Assembly: GCA_037976565.1 (NCBI GenBank)
Contig: CP137674.1
Span: 33,421,216-33,485,215, forward strand
Direction of reading: 5' to 3'
DNA length: 64,000 nt
Source of the DNA: Mesocentrotus franciscanus
Lineage: Eukaryota > Echinodermata > Echinoidea > Camarodonta > Strongylocentrotidae
The position numbers and the translations under genes are program-made. Positions 1-64,000 of this stretch are shown piece after piece (positions within the stretch are counted from its first letter, which is position 1; each line of letters opens with the position of its first letter). The notes beneath the pieces were generated by a model, which was not told where the DNA came from, made no database searches, and saw nothing but the letters and a program-made list of their open reading frames with translations.

Positions 1-223
1 ATGTTAAATGTTGCGCAAGGTCATTGTTGTCAAGGTTAAGAATCAACTCCTCTGAGTTTGTATTTAATTCACTGGAAATGCGTGTATCGTATTCCTGATT
101 ATTAACGGGTCTGTTTTGCCTATCGCTATACAACTGGAATAAGAATTCATCATCATCGATAGTGCCAAAGGAAATTCCGTTTCTAATGCCATAACGACAT
201 TGTAAAGAGTCCCAAAACTCCAT
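1..223 (-). CDS. Possible partial coding exon, unknown product, cut by window edge
   Basis: Read on the minus strand from an ATG at 223-221, the frame stays open for 74 codons and leaves the window at base 1. It begins MEFWDSLQCRYG and continues with an acidic, polar segment (GTIDDDEFLFQLYSDRQNRP, then many N, E and D) that looks more protein-like than the simple-sequence frames elsewhere. Upstream on the same strand there is a stop 15 nt before the ATG. An AG lies just after the ATG (ATGGAG|TTTTGG), so the segment could instead be an internal exon whose acceptor is there. I recognise no domain. An open run of this length is not rare in AT-rich DNA, so this stays tentative. Confidence 0.3.
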   Translation of the reverse strand, partial: MEFWDSLQCRYGIRNGISFGTIDDDEFLFQLYSDRQNRPVNNQEYDTRISSELNTNSEELILNLDNNDLAQHLT

Positions 224-2356
224 CAGTGTTTTTAGTATTCAAAATACATGTAGTAAGATTATAATTGAGCAAGTCAGTTAACGACCCGGAAAGGTTGAGG
301 GAGGGAACAGACAGAGGAGAGTGTGCATGCGATGGGATATGGCTAGCTGATGAAACGAAAAGAAAAGGATGATAAAAGAAAATGAAAGAAGGCATGAGAT
401 GATAAGAAAATATGAATAAAACATTAGCAAGAATTAATGACATGTTGAACGGAAAATATGACATGAAAGTACGACCCCTTCTCATAGTACGTCTAAAGGA
501 GCTATTCAAAAGACAGAACATGTAAGTAAGCTTTTCGCATGTTTGTAGTATTTAACCGATCGCAGAGATATTCACTGAACAAGACGACAGGGAATAATGC
601 GGTCGCAGGAAATCGGTTATTGGAATGCCAAAGATCAATTGAGGAAGGTTTTAATTAAAATACGTTATTTACATAAGGTTTAGTCGATCGAGATGAAGAA
701 GGAGAAAATAATGTCGAATTGTCCACGTGGCCTGAATATCTCTGTCATCATATGAGTGTGGAGGAATGTGGATCTAATAATGGCAGGTTGCTTTCTATTA
801 GAAAAATAAGTCGCTTGAGGTAGTAAACATTCATTGATATGCTTCAGTGGAACAATCAGGTGCAATTATAAGTGATCTACTAAGTTGAAATGACAGTTCA
901 ACATGATTATGCAACCATTGCAGCTCCGCTTGGCGTGATTGTACCTCAACTACAATCACTGTAGATGTAGCATAATTACATCCGTAGTGTTGAAGTTGCA
1001 AGAAGAACATAATAAATAGTGGCATTAATATGAGAAGAAAAGTCAATCTTTCGGAGAAACTTCAGTATTATCAGCATTGTATAAAGAATTACAATCGTCT
1101 CCTTATTTGTTCCCATCTTCCTGATCTTTGCGATAGAAATAACTGCAATAATCCCATGACACGTTTACAATGAGCATTGTTACAATTTTGATAAGTAGGC
1201 TTTTATATCTTCAAATTTTGTTACTGTGAAGTGTAAAAAAAAAAGTAATAATATAAATTTTGACTTTCGGTAGAGGTTTAAATCACTAGTACAGTGCTCA
1301 TGTTTTCATTTGGTTAACTTTGTCAAACACTGGGAGGTAATTGAGATAACTGTAGAATGGTATTACAACTGGTGCTATCACTATATCTACATTTAGTGCA
1401 ATATGATTATTGTTATGCATGGAAATGGATGAGCAATTCCGCACTTCACAGTGTAAAATAATTATGACAGCAAGATTGAGGTTAATATTGCTGCAATTAC
1501 GTAATAGTCGTTATGCATGTGACTTGTGTAACAAGATTTAACAACGATCTAGCTGTGCAAATACTTGGCAGATAAGTTAATTGATTTGCAATTAGGATAC
1601 CCGGGTTATTAATTGTTCTGGAGAATGGTGGCGTATCTATAGCATGGTCAATATAATAAGTTAAGTATCGTCATGATTGGATTTGGATGTCAACATGGTA
1701 AGTATTGTTCGAGGGGTAGTAAATTAAAAGAATATATTGCTATCATATGCAACTTATGTAGCATTAAAATGGCATGTTGGTATTGTGTTCAGCAAAGCTG
1801 AATCAGTATAAAGGAATAAGATTTTTTTTTATCATCAGGGTGAGTACTCATGAGGGTTGTATTCAATTAAAGAATGCCCTTCATTGATTTATCTTGTTTT
1901 ATTTATGTGCTACCGGGGTCTTGTTTATAGCATTCCTCAAACTTCCCGAGAATTCAGATATAGACATCTCAGGCTCAGTTGGATTTTATTCCACTGGTTA
2001 TGGCCATATATGCGTGATAGGAAAGGCAAATGTAGAAAGTTTTAGGAGAAAATTTTTGATTAAACATAATATGGGCATCTGTAATAGCACCATGGTCTTA
2101 CTATTATTGGCTATAACCATGGTGGGGTACTGATTAATTGTTTGCCAATAATCTAGAGGTTGCCATTGTAATTTATGTATATATACATACAGATAGATAT
2201 TTCATGCAACCATTAAATGAAATTCTTAAAAAACAGTTCTGTGTTTTCAGTGTGTAAGTAACTATACAGAGTAACCATACAAGGAATAAGCATAATAGGA
2301 ACATAAATATTGAAACAGTATACTCTGAAGAAGAGGGGAATAAGGAGGGGGTTAGT
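224..2356. other. AT-rich anonymous sequence
   Basis: No gene, RNA or clear repeat was recognised. Short open frames exist on both strands, but none has a splice-like context or a recognisable domain. A phrase similar to part of the downstream satellite (TATTGCTGCAATTACGTAAT near 1487) suggests diverged satellite-related DNA may begin here. Confidence 0.5.
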
Positions 2357-4561
2357 GAGGAACCAACTTCACTGGTTCACTGAAATAGTTGTATTCAGAG
2401 CTGGAAGTAGTTATAATTATAATGATTCTATGAGATATAGAATTGATCATTAAGATGAGAGGGGTAATATTGCTGCAATGCAGTAATTTACAGTTTTACA
2501 TGGCTTAGTAAACATGCAAGGAAATTATTGATTTGGCCATCATAACATAGTTTTGAATTATTAGATGATACCTCGCATAATATTAGAAATATCATGGACT
2601 CGGTCCGGTATCAAGAAATGATCATGATCATATACATCTGCACTGATATCATCAGCCATTATTACTCATAAAACAATGAAAGATGTCGATGATTTGATTT
2701 ATTCAACAACAAGTTTAGGTAGAGATATAAGAAGTAGGATACCAAAAGGTAAGTGTCCAGGTTGAAATAAAGTAATCGTCAGGTGTACAGTTCGGATGAG
2801 GAACCAACATCACTGATTCACTGAAATAGTTGTATTCAGAGCTGGAAGTAGTTATAATTATAATGATTCTATGAGATATAGAATTGATCATTAAGATGAG
2901 AGGGGTAATGTTGCTGCAATGCAGTAATTTACAGTTTTACATGGCTTAGTAAACATGCAAGGAAATTATTGATTTGGCCATCATAACATAGTTTTGAATT
3001 ATTAGATGATACCTCGCATAATATTAGAAGTATCATAGACTCGGTCCGGTATCAAGAAATGATCATGATCTTATACATCTGCATTGATATCATCAGTTAT
3101 TATTATTCATAAAACAATGAAAGATGTCGAGGATTTGATTTATTCAACAACAAGTTTAGGTAGAGATATAAGAAGCAGGATACCAAAAGGTAAGTGTTCA
3201 GGTTGAAATAAAAGTAATCGTCAGGTGCACAGTTCGGGTGAGGAACCAACATCACTGATTCACTGAAATAGTTGTATTCAGAGCTGGAAGTAGTTATAAT
3301 TATAATGATTCTATGAGATATAGAATTGATCATTAAGATGAGAGGGTAATATTGCTGCAATGCAGTAATTTACAGTTTTACATGGCTTAGTAAACATGCA
3401 AGGAAATTATTGATTTGGCCATCATAACATAGTTTTGAATTATTAGATGATACCTCGCATAATATTAGAAATATCATGGACTCGGTCCGGTATCAAGAAA
3501 TGATCATGATCATATACATCTGCACTGATATCATCAGCCATTATTACTCATAAAACAATGAAAGATGTCGATGATTTGATTTATTCAACAACAAGTTTAG
3601 GTAGAGATATAAGAAGTAGGATACCAAAAGGTAAGTGTCAGCTTGAAATAAAGTAATCGTCAGGTGCACAGTTCGGGTGAGGAACCAACATCACTGATTC
3701 ACTGAAATAGTTGTATTCAGAGCTGGAAGTAGTTATAATTATAATGATTCTATGAGATATAGAATTGATCATTAAGATGAGAGGGGTAATGTTGCTGCAA
3801 TGCAGTAATTTACAGTTTTACATGGCTTAGTAAACATGCAAGGAAATTATTGATTTGGCCATCATAACATAGTTTTGAATTATTAGATGATACCTCGCAT
3901 AATATTAGAAGTATCATAGACTCGGTCCGGTATCAAGAAATGATCATGATCTTATACATCTGCATTGATATCATCAGTTATTATTATTCATAAAACAATG
4001 AAAGATGTCGAGGATTTGATTTATTCAACAACAAGTTTAGGTAGAGATATAAGAAGTAGGATACCAAAAGGTAAGTGTCCAGGTTGAAATAAAAGTAATC
4101 GTCAGGTGCACAGTTCGGGTGAGGAACCAACATCACTGATTCACTGAAATAGTTGTATTCAGAGCTGGAAGTAGTTATAATTATAATGATTCTATGAGAT
4201 ATAGAATTGATCATTAAGATGAGAGGGGTAATGTTGCTGCAATGCAGTAATTTACAGTTTTACATGGCTTAGTAAACATGCAAGGAAATTATTGATTTGG
4301 CCATCATAACATAGTTTTGAATTATTAGATGATACCTCGCATAATATTAGAAGTATCATAGACTCGGTCCGGTATCAAGAAATGATCATGATCTTATACA
4401 TCTGCATTGATATCATCAGTTATTATTATTCATAAAACAATGAAAGATGTCGAGGATTTGATTTATTCAACAACAAGTTTAGGTAGAGATATAAGAAGCA
4501 GGATACCAAAAGGTAAGTGTTCAGGTTGAAATAAAAGTAATCGTCAGGTGCACAGTTCGGG
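2357..4561 (+). repeat. Five-unit tandem satellite, period about 441 bp
   Basis: Units start at 2357, 2798, 3240, 3679 and 4121, each at the phrase GAGGAACCAAC. The spacings are 441, 442, 439 and 442 bp, and the array stops at 4561 where a sixth unit would begin. Units 1 and 3 share diagnostic variants (CATATACATCTGCACTG, CAGCCATTATTACTC). Units 2, 4 and 5 share the alternatives (CTTATACATCTGCATTG, CAGTTATTATTATTC), giving the order A-B-A-B-B. This is a higher-order pattern expected from amplification of a dimer followed by a further monomer duplication. Open frames of 76 and 85 codons on the minus strand recur with the unit and are by-products of the repeat, not genes. Confidence 0.95.
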
Positions 4562-4812
4562 CGATAAACACTGTTTATCGAGAGAAACTATGTTTATCGA
4601 CTGATAAACACAGTTTTTCTCGATAAACAATTTATCGCCGAAAAACAGTGTTTATCGCCGATAAACAGTGTTTGTCGAGAGAAACTGTGTTTATCAGTCG
4701 ATAAACAGTGTTTATCGCCGAAAACAGTGTTTATCGCCGATAAACAGTGTTTATCGAGAGAAACTGTGTTTATCAGTCGATAAACAGTGTTTATCGGCGA
4801 TAAACAATGTTC
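4562..4812. repeat. Palindromic GATAAAC/GTTTATC cluster
   Basis: About 250 bp immediately after the satellite contain 8 copies of GATAAAC and 9 of its complement GTTTATC. They are arranged mostly as CGATAAACAGTGTTTATCG-type palindromes of about 19 bp, with GAGAGAAACTGTG or CCGAAAACAG linkers. A 79-bp unit is repeated in tandem (4657 and 4736). Both strands are open across it only because the repeat is simple. It could extrude cruciforms or bind a dimeric protein; neither is shown by the sequence. Confidence 0.9.
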
Positions 4813-4922
4813 AAGTATCTGATTTATTTGGCAAATGGCGCGCACTCGTAGGCCTACTCGAGATCAGAGCCGTATGCACTACTCCGCACGTTAGTCAGGT
4901 GGCTTAGTGAAATTACCGTTAC

Positions 4923-4941
4923 TTAACCCGTTCCTTCCGGG
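4923..4941 (+). mobile_element. piggyBac-like TTAA terminus (left)
   Basis: TTAACCCGTTCCTTCCG is the inverted match of two later sites, ending at 14092 and 19222, that read CGGAAGGAACGGGTTAA. TTAA followed by CCC is the typical start of piggyBac superfamily elements, whose target duplication is TTAA. No transposase frame is seen, so any element would be non-autonomous. Confidence 0.55.
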
Positions 4942-5005
4942 AACCTGGTATACCAGGTTCCCGTAGAGCGCATCCACAGACGGGAACCTGGTATACCAGG
5001 TTCCC
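4938..5005. repeat. Two copies of a perfect 24-bp palindrome
   Basis: The half-site GGGAACCTGGTA and its complement form a perfect palindrome at 4939-4962 (26 bp counting the flanking C/G) and again at 4982-5005. A third copy lies at 17862-17885 in the opposite arm of the foldback. It sits just inside the TTAA terminus and could be a subterminal protein-binding site. Confidence 0.9.
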
Positions 5006-5495
5006 ATAAAAGGCAGCTGAATGACGTCTTTACAAGCCTAAAATTGCCTTTCCCTGCCACTTATTCACTAAACTAGTGGAGTTGAGCTTATTTCCAAAGT
5101 ATATAATATCATTTTCCATTGCTCCTGTTTTTTGTACTTTCATATTATTCTTTATTAATGTACTTTTTCATAAGCATGTCAAGTTTTCTCTCACATGAAA
5201 TTCGTACAGCAGCACAAAAAGCTCCGCGATGTCTGTCCCACAGATATTGACCTTCGCTGAGACCTTTCCGTACACAGAATATTGATACTGCTAGTACCTC
5301 ATTGGGAGCAGCGTAATCCGCGCTCGCCCTGTAGAAGCCTATGACGGCACGCACCCTAATGCCTTACTTCTGTTCTTCTATTGTTGGAGTTTACAACCAT
5401 GACAACGAACTTTACCCTTGGCCACGTTTATTGTTCTTCTTACGCAGCTTAGCTGTAGGGGGCCTAAGACATAACTCTTTCGTATATTCTATATA

Positions 5496-5674
5496 CGTTA
5501 AAAGATGGGAGTTGCTGCTACCTTGTTTGGCGTTCAACAAGAAGGGGATAGAGCAATGTCGATCTGGCGCGGCTCAGTGGCTGCCGGGCTCACGATCAAT
5601 TGGGCAAAAAGAATTTCCATTTTCGGTTTAACTTAATGGAGTGGACTTAAAAGATTATTATTATTATTATTATA
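5496..5674 (+). mobile_element. SINE with (ATT)n tail, insertion with empty site in opposite arm
   Basis: About 179 bp begin CGTTAAAAGATGGGAGTTGC, include TTGCTGCTACCTTGTTTGGC, and end in AAAAGATTATTATTATTATT. The core and ATT tail resemble SINE tails I recall from marine invertebrates. In the opposite arm (17372-17378) the flanks CTATATA and GGTCTA are directly joined, so this is a clean insertion that postdates the inversion. A fragment without an evident tRNA head, so probably 5' truncated. Confidence 0.75.
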
Positions 5675-6978
5675 GGTCTAAAATACTTTCAAATATTTCT
5701 GTGTCATTTTTGTTTGTATATACTTTGTCAATACTTACAAATTATAATTGTCAAAATTTGCCAATATACAAACTATTACGTTTCCCCTATCATCTTCCGC
5801 TCTAGAATCCTATTTTTTTAATTTCTTGTGTCCTTTTCATATTTTTTCTTGTCTCCCTCTTCAAGATTTCTTTTTTGGTACGGTATTTATGCTATTTATT
5901 TTTCATAAATAAAAGAGAAAGTTTTATTCTTTCTCTTATAATGTTGTCCACCTTCTTCTAGATAACCCTTTTGTGCTAAAGTATAATGTCCGATGTATAT
6001 TATTTCTGTCAATAACATAAATGAACGTATCATTTTATTTTGACGCAACAAAGATTTACATTCAAAATCAAAACTTGTTCTTTCTATAATTTGTGTACAG
6101 TAGTATTCTTCGCATTTCGACATTATCAGCCGCTCCGACGTTCTATATTTTCGTTCCCTATAATAAATATAAGGTATATGTGTACATTATCAGGGATATG
6201 TTATAATAATTTATCTCAAGGAAGAAATGATGCCGGCATACTAGCAAATGTCGGAATAGAAAACAACATGAAAGATGAAGTTCGAAAACGACATTGACAG
6301 AAAGACAGAGAGAGAAAGACAGACATACATACAGGCAGTGAGAGAGAGAGAGAGAGAGAGGGCGGGAGGGATAGAAAGTTGGACGTAGTCTGTACTGTAT
6401 TTATTATTATGATATTTGTCTCTCGAATCTCCGATCCCCCCCCCACAGCTCTGATTTTGTTTTGTTATATAGTTACTTTCTTTTTTGTTTGTTTATATCT
6501 TTTCGCTAAAGTATAATGTTCGACGTATATAAGTAACGTCAATATAGCATAATAAACTTTTTTTTTAATATCATTTTGATGCAACACAGATTTACATTCA
6601 AAAGATGAAGATGGAAAATGGCGCTGAGAAAGCGAGCAAGAGAGATAGAAAAAGACATACAGAGAAAGAAACAATTATTTCTCATGTCATCTTTTCGTCT
6701 GTGAAATTTTACTAAGTTACATTTTTATTATTCCTTTATCTTTCCATGATTGTTATATATTTGAATGAATATTGTAGGGTCAAATCTGGTTTTACGTTAT
6801 AATTATGATCAGCTCTTTATATTTAGGAGTACGTCGAAACGCGATCTCATAAAAATCGCGGAACATAAAACACTATGAGAGATGAAGATAGAAAATGACA
6901 TTGAGAAAACGAGAGAGAGAGAGAGAGAGAAAGTAGGACGTTATTTCTCATGTCATCTTTTCTCATTTCATCTTTTCG

Positions 6979-7420
6979 TCCATAACGAAGTTTAATATGT
7001 TATAATAGTTTATCTCAAGATCGAAAGGAATACTTTCGGAATAAAGCAACTAGCGGAACGGAAAACAGTACCAGAGATGAAGATGGCAAATGGAGCTGAA
7101 AAAGTGAGCGAGTGAGAGACAAAGAAGGAGACAAACAGAGGGACAAACACAGAGAGAAACAATCGTTTCTCATGTCATCTTTTCTCATGTCATCTTTTCG
7201 TCCATAACGAAGTTTAATATGTTATAATAGTTTATCTCAAGATCGAAAGGAATACTTTCGGAATAGAGCAACTAGCGGAACGGAAAACAGTACCAGAGAT
7301 GAAGATGGCAAATGGAGCTGAAAAAGTGAGCGAGTGAGAGACAAAGAAAGAGACAAACAGAGGGACAAACACAGAGAGAAACAATCATTTCTCATGTCAT
7401 CTTTTCGTCTGTGACATTTT
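6979..7420. repeat. Two-copy 222-bp tandem repeat inside left arm
   Basis: The segment beginning TCCATAACGAAGTTTAATAT at 6979 recurs at 7201 with very few differences, including the GATCGAAAGGAATACTTTCGG and AGTGAGCGAGTGAGAGAC stretches. The opposite arm carries related modules with a longer period, so the copy number changed independently in the two arms. Confidence 0.85.
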
Positions 7421-7597
7421 ACTATCACATTCGTATTATTCCTTTATCTTTCCATGGTTCTTAAATATTTGAATGAATATTTCAGATAGGGTCAAATTTG
7501 GTCGATCAGCTATTTTTATTTAGGAGTACGTCGACACGCGATCTCATCAAAAATCGCGGAACAGCAAACACTACGAGAGATAAAGATGGAAAACGAC

Positions 7598-8133
7598 ATA
7601 TACAGCGTGTCCACACACAAAACAATTTATCCCGAAACTCTATAACGATACGTCGTATAAAGAATCATCGTATAAATTCCAGGGTGTCCACACACAAGAA
7701 ACGTCGTATAAAGAATCATCGTATAAATTCCAGGGTGTCCACACACACAAGAAAGTAATCCCAAAACTCTACAGCGAAATGTCGTATAGGTGCGCAGTTT
7801 GCTACTGCGGTCATGAAATGGAAGCGGAAATGAGAGGTCATGTCTCCTTTCGCGTGCGATCCGACGTTAAGCCCCGCCCAGTTAGACTAGTTCCGTCCAC
7901 ACACAAAATTTCCATGATTAAGCGTGATTAGGCGTGATTAGTTATTGAGTTCTAGTTCGAAACGATGCCCAAACCTGCGTTTCGTTATACGACGTATCGT
8001 TATACGACGTATCGTTAGTAAGCGTCCACACACACAATTTCATCATATAACTATCGCGAAACGGTATAACTATCGCGAAACGGTATAACTAATCACGCCT
8101 AATCACGGAAAATGTTGTGTGTGGACAGGGGGT
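7598..8133. mobile_element. MITE nest with GTCCACACAC termini
   Basis: The insert begins GTGTCCACACACAA (7607) and ends TTGTGTGTGGACA (8115-8127), so its ends are inverted repeats. Additional internal GTCCACACAC starts at about 7685, 7736, 7896 and 8029 suggest nested or duplicated copies. Internal short tandems include a 49-bp CGTCGTATAAAGAATCATC unit, TTATACGACGTATCG twice, AACTATCGCGAAACGGTAT twice and GTGATTAGGC. In the opposite arm (about 15280-15300) the two flanks are joined, marking an empty site. No coding capacity. Confidence 0.75.
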
Positions 8134-8613
8134 GAGAAAACGAGAGAGGGAGAAATTAGGGCTTATTGTTATTTATTATTACGCTATTTGTCTCTCCGAT
8201 CAACCCCACCCCACCCGCTCTGAATTCCTCTTTAGTTTCCATTTTTTACCATGATTTACATTCAAAAGTTTTACTTTTTATAATTATTGTACAGTAATAT
8301 TCTTTGAATTATGTTTTCAAATAGGGTAAAATCTGGTTCTACATTATTTGTTTAATAGCAATTTTTATTTGGGAGTACTTCGGAACGTGATCCCATAAAC
8401 ATTCTTCGAAAACAGTAACGACGACTGCAAAACAACAAGACCCCCAAAAAAAGGGTTATCTGAACCCGATATACGTGTACACTTGTGCAGTATACAAGGA
8501 TCATTGTGAATAAATCTATACCTTTACCTTATTTCCGCTCTTCTATTGTTGGAGTTTATAACCATGACAACGACCTTTACCCTCGGCCACGTCTATTGTT
8601 CCTCTTGCGTAAC

Positions 8614-8959
8614 TAATGGGGCGTTGCAAGAAAGTTGCAATTGATTGCAAGCTGCGATTGATTGCAATTTGCAAAATTTGCAACTGATATTTGCAATCGA
8701 TTGCAACTCAATTTTCTTGCAACGCCCAAATAGCCTCCTAAATTTCATTGGATTTTGTTAGGATTTAAGTTTTTGACAATTCAATGAAATTAACTAGATC
8801 TAGCTTTTATTCTCTCCTCTCTCTTTCTCTCTCTCTTACTAATGGGGCGATGCAAGAAAGTTGAGTTGCGATCAGTTGCAAATTTGCGATTAATCGCAAG
8901 ACTTGCGCTTGATTTTGGAGATTTGCAATTGATTGCAACTTTCTTGCAACGCCCCATTA
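8614..8959. mobile_element. Composite hairpin MITE flanked by TA
   Basis: Two palindromic modules (8614-8729 and 8840-8959) both start TAATGGGGCG and are built of TTGCAA/ATTGCAA words. The outermost ends, ATGGGGCGTTGCAAGAAAG and its reverse complement finishing at 8957, are flanked by TA on both sides. The opposite arm has the unoccupied site at about 14449-14450, with the flanking sequences continuous. The two modules and their 110-bp spacer therefore inserted as one unit. A TA target is typical of Tc1/mariner-type mobilisation; no transposase is present. Confidence 0.8.
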
Positions 8960-9379
8960 GCTGTATAGCTGGGCCAAATTGCCATATGATCTGCGCATGC
9001 GCTATGTTCCTGCTCGTCGCGCGAAGCCACTGGCCAGGCTGCGTATTTTTTATTTACACGCTAGTGAGGGGAATTTCTCGATTAATTCCAATGAAACCGC
9101 TCGCGGAGAGCCTAAACTGTATTTTAAACTTTTATGTACGTACTGTACTGATAATGATAATGTACTGAAATTGTTTTGTCGATGGATGTTGTGTGTACAT
9201 GTGTGTGTATGTTCACGCTCGCTGTGCTGATTTCTGCTCTCATATTCAACAGCAAATTGCAAAATAAATCCCAATATATTTGTTTAATATCTGTAACTGC
9301 TCAGAATCTTGTGTTGTGTTCAAATGGTTGACGTGGTATCAATTTTAATAACTTGTTTCAACCCGCCTTTTCCACAGGA

Positions 9380-9625
9380 CTTCCCTCACCCTTCTCTCTC
9401 TCTCTCTCTCGCTCTTTCTATTTCTCTCCGTCATAACTCTTTCATCTCTCTCTCTCCTTCTCTCTCTCGCTCTTTCCCTCTCTCTCTCTCTCGCTCTTTC
9501 TCTTTCTCTCCCTCATAACTCTTTCATCACTCTCTCTCTCATACGCCTATCTACCTACTCTTTTCTGTTCTCCTTATCCCCCCTCTCTCTCTCTCTTTCT
9601 CCTCTCTCCCTTGCCTTTTTCTTTC
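9380..9625. repeat. CT-rich microsatellite
   Basis: Long (CT)n runs with TTTCTCTCCCTCATAACTCTT interruptions that recur at 9423 and 9504. Open frames here are low-complexity artefacts. Confidence 0.9.
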
Positions 9626-9639
9626 TTTTTTTTCATTTC

Positions 9640-10330
9640 GACTCCTCGATCCCATGTCTGATTGAATTTATCTTTCACCTTCTTCAGTAAGATACCATTA
9701 TTGAAGTTCACACAATACATGTTCAAATTCTGGTTTTGAAATATAGTTTAAATCTTTAGTGTGATATTTTGATAGTTTACGCATTACTCACAATTTCCGC
9801 ATGCGCATTATCATTTCCTTAAAAGTATAACTTCATTTATTGTATTTTAACTGTTTTAATCTGTATGAATGACATTAAACGTGGCACTATGAACTGTAAT
9901 TTTCCATACACAGTCATTATACTTCCTCTAATTCTCTCTCTTCCTCTTTCTCCCGCCCTCTTCTCAGTCTCTAACGGTTACCTGTTTCTTCCCTTTTACT
10001 TCGTTCTTTCTACTATCCACCTCTCGATTCCCTCTTCTCTAACTCTCCTTTTCTCCCACTTTCCTTCTACTCTCCTTTTTTGCTATATCTCTCGGTGTAA
10101 TATGTGAACATAGCTTGATCTTAATTATTTTGATTGCCGTATTGTTTTAATGTTTTAATGTTCTCACATTTTATGATAATTGTTACAACATTGATGTGCA
10201 AGTTCAGTTGTTTTTGTCATGTAAATTGAATGTAATTCAGCCTACGGGCTGCCAGGTTCAGTATTTAATAAACCGTAAACCAAAATCGTTACATTTCGTT
10301 AAATATAAAGGACCTTTCAGTCTTTTGACT
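9640..10330. other. AT-rich sequence with polyadenylation-like end
   Basis: Mostly anonymous. Near 10235-10285, GCCTACGGGCTGCCAGG is followed by ATTTAATAAACCG, which looks like a 3' untranslated region with an AATAAA signal. It may be the 3' end of a decayed LINE, but no coding part could be recognised beside it. Confidence 0.3.
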
Positions 10331-10379
10331 CGACGATAGACGGTCAGGAGTATGAGTTGAACAAAAAAAGTTTAAGCAC

Positions 10380-11190
10380 AAACAGGCGCGGTGGAGCATT
10401 TTCCAAAATGGGGGGTCACCATCAAAATAGGGTACTTTCTGGAATATAAGGGGCACCTACAAAGGGAACCATCAAAATGTAAATCTACCATATTTAGACA
10501 TTGGTAGGCCTATATACCCCTACAGTTTTATGATTGTGATTACATTATCAGGGATGATTTCAATATTTGTTTCTCCTTTACTTTGGTCCAATATGCTGTT
10601 TAAGAATCATACTTTGCAGTTGGGTGTGATGGTCTGAATATTAAGAAAATTTTAAGATTTCTGACGTCGAGGGCAAAAAGTTTCATAATGAGAAAAACAA
10701 CAACGAATCCTGATGGGTTCTAAGCACAATTTAATCATGAAAGGCTGAAAAAACATGTCATAAGTAACACGATTATACCAAATATAAATGCGAGCGAGCT
10801 TTGGGGGAAATAAATGAAAAAGTTGCTCCAAGTCGCTCTATATAGGGGCGTATGTTATGGAGAAAGGAAAAGGGATATTTTTCAGAAATAAAAAAGGACA
10901 ATCAGAATTTTTATTAGAAAAGAAAAGGGGCACATGTCATAATAAACCTCGAGCCTGAAAAGGGCCACTCACCAGAGATGAAAAAGGTACTTATGAGAAA
11001 GGAAAAGGGGCATCTGTCGAAGAAAAAGGGGCACCTATCAGATTTTAATAGGGGCATTTATCATAGGTGAAAAGGAGTATTTATGAAAAGGGGAGGGGCT
11101 GTTATAAAAAAAGGGAAAAGGGCCCTTTATCAGAAGGAAATAGAGTAATTAATGAAAAGGCTCCCCTCGCGAGTGCCGCCCTGAGCACAA
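10380..11190 (-). repeat. GGGGCA-type degenerate minisatellite and flanking repeat (inverted copy)
   Basis: Irregular repeats of AAAAGGGGCANNTNTCA at roughly 25-45 bp. The flank at 10540-10740 (GGGATGATTTCAATATT, TGTGATGGTCTGAA, AATCCTGATGGGTT) is the reverse complement of 36450-36640, so the whole block is a diverged inverted copy of 35790-36790. Confidence 0.8.
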
Positions 11191-11961
11191 AGCTTTAACG
11201 TGCATGTCTTTATTTCCCAATCTGTTTTATTTTCTTTTTTGCTTTGTTTTCCTTTTGATGTCTTTCTTCATTTCCTTCTCTATGTGTTTGGCAAAATGTT
11301 CTCTTTAGTTCACCTTTTCCCGTTTTTTCTCTAGTCTCTTTCTTGACCTTATATTTGCATCCCCTCTATCGTTCTCTCTCTCTCGTCTCTCTCCCTTCAC
11401 GCGTACTTATTGGCACCCCTTTGTAAAAAAGTTGGTCTTAGTGGAAACAGACAAATCCGGGGGGAGATTATAGAAATCGAACAAAGAAGAAAGTCATGAA
11501 AATTGACACTCGAGATCGATAACTTTCTCCTTGTCAAGTTTGTCCTGATGTTTATAATGCGTACGCCAGGGGTTTCTTTTCTTTTCTTTGACGGTCCAGA
11601 AGTGATTTCTATGAAAGCTGTAAGGTCCGAAATGACACTTGTATACTGAAGATAATGAGGCTTGTTTTTGGTCTATATCTGATCCAAGGAGAATTGTTAC
11701 AGTTTAAAAACAGAGCCGCCAGTGCTTCCACCCGTTTAAATAGAGTTTCCCGAAAAGAACACCCAATTTCCTGGAATTTGAAGGAATTTTCTTAAAACTT
11801 TCAAAATGCCTCTTGCGTGGATATTTTATTTGGATGAATCGCTATGACGTTAGAATATATATTAATTATTTAATGGGCTTATTTTGCTTTCTAATAGATC
11901 CGTACATGGCAGAGCTTGAGGGGCCTGGCAGAGCCCCAGGATGCTCTTGAGATTTTAATAT

Positions 11962-12218
11962 TTGACTTTCAAGAGAGAAATTGTCTTTAGGAGAAAAAAG
12001 AGGTTATTTCTTTCTCTCTTATAGACAATTTTATGAGATGGAATGTTCAATCTGAAGGCTTTATGTGCTCTTTGAAAATAGCACACAATGGGGGCAGTGC
12101 AATTAAATTTTAAGGGATGGATTAGAGTTTTTATCACTCTTGAAAGTCAAATAGCCCCTTCATTTCATTTTAGAAATAAACTCTAATCCATCCCTTTAAA
12201 TTGCACTGCCCCTATTGT
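11962..12218. repeat. Small foldback (hairpin) sequence
   Basis: ACAATGGGGGCAGTGCAATT at 12085 leads a roughly 44-nt arm (12085-12128) that is reverse-complementary, with small gaps, to 12180-12218. Outside it, TTGACTTTCAAGAG (11962) pairs with CTCTTGAAAGTCAAA (about 12137-12150). The structure could form a nested hairpin. Confidence 0.8.
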
Positions 12219-12364
12219 ATGCTCTTTTTAAGCCCTCATATTAGGCACCAATTAAGTAGCAGCACACGCTCTTAATACTGGACACAACTTCAATGGGATG
12301 ATATGCCCACATCATTGAGTTCGAAACGCACTTCTGGTCAAGAATGGTAGAAGAATGTATCTGC

Positions 12365-12706
12365 ATAAAAAGGATAAATCCTTCACTGAATAGGGATTCT
12401 TGCTATACATTGTTACCTTTCTTCGCTCCAGTGATCTCGAGGCAGCAGACAGCAAGACGTGTGAATAATAAAAGGCCACGGGAGTGGTTGTTAGAAGCTT
12501 ATAAACTACAAAAAAAATCACGCTCTCTCCAATTTTATACAACAAAAGGTTGTCTTGGGCACCATTTCTATCTTTACGGATGGGGTGCAGGGGGAGAGCC
12601 TTTGCCGGGAGTCTTTAATAATAAAAAGGATAAATCCTTCCTTGCTATATTGTTACCTTTCTTCGCTCCAGTCAGAGTCCAGTGATCTCGAGGCAGCAGA
12701 CAGCAA
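12365..12706. repeat. Direct repeat pair, about 90 bp each
   Basis: 12365-12455 and 12621-12706 share AAAAAGGATAAATCCTTC, TTGTTACCTTTCTTCGCTCC and GATCTCGAGGCAGCAGACAG, separated by about 165 bp. The second copy is followed by a GGGGCGGAGCCCCGG palindrome. Function unknown. Confidence 0.8.
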
Positions 12707-12939
12707 TAAATTGTGTAAATAATTTGCCTTTGCCGGGAGTCTTGGGGCGGAGCCCCGGAAGTTCTTCTTTCATTTCATTCTAGAAATAACTTCTCTTTCT
12801 CTTTTAAAGACAATTTTATATAACTTCTGTTTTCGTATTGTTGTACTTTCGTCCGCAGACTTCTTAGGCACATAATATGTCAAGCCAACTCACTCGCAGT
12901 CGGAAATGTAATCTGTAGGCCTAAGTGTAAATTTAAGTT

Positions 12940-13045
12940 TCATGTTCTTCCTTTTTTTCTTTCTTTCTTTCTCTCCCTCTCTCTCTCTCTGTCTCTCTCC
13001 TTTTCCTCTATCCTCTATCTTCTTCTCTTTTACATTATTGTCTCT
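12940..13045. repeat. CT-rich microsatellite
   Basis: Pyrimidine tract TTTCTTTCTTTCTCTCCC followed by (CT)n; it produces spurious frames on both strands. Confidence 0.85.
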
Positions 13046-13875
13046 TTTCTTCTCATTTTGTGTGTGTGTGACATGCGTTACGCGTTGGTGTGACATCGCA
13101 CATAAATGCCAGTTGCAGATTCCCTGTCTAATTACATGTATTGATCTCGATTTAAGATTTCAAAAAAATTTTTTTCATTAATTCTATATCCGTTTTTTTC
13201 TAATACTTACACTAATCTCCAATTTAAAAACGTCTACTTCCTCTCAAGACAACATTATATAAAGGATTCATTAATGCAAGGCTATCTCGCGAGTCATCTC
13301 TCAATTTCAATAACTTCTTGCTTTCCTCATCTCTCAGTTTCTCTTGCTTTAATATTTCTCGTTACTTCCTTCCAACTGAGCTCCAACTTGATTTCTCCAC
13401 ATCTCCATATAATTATTCTAGTTTATGCACTATATCTATTCTTCAACTACAGGTAGATGCAAATATTACTCAAAATCCATTATATAAATCACACTCAGGA
13501 TACAGCCAATGGACTAGAATTGCTTCAATCTATATTTTACATGTATCATTAATATATGGTTTTAAAATGGCTATGGTGATGAGATGTCTAGGTAATATGT
13601 TGATGTGTTTGTTAAAATGTATTACCATGGTGCACCTTCTTGGTTAAAAAAGATATATATTTGTACGTACTGTACATGTATTAACGTAAGTTCATGCCTT
13701 TACATACCACAGTAGAAATCAAATATTTTATATTTGATGCAAAATAATATTAATATTTGAAGATTAGAAACACAAACAGATTCCATAACCATTCAAGTGT
13801 TTCAAGAAAAAGTTAAGCAAACTTTGTCCTCGATGTAAATTCACACTAGCGTATAGCACTAGCGAGCTCTCCTAT
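13046..13875. other. Anonymous sequence before right arm
   Basis: No gene or repeat recognised. A 109-codon open frame (13318-13647) has a low-complexity hydrophobic composition and no domain, and I do not treat it as coding. Confidence 0.45.
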
Positions 13876-14075
13876 CCAGTCTAGACTCTTCGCGAGCGGT
13901 TTCATTGGAATTAATCGAGAAATTCCCCTCGATAGCGTGTAAATAAAAAATACGCGGCCAGGCTTGAACGCACACGCACTGTACGTCCCGCTTATTAAAC
14001 GCACGCACGGCAGCGAACTGGTCGAGTCTTTGATTTTTATTCTCGTTTATGAGGCGGCTATCAGGCTGATAATGT

Positions 14076-14092
14076 CGGAAGGAACGGGTTAA
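14076..14092 (-). mobile_element. piggyBac-like TTAA terminus (internal)
   Basis: CGGAAGGAACGGGTTAA is the reverse complement of the 4923 terminus. It lies between two short inverted segments (about 13962-13997 and 14341-14374), in a place where the two foldback arms diverge. It could be the 3' end of an element starting at 4923 or the remnant of a separate copy. Confidence 0.5.
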
Positions 14093-17000
14093 TGTTTCTT
14101 GGTTAATTTGTTTTATAGCAGTGTAAATGTGTTAGATTCTTTTGATTTCATAGATCTGAGGACAGAACTTTGAAAGACTTTTGGTCTTTGTTTATTTTTC
14201 ATGTAACTTTATTCTTTTATTGAAATCCCTCCTACGATCCTAGTCTATTATTTTGTCTTAATTCATCTCCTTCCTCTCTCTTTTCTTCCCTCTCGATCAC
14301 TCCTATTGTTTCATTTCATATTGTTCATGTCTGCGTGGTTCAGCGGGACGTACAATGCGCGTTCGTTCAAGCCTGGCCAGTGGCTTCGACGAGCAGGAAC
14401 ATAGCGCATGCGCAGAGCATTTAGAAATCTTGCCCACCTATATACAGCTAAGTTACGTAAGAGGAACAATAGACGTGGCCGAGGGTAAAGGTCGTTGTCA
14501 TGGTTATAAACTCCAACAATAGAAGAGCGGAAATAAGGTAAGGGTAAAGATTTATTCACAATGATCCTTGTATAGTGTACAACTGTACTTGTATATCGGG
14601 TTCATATAACCCTTTTTTTTGGGGGTCTTGTTGTTTAGCAGTCGTCGTTACTTTTTTCAAAGAATGTAAACGGGATCACGTTCCGAAGTACTCCCACATA
14701 AAAAAATTGTTATTAAACAAATAACGTAGAACCAGATTTTACCCTATTTGAAATATTAATTCAAAGATATAACAATCATGCAAGATAAAGGAATGAGCAA
14801 AAGATGTGATGATGCAAAATGTCACAAACAAACAGATGATTATAAGAAATCATTGTTTCTCTCTCTTTTCCTCGCTCTGTATGTCTCTCTCTCTCTCTCT
14901 CTTTTCCTCTCTCTGTATGTCTCTCTCTCTCTCTCTTTCTCTCTCGCTCGCTTTCTCAGCGCCATTTTCCATCTGCAGCTCTGGTCCTGTTTTCCGTTCC
15001 GCTATTTGCTTTTATTCCGAAATTATTCCTTTCGATCTTGAGATAAATTATTATACCGTAACCTCGATATGGAGAAGAAAAACACGGAACGAGCGCATTA
15101 TGATATCGAAATAAGAAGAATATTACTGTACAATAATTATAACAAGTACAACTTTTGAATGTAAATCATGATAAATAGAAACTAACTGAAAGAGGAATCT
15201 AGAGCGGGTGGGGTGGGGCTGATCGGAGAGACAAATAGCGTAATAATAAATAACAATATGCCCTACTTTCTCCCTCTCTCGTTTTCTCAATGTCGTTTTC
15301 CATCTTAATATCTCGTAGTGTCTTCTGCTCCGCGATTTTTGATGAGATCGCGTTTCGACGTACTCCTAAATAAAAATAGCTGATCATAATTATAACGTAG
15401 AACTAAATTTGACACTATCTGAAATATTCATTCAAATATTTAACAACCATGTAAAAAAAAAAGGAATAATACAAATGTGATTTAGTAAAATGTCACGGAC
15501 GAAAAGATGACATGAGAAATGATTGTTTCTTTCTCTGTTTGTCTCTTTCTTTGTCTCTCACTCTTTATACTTTTTTTTTTTCTTTTCTCTCTCTTTCTCT
15601 CTCTCTCTTTTCTCTCTCTTTCTCTCTCTTTCTCTCTCTCTCTTGCTCGCTTTTTCAGCTCCATTTGCCATCTTCATCTCTGGTACTGTTTTCCGTTCCG
15701 CTATTTGCTTTTATTCTGAAAGTATTCCTTTCGATCTTGAGATAAACTATTATACCATAACCTCGATATGGAGAAGGAAAACACGGTACGAGCGCCTGAT
15801 GATATCGAAATAAGAAGAATTTTACTGTACAATAATTATAAAAATTGTTGAGTGTAAATCATGATTTAAAAAAGAAAGTAAAGAGGAATCCACAGCGGGG
15901 GCGGTGGGTGTTGATCGGAGAGACAAATAGCATAATAATAAATAACAATACGTCCAAATTTCTCTCTCTCTCTCTCTCTCGTTTTCTCAACGTCATTTTC
16001 TATCTTCATCTCTCATGGTGTTTTCTGTTCCGCGATTTTTGATGAGATCGCGTTTCGACTTACTCCTAAATAAAAATGGCTGATCATAATTATAACGTAG
16101 AACCAGATTTGACCCTATCTGAAATATTCATTCAAATCTAACAATCATGGAAAGATAAAGGAATAATAAAAATGTGACTTAGTAAAATGTCACAGACGAA
16201 AAGATGACATGAGTTGTTTCGCTCTCTGTATGTCTTTCTCTATCTCTCTTGCTCGCTTTCTCAGCGCCATTTTCTATCTTCATCTTTGGTCAGTACTGTT
16301 TTCCGTTCCGCTATTTGCTGTCATTCCAAAAGTATTCCTTTCGATCTTGAGATAAATTATTATACCATAACCTCGATATGGAGAAGGAAAACACAGAACG
16401 AGCGTCTGATGATTTCGAAATGAGAAGAATATTACTGTACAATAATTATAAAAAGTAAAACTTTTGAATGTAAGTCTGTGTTGTATCAAAATGATATGGA
16501 AAAAATGTTTATTATGCTATGATATTGACGTTACTTATATACGTCGGACATTATACTTTAGCGAAAAGATATAAACAAACAAAAAAGAAAGTAACTATAT
16601 AACAAAACAAAATCAGAGCTGGGTGGGGGAGGGGGATCGGAGATTCGGAGAGACAAATATCATAATAATAAATACAGTACAGACTACGTCCAACTTTCTA
16701 TCCCTTCCCTCTTTTTCCGTCTCTCTCTCCACTGTCCGTATGTATGTCTGTCTTTCTCTCTCTGTCTTTCTGTCAATGTCGTTTTCCATCTTCATCTTTC
16801 ATGTTGTTTTCTATTCCGACATTTGCTATAGTATGCCGGCATCATTCCTACCTTGAGATAAATTATTATAACATATCCCTGATAATGTACCTTATATTTA
16901 TTATAGGAAACGAAAATGGGGGTCGAAATGAGAAGAATACTACTGTACAAAAATTAAAGAAAGTAAAAGTTTTGATTTTGAATGTAAATCTTTGTTGCGT

Positions 17001-17861
17001 CAAATAAAATGATACGTTTATTTATGTTATTGACAGAAATAATATACATCGGACATTATACTTTAGCACAAAAGGATCATCTAGAAGAAGGTGGACAACA
17101 TTATAAGAGAAAGAATAAAACTTTCTCTTTATTTATAAAAATAAATAGCATAAATACCCTACCAAAACCGAAGAAATCTTGAAAAGGGAGACAAGAAAAA
17201 ATATGAAAAGGACACAACAAATTTTAAAAAAGATTGGATTCTAGAGCAGAAGATGATAGGGGAAACGTAATAGTTTGTAAGTATTGGCAAATTTAGACAA
17301 TTATAGTTTGTATGTATTGACAAAGTATATACAACCAAAATGACTCAGAAATATTTGAAAGTATTTTAGACCTATATAGAATATACGAAAAGAGTTATGA
17401 CTTAGGCCCCTACAGCTAAGTTACGTAAGATGAACAATGAACGTGGCCATGGGTAAAGTTCGTTGTCATGGTTGTAAACTCCAACAATAGAAGAACGGAA
17501 GTAAGGCATTAGGGTGCGTGCCGTCATAAGCTTCTACAGGGCGAGCGCGGATTACGCTGCTCCCAATGAGGTACTAGCAGTATCAGTATTCTGTGTATGG
17601 AAAGGTCTCAGCGAAAGTCAATATTTGTGGGACAGACATCGCGGAGCTGTATACGCTGCTGTACGAATTTCATGTGAGAGAAAACTTGACATGCCTATGA
17701 AAAGTACAATTATAATGAATAATATGAAAGTACAAAAAACAGGAGCAATGGAAAATGATATTATATACTTTGAAAATACCCTCAAATCCACTAGTTTAGA
17801 GAATTAGTGGCAGGGAAAGGCAATTTTAGGCTTGTAAAGACGTCATTCACCTACCTATTAT

Positions 17862-17885
17862 GGGAACCTGGTATACCAGGTTCCC
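17862..17885. repeat. Third copy of the 24-bp GGGAACCTGG palindrome
   Basis: Identical to the palindromes at 4939-4962 and 4982-5005, and at the matching position near the outer end of the right arm. Confidence 0.9.
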
Positions 17886-19222
17886 GGAAGCGACTTTGCG
17901 TTTTACACCCTGGCCTGGACCTTTTCCCAATAAATTTCAAGGAACCGACTGGGAAAAGTCTATCCATGACAAGATATTGCGCGCGCACGTAGCTCTTCTG
18001 CAATGCTCAACGTACGTCCTATATGTCCAGTGTCGCGGTACGCGGTACATGTACTTTTGTATCGAGACGTACGAGTGAGAGAAAACAACGAATAACAACA
18101 GAAGGAAATAGAGAAAACAATAAATAATTAAAGAACAGAGAGGAAACAAAGAATGTCATAAGCAGAGAGAGAAAACAAAACTAACTTGAGTTTGCACACA
18201 CAATTCGCCCATGTGTATCGCAAACATCACTACTCAAACTAGATCTACAAGTGAATCCAGATCCAGCAGTTACCATGGTTACTGCAAACCTGAATAAACA
18301 TGGAATGTTTGCGAGCCTAATTCATTGCGTCACAGCCTTCAGGGAAACATCGACATGTGAGCTGATGAAGTAAAGTGACACCTACATTAACGCGAACTGA
18401 GTCTAGCCTAGGCCCTAGGCTACGGAAAACATTGACAGTTAAAATTATTAACTGAAAAGTATTAACCATAGTCTAGATCTAGACCTAGTAGATCTAGATT
18501 CTATACGGTACGTAGATAGTAGAAGTAGTAAAGTTAGCTTTAGTAGACTTTATTGGAGAACTTGTTTAGCACAGGGCTAGATCTACTTCATATTCATAAC
18601 TCCTAAGTTAACTCATGAACTGTATTAAGTTAGTAAGTTACACCTTAAGTTAGGCCCTCCTGCAGTCTAGACTACATAACGTTAGATCTAACGTTATGTT
18701 TGTTTACATTGTTACTTATGCTTAGCTAGTCCAATTGACATTGCTGTTGTTAATGTTGACTGACAGACAGTACTGACAGTGACAGTGACAATGTGACACT
18801 GTGCAGCGACTCACTTAGTCTTACTCTTAGTTTTGCTAACTATGGATGCCTAACAGTTACAGTTAATCGTACTCATATAACTACAATTCAAAACTGGATT
18901 TACAGTATTCATACCCGCAAAGGCGTCTGCATTGCCACTCCGTCATCATCCTCGATGAATTCCATCGTGCAGCAAGCTTCTTAACTTGTTGTTCTGAACT
19001 TGAAATCCTATATCTTCTCCCGTAATCTTCAGTATTGCAGCTGCGTACGGTGTATAAATGCTGCATCGACGTACGTCTGTGCATGTACGATTCGATTTGG
19101 AACTGGCGCGCCCGATCGAGGAGCGTAGACTAGACTCATTCAAGCAGTTTCATTGCTATTTACCGGGAAAATGTCCAGGCCAGGTGTAAACGCAAAGTCG
19201 CTTCCCGGAAGGAACGGGTTAA
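17886..19222. mobile_element. TTAA-ended segment with terminal inverted repeats
   Basis: GAAGCGACTTTGCGTTTTAC, CCTGGCCTGGACC and TTTTCCCAATAAAT at 17887-17935 recur inverted at about 19150-19210, where the sequence ends CGGAAGGAACGGGTTAA at 19222. The 1.2 kb between holds AGATCTAG-rich DNA, a 26-bp perfect palindrome at 18674-18699 and a 19-bp palindrome at 18404-18422. A 65-codon minus-strand frame (19143-18946, containing YAAAILKITGEDIGFQVQ) has no recognised domain. Confidence 0.5.
18674..18699. repeat. 26-bp perfect palindrome
   Basis: The half-site ACATAACGTTAGA is followed directly by its reverse complement with no spacer. No function can be assigned. Confidence 0.9.
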
Positions 19223-20092
19223 TACGTACACTATAAGCCGATCAAAATATTTCATTATATATAGGTGACGCATAAACCCTCAAAACATATCTACTTTGAT
19301 GAGGTGTATCGTACATTATATGATCAGATATATAAACACATGTAACATGTTCATAGCTCATAATCAGCACAAACTTACACTTGATGATTGTTTATAAATC
19401 ACTCAGATTTTTAAACATTTGTTCAAGTTTGTGTTTAACTTAAACACAAAATAAACGCATATGGGTGATAATAAACACGTCATATGTGTTATTCATCATG
19501 TTTTAAGTGTTTATAAATGAGAAAACTATGTTTAGGATGTGCAATACACCCCGTTCAAGTACATGTATTTACGTTTTAAGGGTTTAATGTCTCAATTATA
19601 ATTACATGTTTTGATCGGCTCTCGAGTTTGCACGTTCTATAAGTATACAGTTGGTTGTATGTTTATAATCTTTGGGAAATTATTTTGTATTGGTTTCTAG
19701 GGTAACAAATGATCAGATGGAATTTAGAATTAAAATGTGCGTGTTTAAGTGTTCATAAAGTGTTACAGAAAAGTATTTGTGTTTAGTGGTTTCCAATGTA
19801 TTATTTTTGTCTTAATTCATCTCCTTCCTCCCTCTCGATTACTCTTATTGTTTAATTTCATTTTGTTATTTCTGAACTCTAAATATGATACCCATCTTCC
19901 TTCACTTGCATTTATGTCAACTTAAACTATAAAGTAGCAATATGATTTTGTTCTTCTTTTTTCCCTGTTTAACACTTTTGGTTATCTAATTTCGATTCTT
20001 TCGCTCAAAATCTATCACAATTACTAACATAATAATTTATGGCGCATAATATGTGAACACAAAGTAGCCATAGCGTGAAAGGCGAGTTTATT
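19223..20092. other. AT-rich anonymous sequence
   Basis: No gene recognised. GATCGGCT words flank about 19237-19620 in inverted order (AGCCGATCAAAATAT at 19237 and ATGTTTTGATCGGCT at about 19606), and ATAAACACnnnATATG / GTGTTTATAA phrases recur inside. This is probably another decayed inverted-repeat element. Confidence 0.4.
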
Positions 20093-20116
20093 AGTTTAAT
20101 AGAGAGGAAAGGTGGG

Positions 20117-20616
20117 NNNNNNNNNNNNNNNNNNNNNNNNNNNNNNNNNNNNNNNNNNNNNNNNNNNNNNNNNNNNNNNNNNNNNNNNNNNNNNNNNNNN
20201 NNNNNNNNNNNNNNNNNNNNNNNNNNNNNNNNNNNNNNNNNNNNNNNNNNNNNNNNNNNNNNNNNNNNNNNNNNNNNNNNNNNNNNNNNNNNNNNNNNNN
20301 NNNNNNNNNNNNNNNNNNNNNNNNNNNNNNNNNNNNNNNNNNNNNNNNNNNNNNNNNNNNNNNNNNNNNNNNNNNNNNNNNNNNNNNNNNNNNNNNNNNN
20401 NNNNNNNNNNNNNNNNNNNNNNNNNNNNNNNNNNNNNNNNNNNNNNNNNNNNNNNNNNNNNNNNNNNNNNNNNNNNNNNNNNNNNNNNNNNNNNNNNNNN
20501 NNNNNNNNNNNNNNNNNNNNNNNNNNNNNNNNNNNNNNNNNNNNNNNNNNNNNNNNNNNNNNNNNNNNNNNNNNNNNNNNNNNNNNNNNNNNNNNNNNNN
20601 NNNNNNNNNNNNNNNN
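20117..20616. other. Assembly gap, exactly 500 N, with matching flanks
   Basis: The left flank 20093-20116 (AGTTTAATAGAGAG, then GAAAGGTGGG) is repeated at 20617-20642 with two extra Gs. The length of exactly 500 marks a placeholder, and the repeated flanks suggest contig ends that overlap but were not merged. All open frames spanning the N run are meaningless. Confidence 0.9.
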
Positions 20617-20756
20617 AGTTTAATAGAGAGGGGAAAGGTGGGGGGGGGGTCGAGGAACAAAGGGGAAGCGTTATCCCGTGTTTTTATTGCAGTTTTGTTA
20701 CTCAATGGAGTAGTTTTGCTAATTTGTTTAAGTTTAGGTATAACAACGATCTTCTT

Positions 20757-21745
20757 TTATTTCCTCTCTACATTTTTCTCTCACTCTCTCTCGCCCTCTC
20801 TCTCCCCTCTCTCTCTATCTTCTTTTATTTCCACTCTATATCTCTCTCTATCTTCTTTTATTTCCTCTGTACATCTCTCTCTATCACCTCCTTTTATTTC
20901 CTCTCTACATCTCTCTCTCTCTCTCTCCGATCTCCTATATATATATTTATATTTCTCTCTCTTCTCCTTTTATTTTCAACCTCTCTCTCTATCTACGATC
21001 TTTAATTTACTCTCAACATCTATCTCTCCTCTCTCTCTCTACAATTCCCCCTCTTTATCTACGATCTTCTTTTATTTCCTCTCACTCTCTATCTTCTCCT
21101 TTTATTTCCGCTCATCATCTCTCTCCATCTCGCTCTCTTTCTTCTATTTCCTCTATACATATCTCTCTGTCCCTCTCGCTCGCTATCTTCTGTTATTTCC
21201 ACTCAATATCTCTCTCCTCTTCTATCTTCTGTATTTCCTCTCTACATCCCCCTCTCTATCTACGACCTTTTTGATTACCTCTCTACGTCTTACTCTATTA
21301 TCTTCTCCTTTTATTTCCCTCTACATCTCTTCCTCTCGCTACGACCTTCTTTTATTTCCTCTCTATAATATATCTCTCTCCCTCTCTCTATCTTCTTTTA
21401 TTTCCCTCTACATATCTTTCTCACTCTCTCTCTTTCTTATATTCCCTCTCTTCCTATCTTTCTCCCTCTCTCTCCTTCTGTTATTTCCTATCAATATCTC
21501 TTTATATATTTTCCTTTTATTTCCTCTCTTTACATCACCCCCCATTACATCTACGACCTTCTTTTATTACCTCTTTACGTCTCACTCTCTATCTTCACCT
21601 TTTATTTCCTCTGTTCTTCATCTGTCTCTCTCTCTACGACCTTCCTTTATGTCCTCTCTCAATATATATCTCTCACTCTCTCCGATCTTCTCCTTATAAT
21701 TCCTCTCCATATCTCTATGATCTTCTTTTATTTCCTCTCTATGTC
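20757..21745. repeat. CT-rich minisatellite, about 1 kb
   Basis: Degenerate repeats of CTATCTTCTTTTATTTCCTC, CTACATCTCTCTCTC and CTACGACCTTC at about 35-60 bp. The 353-codon and shorter frames here are low-complexity F/L/S polymers and not genes. Confidence 0.9.
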
Positions 21746-21776
21746 TACACGATGTTCTTTTATTAAAAATATTAAT

Positions 21777-22171
21777 TTAAAGGTAAAGACCAGTTTTGGA
21801 AACGCCCCTCTCTCAAAAAATGAAATGGAAGCTCTCATTACCAATCATGTGAAAGAATATGTTTTGACTAATACGTGATGATACAAATTTTGCCGGGAAA
21901 CCGCCTACTAATTGATATATTTGGTAAATTATTATATCTATTGGGACCAAATAGATATCGCGCACGTGGTCGCGTAGTCCCATATACATCTTTCTGTGTA
22001 GAGTGCTTGTAACTTTACCAAGACTGGGCCAATTTCTTATCATTTTGATGATTCCAGAACCTTGCAGTACACACCAATACTTATATGCTAGATGATCAAC
22101 CTTTTCTGATCGATTCCACAACGTTTCTTTCACAACGCAATCACATGACCAGAACTGGTCTTTATCTTTAA
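21777..22171. mobile_element. TTAA-flanked MITE (Kolobok-like)
   Basis: The ends TTAAAGGTAAAGACCAGT and, inverted, TTAAAGATAAAGACCAGT are flanked by TTAA on both sides (21777-21780, 22168-22171), giving a 395-bp element. TTAA target duplications with AGGTAAAG-type termini fit Kolobok MITEs better than the CCC start of piggyBac. A 132-codon minus-strand frame (22211-21813) spans most of the element and has no recognisable domain; it is probably fortuitous. Confidence 0.75.
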
Positions 22172-22640
22172 CTAACGAGGATCGTAAGGACGTAGAATAT
22201 CGTGCCGTCAATCACTCGCAGACGGGTCACATTGAATGACAAATAATTTCTTTACCTACCGAGGATCGTAAGTACGTCAGGCCCCCTTGAATAATTGACT
22301 TGCGTCATCAATTAAATCAGATGTAAGTCGAATAGTTGAATGACAACTAATACCTAACGAGTATCGTTAGTACGTCAGGACGTCTTGAAGAATTATTTTG
22401 GGTCGGCTCGACTAGAATAACAAGTAATTTCGTTACCCACCGATGATCGTACGGACGTCGCGCCGTCATGACTATACTTTAGTTGCGTTGTTGTCAAAGA
22501 GTTCCTTTGCAATCAATCGAAGGCGGGTCGAATTGAGTGACAAATAATTTCTTTACTCACGATCATAGTTAGTTCTTCAGACCGTCTTGAAGAATTTAAT
22601 CACGTCGCTCTGAATAACAAATAATTTTTTTGCTTTACGG
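22160..22640. repeat. Degenerate 80-120 bp minisatellite
   Basis: GAGGATCGTAAGGACG-like phrases at 22178, 22261, 22360, 22442 and about 22559 alternate with GGGTCGNATTGAATGAC and AAATAATTTCTTTAC. Spacing is about 83, 99, 82 and 117 bp. Confidence 0.8.
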
Positions 22641-22800
22641 ATGATTTAATTAAAGAAATAATAAACCCATATTTATTTTCAGAAATACAAATCGTCCATT
22701 CATGAACCCTTTTACGTTTTCAAAATGACGACACCGCTCTCTTTTTCAAAACAATAAAAGGGCCCTTGTCACAATGTACTAGATCTAGGTTAATTATTAT

Positions 22801-22875
22801 TAGGTGATACGTACGTAGTTATACGTATCACCTATTGATTTCGTCAAGATTTTTCTTTATTATTATTATTATTAT
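22801..22875 (+). mobile_element. 5' piece of Helitron/Helentron-like element III
   Basis: A 13-bp-stem hairpin (TAGGTGATACGTA at 22801-22813 with its complement at 22822-22834) is followed by TTGATTTCGTCAAGATTTTTC and (ATT)n. The subterminal word GGTGATACGTA pairs with GCGTATCACC just before the 3' hairpin of element III (28648). The element continues at 27292 after the nested copies. Confidence 0.65.
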
Positions 22876-22943
22876 TAGGTGGTCTGTCGGTATCGACAGA
22901 TCACCTATTGTTTTCGTCAGAATTTTCTTTCTTCTTTATTTAT
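22876..22943 (+). mobile_element. 5' piece of Helitron/Helentron-like element II
   Basis: A hairpin at 22876-22907 (TAGGTGGTCTGTCG, loop GTAT, one mismatch in a 14-bp stem) is followed by TTGTTTTCGTCAGAATTTTC and a T-rich microsatellite. Its partner ACAGACCACC lies at 27250 before the 3' terminus at 27291. The element resumes at 25198. Confidence 0.65.
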
Positions 22944-23289
22944 TAGGTGGTCTGTCAACGACAGACTACCTATTGTTTTTGTCAGAATTTTCTTTCTTTA
23001 TTTATTTATTTATTTATTTATTTTTATTTATTTCTCCCCCCTTTTTTGTGTAGAGGATAACTCAAGATCGGTTTTGTCAATTTCTTTCAATTTTGACACA
23101 GTCATAGATCATTGTCATAAGACGTGACAGGAACATTTTCAAGGTCATCAGGTCTTCATGACGTCATCCAGGCGCCATTTTGTGTTTTTTTGTACTTTCA
23201 ACTCATGATCATATCTTCATAACGGAAAGTCATTTCTCATTCATATTTATCATGATCAAGGTCAATATCCGTCCGGTCAATTTCAGGTC

Positions 23290-23445
23290 AAAAAACGCGC
23301 GCATGCGTACGTCCGCGCGTGAGCGCGCGCAAAATTTCAAAATGTTCAAAATCACTTTTATTCAAATGAGATACGTTTCAGGCCATTTTAAGCATTTTGC
23401 AAAAAAACGCGCACGCGCTAATGCGCGCGCGTTCTCGCGCGTACT
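23290..23445. repeat. CG-rich alternating purine-pyrimidine tracts
   Basis: ACGCGCGCATGCGTACG at about 23297 and clusters of GCGCGCGC at 23320 and 23407-23440 stand out in AT-rich surroundings. Related tracts occur at about 25475-25510, 27552-27590, 27665-27690, 28990 and 29090 in the other copies, so they belong to the element family. Such alternation is Z-DNA-prone and unusually CpG-rich. Confidence 0.85.
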
Positions 23446-24221
23446 GGCATTTTGCAACATAAAATCGCCGAATTTTCTCTGTCATCATATTTGGCACATG
23501 TCTCCAAGCATTTTGATACCTTGTTCACCTTTTTCTGACCAGTAATAACGCAATGAGCGTCCGTCAAAGTTGACAGCACGCGCGGACTGCGCTATCTGTA
23601 TCCACAATACATGGGCAAAAACATGCCTATACAAAATTCATTGTAACTCTTCAGAATGGATAGGAACTCCCAATTTTTTTCATATTTGGATAGATTATGA
23701 GTCGGAGATATGATTTCATGTCTCATTTGACCCTCAATTAACTCATGACGTCATCATAATGGCCTCCGAACTCAAAATTTCAATTTGCATATTATGACGT
23801 CAGCATATTTTTGGAAAATTGATTGTATCTCTGTAAATATTGATCGATTTTCTTCCAAATTTTGATATGTTCTAGCTGAGACAATTCTCTACAAATGCAG
23901 TCACCACGATTTTCATTTTGACAAAGGCATCATGGCGTATTTTTGCGATTAAAGGAGGCATGTCAATTTTTCACATTTTGCGTGTATTCTCTATGGGACA
24001 TGACTTTTCTCAAAACTGGATTCTACATTCCGTCTTTCGCGAGCAATATCTCCGTCGTTTTAGTTTTGTTTTCGCTGAGCTTTGAGTATGTTGTAGCTGA
24101 GACAATAAGCTATCACAAGTGTGCCCTTTATTTTTCGATCAGATGCCGGGATCATGCTCATATTTCACTTGCAAAGTGAGATTTGAGAATTCCATTTTCC
24201 GTTCACGTGTAATGTCTATGT

Positions 24222-24294
24222 GGATTATTTTGGTATAGTGGTCATAGCACTTGCCTCCCATTCCGGCGACCCAAGTTCGATTCCTGGTGGGTCA
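24222..24294 (+). pseudogene. tRNA-Gly-like module inside element I
   Basis: GGTATAGTGG (A-box region), CTCCCATT (CCC anticodon context as in glycine tRNA) and AAGTTCGATTCC (B box) occur in tRNA order and spacing, followed by a run of T. The T stem pairs, but the acceptor ends do not and the anticodon loop is irregular, so I call it tRNA-derived and not a working gene. Nearly identical at 26364-26437, degraded at about 29886-29931. Confidence 0.65.
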
Positions 24295-24609
24295 TTTTTT
24301 TTTTTTTTTTTGCCGTCGTTTTAGATTTGATTTTATGATCTTCTTCGACTATTATAACATATTATCATATACAATCACAAACAATGTAATAAAATGCCTA
24401 ATTTTGCGTGTTATATCTATGGGAGAAGAATGTCAATCGTTTGAGTACAACCCTATGGGAAATCTGGTATTAAACCTAATATAGGGTTTATCTCCCAACT
24501 CTGCTACAATATCAAATCACCTTGCTAGTCTCCTTCCCAGACGTTTTACTTTTCCAGTTATTCAGCCCAAGGTATATGCATGTTTACGTCTCTCCCGTGG
24601 ACATAGAAT

Positions 24610-24965
24610 TGTTTACTTGTCTATACTTCTCTCTTTCTCTATATTAAATTCTATTTATGCTGGATATATTGAATGCATCGTTCTCCATTGCATCTCTCTT
24701 TCTCCTCTCTCTTGCTCTGTTTCCCTTCTCCTCTCTTATTTTGCCCCTCTCCTTCTCTTGCTCTGTCTCTGCATATATATCTCTCTCTACTCTTTTACCC
24801 TCTCCCTCTCTCTCTGCCTCCCTCTACCTCGACCTCTTGCCTTGCCTCCCTCTTATTCTCTTGCTCTGTCTCCCTCTGCCTCTGCCCTTCTCTTTTTCTT
24901 CTCTCTCACCCTCTACCTCTCCCGCCTCTGGTTCTCGTTCTCCTTCTATTATGTCTTGTAATGTT
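24610..24965. repeat. CT-rich block in element I
   Basis: Pyrimidine-rich sequence (CTCTCTTGCTCTG, CTCCCTCTGCCTCTGCCC). It is present in elements I and II and absent from III and IV, so it arose in the younger lineage. All three forward frames are open by composition alone. Confidence 0.85.
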
Positions 24966-25197
24966 CCTTAATTTTCTATAGCTCTGCCCTTTGCCCTTTG
25001 GCCTTGGAACTCAAAATACGAATTTGCATATTATGACGTCAGCATATTTATGGAAAATTGATTGTATCTCTGTAAATATGGATCGATTTTCTTCCAAATT
25101 TTGATATGTTGTAGCTAAGACAATTTTCTACAAGATCAGTTATTCAGATTACATAACAGACCACCTAATTCGTCCTCATGACGAATTACATTTCTAG

Positions 25198-27291
25198 TTT
25201 CTTTTTATTTATTTCCGCCACTTTTTTGTGTATAGGATAACTCCAGATCGGTTTTGTCAATTTCTCTCAATTTTGGCACAGTCATAGGTCATTGCCATAA
25301 GACGTGACAGGAACATTTTCAAGGTCATCAATTCTTCATGACGTCATCCAGGCGCCATTTTGTGATTTTCTGAAAATCAACTCATGATCATATCTTCATA
25401 ACGGAAAGTCATTTCTCATTCATATTTATCATGATCAAGGTCAATATCCGTCCGGTCAATTTCAGGTCAAAACGCGCGCGCATGCGTACGTCCGCGCGTT
25501 AGCGCGCGTGCAAAATTTTAAATGCTCAAAATCGTCTCAAATTCATTTTAGATACGTTTCAGGCCATTTTAAGCATTTAAAAAACGCGCGAACTGCGCAT
25601 TTGTAACATAGAATAGCCGAATTTTCTCTGTCATCATTTTTGGCACATTTTTCCAAGCATTTTGATACCTTGTTCATCTTTTTCTGACCAGTAATAACGC
25701 AATGAGCGTCCGTCAAAGTTTACAGCACGCGCGGACCGTATCCACAATACATGGGCAAAAACATGCCTATACAAAATTCATTGTAACTCTTCAGAATGGA
25801 TGGGAACTCCCAAATTTTTTTCATATTTGGATAGATTATGAGTCGGAGATATGATTTCATGTCTCATTTGACCCTCAATTAACTCATGACGTCATCATAA
25901 TGGCCTCCGAACTCAAAATTTCAATTTGCATATTATGACGTCAGCATATTTTGGAAAATTGATTGTATCTCTGTAAATATTGATTGATTTTCTTCCAAAT
26001 TTTGATATGTTCTAGCTGAGACAATTCTCCACAAATGCAGTCACCACGATTTTTCATTTTGACAAAGGCATCATGGCGTATTTTTGCGATTAAAGGAGGC
26101 ATGTCAATTTTTCACATTTTGCGTGTATTCTCTATGGGACATGACTTTTTGTCAAAACTGGATTCTACATTCCCGTCTTTCGCGAGCAATATCTCCGTCG
26201 TTTTAGTTTTGTTTTTGCTGAGCTTTGAGTATGTTGTAGCTGAGACAATAAGCTATCACAAGTGTGCCCTTTATTTTTCGATCAGATGCCGGGATCATGC
26301 TCATATTTCACTTGCAAAGTGAGATTTGAGAATTCCATTTTCCGTTCACGTGTAATGTCTATGTGGATTATTTTGGTATAGTGGTCATAGCACTTGCCTC
26401 CCATTCCGGCGACCCAAGTTCGATTCCTGGTGGGTCATTTTTTTTTTTTTTTTTCCGTCGTTTTAGATTTGATTTTATGATCTTCTTCGACTATTATAAC
26501 ATATTATCATATACAATCACAAACAATGTAATAAAATGCCTAATTTTGCGTGTTATATCTATGGGAGAAGAATGTCAATCGTTTGAGTACAACCCTATGG
26601 GAAATCTGGTATTAAACCTAATAAAGGGTTTATCTCCCAACTCTGCTACAATATCAAATCACCTTGCTAGTCTCCTTCCCAGACGTTTTTACTTTTTCTA
26701 GTTATTCAGCCCAAGGTATATGCATGTTTACGTCTCTCCCGTGGACATAGAATTGTTTACTTGTCTATACTTCTCTCTTTCTCTATATTAAATTCTATTT
26801 ATGCTCTTTATGCTATTTATTTCTCCTCTCTCTTGCTCTGTTTCCCTTCTCCTCTCTTATTTTGCCCCTCTCCTTCTCTTGCTCTGTCTCTGCATATATA
26901 TCTCTCTCTACTCTTTTACCCTCTCCCTCTCTCTCTGCCTCCCTCTACCTCGACCTCTTGCCTTGCCTCCCTCTTATTCTCTTGCTCTGTCTCCCTCTGC
27001 CTCTGCCCTTCTCTTTTTCTCTCTCTCACCCTCTACCTCTCCGCCTCTGGTTCTCGTTCTCCTTCTATTATGTCTTGTAATGTTCCTTAATTGTCTATAG
27101 CTCTGCCCTTTGCCCTTTGGCCTATTATGACGTCAGCATATTTATGGAAAATTGATTGTATCTCTGTAAATATGGATCGATTTTCTTCCAAATTTTGATA
27201 TGTTGTAGCTAAGACAATTTTCTACAAGATCAGTTATTCAGATTACATAACAGACCACCTAATTCGTCCTCATGACGAATTACATTTCTAG
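25198..27291 (+). mobile_element. Helitron/Helentron-like element II, remainder
   Basis: This parallels element I from its GGATAACTCCAGATCGG (about 25234) to the terminus: ACAGACCACCTA, the hairpin at 27261-27281 and CTAG at 27288-27291. The 3' ends of I and II are 2094 bp apart. It lacks a 5' hairpin here because element I inserted into its 5' microsatellite, the 5' piece being 22876-22943. It carries the same internal duplication, tRNA-like module and CT block (about 26745-27080). Confidence 0.65.
26364..26437 (+). pseudogene. tRNA-Gly-like module inside element II
   Basis: Same A-box, CCC-anticodon context and B-box as at 24222, followed by a T run. A plus-strand frame through it (VIALASHSGDPSSIPGG) is just the translated tRNA-like DNA. 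Confidence 0.65.
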
Positions 27292-28686
27292 TTTATTATT
27301 CTGCCATAAATTTGTTCGCAAGATATCTCAAGAATGAATAAAGCCATTATCATGAAACTTTCCATGATGATAGATATTAGTCTAACTTAGAACTGCGTGA
27401 CTTTTCAGTGACTCAAGGTCATCGTGACGTCATCCATGCGCCATTTTGTGAAAATCAACTCATGATCATATCTTCATAACGGAAAGTCATTTCTCATTCA
27501 TATTTATCATGATGAAGGTCAATATCCGTCCAGTCAATTTCAGATCAATAAACGCGCGTACGCGTACGTCCGCGCGTCAGTGCGCGCGCAAATTTTTTAA
27601 TTACTCTAAATCATCTAAAATTCATTTTGCATACGTTTCAGGCCATTTCGAGCATTTTTCAAAAATCACGCACACGCGCATGCGCGCGTTTTCGTCCGTT
27701 TTGGCATTACACAACATGGAATCGCCATTTTTTCTTTCATGATATTTCCCATACTTTTCGAACAATTTGATACCACGTTTATATATTTATTACTATTAAT
27801 AAGGAATTAGCGTCCGTTCAAGATAAATGTCAGTGCGCGCGAGCTCTTCCAATACATAGTATATATGGGCAAAAACATGCCTATACAAAATCCATTATAG
27901 CTCTTTTGGATGCACGGAACCCTCAATTTTGTTTCATATTTAGATAGAGTAGAGTCGGAGATATGATTTCATGTCTCATTTGGCCATTAAGTCTATCGTG
28001 ACATCATCATAATGGCCTTGGAACTCAAAAACGAATTTGCATATTATGACGTCAGCAAATTTATGGAAAATTGATTGCATCTCTGTGAATATTTATTGAT
28101 TTTCTCCCAAATTTTGATATGTTGTAGCTAAGACAATCTTCTACAAGACCAGTACACATTATTCTTCATTTTGATGACGTCATCGTAGTGAAAATTGCGA
28201 TTAAATGTAACATGACAGAATTTACTATATTTGCGTGTTACGCCTATGGAAGGTGAATTTCGTTCACATCATGAATCTACATGACATTGTTCTTTGAGCG
28301 CTATCTAGCTTATATGTGCTCTATTTTCTCCCAAATGTTGGTGGTATAGCTGAGACTATGGGCTTTAGAAACTGTGACTTTTGGTTTTTTGATCAGATGT
28401 TGAGATCATGTCGAAATTTTCAATTGAAAGTTGTAATTGCGACCATGCCAAGGCCGTTTGTCAGCTCTGCATGTAAAGTCTACAAGAACTATTTTTGTCT
28501 ATTGGTTAAAGCACTAGATAGATCCATAATGATCAAGGCTACACAGATGAAAATTGACATATGGATAGACCATAATGGGAAGAGCATTTTATAAGATAAT
28601 GTAAAATCGTGAAAATGCATGCTTCGTTATGTAAAACATTAGCATGCGTATCACCTAATTCGTCAAAGTGACGAATTCAAGTCTAG
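27292..28686 (+). mobile_element. Helitron/Helentron-like element III, remainder
   Basis: Diverged relative of I and II, sharing CATGATCATATCTTCATAAC, TTTCAGGCCATTT, GTCGGAGATATGATTTCATG and ATTATGACGTCAGCA. It ends GCATGCGTATCACCTA, the hairpin AATTCGTC-AAAGT-GACGAATT (28657-28677) and CTAG (28683-28686). It has no CT block and only a trace of the tRNA-like region. Its 5' hairpin is at 22801-22834. Confidence 0.6.
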
Positions 28687-30102
28687 TATTTATTTTGTGT
28701 CTGTATAGAAGAAATTATTATTATTCTTCCTCGAATTTGTTCGCAGGATATCTCAAGAATGGCTGACGCCATTGTCATGAAACTTTCCTGAAAAAGATCT
28801 TAAACCAACTTAGAACTGCGTGACTTTTCAGCGACGCCAGCACCGTGACGTCATTATGCCGTCAATATGTGAAATGTCATTAATGGATGTATCTCAGCCA
28901 TGCATTATCAATTTCAATTCAAAATTGGTATCCATCATGCTCAGATCATGGGTCAGAAATTTAGCACGCACAAGCGCCTGCCCCTTCAAACACGCGCGTA
29001 CGTGCGCCGAAAAAGATAAGGAAAAAATGCTCGAAACCACAAATCAAGTAATTTTCTATACGTTTTAGACAATTTAAAGCGTTTCAAATTTCGCGCGTGC
29101 GGGTAGGTGCGCGCATGTGCGCGCATAACGCACTCGGAACGGAGAAATTCCGTTTTGTTGAAGGTTTTGAATTCCTGATACTTTCCTCAACAATCCCTGT
29201 AAATTTCAGTTATCTTTTACTCATAATGATGGAATAAGTGGGCGTCAAAGATAACAACACGCGCAGCCACACATTTGCAATTTTGAAATTAAAACATGTC
29301 TATGTTTTATTGGCCATAACTTCTTTAAATGCACGGATAACCCAATTTTGTTTTCATATGTGGATAGAGTTTGAGTCGGAGATATGATTTCATGTCCTAA
29401 TTAGCCATTACGTACATTTTGACGTCATCATAATGGCCTTAAAACTCAAAATACGAATTCGCATATTATGATGTCAGCATATTTATGGAAAAACGAATGT
29501 ATCTCTGTAAATATTGATTGCTTTTCTCCCAATTTTGTATATGTAGTAGTTGAGACGATCTTTACAAAAGGTGCCATTGATTTTTCATTTCAACAATGGC
29601 ATCATGGCCATTCTTTCAGTATAAGAGGCATGTCAATTTCCCAATTTTGCGTGTATTCTCTATGGAGGTAAATTTTCTGAAATCTTCATTCTACATTCCA
29701 GTCTTGTTTGAGCAATATCTCGATTCTTTTCTGCCAGCTTCGGATATGTTATAGTTGGGAAATCTCTACATTAAAGATGACATTTATTTTGTAATCAGAT
29801 GTTGAGATTATGGCGATATTTTAACTACAAGGTTTGATTTGAGAATCCAATTTTCCGTTTACGTGTAATTTCTATGTGAAGTTTTTGGTATATTGGTCAA
29901 AGCACTTGCCTCCCATTCCGGCGATCATCTTCTATAGATCCATAATGTTCAATAATACACAGTTGAAACTTGATTGATTGATAGACCATAATGGGAGGAG
30001 TATTTCATAAGGGAAGATGAAATCGTGAAAATGCGTTCTTCATTATGTAACACATGAGCATACGTATCACCTAATTCGTCTAAGTGACGAATTCAAGTCT
30101 AG
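28687..30102 (+). mobile_element. Helitron/Helentron-like element IV, 5' truncated
   Basis: Shares GTTCGCAGGATATCTCAAGA and AACTTAGAACTGCGTGACTT with III, the CG-rich tracts, and the terminus CATACGTATCACCTA, hairpin 30073-30093 and CTAG at 30099-30102. A degraded tRNA-like stretch is at 29886-29931. No 5' hairpin is present, so its start is missing or not recognisable. Confidence 0.6.
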
Positions 30103-30140
30103 TTACAAATTGAGATTATAAGATTAATTTTAACAAGATG

Positions 30141-30500
30141 GGAAACGCGGCCGGGCGCGAGAGGCATGGTAGATTATTTTACAAGATAGATAAACGCAGC
30201 CGGTCGCGAGCAGCATGATGGATTAAGGTAGACAAGGAGGTCATGCCGAACGCGAGAGGTATGACAGATTATTTATACAAGCGGCGTGCATGCAGGCAGC
30301 GATCGAGCAGCATGGTGGATTAAAATAAACAACGAGGCCATGCCGGACGCGATTGGCATGGTAGCAAGCCATGCCATACGCGGCGGACATGGTAGCTTAC
30401 AGCGAACAGGATGTAGGCATGCCAGCTGCAGACACATGCTGAGAACAATAGAGGCATGCCCGGGCGTGCCACCGGCGTGCAGCATGCTAAGACATTTTGA
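30141..30500. repeat. GC-richer degenerate 48-54 bp tandem repeat
   Basis: About five units around GCCGGNCGCGAG, GGCATGGTNGATTA and ACAAGATAGATAAACG start near 30147, 30195, 30239, 30293 and 30337, followed by CATG-rich sequence (CCATGCCATACGC, GGCATGCCCGGGCG, GCGTGCAGCATGC). It contrasts with the AT-rich DNA around it. Open frames on both strands come from the repeat. Confidence 0.75.
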
Positions 30501-31088
30501 CGTCACGCCTAATTACTCATGAGAAATTCCAAGATTAGATGAAGCAAGATAAATGAGTGATGGCTTGAGAGAAACTTTGAATCTATTCAGAGTTGTGATT
30601 TTTGAGCAATTAAAGTATAAATAAGAATGAGGGAAGAGATCCTGTTGAGCAAATCTTTAGAATAGTGGAGGAAGAGATGTGTGACAATAAAACAGATTGT
30701 TATATGTTCAGGACGTTTGACATGAGGAATAATTATTCATCATATTTTATCTTTAGTTCTTATAACATCATTCTCTAGTTTTACACTTTCATCCTCCATC
30801 TCGTCTCCTTAATTGTGATGTAGCATTTTCCCCCCTTAAATCTCTTCATGTTCTATCTCTATTTTATTTTGTCAGCTCTCCTTACTCATTCTTCAAACAA
30901 TGGCCTTTGTATTTTATCTTTTTTCCATTACGATCTGCAAATCTAACACCATGAATGAGTATAATAGAGAACGTTAATTCGAACCTGTGCATTGGTGCAA
31001 GTACAGTGCGTCGGCTGCTAGCGTTTCGCATGGTGGCGATCAGACGTTAGCGGCGCTCTTGCTCTCTTTTCCATCCCATCGTCCCTTG
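30501..31088. other. Anonymous sequence
   Basis: No gene or repeat recognised beyond short T-rich tracts; a (TG)n run at 31089-31106 belongs to the following SINE. Confidence 0.4.
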
Positions 31089-31290
31089 CGTGTGTGTGTG
31101 TGTGTGATTGGGTTTTTACAGACGTGTATCAATCAGATATGATTATTTACGTCTGGGGACCGACCTTTAACGTCACCATCCGAAAGACGTGACTCAGTTT
31201 CGAACCTGCGTCCTCGGCTGAATCAGTTTGTAACTTCCACTTTTAGCTGGATTACAGGCGCACGCCACAACGCCTAGTGCGGTAGCCGGT
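31089..31290 (-). mobile_element. tRNA-derived SINE with (AC)n tail
   Basis: Read on the minus strand: a tRNA-like head with GTGGCGTGCGCCTGTAATCC, a B box GGTTCGAAAC about 60 nt later, the core TTCGGATGGTGACGTTAAAG then GTCGGTCCCC, and an (AC)n tail at 31106-31089. Tail and promoter order support a SINE. The phrase GGATTACAGGCGCACGCC on the plus strand resembles part of primate Alu by convergence of tRNA/7SL promoter sequence only; the rest of the element is not Alu. Confidence 0.7.
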
Positions 31291-31915
31291 AGGCTATTAT
31301 ATTTGAACTACCATTTGAACTTCGTCCGTGCTTGAAATGGCTTTAGATCCTATGTAGAAATCCCGTAAGTACATGTCATATTTATTCCCCAATACGAAGA
31401 ATAATATTTATATCTATGTGCTCTTTTATATTTGAATACTTTTCCGGCGGTTAAACAAAGATTGATTATGAGAGCTCGTGTGCAGTGACTGTCCAATATT
31501 AATTTCGTGCGCCAGTATAGTAGGCGAGTCGAGAGCGGAAGCTGCCTGTAGCGCCCGGCCTGACCCGGGCATTATTGTATTAGTCCATACTGTCATTCGA
31601 TGCTGTTAATTATATCCGGAGTTGGCTGTCGGGTTTAATAAACTTAGGGGCGGGCATCACCTACATGAAGATCTAGATCAAGAAATTGAACATAATTTTC
31701 AATGTTGGTAAAATAGTAATTTTAGTAAAGACAATATCCAAATTAAATTAGATCTAGCACGATTAATTCTGCAAATGCTCATCAATCAATGTTTAAATCA
31801 TATGATCATGCTCATTCTAATTCTATTTCTAGACTAAAGATTTAATTCCCCCTCGCTTTTGATGATCATGCTCATTTTGTTATTCTAAGGATTTAATTTC
31901 CCCTCTCTTTTACAG
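31291..31915. other. Anonymous sequence, possible intron
   Basis: No feature recognised apart from GATGATCATGCTCATT repeated at about 31801 and 31860 and AGATCTAG words. It leads into the polypyrimidine tract CCCCTCTCTTTTACAG at 31900-31915. Confidence 0.4.
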
Positions 31916-32023
31916 GAAAATGTACAGAAGAACTTGTGGCAGTACCAAATGCTTGCCCTCTTTGAGTTTGTGCTTGAAGCAAGAATGTCCTGGAAAACAG
32001 ACCACCACAAGATTAATGAGAAG
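31916..32023 (+). CDS. Candidate internal coding exon, 36 codons, unknown protein
   Basis: A strong acceptor (CCCCTCTCTTTTACAG) and a consensus donor (AAG|GTAAAC) delimit exactly 108 nt that are open in phase 0. It encodes ENVQKNLWQYQ, then a hydrophobic/acidic stretch ALFEFVLEARMSW, then KTDHHKINEK. Aromatic and charged content and precise splice sites make this the best host-exon candidate in the window. No family recognised. Downstream an open segment (EVKAKLEADAKGRFEKYPF, about 32098-32160) and an acceptor TTCTGTTCCAG (32452) exist, but the joins are unclear: phase-0 continuation after 32452 gives only seven codons before a stop. It lies just outside the duplicated block. Confidence 0.45.
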
Positions 32024-32710
32024 GTAAACATGTTTTACCTTTGATTTTTAACTTGATCTGTTTAGTTTGTCAAGTGAAAGGAAATTTTGAAATGAGTGAG
32101 GTCAAGGCCAAGTTGGAGGCAGATGCAAAGGGCCGGTTTGAGAAGTATCCATTCAGGGGTGGCGAAGCTATGCGTACATCACCATGTACATGTATACTAA
32201 CAAGTTGCTGTAGATTTTATTTAAAATGTATTTTAACTTCCAATATTTTTTTTAGAATTAACATTTGAAGGTCATGTAAAGGGGTCCAATACATGAAATG
32301 GAATGGCAAGCAAAAGAAAAATAATTGATCTTCCAATTTTGCTGAAAAAGTAAACATTGAAGACAACTGAAGTTATAAATAATGCTTTTTTATTTGTATT
32401 TTCTTACATATTCAGTTAATATTTATTGAATTGTGTATAATTCTGTTCCAGGGATTGAGAAAGAGGAGATCATAGGGTGCCTCAAGGTTCCAGTTTTGAT
32501 GTTCTGCCCCTTACCTCGAAGCGATGGCACCTTGTGTCTGACAATATAGGAGCAATGCACAATGGACTGGTAATTCATAATGAATATTACAATATTTTTC
32601 AATAAAGTCTGGGAAAGAATTTAGAAACAGAGATAACCTCATAACATGTGAGTCTGTCATGGCATTAAGGTTAAGACGACATTTGCTCCTGCAGCGACTG
32701 CTCCAGGCTT

Positions 32711-33219
32711 TACCGTAAATCTCCGTGTATAAGGCGCACTTTTTGCCGCCGAAAAAATTTGAAAGTCGGGGGTGCGTCTTATACACGGGTACAATTTTTT
32801 TTTTTTTTTTTTTTTTTAAAGTTTCGATTTGTGCCCCTCCACCTGGCGCTATGCCTGGCAATGTCTCCCAGCTCCACTACGAGTAATCGCTGTGTTGACT
32901 CACCACTCGGAAACTAGAACACTCAAATTTGTCTGTCATCTTGGTTTGAAAGTAATCTTTCTAATAGATGTCAATATGTAGTTTATAATAATTCTTCCAA
33001 TTTTTCTTCTATTACACATGGCATACCACAAGGTCCTATCCTAGGTCCTCTACTGTTTTTTTTATTTACATTAATGATCTTACATTCTTCTAAAAAACGA
33101 CATTGTTCCTATTATTTGTGACAAGTTCACAAGCACAAATCGGCGCCTTCAACTGCACCTCGCAGTTAAATGAAAGACCTTCCCGCGTGGGTTTTTAACA
33201 CAGACCTGGGGGTGAAAAC

Positions 33220-33261
<42 letters not shown>

Positions 33262-33302
33262 CTTAAAAAAGGGGTGCGCCTTATACACGGAGATTTACGG
33301 TA
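32711..33302. mobile_element. TA-flanked MITE containing a LINE fragment (copy 1)
   Basis: The terminal inverted repeats CCGTAAATCTCCGTGTATAA...GGCGCAC and the reverse complement ending at 33300 are flanked by TA (32711-32712, 33301-33302). Poly-T tracts lie inside both ends. The interior is foreign DNA including a reverse-transcriptase fragment. The TA target suggests Tc1/mariner-like mobilisation; no transposase. Confidence 0.75.
32942..33110 (+). pseudogene. LINE reverse-transcriptase fragment, frameshifted (copy 1)
   Basis: The plus strand encodes WFESNLSNRCQYV, then GIPQGPILGPLLF, then the YINDL motif, which is the RT palm segment of non-LTR retrotransposons just before the catalytic YxDD. 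Here a run of 8 T shifts the frame between LLF and YINDL; the second copy has 9 T and stays open. YxDD is absent, so it is a short relic. Clade uncertain (CR1/Jockey/RTE type are candidates). Confidence 0.8.
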
Positions 33303-34915
33303 TATAGTCAAAAGTGTAGGGTTGGGCTGAGGGTTGTAATTGAGATTGAGGTGGTTTAGAGTAAGGGTTAGGTCTATTTTGGGTCCAGGGATGAAGTTCA
33401 GTATTTGGTTTAATAGTGTAGGAAATTGACGTGGAGCAATTGTCTCGGGAGCAAGTGTCGTACAACCGGATTTTCCAGCAATCCAGGTGCTGGTGGAGCT
33501 GATTGTATCTTGCTCATCATTAGCAGTATGAAAATCTTCCTCTGTATTGTTATAGCAGCAACATGATGAAGAGTGGAAGGAAAATAGTATTCAACACTCC
33601 TTTCTATCATTTACAATAGCTTTAGTAAAGTAATAAATACACTGACCTGCAGTTTACAAAAATGTAGCACTATATTAACAATTAAAAGAAGTAACCGCTT
33701 TACGACATGCTCTATTGGCAATTGTTTACTGGTTATGTTGTAACACAAAATGAATTCTTAACCTTAATCCTGGATCCATTGCTAAACATAATGTCAACCC
33801 TTAATGTATTAAACATTGCCAGTCTGCCAGACCCAAAGTCAGGTTACCCTATTGTTCAAAGTTGATATTTTATTGCACCTTTACTGAAAGTTCAAAAATT
33901 TCAAAAACCGTACCCCGATGTTCACTTTATAATTATTGTACACTGCTTTCATGAACTTGCCATAAGTGTGAAATCATTGTATGTCTCTATATACAAACAG
34001 GTGCCTGTACATGCAATGCATTTCATGCAAAGGAAGAGTAGCATGAGAAGCTCATGAGGATATAGAAGACAGGACAAGGACCTTGCTGTCTAAAGCTCAG
34101 AGGCCAGATGACAGTGTCTGAAGTAAGTTCCCCATAGAAGAGCATGAACTTTCAAATGCAATTGTCAACCAACACACCATTGCCACCTGCAACCCATCCC
34201 ACTTTCACAATATATTCTCTAAACAGCAGTAACCTAAGTTCAACATTTGGATTAGTGATTAAGAAAGGCTACAGAAAATTGGTAAATCTCCTTTTTCATA
34301 CTCTTATAGTAGATTATTTTTTTGGGGAGGGCAGTCAGCTTAGCAGTTTAGGGTCTAATTATCTCATATGGCTATGTCCTGGCTGTCTTGGAGGTATTTG
34401 CCCCAGAAGTGTGATAAAGAAAAATATGTCTGTGTACTAAAAGTAAAACAAAACAAATCATTAGACACATTTTGTTGTTAACAGCTCAAAATTTAAAACT
34501 CGTATCAGAATGAGGTTTTTACACCGTAAAGTTGAAGGACGTAAAATTTATTTGGAGTAAATTCTATCATTTCTATGACATTTCTATGAATGCATCTTTT
34601 AAGACAATGGTCTGAATGTTTAATTGGATCTTTGACACAGACATGTAGTATATTAGTCATAAAAGGCATATTTGGCAATATAGTAATTTCATTTCAGACC
34701 ATAAAGAGAAGTACATGTATTATTACAAGCATGAAAAAAGAAATGTACTCCTGTCAAGCTAACAGTATGTTTAATTGTTTATATAAAATTAATAGCCCTT
34801 TAAAGATTACTAGTAGAAGAATAAGAAGAAGAAATACACTGATAATGTTAGCTTTACATCTTAAAGTGCTTGTACAATATTTGAAAATGGTTAATTTTGT
34901 TCAATTAACATTTTA
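33303..34915. other. Anonymous sequence (copy 1)
   Basis: The minus-strand frame described at 44979-45296 is present here but broken by two single-base length differences. Otherwise no feature was recognised; poly-T and short open frames only. Confidence 0.4.
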
Positions 34916-34919
34916 TTCA

Positions 34920-35130
34920 GGAACAGCCGGTGTCGTGGCGAAATGTGTCTTAGCGAAATCACATCTGTACAGACGCATCTCGCCTGGCGAGCTGCGTCTT
35001 ACAGACACATCTTGCCGCATTCCCCCGGCGAGATGTGTCTCCTAGATCGGCGAGATGAGTCTGCGATTGGCGAAAAGTGTCCACTGGCCGATCGGCGAGA
35101 TGAGTCTGCTAGCGATTGGCGAAAAGTGTC
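34920..35130 (+). repeat. GGCGARATGTGTC iteron cluster (copy 1)
   Basis: After AACAGCCGGTGTC come about eight direct or inverted variants of GGCGARATGTGTC (GGCGAAATGTGTC, CAGACGCATCTCGCC, GGCGAGATGTGTC, GGCGAGATGAGTC, GGCGAAAAGTGTC). The spacing is irregular, about 15-30 bp. A related cluster in the opposite orientation, ending GACACCGG, is at 59335-59490. Confidence 0.85.
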
Positions 35131-35649
35131 TACTGCAGTACCGGCCGATTTGTTTTACTTTCGTGTCCCATCTAAAGGAACTAGATGTTTGTTTTCTTTT
35201 ACATGATGATGATATTGTCTAAAAATATATTTAATAACGTTCCTAAAATCCGTGAAATGCAAGTGCATTTATTGCATCATAATTTAACCATTTAAAAAAT
35301 AAATATGCACGCTGCTGAGGCAGATATCATTACTTACTATTCCTAGAAACTTTGAAGTTAAACAAAAATGTAACAGGTGATGTGGGAAAACTTTTTTAAA
35401 TTGTATTATATTATCTTGTATTTATTAAATATTTTCTGCCTATATGACAGTGAGAATATGATATAATACATAACTCAACTGTTATTGTATATATTAAAAT
35501 TTTGAATGTCTAAACTGCAGAGCATTTGACGAGGCGTAATCATGTGATGTGCGAAAAGAATGACTGCTGATTTGTGAAATGTTTCCTTTATAATATTTTG
35601 TAAAATGATTATTCTATACAAAGATATCAAAAAGTTATATGACATTGAG

Positions 35650-35715
35650 GGGGAAGAGGGGGAAAGGAGAGAGAGAGAGAGAGAGAGGGGAGAGGGTGAG
35701 AGAGAAAGAGAGGAT
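35650..35715. repeat. GA microsatellite (copy 1)
   Basis: (GA)n with GGGG interruptions; the second copy is shorter (about 47350-47411), as expected for slippage or homopolymer error. Confidence 0.9.
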
Positions 35716-35789
35716 GCAATGTTGATATTTGAAACACCTTTGATGACTGTAAGATTTAGAACAAAAATTAGAAACAAAAACACAAAAAT

Positions 35790-36790
35790 GCCCCCATGTT
35801 TTCGAGTGCCCCTTTTACTTCAGATACGGTGCCCTGTTTAGAAACAAATATGTTTCCGATCCTCCGGGGCACGCCCCAACACTTTTTCAAGTACCCCAAA
35901 GTTCCCTTTACAGAGGAAAATGTCCCTTTACTTCCTCTTCAAATAAATAGCCCTTTTAGTTTGACATATGACCTTTTCCTTGTTCATATAATTGCCTTTT
36001 GTCCTTCTGATAAGTGACACTTTTCCCCTTCTTACAAATGCCCCTTTTCAACTGTGTAAATGCCCCTATTCAAATCTGACATGTGCCCGTTTTCCTTTTA
36101 ATAAGTGCTCCTTTTAATCTCTGATTAGTGCTCCTTTTACTATTCACAAGTGATCCCTTTTCCTTTCTTACAAGTGCCTTTGTTCCTTTTTATTAAGAGC
36201 CCTTTCCACGTCTCATAAATACCCCTTTTAACCTCTGATAGAATAATGCCCTTATTAAAATCTGATAGATGCATGCCTCTTTTCCTTTGTAATAAGTGCC
36301 CCTTTTTCCTTTCTACGTAACATGTGCTCCTAATTTAAAGCGACTAATAGCATTTTTTCTCGAGTGTTCACCCTCAAACTCATTGCCATGTTCTCGCATA
36401 TTTTCAGTTGCTGTAAATTATGTAACTACATCATGTATTTACAAATCTTTTCAGTCTTTCATGATGAGATTGTGGTTAAAACCCCATCAGGATTGGATTT
36501 GTCCTCTTTAATTGTGTCCTCATAAATCTTACAATTTTGCTCGCTCTCATTGCTCACTCGAAAATGGAATTTCAGACCATCACACCCAGCCGCAAAATCA
36601 TAATAAACAGTGAAATCATCCCTGATATTGAAATGTATCAATCACAATAATTATAAGGGTACATGTGTATACCAATGTTTGAAAATTGTATATTTTGCTT
36701 TGAGGTTATCTTTTAAGTGCCTCTTTCTTCAAGAAAGTGCCCTTTATGGTGCCCCAACTTTTAAAGACGCTCCGCCACCCTTGTACCACA
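35790..36790 (+). repeat. TGCCCCTTTT degenerate minisatellite and flank (copy 1)
   Basis: Roughly 15-20 irregular repeats of AAGTGCCCCTTTTCCTTT at 25-40 bp, then a unique-looking flank (36350-36660) that matches 10540-10740 in inverted orientation. Confidence 0.85.
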
Positions 36791-37069
36791 TTATGTTTTT
36801 ATTTGAATATCGTGGGCTTTTCCGATACAATGTTGCTATATCATGTTTATTACTTAGCATTTCCTGGTCCACTGTGATGCGAGTCTTTCTGTGCTACGGG
36901 TCATTACGACTTAAAAAAAATCCTGAAGCTTAATAAATAGCACTACTTGCTACCTACAGGACATGAATATCGAATTATAAAGATCATAATATGTTTGCAA
37001 AAATTTAATGAAATATGATACCTAACACATTATATATTTTAATGAATTGTACTGCTCCAACTCAGACCC

Positions 37070-37720
37070 CAGGCGTGGATCCAGGGGCCGAGTGGGCCTC
37101 CCCCGCCAAATAGAGAGAGAGAAGAAGGGAAAGGAAGGAGAGAAAGGGAAAGTTAGAAGAGAAGAAGAAAAAGGGGAAAAGAAGGAGATGGGGCGAGGGC
37201 CTTACCTCCTAGGCTGTTACCCCCCAAAAAACAAGAGAGAAGGAAGGAAAGGAAATAAAAAAAGGAAAAGAGAGATAAAGGGGAAGGAGAAAAAAGAGGA
37301 AGAATTAGAAAAGAAAAGAAGGGGATATCAGTTGCAATCTTCCCGCAAACAAGTTGTGGATCGGGGGCAAGGCCCTGCCTCTCCCCCCTCCCCCCCGCCA
37401 AAAGAGAGAAGGAAGGGAAAGAGGAGAGCTAAAAGGGAACAAAGAGAAGAAGAAAAGAAAAGTGATTAGAAAGAAGGGAGATCAGTTGCGATGAATCCCG
37501 CCAACAACGTGTGGATCGATCAAGGGGCAACAGGCTTCCTCCCCAGCAAACCCTAAAGAGAGAGAAGTAAGGAAATGGAATGGGAAAGAGGAGAAAGTGA
37601 AGAAAAAAAAGAGAAAGAAGAAAGGTAGGAGAGATCAATTGCGTTTTTCCCGCCATGCAAGGTGAGGCTCGAGGGGGCACTGCATATGGCGCACTTATGG
37701 AGGAGCTTGGCGGGGGGCAA
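37070..37720. repeat. Purine-rich tandem repeat with GTGGATC/CCCGCC modules (copy 1)
   Basis: Modules of GTGGATCNNGGGGCAAGGCC, CCCCCGCCAAA, a long GA tract and GATCAGTTGCAATCTTCCCG begin at about 37075, 37356 and 37511, with a partial one near 37665; the period is about 155 bp where regular. The first module starts CAGGCGTGGATCCAGGGG, similar to the hAT-like terminus at 57176. Open frames (such as 37047-37469) are K/E/R-rich artefacts. Confidence 0.75.
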
Positions 37721-38014
37721 TATAATTCAAACATGGTTTATTTCTAGTTCGATACCGGTGATTTACAAATGTTGCTGAAATGATCGACATAGTTTTCCGA
37801 GATTTTTCCTCACTTTTAGTAAATTATAATTGTTTATGCGTTTGTTGAAAATGACAAATTCCTATATTTACAGTCAGGCAAGAAATGTGCTTATTTAGAG
37901 GCCTAAATGTCAAGGCCCAGGGAACGGCGGGGCTCGGGGGCTCGAGCCCCCCACCTTTTTGAAAAAGTATATTAACGAGAAATAGAAAGAAAGAGAAAAA
38001 GAAAGAAAGAAAAG

Positions 38015-38510
38015 TGACCTGCCAGTGTCACAAAATACATAAAAATATGCTCATCTAACCTTGATTAAAGCCTCAAACCCTGAGCTTCCGGTAGCTCTGC
38101 CCCTGGATTCCACCTAGGGCCTAAGGCGGCCCCTGAATGCTTATCTGACCGTTATAAAATGCCTAAAACCCTGAGCTTCTGGGGCTCTGCCCCTGGACCC
38201 AACGCCAATTAGTGTCCTGCCAGTGTCAAAAATAAGGTATCAAAATATGCTCATCTGACCTTAATTAAACGCTTAAAACCCTGAGCTTCCGGGGCTTTGC
38301 CCACGACCCAACCAATGGCACTAAGGTGGGCCCCTGCATGGATGCTCATCTGACCTCATTTATTCCCTAAAACCCTTAGCTTCGGGGCTCCGCCCTGGAC
38401 CACGCCAATTAGTGTCCTGCCAGTGTCACAAATAAGGTATCAAAATATGCTCATCTGACTGAATTAAATGCCCATACCCTGAGCTTCCGGGGCTCATTGA
38501 CCCCGTAATA
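38015..38510. repeat. Irregular 90-110 bp tandem repeat (copy 1)
   Basis: Five units centred on AAACCCTGAGCTTCCGGGGC, TCTGCCCCTGGACCC and AATATGCTCATCTGACC. Some units carry CCAATTAGTGTCCTGCCAGT and others GCGGCCCCTGAATG linkers. Partial deletion in this copy near 38496 relative to 50240. Confidence 0.8.
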
Positions 38511-39490
38511 CGCTACGCTCTACCTGATCATATATACTCATATATAGCCTCCCCCACCCACTATGAAAAGCATTCAGAGGGCCTGCATGTAAGTGGGGTG
38601 ATGCAGATTTTGTCTGCCCCCCACACCATACCCTTTTCCAGCACACAAACACATTAGGCACTCTCTGGAAGGGCCCACCATGCATTGCTATAAAAGTAGT
38701 CCACCATAGGGATGTTGCGAAGTGGTCATATGATGCACTTATATAGGACTACTTTTTATATCTCGACATGCGAGTTCCTCCAAAATATGGGAGTTTGCCC
38801 CCTGGGTAATATATGGAGGAATGTGAATGAATGTATTATACATGTACGTGTTTATTCAGCTCTCGTATCCTTCGGTCAACTTTCATTCACACATGTTATC
38901 CTAACTCATTCATTTGTAATTCATTAATGACATCTACTATAAATCAGTGCATTCAATCTACTTCCTGTATTCCCTTCCTTTTTCTCATCCTTTCACAATC
39001 ACATATTCATTATGGGCCTTCCATTCTGCCTTTCACAATCATACGTTTCACCCAACAATTTTTCACAACCCACCTACACTCTTCCTTTGGTCTATATTCT
39101 TCACCACACATTCTGGACTACATGTACCTTTAACTACCAAGACATATTTATGTGAAATAATGATGGCAAATTATACCGTATCAATCATGTATTCATCCCT
39201 AATTACATTTAATAGAAAAGTACAACAATTACTTAATGGTATTGATATTTAATTTAGAAAACGAGATTGAATTTTGTAATAAAAATGGCTTTGTATGCAA
39301 AAAATGTGCAATATAAAACTGGAAGTGATAGATTGAAACACAAATTATAATATAATATGTACATCTTTGACTGCGTAATTCCTTGCACATGTGCAGTGGT
39401 AAATTAAGTTTTCATAGAAAATGGTGCATTTATATAATGACTAATGATTGGTAAAGAGAAGTCACAAGGAAATTACCTACATTGTAGTTA

Positions 39491-39598
39491 TATTGGAGCC
39501 TTGTTATATGAGGGCCCAAAACCAGAATACAAAGAAGTGGGACCATCAAAATTACATTTGGATAATTATAGTGTTTATTATAACGAGGTTCCACTGTA
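39491..39598. mobile_element. Short pogo/Tigger-like MITE remnant (copy 1)
   Basis: TATTGGAGCCTTGTTATA and the inverted TATAACGAGGTTCCACTGTA form imperfect termini of a roughly 110-bp palindrome flanked by TA. The complement ACAGTGGAACCTCGTTATAA is of the pogo/Tigger terminal type. It explains a minus-strand frame containing VEPRYNKHY, which is not a gene. Confidence 0.45.
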
Positions 39599-39650
39599 TT
39601 TAGATCAACGGTACATGCCCACATTTTAAATGACGGGGCAGCCCGAGCAC

Positions 39651-39900
39651 AGGTGCAAACTGCTATCGTCTGACGATTGATGCCTCCTCCTTCTACAGCC
39701 GTCAAAGCCTGGGCCTAGTTACCAATGAAAACGAGCTGGATTGGAAGTCCATTTGAATGCTGCATGAAAAAAAAAAGGTGCAAACTGCTATCGTCTGACG
39801 ATTGATGCCTCCTCCTTCTACAGCCGTCAAAGCCTGGGCCTAGTTACCAATGAAAAAGAGCTGGATTGGAAGTCCATTTGAATGCTGCATGAAAAGAAAA
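39651..39900. repeat. Two-copy 125-bp tandem repeat (copy 1)
   Basis: AGGTGCAAACTGCTATCGTC recurs at 39651 and 39776, each followed by the same 125 bp ending in an A-rich stretch. An acceptor-like CTCCTCCTTCTACAG sits in each unit, but no exon can be supported. Confidence 0.9.
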
Positions 39901-40106
39901 AAGAAAATTCAAATTCATCAGAAATCATGCACGGAACAAGAACATGTCTGGCACATTTTGATACAATTGACATCTTTTGATGCAATTTGGAACATTACAT
40001 GTATAAGGACATATTCAACAAGTAACATTCCAATTTCCTTTTTTGCTACCAGAACTAGAGAAGCTCAAAGCTCCCACTTATGAAGAAATACATCTAAACC
40101 TGTATA

Positions 40107-40350
40107 TGTGGATATGTCATCGGACTGCGGATCACAAGGTCCGCTGTTCGAGTTCCGCTGCATCACCAATGTTCTTTAGTAAGACATTAATCTACATTTG
40201 CCACACTCGACCTGGGTGAGGTAAATGGCTGGAATTAATTCCTTGAAATGCTAGAGCGCCGTAATGGTGGCACAGCTAAAGCCGGTTAATAATTTCTAAA
40301 TTTGGAAGCGCATAGAGATGTTTAAAATGTGATATGCGCTACACATTTCT
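40107..40350 (+). mobile_element. tRNA-Arg-derived SINE (copy 1)
   Basis: A head GTGGATATGTCATCGGACTG then CGGATCACAAGGTCC resembles arginine tRNA, with B box GTTCGAGTTCC. The body TTCTTTAGTAAGACATTAAT, GCCACACTCGACC, GAGCGCCGTAATGGTGG and TTTGGAAGCGCATAGAG matches my recollection of a SINE common in marine invertebrates. It ends near GATATGCGCTACACATTTCTG without a clear poly-A or ATT tail. Confidence 0.75.
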
Positions 40351-40809
40351 GCTTGTACATGAATATATGCAAGTATTGCACTTTTTGATGACATGCGCAT
40401 ACTAATTGTAATTGTTACACCTTACAGGTATATCGGATTTCGACGAAAATGGTATCAGAATGTGCATAAGACTTGCAGCGAAATCTCTGAAAATGTGAGG
40501 TTAACCATACTTGACTGGAACCATCCGTTAATAGAAAGTACATGTAATATTTAAATATGTTTTTTTGAGAATTACCAAATCAATTTTTATTAAAGGCCGT
40601 GTAGCTTGGCAAATACTGGTTAATGCCATCTACGTCTTCTTTTGGACAACTGCACGTAAACGAATGGACTGGATTAACGGTAGTCAGCGACTTAATCTCG
40701 ATTAGCCCGAGTCAGGCCATGGGAAAGACACTTAGTCTCGTCAGTCTACACTCCCTTTAAGGTTGACAGTTGGGTTTATTTGACAAATAAATGTTAGATT
40801 AGGTTAGAT

Positions 40810-41150
40810 TTGCCTAGTTCTGTCTGTATACACATGGATTCCCTGTAATCTGGACTCCAGTGGTCTCAACAACGGATGATTTTAAAAGAGATTGTTAGAG
40901 AAGGAAACTTTCATAACCATGTACCTCTCCAAAACAGCCCATTATTTTGTTGTTCTGCCTTTGTCTCCTCAAGTTGTCATCTTGCTTCATCAGCGTTCAT
41001 CTCCTATGGTGAAGCATCATCCTAAAATTAAAATAATGCAAAAGCATTATACACAAATTATAATTGCCCTCATGTTGATCAGTCTTCTGAACAAGGATAC
41101 ATATGTTCAGCTGGGGCAGTGTTCGTAGTAGGTCCATGGGTAGATGATCA
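40810..41150. repeat. Direct repeat, first unit (copy 1)
   Basis: About 330 bp from TCTGTCTGTATACACATGGA through CCATGTACCTCTCC, CTGCCTTTGTCTCCTCAAGT and TATACACAAATTATAATTG recur with small differences at about 42038-42400, 1.23 kb downstream. Neither unit shows coding potential. Confidence 0.85.
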
Positions 41151-42037
41151 AGATTTTACTTTACCTAAAATGAAAACAACTTCTTTTTTTGGGAGGTCGG
41201 GGTTGGTTAGGGCAATTAAACCATTATAACCACATGTAGCTATTTCAGTGTGAGTTGAAAAATTGAATCAAGAGTTTCGCGGACATTATGCTTACATGAG
41301 AGGTAGTATGTCAATCCACATCCAGTACCATCCCCTTCCTCTCTCTAGAAAAATACATTTGTGAAAGTTATATGTAGTTTTTTTAAGGAAGACATTGAAA
41401 TTTTATAACCGTAGTCCCTGGGGCAATTTTGGGAGAGGCTGCCCACATGTCAGAGAGACTCATTCTCACAAGTTAGATCCCTTTCACCCAAGGATAATTC
41501 CTATCAAGTTTGCTTAAATTCCAGCAATCCTTTTATAAGTAAGAGTATATCAAAATATGACCCTGGGGCACCTGGGGCTGCCCCATGCCAGATGGTTACC
41601 TCATATCAACAACTTTAGATACTTCCTTTCCCAAGGACGATTCCTGTCAAGTTGAGCATTTTGCTGAGGTGAGCTAATAAATAATTTCTTAGATTTTCAT
41701 CTACATGTATTTATTAAATGAACCAAACTGTCAAACTTAATAGTACCGAAGGGCTATAAATGCCATATTTCATCGTCGTCTTGGTTACTGGTTCCAATCA
41801 ACAGAGCCTGCGCATGAGGTTCACCGCAAAATCATTCAAGCAACGGGATGGACCTGGGCAAATTCAGTGTGTGGCGCTGGTGTTATCACCACGCCATTGT
41901 TTAGCACAAAATTGTTTGGAACCAGCACCCTTGACAACTTGCCAATACATCACACTTCGGTACTCTATAACCTTCATTTGTTTTTGATGATATTTCTACT
42001 ATGATTCAAATCAACTTGTTATCATGGTTAGATTTCC

Positions 42038-42400
42038 CATTTCTGTCTGTATACACATGGAGTCCCTGTAATCTGGACTCCAATGGTCTCAACAAACAGA
42101 AAAAGGAAAATTTGAAAAGAGATTGTTGTCAGGGTAGAAGGAAACTTTCATAACCATGTACCTCTCCAAAACGGCCCATTATTTTGTTGTTCTGCCTTTG
42201 TCTCCTCAAGTTGTCATCTTGCTCCATCGGCGTTCATCTCCTATGGGAAAGCATCATCCTAAAAAAATGAAGAAAAAAAAAAATGAAAAATTAAATATGT
42301 AAAAGCAGTATACACAAATTATAATTGCACTAATGTTCATCATTAAGTCTTCTCAACAAGAATACATGTTCACGTGGGGGCAGTGTTTGATGATCAAGAT
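42038..42400. repeat. Direct repeat, second unit (copy 1)
   Basis: Partner of 40810-41150, with extra GAAAAAGGAAAATTTG and A-rich indels. Confidence 0.85.
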
Positions 42401-42675
42401 TTTACCTCTTCTGTCCCCCCTCCCTCCTCATACAAATTTGTGACAGGTCATTTACAGAACTTGTTTCTGACAAATTTGTAAATCTACTGACTTTGGAAAC
42501 ATTGTTTCCAAACTCTTCCTTTACAATATAAAATTTTTCAAATGATACCACTTTACTGTGGCCACATTAGTCCATCCTAGAAATGAATCACTTCCATACA
42601 TTCTATTTACAAATGTTTAAAACATTTTGAAAAACAATCCAAAATTATCACATTTACTCCACAATTGTACTCATA

Positions 42676-42851
42676 TACAGTCAAACCTGCTTTAGTGACC
42701 ACCTGTCTACAAAGACCACCTGTCTACAAGGACCACATTTTTGTTTCCCTTGAAAATGGTTTCTCATTGAAACATGTACTAAAGGAACCTGTCTACAAAG
42801 ACCACTTTTTGTGTTTCCCTTAGGCGGTCGCTATAGACAGGTTTGACTGTA
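42676..42851. mobile_element. pogo/Tigger-like MITE (copy 1)
   Basis: TA-CAGTCAAACCTG at 42676 and CAGGTTTGACTG-TA at 42851 are perfect inverted ends with TA target duplication. Internal TGTCTACAAAGACCAC phrases recur. CAGT... termini and TA targets are typical of pogo/Tigger (Tc1/mariner superfamily) MITEs. Confidence 0.85.
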
Positions 42852-43367
42852 TCTCTTTTATATATCTTTTCATGTTAATTACCTACATATATTAAGGAAA
42901 ATCAATTTCAAGATCACTGAATATTACACCATCATGTTTATAAATAGACGTACATGTAGGCCTATACCTGTCAATTTTTATGTGAAATCTTTAGGTGTCC
43001 ATACCATCTTGCATCTTCAACATTTGTGGCAATGTCTATAATAAGTTCCATGAGTTGGGTTCTTCTGTTAAAGTTAATCTGAGGAAAAGATATCGAAACG
43101 AAAGATCTTTCTCATAATTTTCCTTACATCTAAAGGCCTATCCGCATTTTGACATGTTTTCGCATTCGATAGAAAAATTGGTCAATTTTAATAATTGTCT
43201 TATTATTGTTATCTTTCACAGTTCACAGACAACTAATTTAACGAAAAGACAGCGCTCTTGTTTAAACTGCCCCACAAAATATACCTTTATGCTGTGCTCA
43301 GTTTATCTCATCAATTGAGCTTGTAAAGCTACATTAGCCATCACAGTTCTACATATTCGCAAATGAA

Positions 43368-43867
43368 NNNNNNNNNNNNNNNNNNNNNNNNNNNNNNNNN
43401 NNNNNNNNNNNNNNNNNNNNNNNNNNNNNNNNNNNNNNNNNNNNNNNNNNNNNNNNNNNNNNNNNNNNNNNNNNNNNNNNNNNNNNNNNNNNNNNNNNNN
43501 NNNNNNNNNNNNNNNNNNNNNNNNNNNNNNNNNNNNNNNNNNNNNNNNNNNNNNNNNNNNNNNNNNNNNNNNNNNNNNNNNNNNNNNNNNNNNNNNNNNN
43601 NNNNNNNNNNNNNNNNNNNNNNNNNNNNNNNNNNNNNNNNNNNNNNNNNNNNNNNNNNNNNNNNNNNNNNNNNNNNNNNNNNNNNNNNNNNNNNNNNNNN
43701 NNNNNNNNNNNNNNNNNNNNNNNNNNNNNNNNNNNNNNNNNNNNNNNNNNNNNNNNNNNNNNNNNNNNNNNNNNNNNNNNNNNNNNNNNNNNNNNNNNNN
43801 NNNNNNNNNNNNNNNNNNNNNNNNNNNNNNNNNNNNNNNNNNNNNNNNNNNNNNNNNNNNNNNNNNN
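43368..43867. other. Assembly gap, exactly 500 N, between duplicate blocks
   Basis: Placeholder gap. The left side ends in the same sequence as 55145-55150, and the right side starts in the same sequence as 32175. Frames across it are meaningless. Confidence 0.95.
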
Positions 43868-44403
43868 TACATCACCATGTACATGTATACTAACAAGTTG
43901 CTGTAGATTTTATTTAAAATGTATTTTAACTTCCAATATTTTTTTAGAATTAACATTTGAAGGTCATGTAAAGGGGGTCCAATACATGAAATGGAATGGC
44001 AAGCAAAAAGAAAATAATTGATCTTCCAATTTTGCTGAAAAAGTAAACATTGAAGACAACTGAAGTTATAAATAATGCTTTTTTATTTGTATTTTCTTAC
44101 ATATTCAGTTAATATTTATTGAATTGTGTATAATTCTGTTCCAGGGATTGAGAAAGAGGAGATCATAGGGTGCCTCAAGGTTCCAGTTTTGATGTTCTGC
44201 CCCTTACCTCGAAGCGATGGCACCTTGTGTCTGACAATATAGGAGCAATGCACAATGGACTGGTAATTCATAATGAATATTACAATATTTTTCAATAAAG
44301 TCTGGGAAAGAATTTAGAAACAGAGATAACCTCATAACATGTGAGTCTGTCATGGCATTAAGGTTAAGACGACATTTGCTCCTGCAGCGACTGCTCCAGG
44401 CTT

Positions 44404-44910
44404 TACCGTAAATCTCCGTGTATAAGGCGCACTTTTTGCCGCCGAAAAAATTTGAAAGTCGGGGGTGCGTCTTATACACGGGTACAATTTTTTTTTTTTT
44501 TTTTTTAAAGTTTCGATTTGTGCCCTCCACCTGGCGCTATGCCTGGCAATGTCTCCCAGCTCCACTACGAGTAATCGCTGTGTTGACTCACCACTCGGAA
44601 ACTAGAACACTCAAATTTGTCTGTCATCTTGGTTTGAAAGTAATCTTTCTAATAGATGTCAATATGTAGTTTATAATAATTCTTCCAATTTTTCTTCTAT
44701 TACACATGGCATACCACAAGGTCCTATCCTAGGTCCTCTACTGTTTTTTTTTATTTACATTAATGATCTTACACATTCTTCTAAGAAACGACATTGTTCC
44801 TATTATTTGTGACAAGTTCACAAGCACAAATCGGCGCCTTCAACTGCACCTCGCAGTTAAATGAAAGACCTTCCCCGCGTGGGTTTTTAACACAGACCTG
44901 GGGGTGAAAA

Positions 44911-44948
<38 letters not shown>

Positions 44949-44986
44949 CTTAAAAGGGTGCGCCTTATACACGGAGATTTACGGTA
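44404..44986. mobile_element. TA-flanked MITE containing a LINE fragment (copy 2)
   Basis: Same element as 32711-33302, shorter because both poly-T tracts are shorter. Confidence 0.75.
44630..44800 (+). pseudogene. LINE reverse-transcriptase fragment, open frame (copy 2)
   Basis: WFESNLSNRCQYV, GIPQGPILGPLLF and YINDL are in a single frame here. The frame then ends (RHCSYYL stop) before any YxDD box. Short relic of a non-LTR retrotransposon. Confidence 0.8.
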
Positions 44987-45296
44987 TATAGTCAAAAGTG
45001 TAGGGTTGGGCTGAGGGTTGTAATTGAGATTGAGGTGGTTTAGAGTAAGGGTTAGGTCTAGTTTTGGGTCCAGGGATGAAGTTCAGTATTTGGTTTAATA
45101 GTGTAGGAAATTGACGTGGAGCAATTGTCTCGGGAGCAAGTGTCGTACAACCGGATTTTCCAGCAATCCAGGTGCTGGTGGAGCTGATTGTATCTTGCTC
45201 ATCATTAGCAGTATGAAAATCTTCCTCTGTATTGTTATAGCAGCAACATGATGAAGAGTGGAAGGAAAAATAGTATTCAACACTCCTTTCTATCAT
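44979..45296 (-). CDS. Uncharacterised 105-codon open frame, doubtful
   Basis: A minus-strand frame from ATG at 45296 encodes a Ser/Cys-rich start (FHSSSCCCYNN), an acidic middle (NDEQDTISSTSTWIAGKSG) and a proline-rich tail (PGPKTRPNPYSKPPQSQLQ), ending where the MITE terminus supplies TAA. The composition is protein-like, and the first copy (33296-33613) breaks the frame through one-base length differences. No domain recognised; it could be a decayed transposon ORF or an exon. An in-frame stop directly precedes the ATG. Confidence 0.25.
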   Translation of the reverse strand: MIERSVEYYFSFHSSSCCCYNNTEEDFHTANDEQDTISSTSTWIAGKSGCTTLAPETIAPRQFPTLLNQILNFIPGPKTRPNPYSKPPQSQLQPSAQPYTFDYIP

Positions 45297-46614
45297 TTAC
45301 AATAGCTTTAGTAAAGTAATAAATACACTGACCTGCAGTTTACAAAAATGTAGCACTATATTAACAATTAAAAGAAGTAACCGCTTTTTACGACATGCTC
45401 TATTGGCAATTGTTTACTGGTTATGTTGTAACACAAAATGAATTCTTAACCTTAATCCTGGATCCATTGCTAAACATAATGTCAACCCTTAATGTATTAA
45501 ACATTGCCAGTCTGCCAGACCCAAAGTCAGGTTACCCTATTGTTCAAAGTTGATATTTTATTGCACCTTTACTGAAAGTTCAAAAATTTCTGCAAAACCG
45601 TACCCCGATGTTCACTTTATAATTATTGTACACTGCTTTCATGAACTTGCCATAAGTGTGAAATCATTGTATGTCTCTATATACAAACAGGTGCCTGTAC
45701 ATGCAATGCATTTCATGCAAAGGAAGAGTAGCATGAGAAGCTCATGAGGATATAGAAGACAGGACAAGGACCTTGCTGTCTAAAGCTCAGAGGCCAGATG
45801 ACAGTGTCTGAAGTAAGTTGCCCCATAGAAGAGCATGAACTTTCAAATGCAATTGTCAACCAACACACCATTGCCACCTGCAACCCATCCCACTTTCACA
45901 ATATATTCTCTAAACAGCAGTAACCTAAGTTCAACATTTGGATTAGTGATTAAGAAAGGCTACAGAAAATTGGTAAATCTCCTTTTTCATACTCTTATAG
46001 TAGATTATTTTTGGGGAGGGCAGTCAGCTTAGCAGTTTAGGGTCTAATTATCTCATATGGCTATGTCCTGGCTGTCTTGGAGGTATTTGCCCCAGAAGTG
46101 TGATAAAGAAAATATGTCTGTGTACTAAAAGTAAAACAAAAACAAATCATTAGACACATTTTGGTTGTTAACAGCTCAAAATTTAAAACTCGTATCAGAA
46201 TGAGGTTTTTACACCGTAAAGTTGAAGGACGTAAAATTTATTTGGAGTAAATTCTATCATTTCTATGACATTTCTATGAATGCATCTTTTAAGACAATGG
46301 TCTGAATGTTTAATTGGATCTTTGACACAGACATGTAGTATATTAGTCATAAAAGGCATATTTGGCAATATAGTAATTTCATTTCAGACCATAAAGAGAA
46401 GTACATGTATTATTACAAGCATGAAAAATAAGAAATGTACTCCTGTCAAGCTAACAGTATGTTTAATTGTTTATATAAAATTAATAGCCCTTTAAAGATT
46501 ACTAGAAGTAGAAGAATAAGAAGAAGAAATACACTGATAATGTTAGCTTTACATCTTAAAGTGCTTGTACAATATTTGAAAATGGTTAATTTTTGTTCAA
46601 TTAACATTTTATTC

Positions 46615-46830
46615 AGGAACAGCCGGTGTCGTGGCGAAATGTGTCTTAGCGAAATCACATCTGTACAGACGCATCTCGCCTGGCGAGCTGCGTCTTACAG
46701 ACACATCTTGCCGCATTCCCCCGGCGAGATGTGTCTCCTAGATCGGCGAGATGAGTCTGCGATTGGCGAAAAGTGTCCACTGGCCGATCGGCGAGATGAG
46801 TCTGCTAGCGATTGGCGAAAAGTGTCTACT
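46615..46830 (+). repeat. GGCGARATGTGTC iteron cluster (copy 2)
   Basis: Same as 34920-35130. In the collapsed locus it faces the inverted cluster at 59335-59490 across about 12.5 kb. Confidence 0.85.
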
Positions 46831-47344
46831 GCAGTACCGGCCGATTTGTTTTACTTTCGTGTCCCATCTAAAGGAACTAGATGTTTGTTTTTTCTTTTAC
46901 ATGATGATGATATTGTCTAAAAATATATTTAATAACGTTCCTAAAATCCGTGAAATGCAAGTGCATTTATTGCATCATAATTTAACCATTTAAAAAATAA
47001 ATATGCACGCTGCTGAGGCAGATATCATTACTTACTATTCCTAGAAACTTTGAAGTTAAACAAAAATGTAACAGGTGATGTGGGGAAAACTTTTTTAAAT
47101 TGTATTATATTATCTTGTATTTATTAAATATTTTCTGCCTATATGACAGTGAGAATATGATATAATACATAACTCAACTGTTATTGTATATATTAAAATT
47201 TTGAATGTCTAAACTGCAGAGCATTTGACGAGGCGTAATCATGTGATGTGCGAAAAGAATGACTGCTGATTTGTGAAATGTTTCCTTTATAATATTTTGT
47301 AAAATGATTATTCTATACAAAGATATCAAAAAGTTATATGACAT

Positions 47345-48500
47345 TGAGGGGGAAGAGGGGGAAAGGAGAGAGAGAGAGAGAGAGGGGAGAGGGTGAGAGA
47401 GAAAGAGAGGATGCAATGTTGATATTTGAAACACCTTTGATGACTGTACTTAAAAGGCAAGATTTAGAACAAAAAATAGAAACAAAAACACAAAAATGCC
47501 CCCATGTTTTCGAGTGCCCCTTTTACTTCAGATACGGTGCCCCTGTTTAGAAACAAATATGTTTCCGATCCTCCGGGGCACGCCCCAACACTTTTCAAGT
47601 ACCCCAAAGTTCCCTTTACAGAGGAAAAATGTCCCCTTTACTTCCTCTTCAAATAAATAGCCCTTTTAGTTTGACATATGACCTTTTCCTTGTTCATATA
47701 ATTGCCTTTTGTCCTTCTGATAAGTGACACTTTTCCCCTTCTTACAAATGCCCCTTTTCAACTGTGTAAATGCCCCTATTCAAATCTGACATGTGCCCGT
47801 TTTCCTTTTAATAAGTGCTCCTTTTAATCTCTGATTAGTGCTCCTTTTACTATTCACAAGTGATCCCTTTTCCTTTCTTACAAGTGCCTTTGTTCCTTTT
47901 ATTAAGAGCCCTTTCCACGTCTCATAAATACCCCTTTTAACCTCTGATAGAATAATGCCCTTATTAAAATCTGATAGATGCATGCCTCTTTTCCTTTGTA
48001 ATAAGTGCCCCTTTTTCCTTTCTACGTAACATGTGCTCCTAATTTAAAGCGACTAATAGCATTTTTTCTCGAGTGTTCACCCTCAAACTCATTGCCATGT
48101 TCTCGCATATTTTCAGTTGCTGTAAATTATGTAACTACATCATGTATTTACAAATCTTTTCAGTCTTTCATGATGAGATTGTGGTTAAAACCCCATCAGG
48201 ATTGGATTTGTCCTCTTTAATTGTGTCCTCATAAATCTTACAATTTTTGCTCGCTCTCATTGCTCACTCGAAAATGGAATTTCAGACCATCACACCCAGC
48301 CGCAAAATCATAATAAACAGTGAAATCATCCCTGATATTGAAATGTATCAATCACAATAATTATAAGGGTACATGTGTATACCAATGTTTGAAAATTGTA
48401 TATTTTTGCTTTGAGGTTATCTTTTAAGTGCCTCTTTCTTCAAGAAAGTGCCCTTTATGGTGCCCCAACTTTTAAAGACGCTCCGCCACCCTTGTACCAC
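47345..48500 (+). repeat. GA tract and TGCCCCTTTT minisatellite (copy 2)
   Basis: Counterpart of 35650-36790, with an extra CTTAAAAGGC near 47449. Confidence 0.85.
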
Positions 48501-48781
48501 ATTATGTTTTTATTTGAATATCGTGGGCTTTTCCGATACAATGTTGCTATATCATGTTTATTACTTAGCATTTCCTGGTCCACTGTGATGCGAGTCTTTC
48601 TGTGCTACGGGTCATTACGACTTAAAAAAATTAATCCTGAAGCTTAATAAATAGCACTACTTGCTACCTACAGGACATGAATATCGAATTATAAAGATCA
48701 TAATATGTTTGCAAAAATTTAATGAAATATGATACCTAACACATTATATATTTTAATGAATTGTACTGCTCCAACTCAGAC

Positions 48782-49460
48782 CCCCAGGCGTGGATCCAGG
48801 GGCCGAGGGGCCTTCCCCGCCAAATAGAGAGAGAGAGAAAAGGAAAAGAAGGGAAAGGGAAGGAGAGAAAGGGAAAGTTAGAAGAGGAAGAAGAAAAAGG
48901 GGAAAAGAAGGAGATGGGGCGAAAGGGCCTTACCTCCTAGGCTGTTACCCCCCATAAAAAACAAGAGAGAAGGAAGGAAAGGGAAATAAAAAAAAAGGAA
49001 AAGAGGAGATAAAGGGAAGGAGAAAAAAAGAGGAAGAATTAGAAAAGAAAAGAAGGGGGATATCAGTTGCAATCTTCCCGCCAACAAGTTGTGGATCGGG
49101 GGCAAAGGCCCTGCCTCTCCTCCCCCGCCAAAAAAAAAGAGAAGGAAGGGAAAGAGGAGAGCTAAAAGGGAACAAAAAAGAGGAAGAAGAAAAGAAAGGT
49201 GATTAGAAAGAAGGGGAGATCAGTTGCGATGAATCCCGCCAACAACGTGTGGATCGATCAAGGGGCAACAGGCTTCCCCCAGCAAACCCTAAAGAGAGAG
49301 AAGTAAGGAAATGGAATGGGAAAGAGGAGAGAAAGTGAAGAAAAAAAAGAGAAAGAAGAAAGGTAGGAGAGATCAATTGCGTTTTTCCCGCCATGCAAGG
49401 TGAGGCTCGAGGGGGGCACTGCATATGGCGCACTTATGGAGGGGGAGCTTGGCGGGGCAA
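48782..49460. repeat. Purine-rich tandem repeat (copy 2)
   Basis: Counterpart of 37070-37720, with variable GA-tract lengths. Confidence 0.75.
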
Positions 49461-49744
49461 TATAATTCAAACATGGTTTATTTCTAGTTCGATACCGGTG
49501 ATTTACAAATGTTGCTGAAATGATCGACATAGTTTTCCGAGATTTTTCCTCACTTTTTAGTAAATTATAATTGTTTATGCGTTTGTTGGAAAATGACAAA
49601 TTCCTATATTTACAGTCAGGCAAGAAATGTGCTTATTTAGAGGCCTAAATGTCAAGGCCAGGAACGGCGGGGCTCGGGGCCTCGAGCCCCCCACCTTTTT
49701 GAAAAAGTATATTAACGAGAAATAGAAAGAAAGAGAAAAAGAAA

Positions 49745-50265
49745 GAAAGAAAAGTGACCTGCCAGTGTCACAAAATACATAAAAATATGCTCATCTAACC
49801 TTGATTAAAGCCTCAAACCCCTGAGCTTCCGGTAGCTCTGCCCCCTGGATTCCACCTAGGCCCTAAGGCGGGCCCCTGAATGCTTATCTGACCGTTATAA
49901 AATGCCTAAAACCCTGAGCTTCTGGGGCTCTGCCCCCTGGACCCAACGCCAATTAGTGTCCTGCCAGTGTCAAAAATAAGGTATCAAAATATGCTCATCT
50001 GACCTTAATTAAACGCTTAAAACCCTGAGCTTCCGGGGCTTTGCCCACACGACCCAACCAATGGCACTAAGGTGGGCCCCTGCATGGATGCTCATCTGAC
50101 CTCATTTATTCCCTAAAACCCTAGCTTGGGGCTCCGCCCCTGGACCCCACGCCAATTAGTGTCCTGCCAGTGTCACAAATAAGGTATCAAAATATGCTCA
50201 TCTGACTGAATTAAATGCCCATACCCCTGAGCTTCCGGGGCTCCACCCCTGACCCCGCCAATTTA
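49745..50265. repeat. Irregular 90-110 bp tandem repeat (copy 2)
   Basis: Counterpart of 38015-38510. Here the last unit is more complete (GGGGCTCCACCCCTGACCCC). Confidence 0.8.
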
Positions 50266-51249
50266 CGCTACGCTCTACCTGATCATATATACTCATATAT
50301 AGCCTCCCCCACCCACTATGAAAAGCATTCAGCGGGCCTGCATGTAAGAGTGGGGTGATGCAGATTTTGTCTGCCCCCCACCATACCCTTTTCCAGCACA
50401 CAAACACATTAGGCACTCTCTGGAAGGGCCCACCATGCATTTGCTATAAAAGTAGTCCACCATAGGGATGTTGCGAAGTGGTCATATGATGCACTTATAT
50501 AGGACTACTTTTTATATCTCGACATGCGAGTTCCTCCAAAATATGGGAGTTTGCCCCCTGGGTAATATATGGAGGAATGTGAATGAATGTATTATACATG
50601 TACGTGTTTATTCAGCTCTCGTATCCTTCGGTCAACTTTCATTCACACATGTTATCCTAACTCATTCATTTGTAATTCATTAATGACATCTACTATAAAT
50701 CAGTGCATTCAATCTACTTCCTGTATTCCCTTCCTTTTTCTCATCCTTTCACAATCACATATTCATTATGGGCCTTCCATTCTGCCTTTCACAATCATAC
50801 GTTTCACCCAACAATTTTTCACAACCCACCCTACACTCTTCCTTTGGTCTATATTCTTCACCACACATTCTGGACTACATGTACCTTTAACTACCAAGAC
50901 ATATTTATGTGAAATAATGATGGCAAATTATACCGTATCAATCATGTATTCATCCCTAATTACATTTAATAGAAAAGTACAACAATTACTTAATGGTATT
51001 GATATTTAATTTAGAAAACGAGATTGAATTTTTGTAATAAAAATGGCTTTGTATGCAAAAAAATGTGCAATATAAAACTGGAAGTGATAGATTGAAACAC
51101 AAATTATAATATAATATGTACATCTTTGACTGCGTAATTCCTTGCACATGTGCAGTGGTAAATTAAGTTTTCATAGAAAATGGTGCATTTATATAATGAC
51201 TAATGATTGGTAAAGAGAAGTCACAAGGAAATTACCTACATTGTAGTTA

Positions 51250-51357
51250 TATTGGAGCCTTGTTATATGAGGGCCCAAAACCAGAATACAAAGAAGTGGG
51301 ACCATCAAAATTACATTTGGATAATTATAGTGTTTATTATAACGAGGTTCCACTGTA
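51250..51357. mobile_element. Short pogo/Tigger-like MITE remnant (copy 2)
   Basis: Counterpart of 39491-39598. Confidence 0.45.
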
Positions 51358-51410
51358 TTTAGATCAACGGTACATGCCCACATTTTAAATGACGGGGCAG
51401 CCCGAGCACA

Positions 51411-51655
51411 GGTGCAAACTGCTATCGTCTGACGATTGATGCCTCCTCCTTCTACAGCCGTCAAAGCCTGGGCCTAGTTACCAATGAAAAGAGCTGGATT
51501 GGAAGTCCATTTGAATGCTGCATGAAAAAAAAAGGTGCAAACTGCTATCGTCTGACGATTGATGCCTCCTCCTTCTACAGCCGTCAAAGCCTGGGCCTAG
51601 TTACCAATGAAAAGAGCTGGATTGGAAGTCCATTTGAATGCTGCATGAAAAGAAA
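51411..51655. repeat. Two-copy tandem repeat of about 122-125 bp (copy 2)
   Basis: Counterpart of 39651-39900. Confidence 0.9.
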
Positions 51656-51862
51656 AAGAAAATTCAAATTCATCAGAAATCATGCACGGAACAAGAACAT
51701 GTCTGGCACATTTTGATACAATTGACATCTTTTGATGCAATTTGGAACATTACATGTATAAGGACATATTCAACAAGTAACATTCCAATTTCCTTTTTTG
51801 CTACCAGAACTAGAGAAGCTCAAAGCTCCCACTTATGAAGAAATACATCTAAACCTGTATAT

Positions 51863-52110
51863 GTGGATATGTCATCGGACTGCGGATCACAAGGTCCGCT
51901 GTTCGAGTTCCGCTGCATCACCAATGTTCTTTAGTAAGACATTAATCTACATTTGCCACACTCGACCTGGGTGAGGTAAATGGCTGGAATTAATTCCTTG
52001 AAATGCTAGAGCGCCGTAATGGTGGCACAGCTAAAGCCGGTTAATAATTTCTAAATTTGGAAGCGCATAGAGATGTTTAAAATGTGATATGCGCTACACA
52101 TTTCTGCTTG
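51863..52110 (+). mobile_element. tRNA-Arg-derived SINE (copy 2)
   Basis: Counterpart of 40107-40350, effectively identical. Confidence 0.75.
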
Positions 52111-52569
52111 TACATGAATATATGCAAGTATTGCACTTTTTGATGACATGCGCATACTAATTGTAATTGTTACACCTTACAGGTATATCGGATTTCGACG
52201 AAAATGGTATCAGAATGTGCATAAGACTTGCAGCGAAATCTCTGAAAATGTGAGGTTAACCATACTTGACTGGAACCATCCGTTAATAGAAAGTACATGT
52301 AATATTTAAATATGTTTTTTTGAGAATTACCAAATCCAATTTTTATTAAAGGCCGTGTAGCTTGGCAAATACTGGTTAATGCCATCTACGTCTTCTTTGG
52401 ACAACTGCACGTAAACGAATGGACTGGATTAACGGTAGTCAGCGACTTAATCTCGATTAGCCCCGAGTCAGGCCATGGGAAAGACACTTAGTCTCGTCAG
52501 TCTACACTCCCTTTAAGGTTGACAGTTGGGTTTATTTGACAAATAAATGTTAGATTAGGTTAGATTTGC

Positions 52570-54170
52570 CTAGTTCTGTCTGTATACACATGGATTCCCT
52601 GTAATCTGGACTCCAGTGGTCTCAACAACGGAAAAGGGATGATTTTAAAAGAGATTGTTAGAGAAGGAAACTTTCATAACCATGTACCTCTCCAAAACAG
52701 CCCATTATTTTGTTGTTCTGCCTTTGTCTCCTCAAGTTGTCATCTTGCTTCATCAGCGTTCATCTCCTATGGTGAAGCATCATCCTAAAATTTAAAATAA
52801 TGCAAAAGCATTATACACAAATTATAATTGCCCTCATGTTGATCAGTCTTCTGAACAAGGATACATATGTTCAGCTGGGGGCAGTGTTCGTAGTAGGTCC
52901 ATGGGTAGATGATCAAGATTTTACTTTACCTAAAATGAAAACAACTTCTTTTTTAGGGGAGGTCGGGGTTGGTTAGGGCAATTAAACCATTATAACCACA
53001 TGTAGCTATTTCAGTGTGAGTTGAAAATTGAATCAAGAGTTTCGCGGACATTATGCTTACATGAGAGGTAGTATGTCAATCCACATCCAGTACCATCCCC
53101 TTCCTCTCTCTAGAAAAATACATTTGTGAAAGTTATATGTAGTTTTTTTTAAGGAAGACATTGAAATTTTATAACCGTAGTCCCTGGGGCAATTTTGGGG
53201 AGAGGCTGCCCACATGTCAGAGAGACTCATTCTCACAAAGTTAGATCCCTTTCACCCAAGGATAATTCCTATCAAGTTTGCTTAAATTCCAGCAATCCTT
53301 TTATAGAAGTAAGAGTATATCAAAATATGACCCTGGGGCACCTGGGGCTGCCCCATGCCAGATGGTTACCTCATATCAACAACTTTAGATACTTCCTTTC
53401 CCAAGGACGATTCCTGTCAAGTTGAGCATTTTGCTGAGGTGAGCTAATAAATAATTTCTTAGATTTTCATCTACATGTATTTATTAAATGAACCAAACTG
53501 TCAAACTTAATAGTACCGAAGGGCTATAAATGCCATATTTCATCGTCGTCTTGGTTACTGGTTCCAATCAACAGAGCCTGCGCATGAGGTTCACCGCAAA
53601 ATCATTCAAGCAACGGGATGGACCTGGGCAAATTCAGTGTGTGGCGCTGGTGTTATCACCACGCCATTGTTTAGCACAAAATTGTTTGGAACCAGCACCC
53701 TTGACAACTTGGCCAATACATCACACTTCGGTACTCTATAACCTTCATTTGTTTTTTGATGATATTTCTACTATGATTCAAATCAACTTGTTATCATGGT
53801 TAGATTTCCCCATTTCTGTCTGTATACACATGGAGTCCCTGTAATCTGGACTCCAATGGTCTCAACAAACAGAAAAAGGAAAATTTGAAAAGAGATTGTT
53901 GTCAGGGTAGAAGGAAACTTTCATAACCATGTACCTCTCCAAAACGGCCCATTATTTTGTTGTTCTGCCTTTGTCTCCTCAAGTTGTCATCTTGCTCCAT
54001 CGGCGTTCATCTCCTATGGGAAAGCATCATCCTAAAAAAATGAAGAAAAAAAATGAAAAATTAAATATGTAAAAGCAGTATACACAAATTATAATTGCAC
54101 TAATGTTCATCATTAAGTCTTCTCAACAAGAATACATGTTCACGTGGGGGCAGTGTTTGATGATCAAGAT
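52570..54170. repeat. Direct repeat pair (copy 2)
   Basis: Units at about 52570-52915 and 53816-54170 correspond to 40810-41150 and 42038-42400. Confidence 0.85.
53514..53741 (+). CDS. Uncharacterised 75-codon open segment, doubtful
   Basis: Between in-frame stops lies YRRAINAIFHRRLGYWF, then HEVHRKIIQATGWTWANS, then GVITTPLFSTKLFGTSTLD. There is no initiator at the start, no clear splice sites and no recognised domain. The first copy (about 41744-41970) loses one G and shifts frame after TSTLDN. It may be a fragment of an exon or a transposon. Confidence 0.2.
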   Translation, partial: YRRAINAIFHRRLGYWFQSTEPAHEVHRKIIQATGWTWANSVCGAGVITTPLFSTKLFGTSTLDNLANTSHFGTL

Positions 54171-54453
54171 TTTACCTCTTCTGTCCCCCCTCCCTCCTCA
54201 TACAAATTTGTGACAGGTCATTTACAGAACTTGTTTCTGACAAATTTGTAAATCTACTGACTTTGGAAACATTGTTTCCAAACTCTTCCTGACACCCCCA
54301 CAATATAAAATTTTTTCAAATGATACCACTTTACTGTGGCCACATTAGTCCATCCTAGAAATGAATCACTTCCATACATTCTATTTACAAATGTTTAAAA
54401 CATTTTGAAAAACAATCCAAAATTATCACATTTACTCCACAATTGTACTCATA

Positions 54454-54628
54454 TACAGTCAAACCTGCTTTAGTGACCACCTGTCTACAAAGACCACCTG
54501 TCTACAAGGACCACATTTTTGTTTCCTTGAAAATGGTTTCTCATTGAAACATGTACTAAAGGAACCTGTCTACAAAGACCACTTTTTGTGTTTCCCTTAG
54601 GCGGTCGCTATAGACAGGTTTGACTGTA
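54454..54628. mobile_element. pogo/Tigger-like MITE (copy 2)
   Basis: Counterpart of 42676-42851; CAGTCAAACCTG ends with TA on both sides. Confidence 0.85.
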
Positions 54629-55150
54629 TCTCTTTTATATATCTTTTCATGGTTTACCTACATATATTAAGGAAAATCAATTTCAAGATCACTGAATATT
54701 ACACCATCATGTTTATAAATAGACGTACATGTAGGCCTATACCTGTCAATTTTTATGTGAAATCTTTAGGTGTCCATACCATCTTGCATCTTCAACATTT
54801 GTGGCAATGTCTATAATAAGTTCCATGAGTTGGGTTCTTCTGTTAAAGTTAATCTGAGGAAAAGATATCGAAACGAAAATAAAATCTTTCTCATAATTTT
54901 CCCTACATCTATAGGCCCTATCCGCATTTTGACATGTTTTCGCATTCGATAGAAAAATTGGTCATCTTTTAATAATTGTCTTATTATTGTTATCTTTCAC
55001 AGTTCACAGACAACTAATTTAACGAAAAGACAGCGCTCTTGTTTAAAAACTGCCCCACAAAATATACCTTTATGCTGTGCTCAGTTTATCTCATCAATTG
55101 AGCTTGTAAAGCTACATTAGCCCATCACAGTTCTACATATTCGCAAATGA

Positions 55151-56639
55151 GAACTGACATGACCAACTGAATTTGTCAACAACCATCATACCTTTCCTAT
55201 TGTACTTTTGTCTATTTATCATGTATTTCATCTTTTGCACAAGCTGCACCTTGAGCATTTGATTGTCAAGTGGATTTGGTGCCTTACAAATCTTATGTAT
55301 TATTATTATAAATGACAGTCATCTTGTTTCGTTCAGTACAACTCAATACCTCATCCACTTTGGCATGCCATGAACACATACTTTATAGAGTGGCATTAAT
55401 AATAACACTTGGATCAGGGAGATAGAAACACTGCAATTGAACAAATTAATTCATCAAGACAAATTATTTGAGATTTATCTAAAAGCCTTGATCTCGAGTC
55501 CGACTCTGAGAGTGGAAAAGGGCAGGAAAAATGCTCCACGCAGACGGCGAACTAGGGACATTTAATGTTTGGAACTTCACGAGAAAGAATGGCATCGTAT
55601 GATTTGTTAGAATTTTCGCGACAAAGTGATGTAGTAGTAGTAGAATATATTAGCGCCTATATAATTCATTGCCAGAGAAGTTATCTGTGAAAAACCGCTC
55701 ATGTGACCGGAAACCGGGCAGGCAACATGCAGTAGATCTAGACTACTTTGACTTTGATGACTATTTTAAACACACACAGATATGCATGCATGCGTACGGC
55801 ATGTAGCAGGATAGCACTAGCACTATACTGTAGGCCTACATACAAAGTCTATAGTATAGTATAGAGTCTAGTACTAGTAGTAGCAGTAGCAGTGCCATTG
55901 CCATTGTATAATTAACGACTCATTTCACTTTTCAGAATAGATCCACCATTTAAGACCCACCTAGATTGGAATAGGGTAATCTGTTGCAGTATAACTCGAA
56001 TTTATTCTGATCACTGATGCAAGAAACTTACGAAATTGAACGGTTAACTTAAAAATGTAATTAGGTCTATGAGTTCGAACTTCTTCTTATTCTTTAATTT
56101 GCACGGAAATTCCCGAGATTGTCCCCCTAAAGTCTGGGAAGACTTTCCCGGGAGGTAAGGGGGTAAGGCTGAAAACTAGCTCATGACGACAAAAACTGAA
56201 AAGTTCGAGAGTAGATTGCACAGTATGTTATTTCCAAAACATCTAGATCTAGTATGAAATCCTGAAATAGTATGAAAGCACTAGAAATAGAAATGTATCT
56301 AAAGTACATGGCAGTCATGATTGTAGCGGAATATATTAAATATATGGATAATTATAGCACGACTCACCTTCGAGTTTCTTGGGTCTTAGACTCAGAGTTC
56401 ACCGCACAGAAAGATCTCTTCTATATTTCGATCAAGCGACCAATAAGACTTTGGTCGTAGTTAGCGCAACAAAAGAATGATAGAATTCAGGCTATGGTGT
56501 CTTCGAAATAAAAAAACAAAAAGTGAAAATGTAACATGGATGATATTGATAAAGAGAAGAAAGATTGGACAAAAGCTTTCACCAGAGTCTCCAATGTCAC
56601 AGCAAAATAACAGATTTCATATCATAGCAAAACACGAGG
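55151..56639. other. Anonymous AT-rich sequence
   Basis: First unique sequence after the duplicated block. Simple CTAGTACTAGTAGTAGCAGTAGC repeats lie near 55860 and AGATCTAG words near 55735 and 56246. No gene could be supported. Confidence 0.4.
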
Positions 56640-56860
56640 GGTAACCTCGCTTTTCATAAGGACCGCTATTCATAATTTGAGAAAAGGGTCTCTATTCATA
56701 ATAGGACATGAGGGTCGCTATTGACAATGCGACGAGAGGGTCGCTATTCATATTACGAAATGAGGGTCGCTATATTATATTCATAATACGAAATGAGGGT
56801 CGCTATATAATACGGGTGATCGAGGGTCGCTATTCATTCAAAAATGAATATGAAATAAGC
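56640..56860 (+). repeat. GAGGGTCGCTATTCATA tandem repeat
   Basis: At least six variants of ACGAAATGAGGGTCGCTATT with CATAATACG linkers, spacing about 25-45 bp. A complementary-looking ATGAATAGCGACCCGAATAG occurs at about 58215. Confidence 0.85.
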
Positions 56861-56928
56861 AATGAACAAAATGATAAGAAAGCGAAATAATGAATATGGG
56901 ATTTTTTTTATTTATTTATTTTTATTTA

Positions 56929-57446
56929 GGGGTGCGATATATATAGCCCTCGTAGCGACAAGGAGGCAGGATATAATGATAAATACAGAACAAACACAGG
57001 AAAAATACGGAATTTAAACATAAATATGCAATCAGGTTCAGAAAAAGGTAAACATTAATTAATTCGAGACATAAATTCAAAGCAAACACAGAAAATATAC
57101 ATGTAATGATGTAATAATTATTCAAATCCATTTATAATCATGCTACGAGGGCTATTGATGTTACGAGGGCTTTAGCAGGGGCGGATCCAGGATTTTCCAA
57201 TAGGGGCGGCCTGAAATGTAAAAATCGCGCCGATCGATATTTCGCTCAGTGGGGGAGTAGTGTGAGCACTAAGTAAAATAAACAAAGAAACAAAAAAAAA
57301 ACTCAAAACCCCTCCCATTGAGCAAACGAAAAGGAAAATTTGTAGTTACCATCTTTTCTCTAAACTTTTTTTTGCCAGGTGGGGCGGGCCTGTCGGGCGC
57401 CCTCGCCCCACGTGGATCCGCGCCTGGGCTATATATATCCTACCCC
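56929..57446. mobile_element. MITE with 26-bp terminal inverted repeats, host of a nested MITE
   Basis: GGGGTGCGATATATATAGCC-CTCGTA at 56929 and its reverse complement (two mismatches) form the ends. The right terminal repeat is split by the hAT-like insert at 57176-57426, and its ACGAGGG part lies at about 57163-57169. Confidence 0.65.
57176..57426. mobile_element. hAT-like MITE, 251 bp
   Basis: CAGGGGCGGATCCAGG at the left and, inverted, CAGGCGCGGATCCACG at the right. Flanking 8-mers GGCTTTAG (57168-57175) and GGCTATAT (57427-57434) match at 6 of 8 positions. CAGGG termini and an 8-bp target duplication are the hAT signature. Confidence 0.75.
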
Positions 57447-57896
57447 AATTTTTACGCTACATGACGCGAAAAAACCCTTCAAGGTCCGAAAGTGTTCAAG
57501 CCCCTATCCCCCAAAAAAAACAATTTGAAGTGCCCCCCTCATCCCTCTCCGGGCAGTAACTAGGCTCATGGTCCGGTCCAAACCCATTTGGTTTCGGTGT
57601 TAGGAAAGTTTCAGGAAATCAAGATTATGGATAAATGAAGTTAGGTTAATCAATATGATTACTCGTATCCTGAGGTATGATAATTCCTGGAAAACGAAAA
57701 TCTATCAGTCTTCATTGGCTATTAATTGAAGAGCTTCTGGATGCCTGGATATGGCTGAGGCTATAATGATTTGTAGGTCCATAAGTCCTACTTAAACCTA
57801 CTTGCTACAAAAACATTATTTTCGTTTATAAACAATTACTAGTTTCTGAAATAGCAAACTCAGTGATAGTGGGCCTGCTTGTTCTACTAAATGTCT

Positions 57897-58146
57897 CAGT
57901 GGCATAGCCTGGATAAGATTAGTCGGGGCAGGGTAGTGGGGCAACATTTCCCATAAGGCGGACAAATTATGATATGATAAGATGTTTTACTACTTTTTTC
58001 GTCACCGCAGGAGCGGGGGAAATATATTAGCTAGATTATGGGGATGTCTCTATATAATTATCAAAGATAAAAGGTAAAATTTACTTCTTAAAGAGACAAA
58101 TATTCGGGGCCATGTGTAGCCCCCCCGCCCCGCAGCTACGCCACAG
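57897..58146. mobile_element. hAT-like MITE with CAGTGGC termini
   Basis: CAGTGGCATAGC at 57897 and GCTACGCCACAG ending at 58146 are near-perfect inverted ends. The interior is G-rich near both ends (GTCGGGGCAGGGTAG, CCCCCCCGCCCCG). The flanks do not show a matching 8-mer, so the element or its target duplication has decayed. Confidence 0.6.
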
Positions 58147-58676
58147 CCGCGGGGCGTCCCCCATCCAATATTTCCTTTGTTATTACCATTTTGTTCATTG
58201 CTTATCTAATTTGTATGAATAGCGACCCGAATAGCGATTTGAGATTATAATATGCCCTTTTAGTTTTAGGAACACGCATTTCTATCGAATTTTGACATTT
58301 CAATTTCAAGTTGAGGTTATATAATACGCCCTTTTTATAGGAACATGCAATTCTATTGAGTTTAGAAACTTAAACAAATAGATGTAGTTAATTTTAAGCA
58401 TTTTCAAACTATTGCTAAATAAAAAGATTGAACTAAACAAAATATGAAATACTGAGTTTCAAGTTATTTTTGGCCAGGTTTTCACAGTTGGTAAATTATA
58501 TTAGAGCTTCAGATGGAAATCGGCCATTAATTAACGCATAACGTTTAATAAAATATATAACTCAAATTAACAGTATTTAGATTTAAAGGCCATATAAAGT
58601 ATTGTATAATATTTCAATAAGATAAAGAGCTTATCAAATTAAATGTTTTTGATCATTACTCCTAATTAGGGCGCAT

Positions 58677-59021
58677 ATGTTTGTCACGTGCCAATATTTT
58701 TTTTGTCTTCTGCAGATTGAAGTTAGGGCTCAAACCGGCATATCGAGGGCTTATCTACACAATAATGGCAACAATTCGGCTTTAAGTTTGAAGTCTTTCA
58801 AAAAAAATCGTATGACGTTTCCGTTACATATTGATCCACACCATGTAAAAGCGGTAAAGTTGTTCTTTACTGCCAAACATGTGTCACATACCGACAGTTT
58901 TTTCCGGGTTTCACCGTTTCAGATTGAAGTTGGGCTCAAACCGGTATTTTTTCCTTTTCGTTTAGACGATTTGGAAACACTACAACCCCGTTTGGTGGCT
59001 GGCTTCCTCATTAAGCGCTAA
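58677..59021 (+). CDS. Uncharacterised 114-codon frame with duplicated acceptor-like sites
   Basis: The frame includes IEVRAQTGISRAYLHNN, a basic middle (KSFKKNRMTFPLHIDPHH) and VGLKPVFFPFRLDDLETLQ before its stop. TTTGTCTTCTGCAG|ATTGAAG at 58714 and CACCGTTTCAG|ATTGAAG at about 58920 are two acceptor-like sites followed by the same GGGCTCAAACCGG phrase. Either a duplicated exon start or a repeat; no domain is recognised. Confidence 0.25.
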   Translation: MFVTCQYFFCLLQIEVRAQTGISRAYLHNNGNNSALSLKSFKKNRMTFPLHIDPHHVKAVKLFFTAKHVSHTDSFFRVSPFQIEVGLKPVFFPFRLDDLETLQPRLVAGFLIKR

Positions 59022-59334
59022 CATTGTGGGCTTCCAACGTATTGGTCGCAGGCTTATTGGTCGCTAGTGTCAAGGGCTAGTCTCGTACGTACAGCCAATT
59101 GTATGGTGAAGTACTGTTCCGTTTGGGGCTAGACTCGTACGTTTAGCCATTTTTATGGTGTTATTAATTTGATATAAATTGTAGCCAACAAACGATTTGG
59201 GAGTAAACAGTACATCTCTCTTGTCTTATGTTACATAAAAATACAATATTAATGGTAAGATACAATCAAGTGGAGCAGAGTGGAGGTATATACATTTTAA
59301 GTCGATTTTTTAAGTTGTAGGGTTCAGGACGCAT

Positions 59335-59490
59335 TTCGCCAGTGGACACATCTCGCCGTGACTTAAGCGGCGACATGTGTCCGACCTAAGACACATATCG
59401 CCGAAGTAAGACGCGTCTCGCCACCCAATTTTCGGCGACCTGTGTCTGCGGACACAGATCGCCACCCGGACACTCTGGCCCGTGACACCG
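59335..59490 (-). repeat. GGCGARATGTGTC iteron cluster, inverted
   Basis: On the minus strand: CCGGTGTCACGGG, then GGCGATCTGTGTC, GGCGAGACGCGTC, GGCGATATGTGTC and GGCGAGATGTGTCC, with inverted forms between. It mirrors the clusters at 34920 and 46615, including the outer CCGGTGTC. Confidence 0.8.
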
Positions 59491-59720
59491 GCTTGTCAGA
59501 ATTGGTTACTAAGATGCAAGTGGACTTGTCTGAGGTAGGGGCTGAAGAGGAGCAGTCAGCAGAAGGAGCATGCGACTTTAAAACAATGCGGACTCCTCTC
59601 CCAAGTTCATCTCAAATCACATGGCTCTTCAGGAGAATATCTGTTGTAATCATTCAAAAATCAGATTCCAGTGCTTGTATAAAGGTGTGTAAGTTTCACC
59701 TTTATTTTTCAGAATCGTAG
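59485..59720 (+). CDS. Doubtful open frame after iteron cluster
   Basis: An open segment encodes LSELVTKMQVDLSEVGAEEE, then QSAEGACDFKTMRTPLPSSS. A donor-like GAG|GTAGGG lies at about 59533 and an acceptor-like TTGTCAG at 59497. No domain recognised; low support. Confidence 0.2.
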
Positions 59721-60320
59721 ATGGTACAGGTAAATCTCAGATGCAGCAAAATCGCCTATACTAAGTTGTTAACATAGAAAATGTATGACACTTTCCTTAG
59801 TGCTGCTGCCCAGTCATCTGAAGTTCATTGAAAAAGAAAAGAATTTACAGACTTCTTGCTCACGTATGAAATGAGTGCTGTTTCTCAAAAGAATTTGTAA
59901 GTTGTTTCATTTGAAATTCTTGGAGATCAAATCTTCTAAACATTAAGACCTATTTATTTTGGATTAAGCAGGATATTGACTTGTACTAAAAATTGCGAGT
60001 ATGGTAATTGATCCACCAGTAGATCCAAGACCACATATAACAGAATAAAAACTTTTTTTGTGCAAGCACTTTCTTAAATTGTGTGATTTCATGGTTTTAA
60101 CGCATCCAGGAGGAGAATTATTTCAAGGCAAAATGGATCATTATTTCCCTCATCAAATTGGCAACTACTAATTTTTCGATATTTTAAAATCATAATAGGG
60201 GAAATATTTAGTAAGTTAAAGTTAAGAAAACCATTTATCGGTTTGTGATACGGTCAAATGATAGAGAAATTGATGCTCTTTCTCCTTGTACACTTAATAT
60301 AACTTAAACAGTACTATCAG
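59721..60320. other. Anonymous AT-rich sequence
   Basis: Nothing recognised. Confidence 0.4.
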
Positions 60321-60770
60321 TAGGCTTACGGTTGCACCGTGTGAGAGAGGGGAAAGGATTGGGGAGTCGTGAAAAGGACTGTCGGTAATCTTTTTTCTTG
60401 AGTGTGTGTGTAATCCTGAAAAGGACTGTTGGTAATCTTTCTTGAGCTTATAGTTCTAAAGAGAACTATAGCGCCGGTTGGAGAGGGTGGGGAGTAGGAG
60501 GGGCTCGACCTTTCGAACAGGTTGACTATCAATCGTCAGGAGTGTGACGACGGATAGTCAACCTGTTCGAAACGTCAAGCCTCCTACTACCCATCCTCTC
60601 CAACCGTCGCTATAATTTTCGTTAGAACTATAAGATCAAGAAAGATTACCAACAGTCCTATTCAGGACTACACACATTCAAGAAAACAAGATTACCAACA
60701 GTCCTTATCAGGACTCCCCAATCCCGCCACCGCCCCCCCTCCTCTCTCACATGGTGCAACCGTAAGCCTA
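60321..60770. mobile_element. 450-bp foldback (snapback) element
   Basis: Two arms of about 215 bp are reverse complements of each other, from TAGGCTTACGGTTGCACC at 60321 to its complement ending at 60770. The centre is the 20-odd bases between two copies of the GATAGTCAACCTGTTCGAA stem (near 60530-60570). Arm differences are small indels and substitutions. No coding potential; a transcript would fold into a long hairpin. Confidence 0.9.
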
Positions 60771-62030
60771 ATGTATATCTACATCACCATGCAAGCTGAT
60801 ACTTATAAGCAGCATTAATATAACTTGTTATATTGCTCAAAAGTAGGCCTACCAAATCGGTGAAATCACATATACATGGGCAATGGTCCTTGATGGGTTC
60901 AACTTTATTGGCAAACGGAAGAGATGTGTGCATGAATAACTTGAATGACAACATTTTTATTTCTTTTACCACTGTGCAGGCATAAAAAAGTCAAATTATG
61001 AAGGTATTTTTTGTTTATGTATCCCAGCATAGAAACAGAAGCATCTGGAAATATTTCCTATATTGCTGGTTATTCATGTAAATTTTAAGTGTATTTGATA
61101 TTACTTACTGGACAAGGTAAATTTATACTTTTTTAAATGCATATTAACAAAACTCATTAGTACAATGTGTTTTAGCCGCATAAATAAAGTTCCTTGCTTT
61201 TATTATTGTACCTATATATTTTTTGAAATGTACATAAGTCTGATGGTCATGCATCCAAAGTACATGTGTGTGTGATTTTACTGCATTACTTTGCTACAGA
61301 TTTGAGGGAATACAGTGTGATGCAGTTTGTAATCCCCCGTTATCGACTCGTTGTTCACTTTTATGGTAATCACAAATTTATGATGCAACTGTTTTCTTAT
61401 AATACTTTCTGTAATTTGTTTTAATAGACATATTCTAAAAGTCGTGATTTCCATGATGTGCCAAAGACTTCAAAGCTACAGTAAATCAGTAATTATAGAT
61501 ATTTTTGACAGAAACCACAAAGATTTTGTTTTTGTTTTACTGTTCATCTGTCACACTTTCATGCAGGAACTATAGGGATATGTATTGGTTTGCAGTATGA
61601 TTACTTCAGTTTTTATTGGTATCTGAGCAGCAATTTGTGAGTGGTCCCTAAGTGTGATTGGCTCATTGTACTTGTTTGTTAATCACAATTTATTACTACC
61701 GGTAGTCCGGTACTAGAATAATGATGCAGCTGTGGTTCTTTTTTCAATACTCAATTTTTTTACATATTTGAAAAGACTTTTATTCATGTACCAAAGACAA
61801 GTTACAGTGTTATTGTGAGCCATGCACGGCCATGTACTCTCTTATTTTGTAGGAAATTAAACAGTTTTATGTTGTTGACTACAAATTTGCATTTTATAGT
61901 ATTATCTTTTAACAACTATTTATATCTGACTTGAAGTCATTTGTTGGATGACTGGAATGTACCAAAGTCTGCATAAATGGCCAGTGGCTGGTAGTTTAGC
62001 AGTTCGTAAGTGGTATCATTCTAACCTAAT
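60771..62030. other. Anonymous AT-rich sequence
   Basis: Nothing recognised except recurrent phrases such as ACTTTTATTnATGTACCAAAGAC (near 61440, 61780 and 61960), which suggest diverged dispersed repeats. Confidence 0.4.
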
Positions 62031-62034
62031 ATAC

Positions 62035-63015
62035 CATTTAATACTCACCATTTACATGTAGGTGCCATTAGCATACCATTCACAATCCACATTGTTCTCC
62101 CATAGGTCTACTGTTATCATTCACCGCAACAACTGGCATAGCATAACATTCTCTATCTACCATTTATTGTTGCATACCATTGGTAAACCATTCACCAACC
62201 ACCACTGACATACCATTGGCATACCATTCACTAGTCGCCATTGGTCTTTCCATTGGTATACCATTTACTGTCCACCATTAGTGTACCACTGGCACACCAC
62301 TCACCGAACCCCATTGGCCTACCATTGGAGAATGGTGAATGGTATACCAGTGGTAGACCAGTGGTGGGTGGTGTATGGTAATTCAATGGTAGGCAAATGG
62401 TGGATGGTGAATGGTACGTCAATGGTAGGCCAATGGTAGGCCAATGGTGGATGGTGAATGGTAGGCCAATGGTAGGCCAATGGTGGATGGTTAATGGTAC
62501 GTCTATGGTAGGCCAATGGTGGATGGTGAATGGTGAATGGTAGGCCAATGGTGGATGGTGAATGGTAGGTCAATGGTGGATGGTGGATGGTAGGCCAATG
62601 GTGGATGGTGAATGGTAGGCCAATGGTGGATAGTGAATGGTAGGTCAATGGTAGGCCAATGGTGGATGGTGAATGGTAGGCCAATGGTGAATGGTGAATG
62701 GTATGTCAATGAAAGGCCATTGGTGGATAGTGAATGGTATGTCAATGGTATGCCAATGGTGAATGGTACAAAATTTGCATATTTCATATTCAAAGTTCAA
62801 TGGTGTAAATGGTACCATTCATCTACCATTGGTGATTATGCAAATGAGCGTCCAAAAAATTATTATTAGGTTGAATGGTATTTCACTGGTAGATGAATGG
62901 TGCCCAATGGTATGTTGCGAGCGTAATCTCAATGGTATCCGAATGGTGTTTGTGAATGGTATCTGTATGGTATTTTCAATGGTACTTCCGAATGGTATAC
63001 CATTGGTATACCATT
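62035..63015. repeat. AATGGT/ACCATT minisatellite with strand switch
   Basis: From about 62035 to 62330 the plus strand carries ACCATT-type units (CATACCATTCAC, CACCATTAGTG). From about 62330 to 62770 it carries the complement (CCAATGGTGGATGGTGAATG). After a short mixed segment, looser AATGGTAT units run to about 63015. Frames on both strands (H/P/T-rich or G/W/M-rich) are artefacts. Confidence 0.9.
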
Positions 63016-64000
63016 GTAATACACACTTATTATTCCAAATTATTTGGTCTTGTATTTTGATGTTCTTCTGCATCACTGTACTCCAAGTAGTCATAACTTC
63101 TCTATACCAAACAGGGATTACAAGATTTAGATTCTTAAGGTCATAATTACAAAAAAAAAAGAAGTCTCCACCAAAGTTTTTTTTAGCAAAGTGAGAAGAA
63201 TTGCTTTCCATACACTTGACTGAGATGTAAATTTTTATTTTATCCATTTCATTTTTTGGACTTGTAGAAGAGACTCTTAACACAGCATTTTTAGTACCCC
63301 ATCTTCATACTGTTTAGCCATTACTGACTTCCCGTTTAACCCTGTGTGGGTCATTCCACATGAACCCCATTAACCTACTGCCCGTTTAACCCTGTCTGGG
63401 CCATTCCAAATGAACCCCATTAATGTACCATTCAGGTGTTTGAGGTAGGTTTCGGAGTCTCCAAAAATTCAATTGCCCTTTTATTTTAGCAAGAACATTT
63501 TGGAATTGTAAGGAAAAGGCATTAGCGGAGTAAGATATGTCCACATCGAAAATAGAGACTTCTCAAACTGGATATTTTCTAGTGAATGTTGATTATATCT
63601 AGCAGAACTATCCACAATGCCTTTGTTTTGTTAATATCATTTGATAGCGATGATTCCTGTCGGAATCTTTCCAGTTTAGAAAAAATATGGGTAAGTGAAA
63701 AACTGTTAGGCCTATGTCATCAGCGTACAATGACGTTTTTAATTCTACGCTATCTGTTATTTTAAAACCATGTATTGCTTCGTCTGCTCGAATATTTATA
63801 GCAAGCGTTTATATAGCTAAGATAAATAATTATGGGGCCCATGGGTCCCCTTGTCTTACCCCCTTTTAACCGGCAAATAGCCATATTAAACGCATCTATT
63901 CATCACGCAACTCTCCAAACTGGTATATAAAACCTTAATATAATTATAGTTACAACATCCAAAGTTAAAAGACTGGAGCACTTTTAATAAAAAGGAGTGA
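63015..64000 (-). pseudogene. Decayed L1/Tx1-like LINE, C-terminal half of ORF2
   Basis: Going down the minus strand from the window edge, landmarks appear in the right order but in different frames: GVRQGDP (about 63850), ADEAIHGFKI, YADD catalytic box (63716-63728), NDINKTKALWI (about 63610), KGQLNFWRLRN (about 63465), FIWNGPDRVKR (about 63390, duplicated as FMWNDPHRVKR about 50 bp on), CNYDLKNLN and QIIWNN (about 63035). These are typical of the palm/thumb and C-terminal region of L1/Tx1-type ORF2. Several stops and frameshifts (for example APxLFILAIxTLAI) make it dead. The 3' part is replaced by the AATGGT minisatellite; the 5' part lies beyond the window. Confidence 0.85.
63331..63420 (-). 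repeat. 50-bp tandem duplication inside the LINE
   Basis: CCCGTTTAACCCTGT recurs at 63331 and 63381 followed by similar sequence to CCCCATTAA, so the FxWNxPxRVKR coding segment is present twice. Confidence 0.85.

What the first reader, a model, noticed from the sequence alone, without database searches (positions are those of the whole stretch)
32175..55150. 11 kb colinear duplication abutting a 500-N gap: probable unmerged contig overlap
Copy 1 runs to the left edge of the gap and copy 2 begins at its right edge. All repeats, SINEs and MITEs recur in order, with differences mostly in homopolymers. The duplicate ends coincide with the gap edges, as expected if two overlapping contigs were scaffolded with a placeholder. 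The true locus would then be about 11.7 kb shorter, and dosage or synteny inferred from this scaffold would be wrong.
Basis: partly seen in the sequence, partly recalled or inferred. Interest (0 to 1): 0.85.

Follow-up and report, generated by a model that had tools for sequence, protein, structure and literature searches.

The report
Unmerged contig overlap posing as duplication
An 11-kilobase stretch appears twice around a placeholder gap, most likely because two overlapping pieces of a genome assembly were laid end to end without being merged; it looks like an ordinary assembly error and not a real duplication.

Summary
Window 32175-43367 and 43868-55150 are one colinear sequence (98.07% identity). 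The match starts on the first base after the 500-N gap and reaches to within one base of its left edge: the suffix of one contig equals the prefix of the next. The copies differ mainly by short indels: 115 against 18 substitutions, 6 of them isolated; other alignments give 98-115 indels and 18-56 substitutions. The 441-bp satellite of the same window shows 39 substitutions and 7 indels. Copy 1 lacks bases more often (81 vs 34). In 36 of 133 differences that paralogues can judge, 22 favour copy 2, 6 copy 1, 8 tie. The pattern fits the published 'false homotype duplication' at contig boundaries (PMC8081667 passages). Two haplotypes joined end to end remain a serious alternative, also an artefact; a very recent true tandem duplication is less likely. 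Biological interest is low.

The parts
32175..43367 (+). copy 1: right end (suffix) of the contig 20617-43367; lacks bases more often than copy 2
43368..43867 (.). 500-N placeholder gap between the copies
43868..55150 (+). copy 2: left end (prefix) of the next contig, the same sequence as copy 1
20093..20116 (+). last 24 bp before the other gap, repeated just after it
20117..20616 (.). second 500-N placeholder gap
20617..20642 (+). first 26 bp after that gap, matching 20093-20116, which lacks 2 of the bases

Best explanation
One genomic locus of about 11.2 kb was assembled twice, as the right end of contig 20617-43367 and as the left end of the contig starting at 43868. A scaffolder put the two contigs side by side and inserted a fixed 500-N spacer instead of merging the overlap. 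Shown: the dovetail, the kind of differences, the unequal quality of the copies, the second dovetail. Inferred: noisy long reads as the source of the indels, failure of the assembler to accept the overlap because of them or of a graph branch, correct contig order, and a Hi-C-type scaffolder as the source of the 500 Ns. This is a false homotype duplication of the 'overlapping sequences at contig boundaries' type.
For: Suffix-prefix match with an overhang of 0 or 1 base. 18 substitutions to 115 indels, 98 of the indels being 1-2 bp; only 6 substitutions lie more than 10 columns from another difference. Indels outnumber substitutions in every alignment made: blastn 105 gap openings to 32, MAFFT 98 to 56, five global scorings 103-115 to 18-39; the 441-bp satellite has 39 substitutions and 7 indels in all five. 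81 of 115 indels are bases missing from copy 1 (binomial p = 1.4e-5). Of 36 differences (of 133) that could be judged against paralogous repeats, 22 favour copy 2, 6 copy 1, 8 tie. The other 500-N gap has a 26-bp dovetail; its 15-bp core occurs in the window only at 20093 and 20617, and 5 of 20,000 random end-start pairs scored as high, all five by their coordinates inside repeat families of the window. Published descriptions match: tandem copies with a gap between, size often that of a corrected read, differing consensus quality (PMC8081667 passages); gaps between duplicated pairs (PMC9516828 passages). Two assemblies scaffolded with 3D-DNA report 500-N spacers (PMC10320752, PMC12879420 passages).
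Against: No reads, so depth is unknown. In the assemblies surveyed in PMC9516828 heterotype duplications mostly far outweigh homotype ones (passages), a prior against the homotype label; after setting this down I lowered this confidence from 0.80 to 0.75 and raised the haplotype rival from 0.14 to 0.19. Bases missing from copy 1 and from copy 2 have the same positional distribution (Mann-Whitney p = 0.94), against a simple picture of consensus worsening towards each contig's own tip; they cluster at about 37.2-39.2 kb, in GA-rich and tandem-repeat sequence. Four larger blocks (11, 10, 9 and 7 bp, all missing from copy 1) could be allelic. The 26-bp overlap at the other gap is far shorter and need not have the same cause. 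Diverged repeat pairs are weak controls under the gap-friendly scoring: 2.2-kb tandem pair 127 substitutions to 150 indels, inverted pair 28 to 26, 200-bp units 18 to 22 and 19 to 22, the 320-360-bp elements 17 to 14 and 20 to 12.
Confidence: 0.75

Rival explanations
1. Heterotype false duplication: the left contig carries one haplotype of the 11 kb and the right contig the other (the 'flanking contigs' case of PMC8081667). Still an assembly artefact; the scaffold is equally too long.
For: The same geometry is described for this type (PMC8081667 passage). Heterotype is reported as the main source of false duplications (PMC9516828 passages). Four block differences of 7-11 bp could be allelic.
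Against: 6 clean substitutions in about 11.1 kb (0.05%) against 115 indels, 73 of them in homopolymers. Allelic divergence is normally dominated by substitutions (general knowledge; satellite control 39 to 7).
Confidence: 0.19
2. Real, very recent (or gene-converted) tandem duplication, with the assembly broken at the junction and the copies carrying sequencing errors.
For: Sequence alone cannot exclude two biologically identical copies; the 500 Ns could hide the junction.
Against: Both contigs would have to stop within about 1 bp of the biological breakpoint. The other gap also has matching edges. No other self-match in the window crosses either end of the duplicate (blastn, E up to 1) and no microhomology is obvious by eye there, though this is weak evidence.
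Confidence: 0.06

Closest known systems
[quoted passage not shown]
   Same: dovetailing contig ends, tandem copies separated by a gap, unequal consensus quality, a length plausible for one long read
   Different: read depth and k-mer copy number not available; the read length of this assembly is unknown
False heterotype duplication, 'flanking contigs' (VGP, PMC8081667; PMC9516828)
   Same: same geometry, gap between the copies
   Different: clean substitutions are few relative to indels for an ordinary allelic pair
True tandem segmental duplication
   Same: direct orientation, colinear, long, highly identical
   Different: duplicate ends coincide with the contig ends; differences look like sequencing errors more than divergence

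Membership tests
False homotype duplication at contig boundary | suffix of one contig equals prefix of the next, gap between | tested here: met
   overhang 0 or 1 base
False homotype duplication at contig boundary | differing consensus quality between the copies | tested here: met
   81 vs 34 missing-base events; of 36 polarised differences 22 favour copy 2, 6 copy 1, 8 tie; judged by sequence only, not by reads
False homotype duplication at contig boundary | no haplotype-specific k-mers; more assembly copies than read k-mers support | not testable with these tools
   no reads; 6 isolated substitutions found
False homotype duplication at contig boundary | size similar to a corrected read | tested here: inconclusive
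   11.2 kb is plausible for long reads, but the read length of this assembly is unknown
False heterotype duplication | allelic variants distinguish the copies at half coverage | tested here: inconclusive
   6 clean and 18 total substitutions vs 115 indels; coverage not testable
True tandem duplication | continuous sequence across the copy 1-copy 2 junction | not testable with these tools
   the junction is 500 Ns
True tandem duplication | differences between copies follow natural mutation, substitutions exceeding indels | tested here: not met
   duplicate 18 to 115, satellite control 39 to 7 (Fisher p = 1.6e-18); direction the same under five scorings, blastn and MAFFT. A very young duplication overlaid with sequencing errors would also fail this test.

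The most novel reading that the evidence does not exclude
A real, very young 11-kb tandem duplication whose junction defeated assembly, with the indels being sequencing error laid over two identical copies.
Probability: 0.06. Interest if true: 0.2.

Novelty: not a real feature. Interest (0 to 1): 0.06.

Why it matters
It matters only for users of this assembly. If the reading is right, the scaffold carries about 11.7 kb of false sequence, short reads will map ambiguously there and may escape polishing (inference), and copy-number or synteny claims at this locus would be wrong. Since both 500-N gaps in the window have matching edges, the whole assembly deserves a scan for contig-end overlaps. 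No protein domain reached its curated cut-off in the copies, but only 22 of the 64 reading frames listed for 43868-55400 were scanned.

Tried and rejected
Identifying the organism failed. Two protein searches gave no homologue. One exon-like ORF had no match among solved structures (window 32050-32178) and, as 32020-32265, none in Pfam. ARAGORN, run with the bacterial code, found no tRNA, and no Rfam family reached its gathering score. Pfam scans of 30 ORFs (7 outside the copies, 22 in copy 2, and 32020-32265, which crosses the left end of copy 1) gave four matches, all below their curated cut-offs (DUF5061, Siva, MTA_R1, Pex24p), which I treat as chance.

A gradient of errors towards the gap was predicted and not found. 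Homopolymer run-length profiles of copies and flanks were not decisive: the sequence right of 55151 resembles the copies more than 20617-32174 does, which may be base composition. A first null for the gap-1 overlap (3 of 3000 as high) did not exclude overlapping or paralogous draws, which excluded pairs lying within 400 bp, replaced it. In one search, 97 of 133 differences had no usable paralogue and were left out; many of the paralogues used lie inside the copies themselves and some are GA- or CT-rich low-complexity stretches, so the votes are not independent.

Full report
Observation. The window has two runs of exactly 500 N, at 20117-20616 and 43368-43867. Self-alignment gives one dominant match: 32175-43366 against 43868-55150, same strand, 98.067% identity over 11,331 columns, 32 mismatches and 105 gap openings. 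The first base after the gap pairs with 32175 (TACATCACCATG... in both). At the other end blastn stops at 43366; the last base before the gap, 43367, also fits if one base is missing (ATGAA against ATGAGAA).

Kind of difference. A global alignment gives 18 substitutions and 115 indels (one of them the edge base); 75 indels are 1 bp and 23 are 2 bp; 73 lie in homopolymers. Six substitutions lie more than 10 columns from another difference, about 0.05%; 2 of these 6 are transitions. The counts depend on the aligner: blastn 32 and 105, MAFFT 56 and 98, five global scorings 18-39 and 103-115. Indels lead in every case. As a control, the 441-bp satellite at 2355-4561, whose units are about as similar to each other as the two copies are, shows 39 substitutions and 7 indels (Fisher p = 1.6e-18 against the duplicate), unchanged in the five scorings. 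Other similar pairs agree but are small: 4 to 0 in a 222-bp repeat, 2 to 0 and 1 to 0 in the 126-bp units, 14 to 1 in a second satellite pairing. More diverged pairs are less clean under the gap-friendly scoring: the 2.2-kb tandem pair (23017-26394 and 25198-28515) has 127 to 150, changing to 356 to 43 under a gap-averse scoring; an inverted pair has 28 to 26, the 200-bp units 18 to 22 and 19 to 22, the 320-360-bp elements 17 to 14 and 20 to 12. The copies look like one sequence read twice with indel-type errors.

Which copy is worse. Of 115 indels, 81 are bases missing from copy 1 and 34 from copy 2. Of 133 differences, 36 could be judged against paralogous repeats in the window: 22 favour copy 2, 6 favour copy 1, 8 tie. 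The clearest are at 40874 (7 bp), 41113 and 42036, in a dispersed element of 320-360 bp, although there the two supporting sequences are the same paralogue seen in each copy. Against expectation, bases missing from copy 1 and from copy 2 are distributed alike along the segment (p = 0.94) and peak at about 37.2-39.2 kb, not towards the gap.

The other gap. The 24 bases before gap 20117-20616 recur as the first 26 bases after it, two bases being missing on the left. The 15-base core occurs in the window only at these two places. Of 20,000 random end-start pairs, 5 scored as high, and by their coordinates all five lie inside repeat families of the window. So both 500-N gaps in the window are flanked by contig ends that repeat each other, which a biological duplication at the 43-kb gap alone would not explain. 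The 26-bp case is short and may have another technical origin.

Known counterpart. [quoted passage not shown] differing consensus quality is named as a mark (PMC8081667, passages). [quoted passage not shown] Spacers of 500 N are reported for two assemblies made with 3D-DNA (PMC10320752 and PMC12879420, passages). That this assembly used such a tool is an inference from the gap size.

Rivals. A join of two haplotypes has the same geometry ('flanking contigs') and, by the survey above, the higher prior, but should show more substitutions than indels. A true recent tandem duplication would need both contigs to stop within about 1 bp of the breakpoint. Neither is excluded without reads. An artefact of either type: 0.94; homotype 0.75, heterotype 0.19.

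Limits. The organism was not identified, and the genome search tool did not answer in eight tries. That the window is eukaryotic is a judgement from its repeat content and lack of long ORFs, not a test.

Noticed in passing
4981-17886: Large inverted-repeat structure: arms about 4981-8614 and 14451-17886 match in inverse orientation, the main pieces at 90-93.5% identity, with the palindrome GGGAACCTGGTATACCAGGTTCCC at both outer ends (twice at the left); possibly a long terminal-inverted-repeat element.
   Followed up: partly
2355-4811: Five units of a 441-bp satellite (97% alike) followed directly by an array of a palindromic 19-20 bp unit (CGATAAACAGTGTTTATCG).
   Followed up: no
23017-30103: Diverged tandem copies of a unit of about 2.2 kb, 72-85% alike in the longer matches.
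   Followed up: no
60318-60773: A 456-bp stretch that matches its own reverse complement at 82%: a long imperfect palindrome.
   Followed up: no
62172-62767: Variable tandem arrays of ATGGTGAATGGTAGGCCA-like units, in both orientations.
   Followed up: no
20117-20642: The second 500-N gap also has matching edges (26-bp dovetail), and the contig right of it soon enters CT-rich tandem arrays at 20749-21764.
   Followed up: yes
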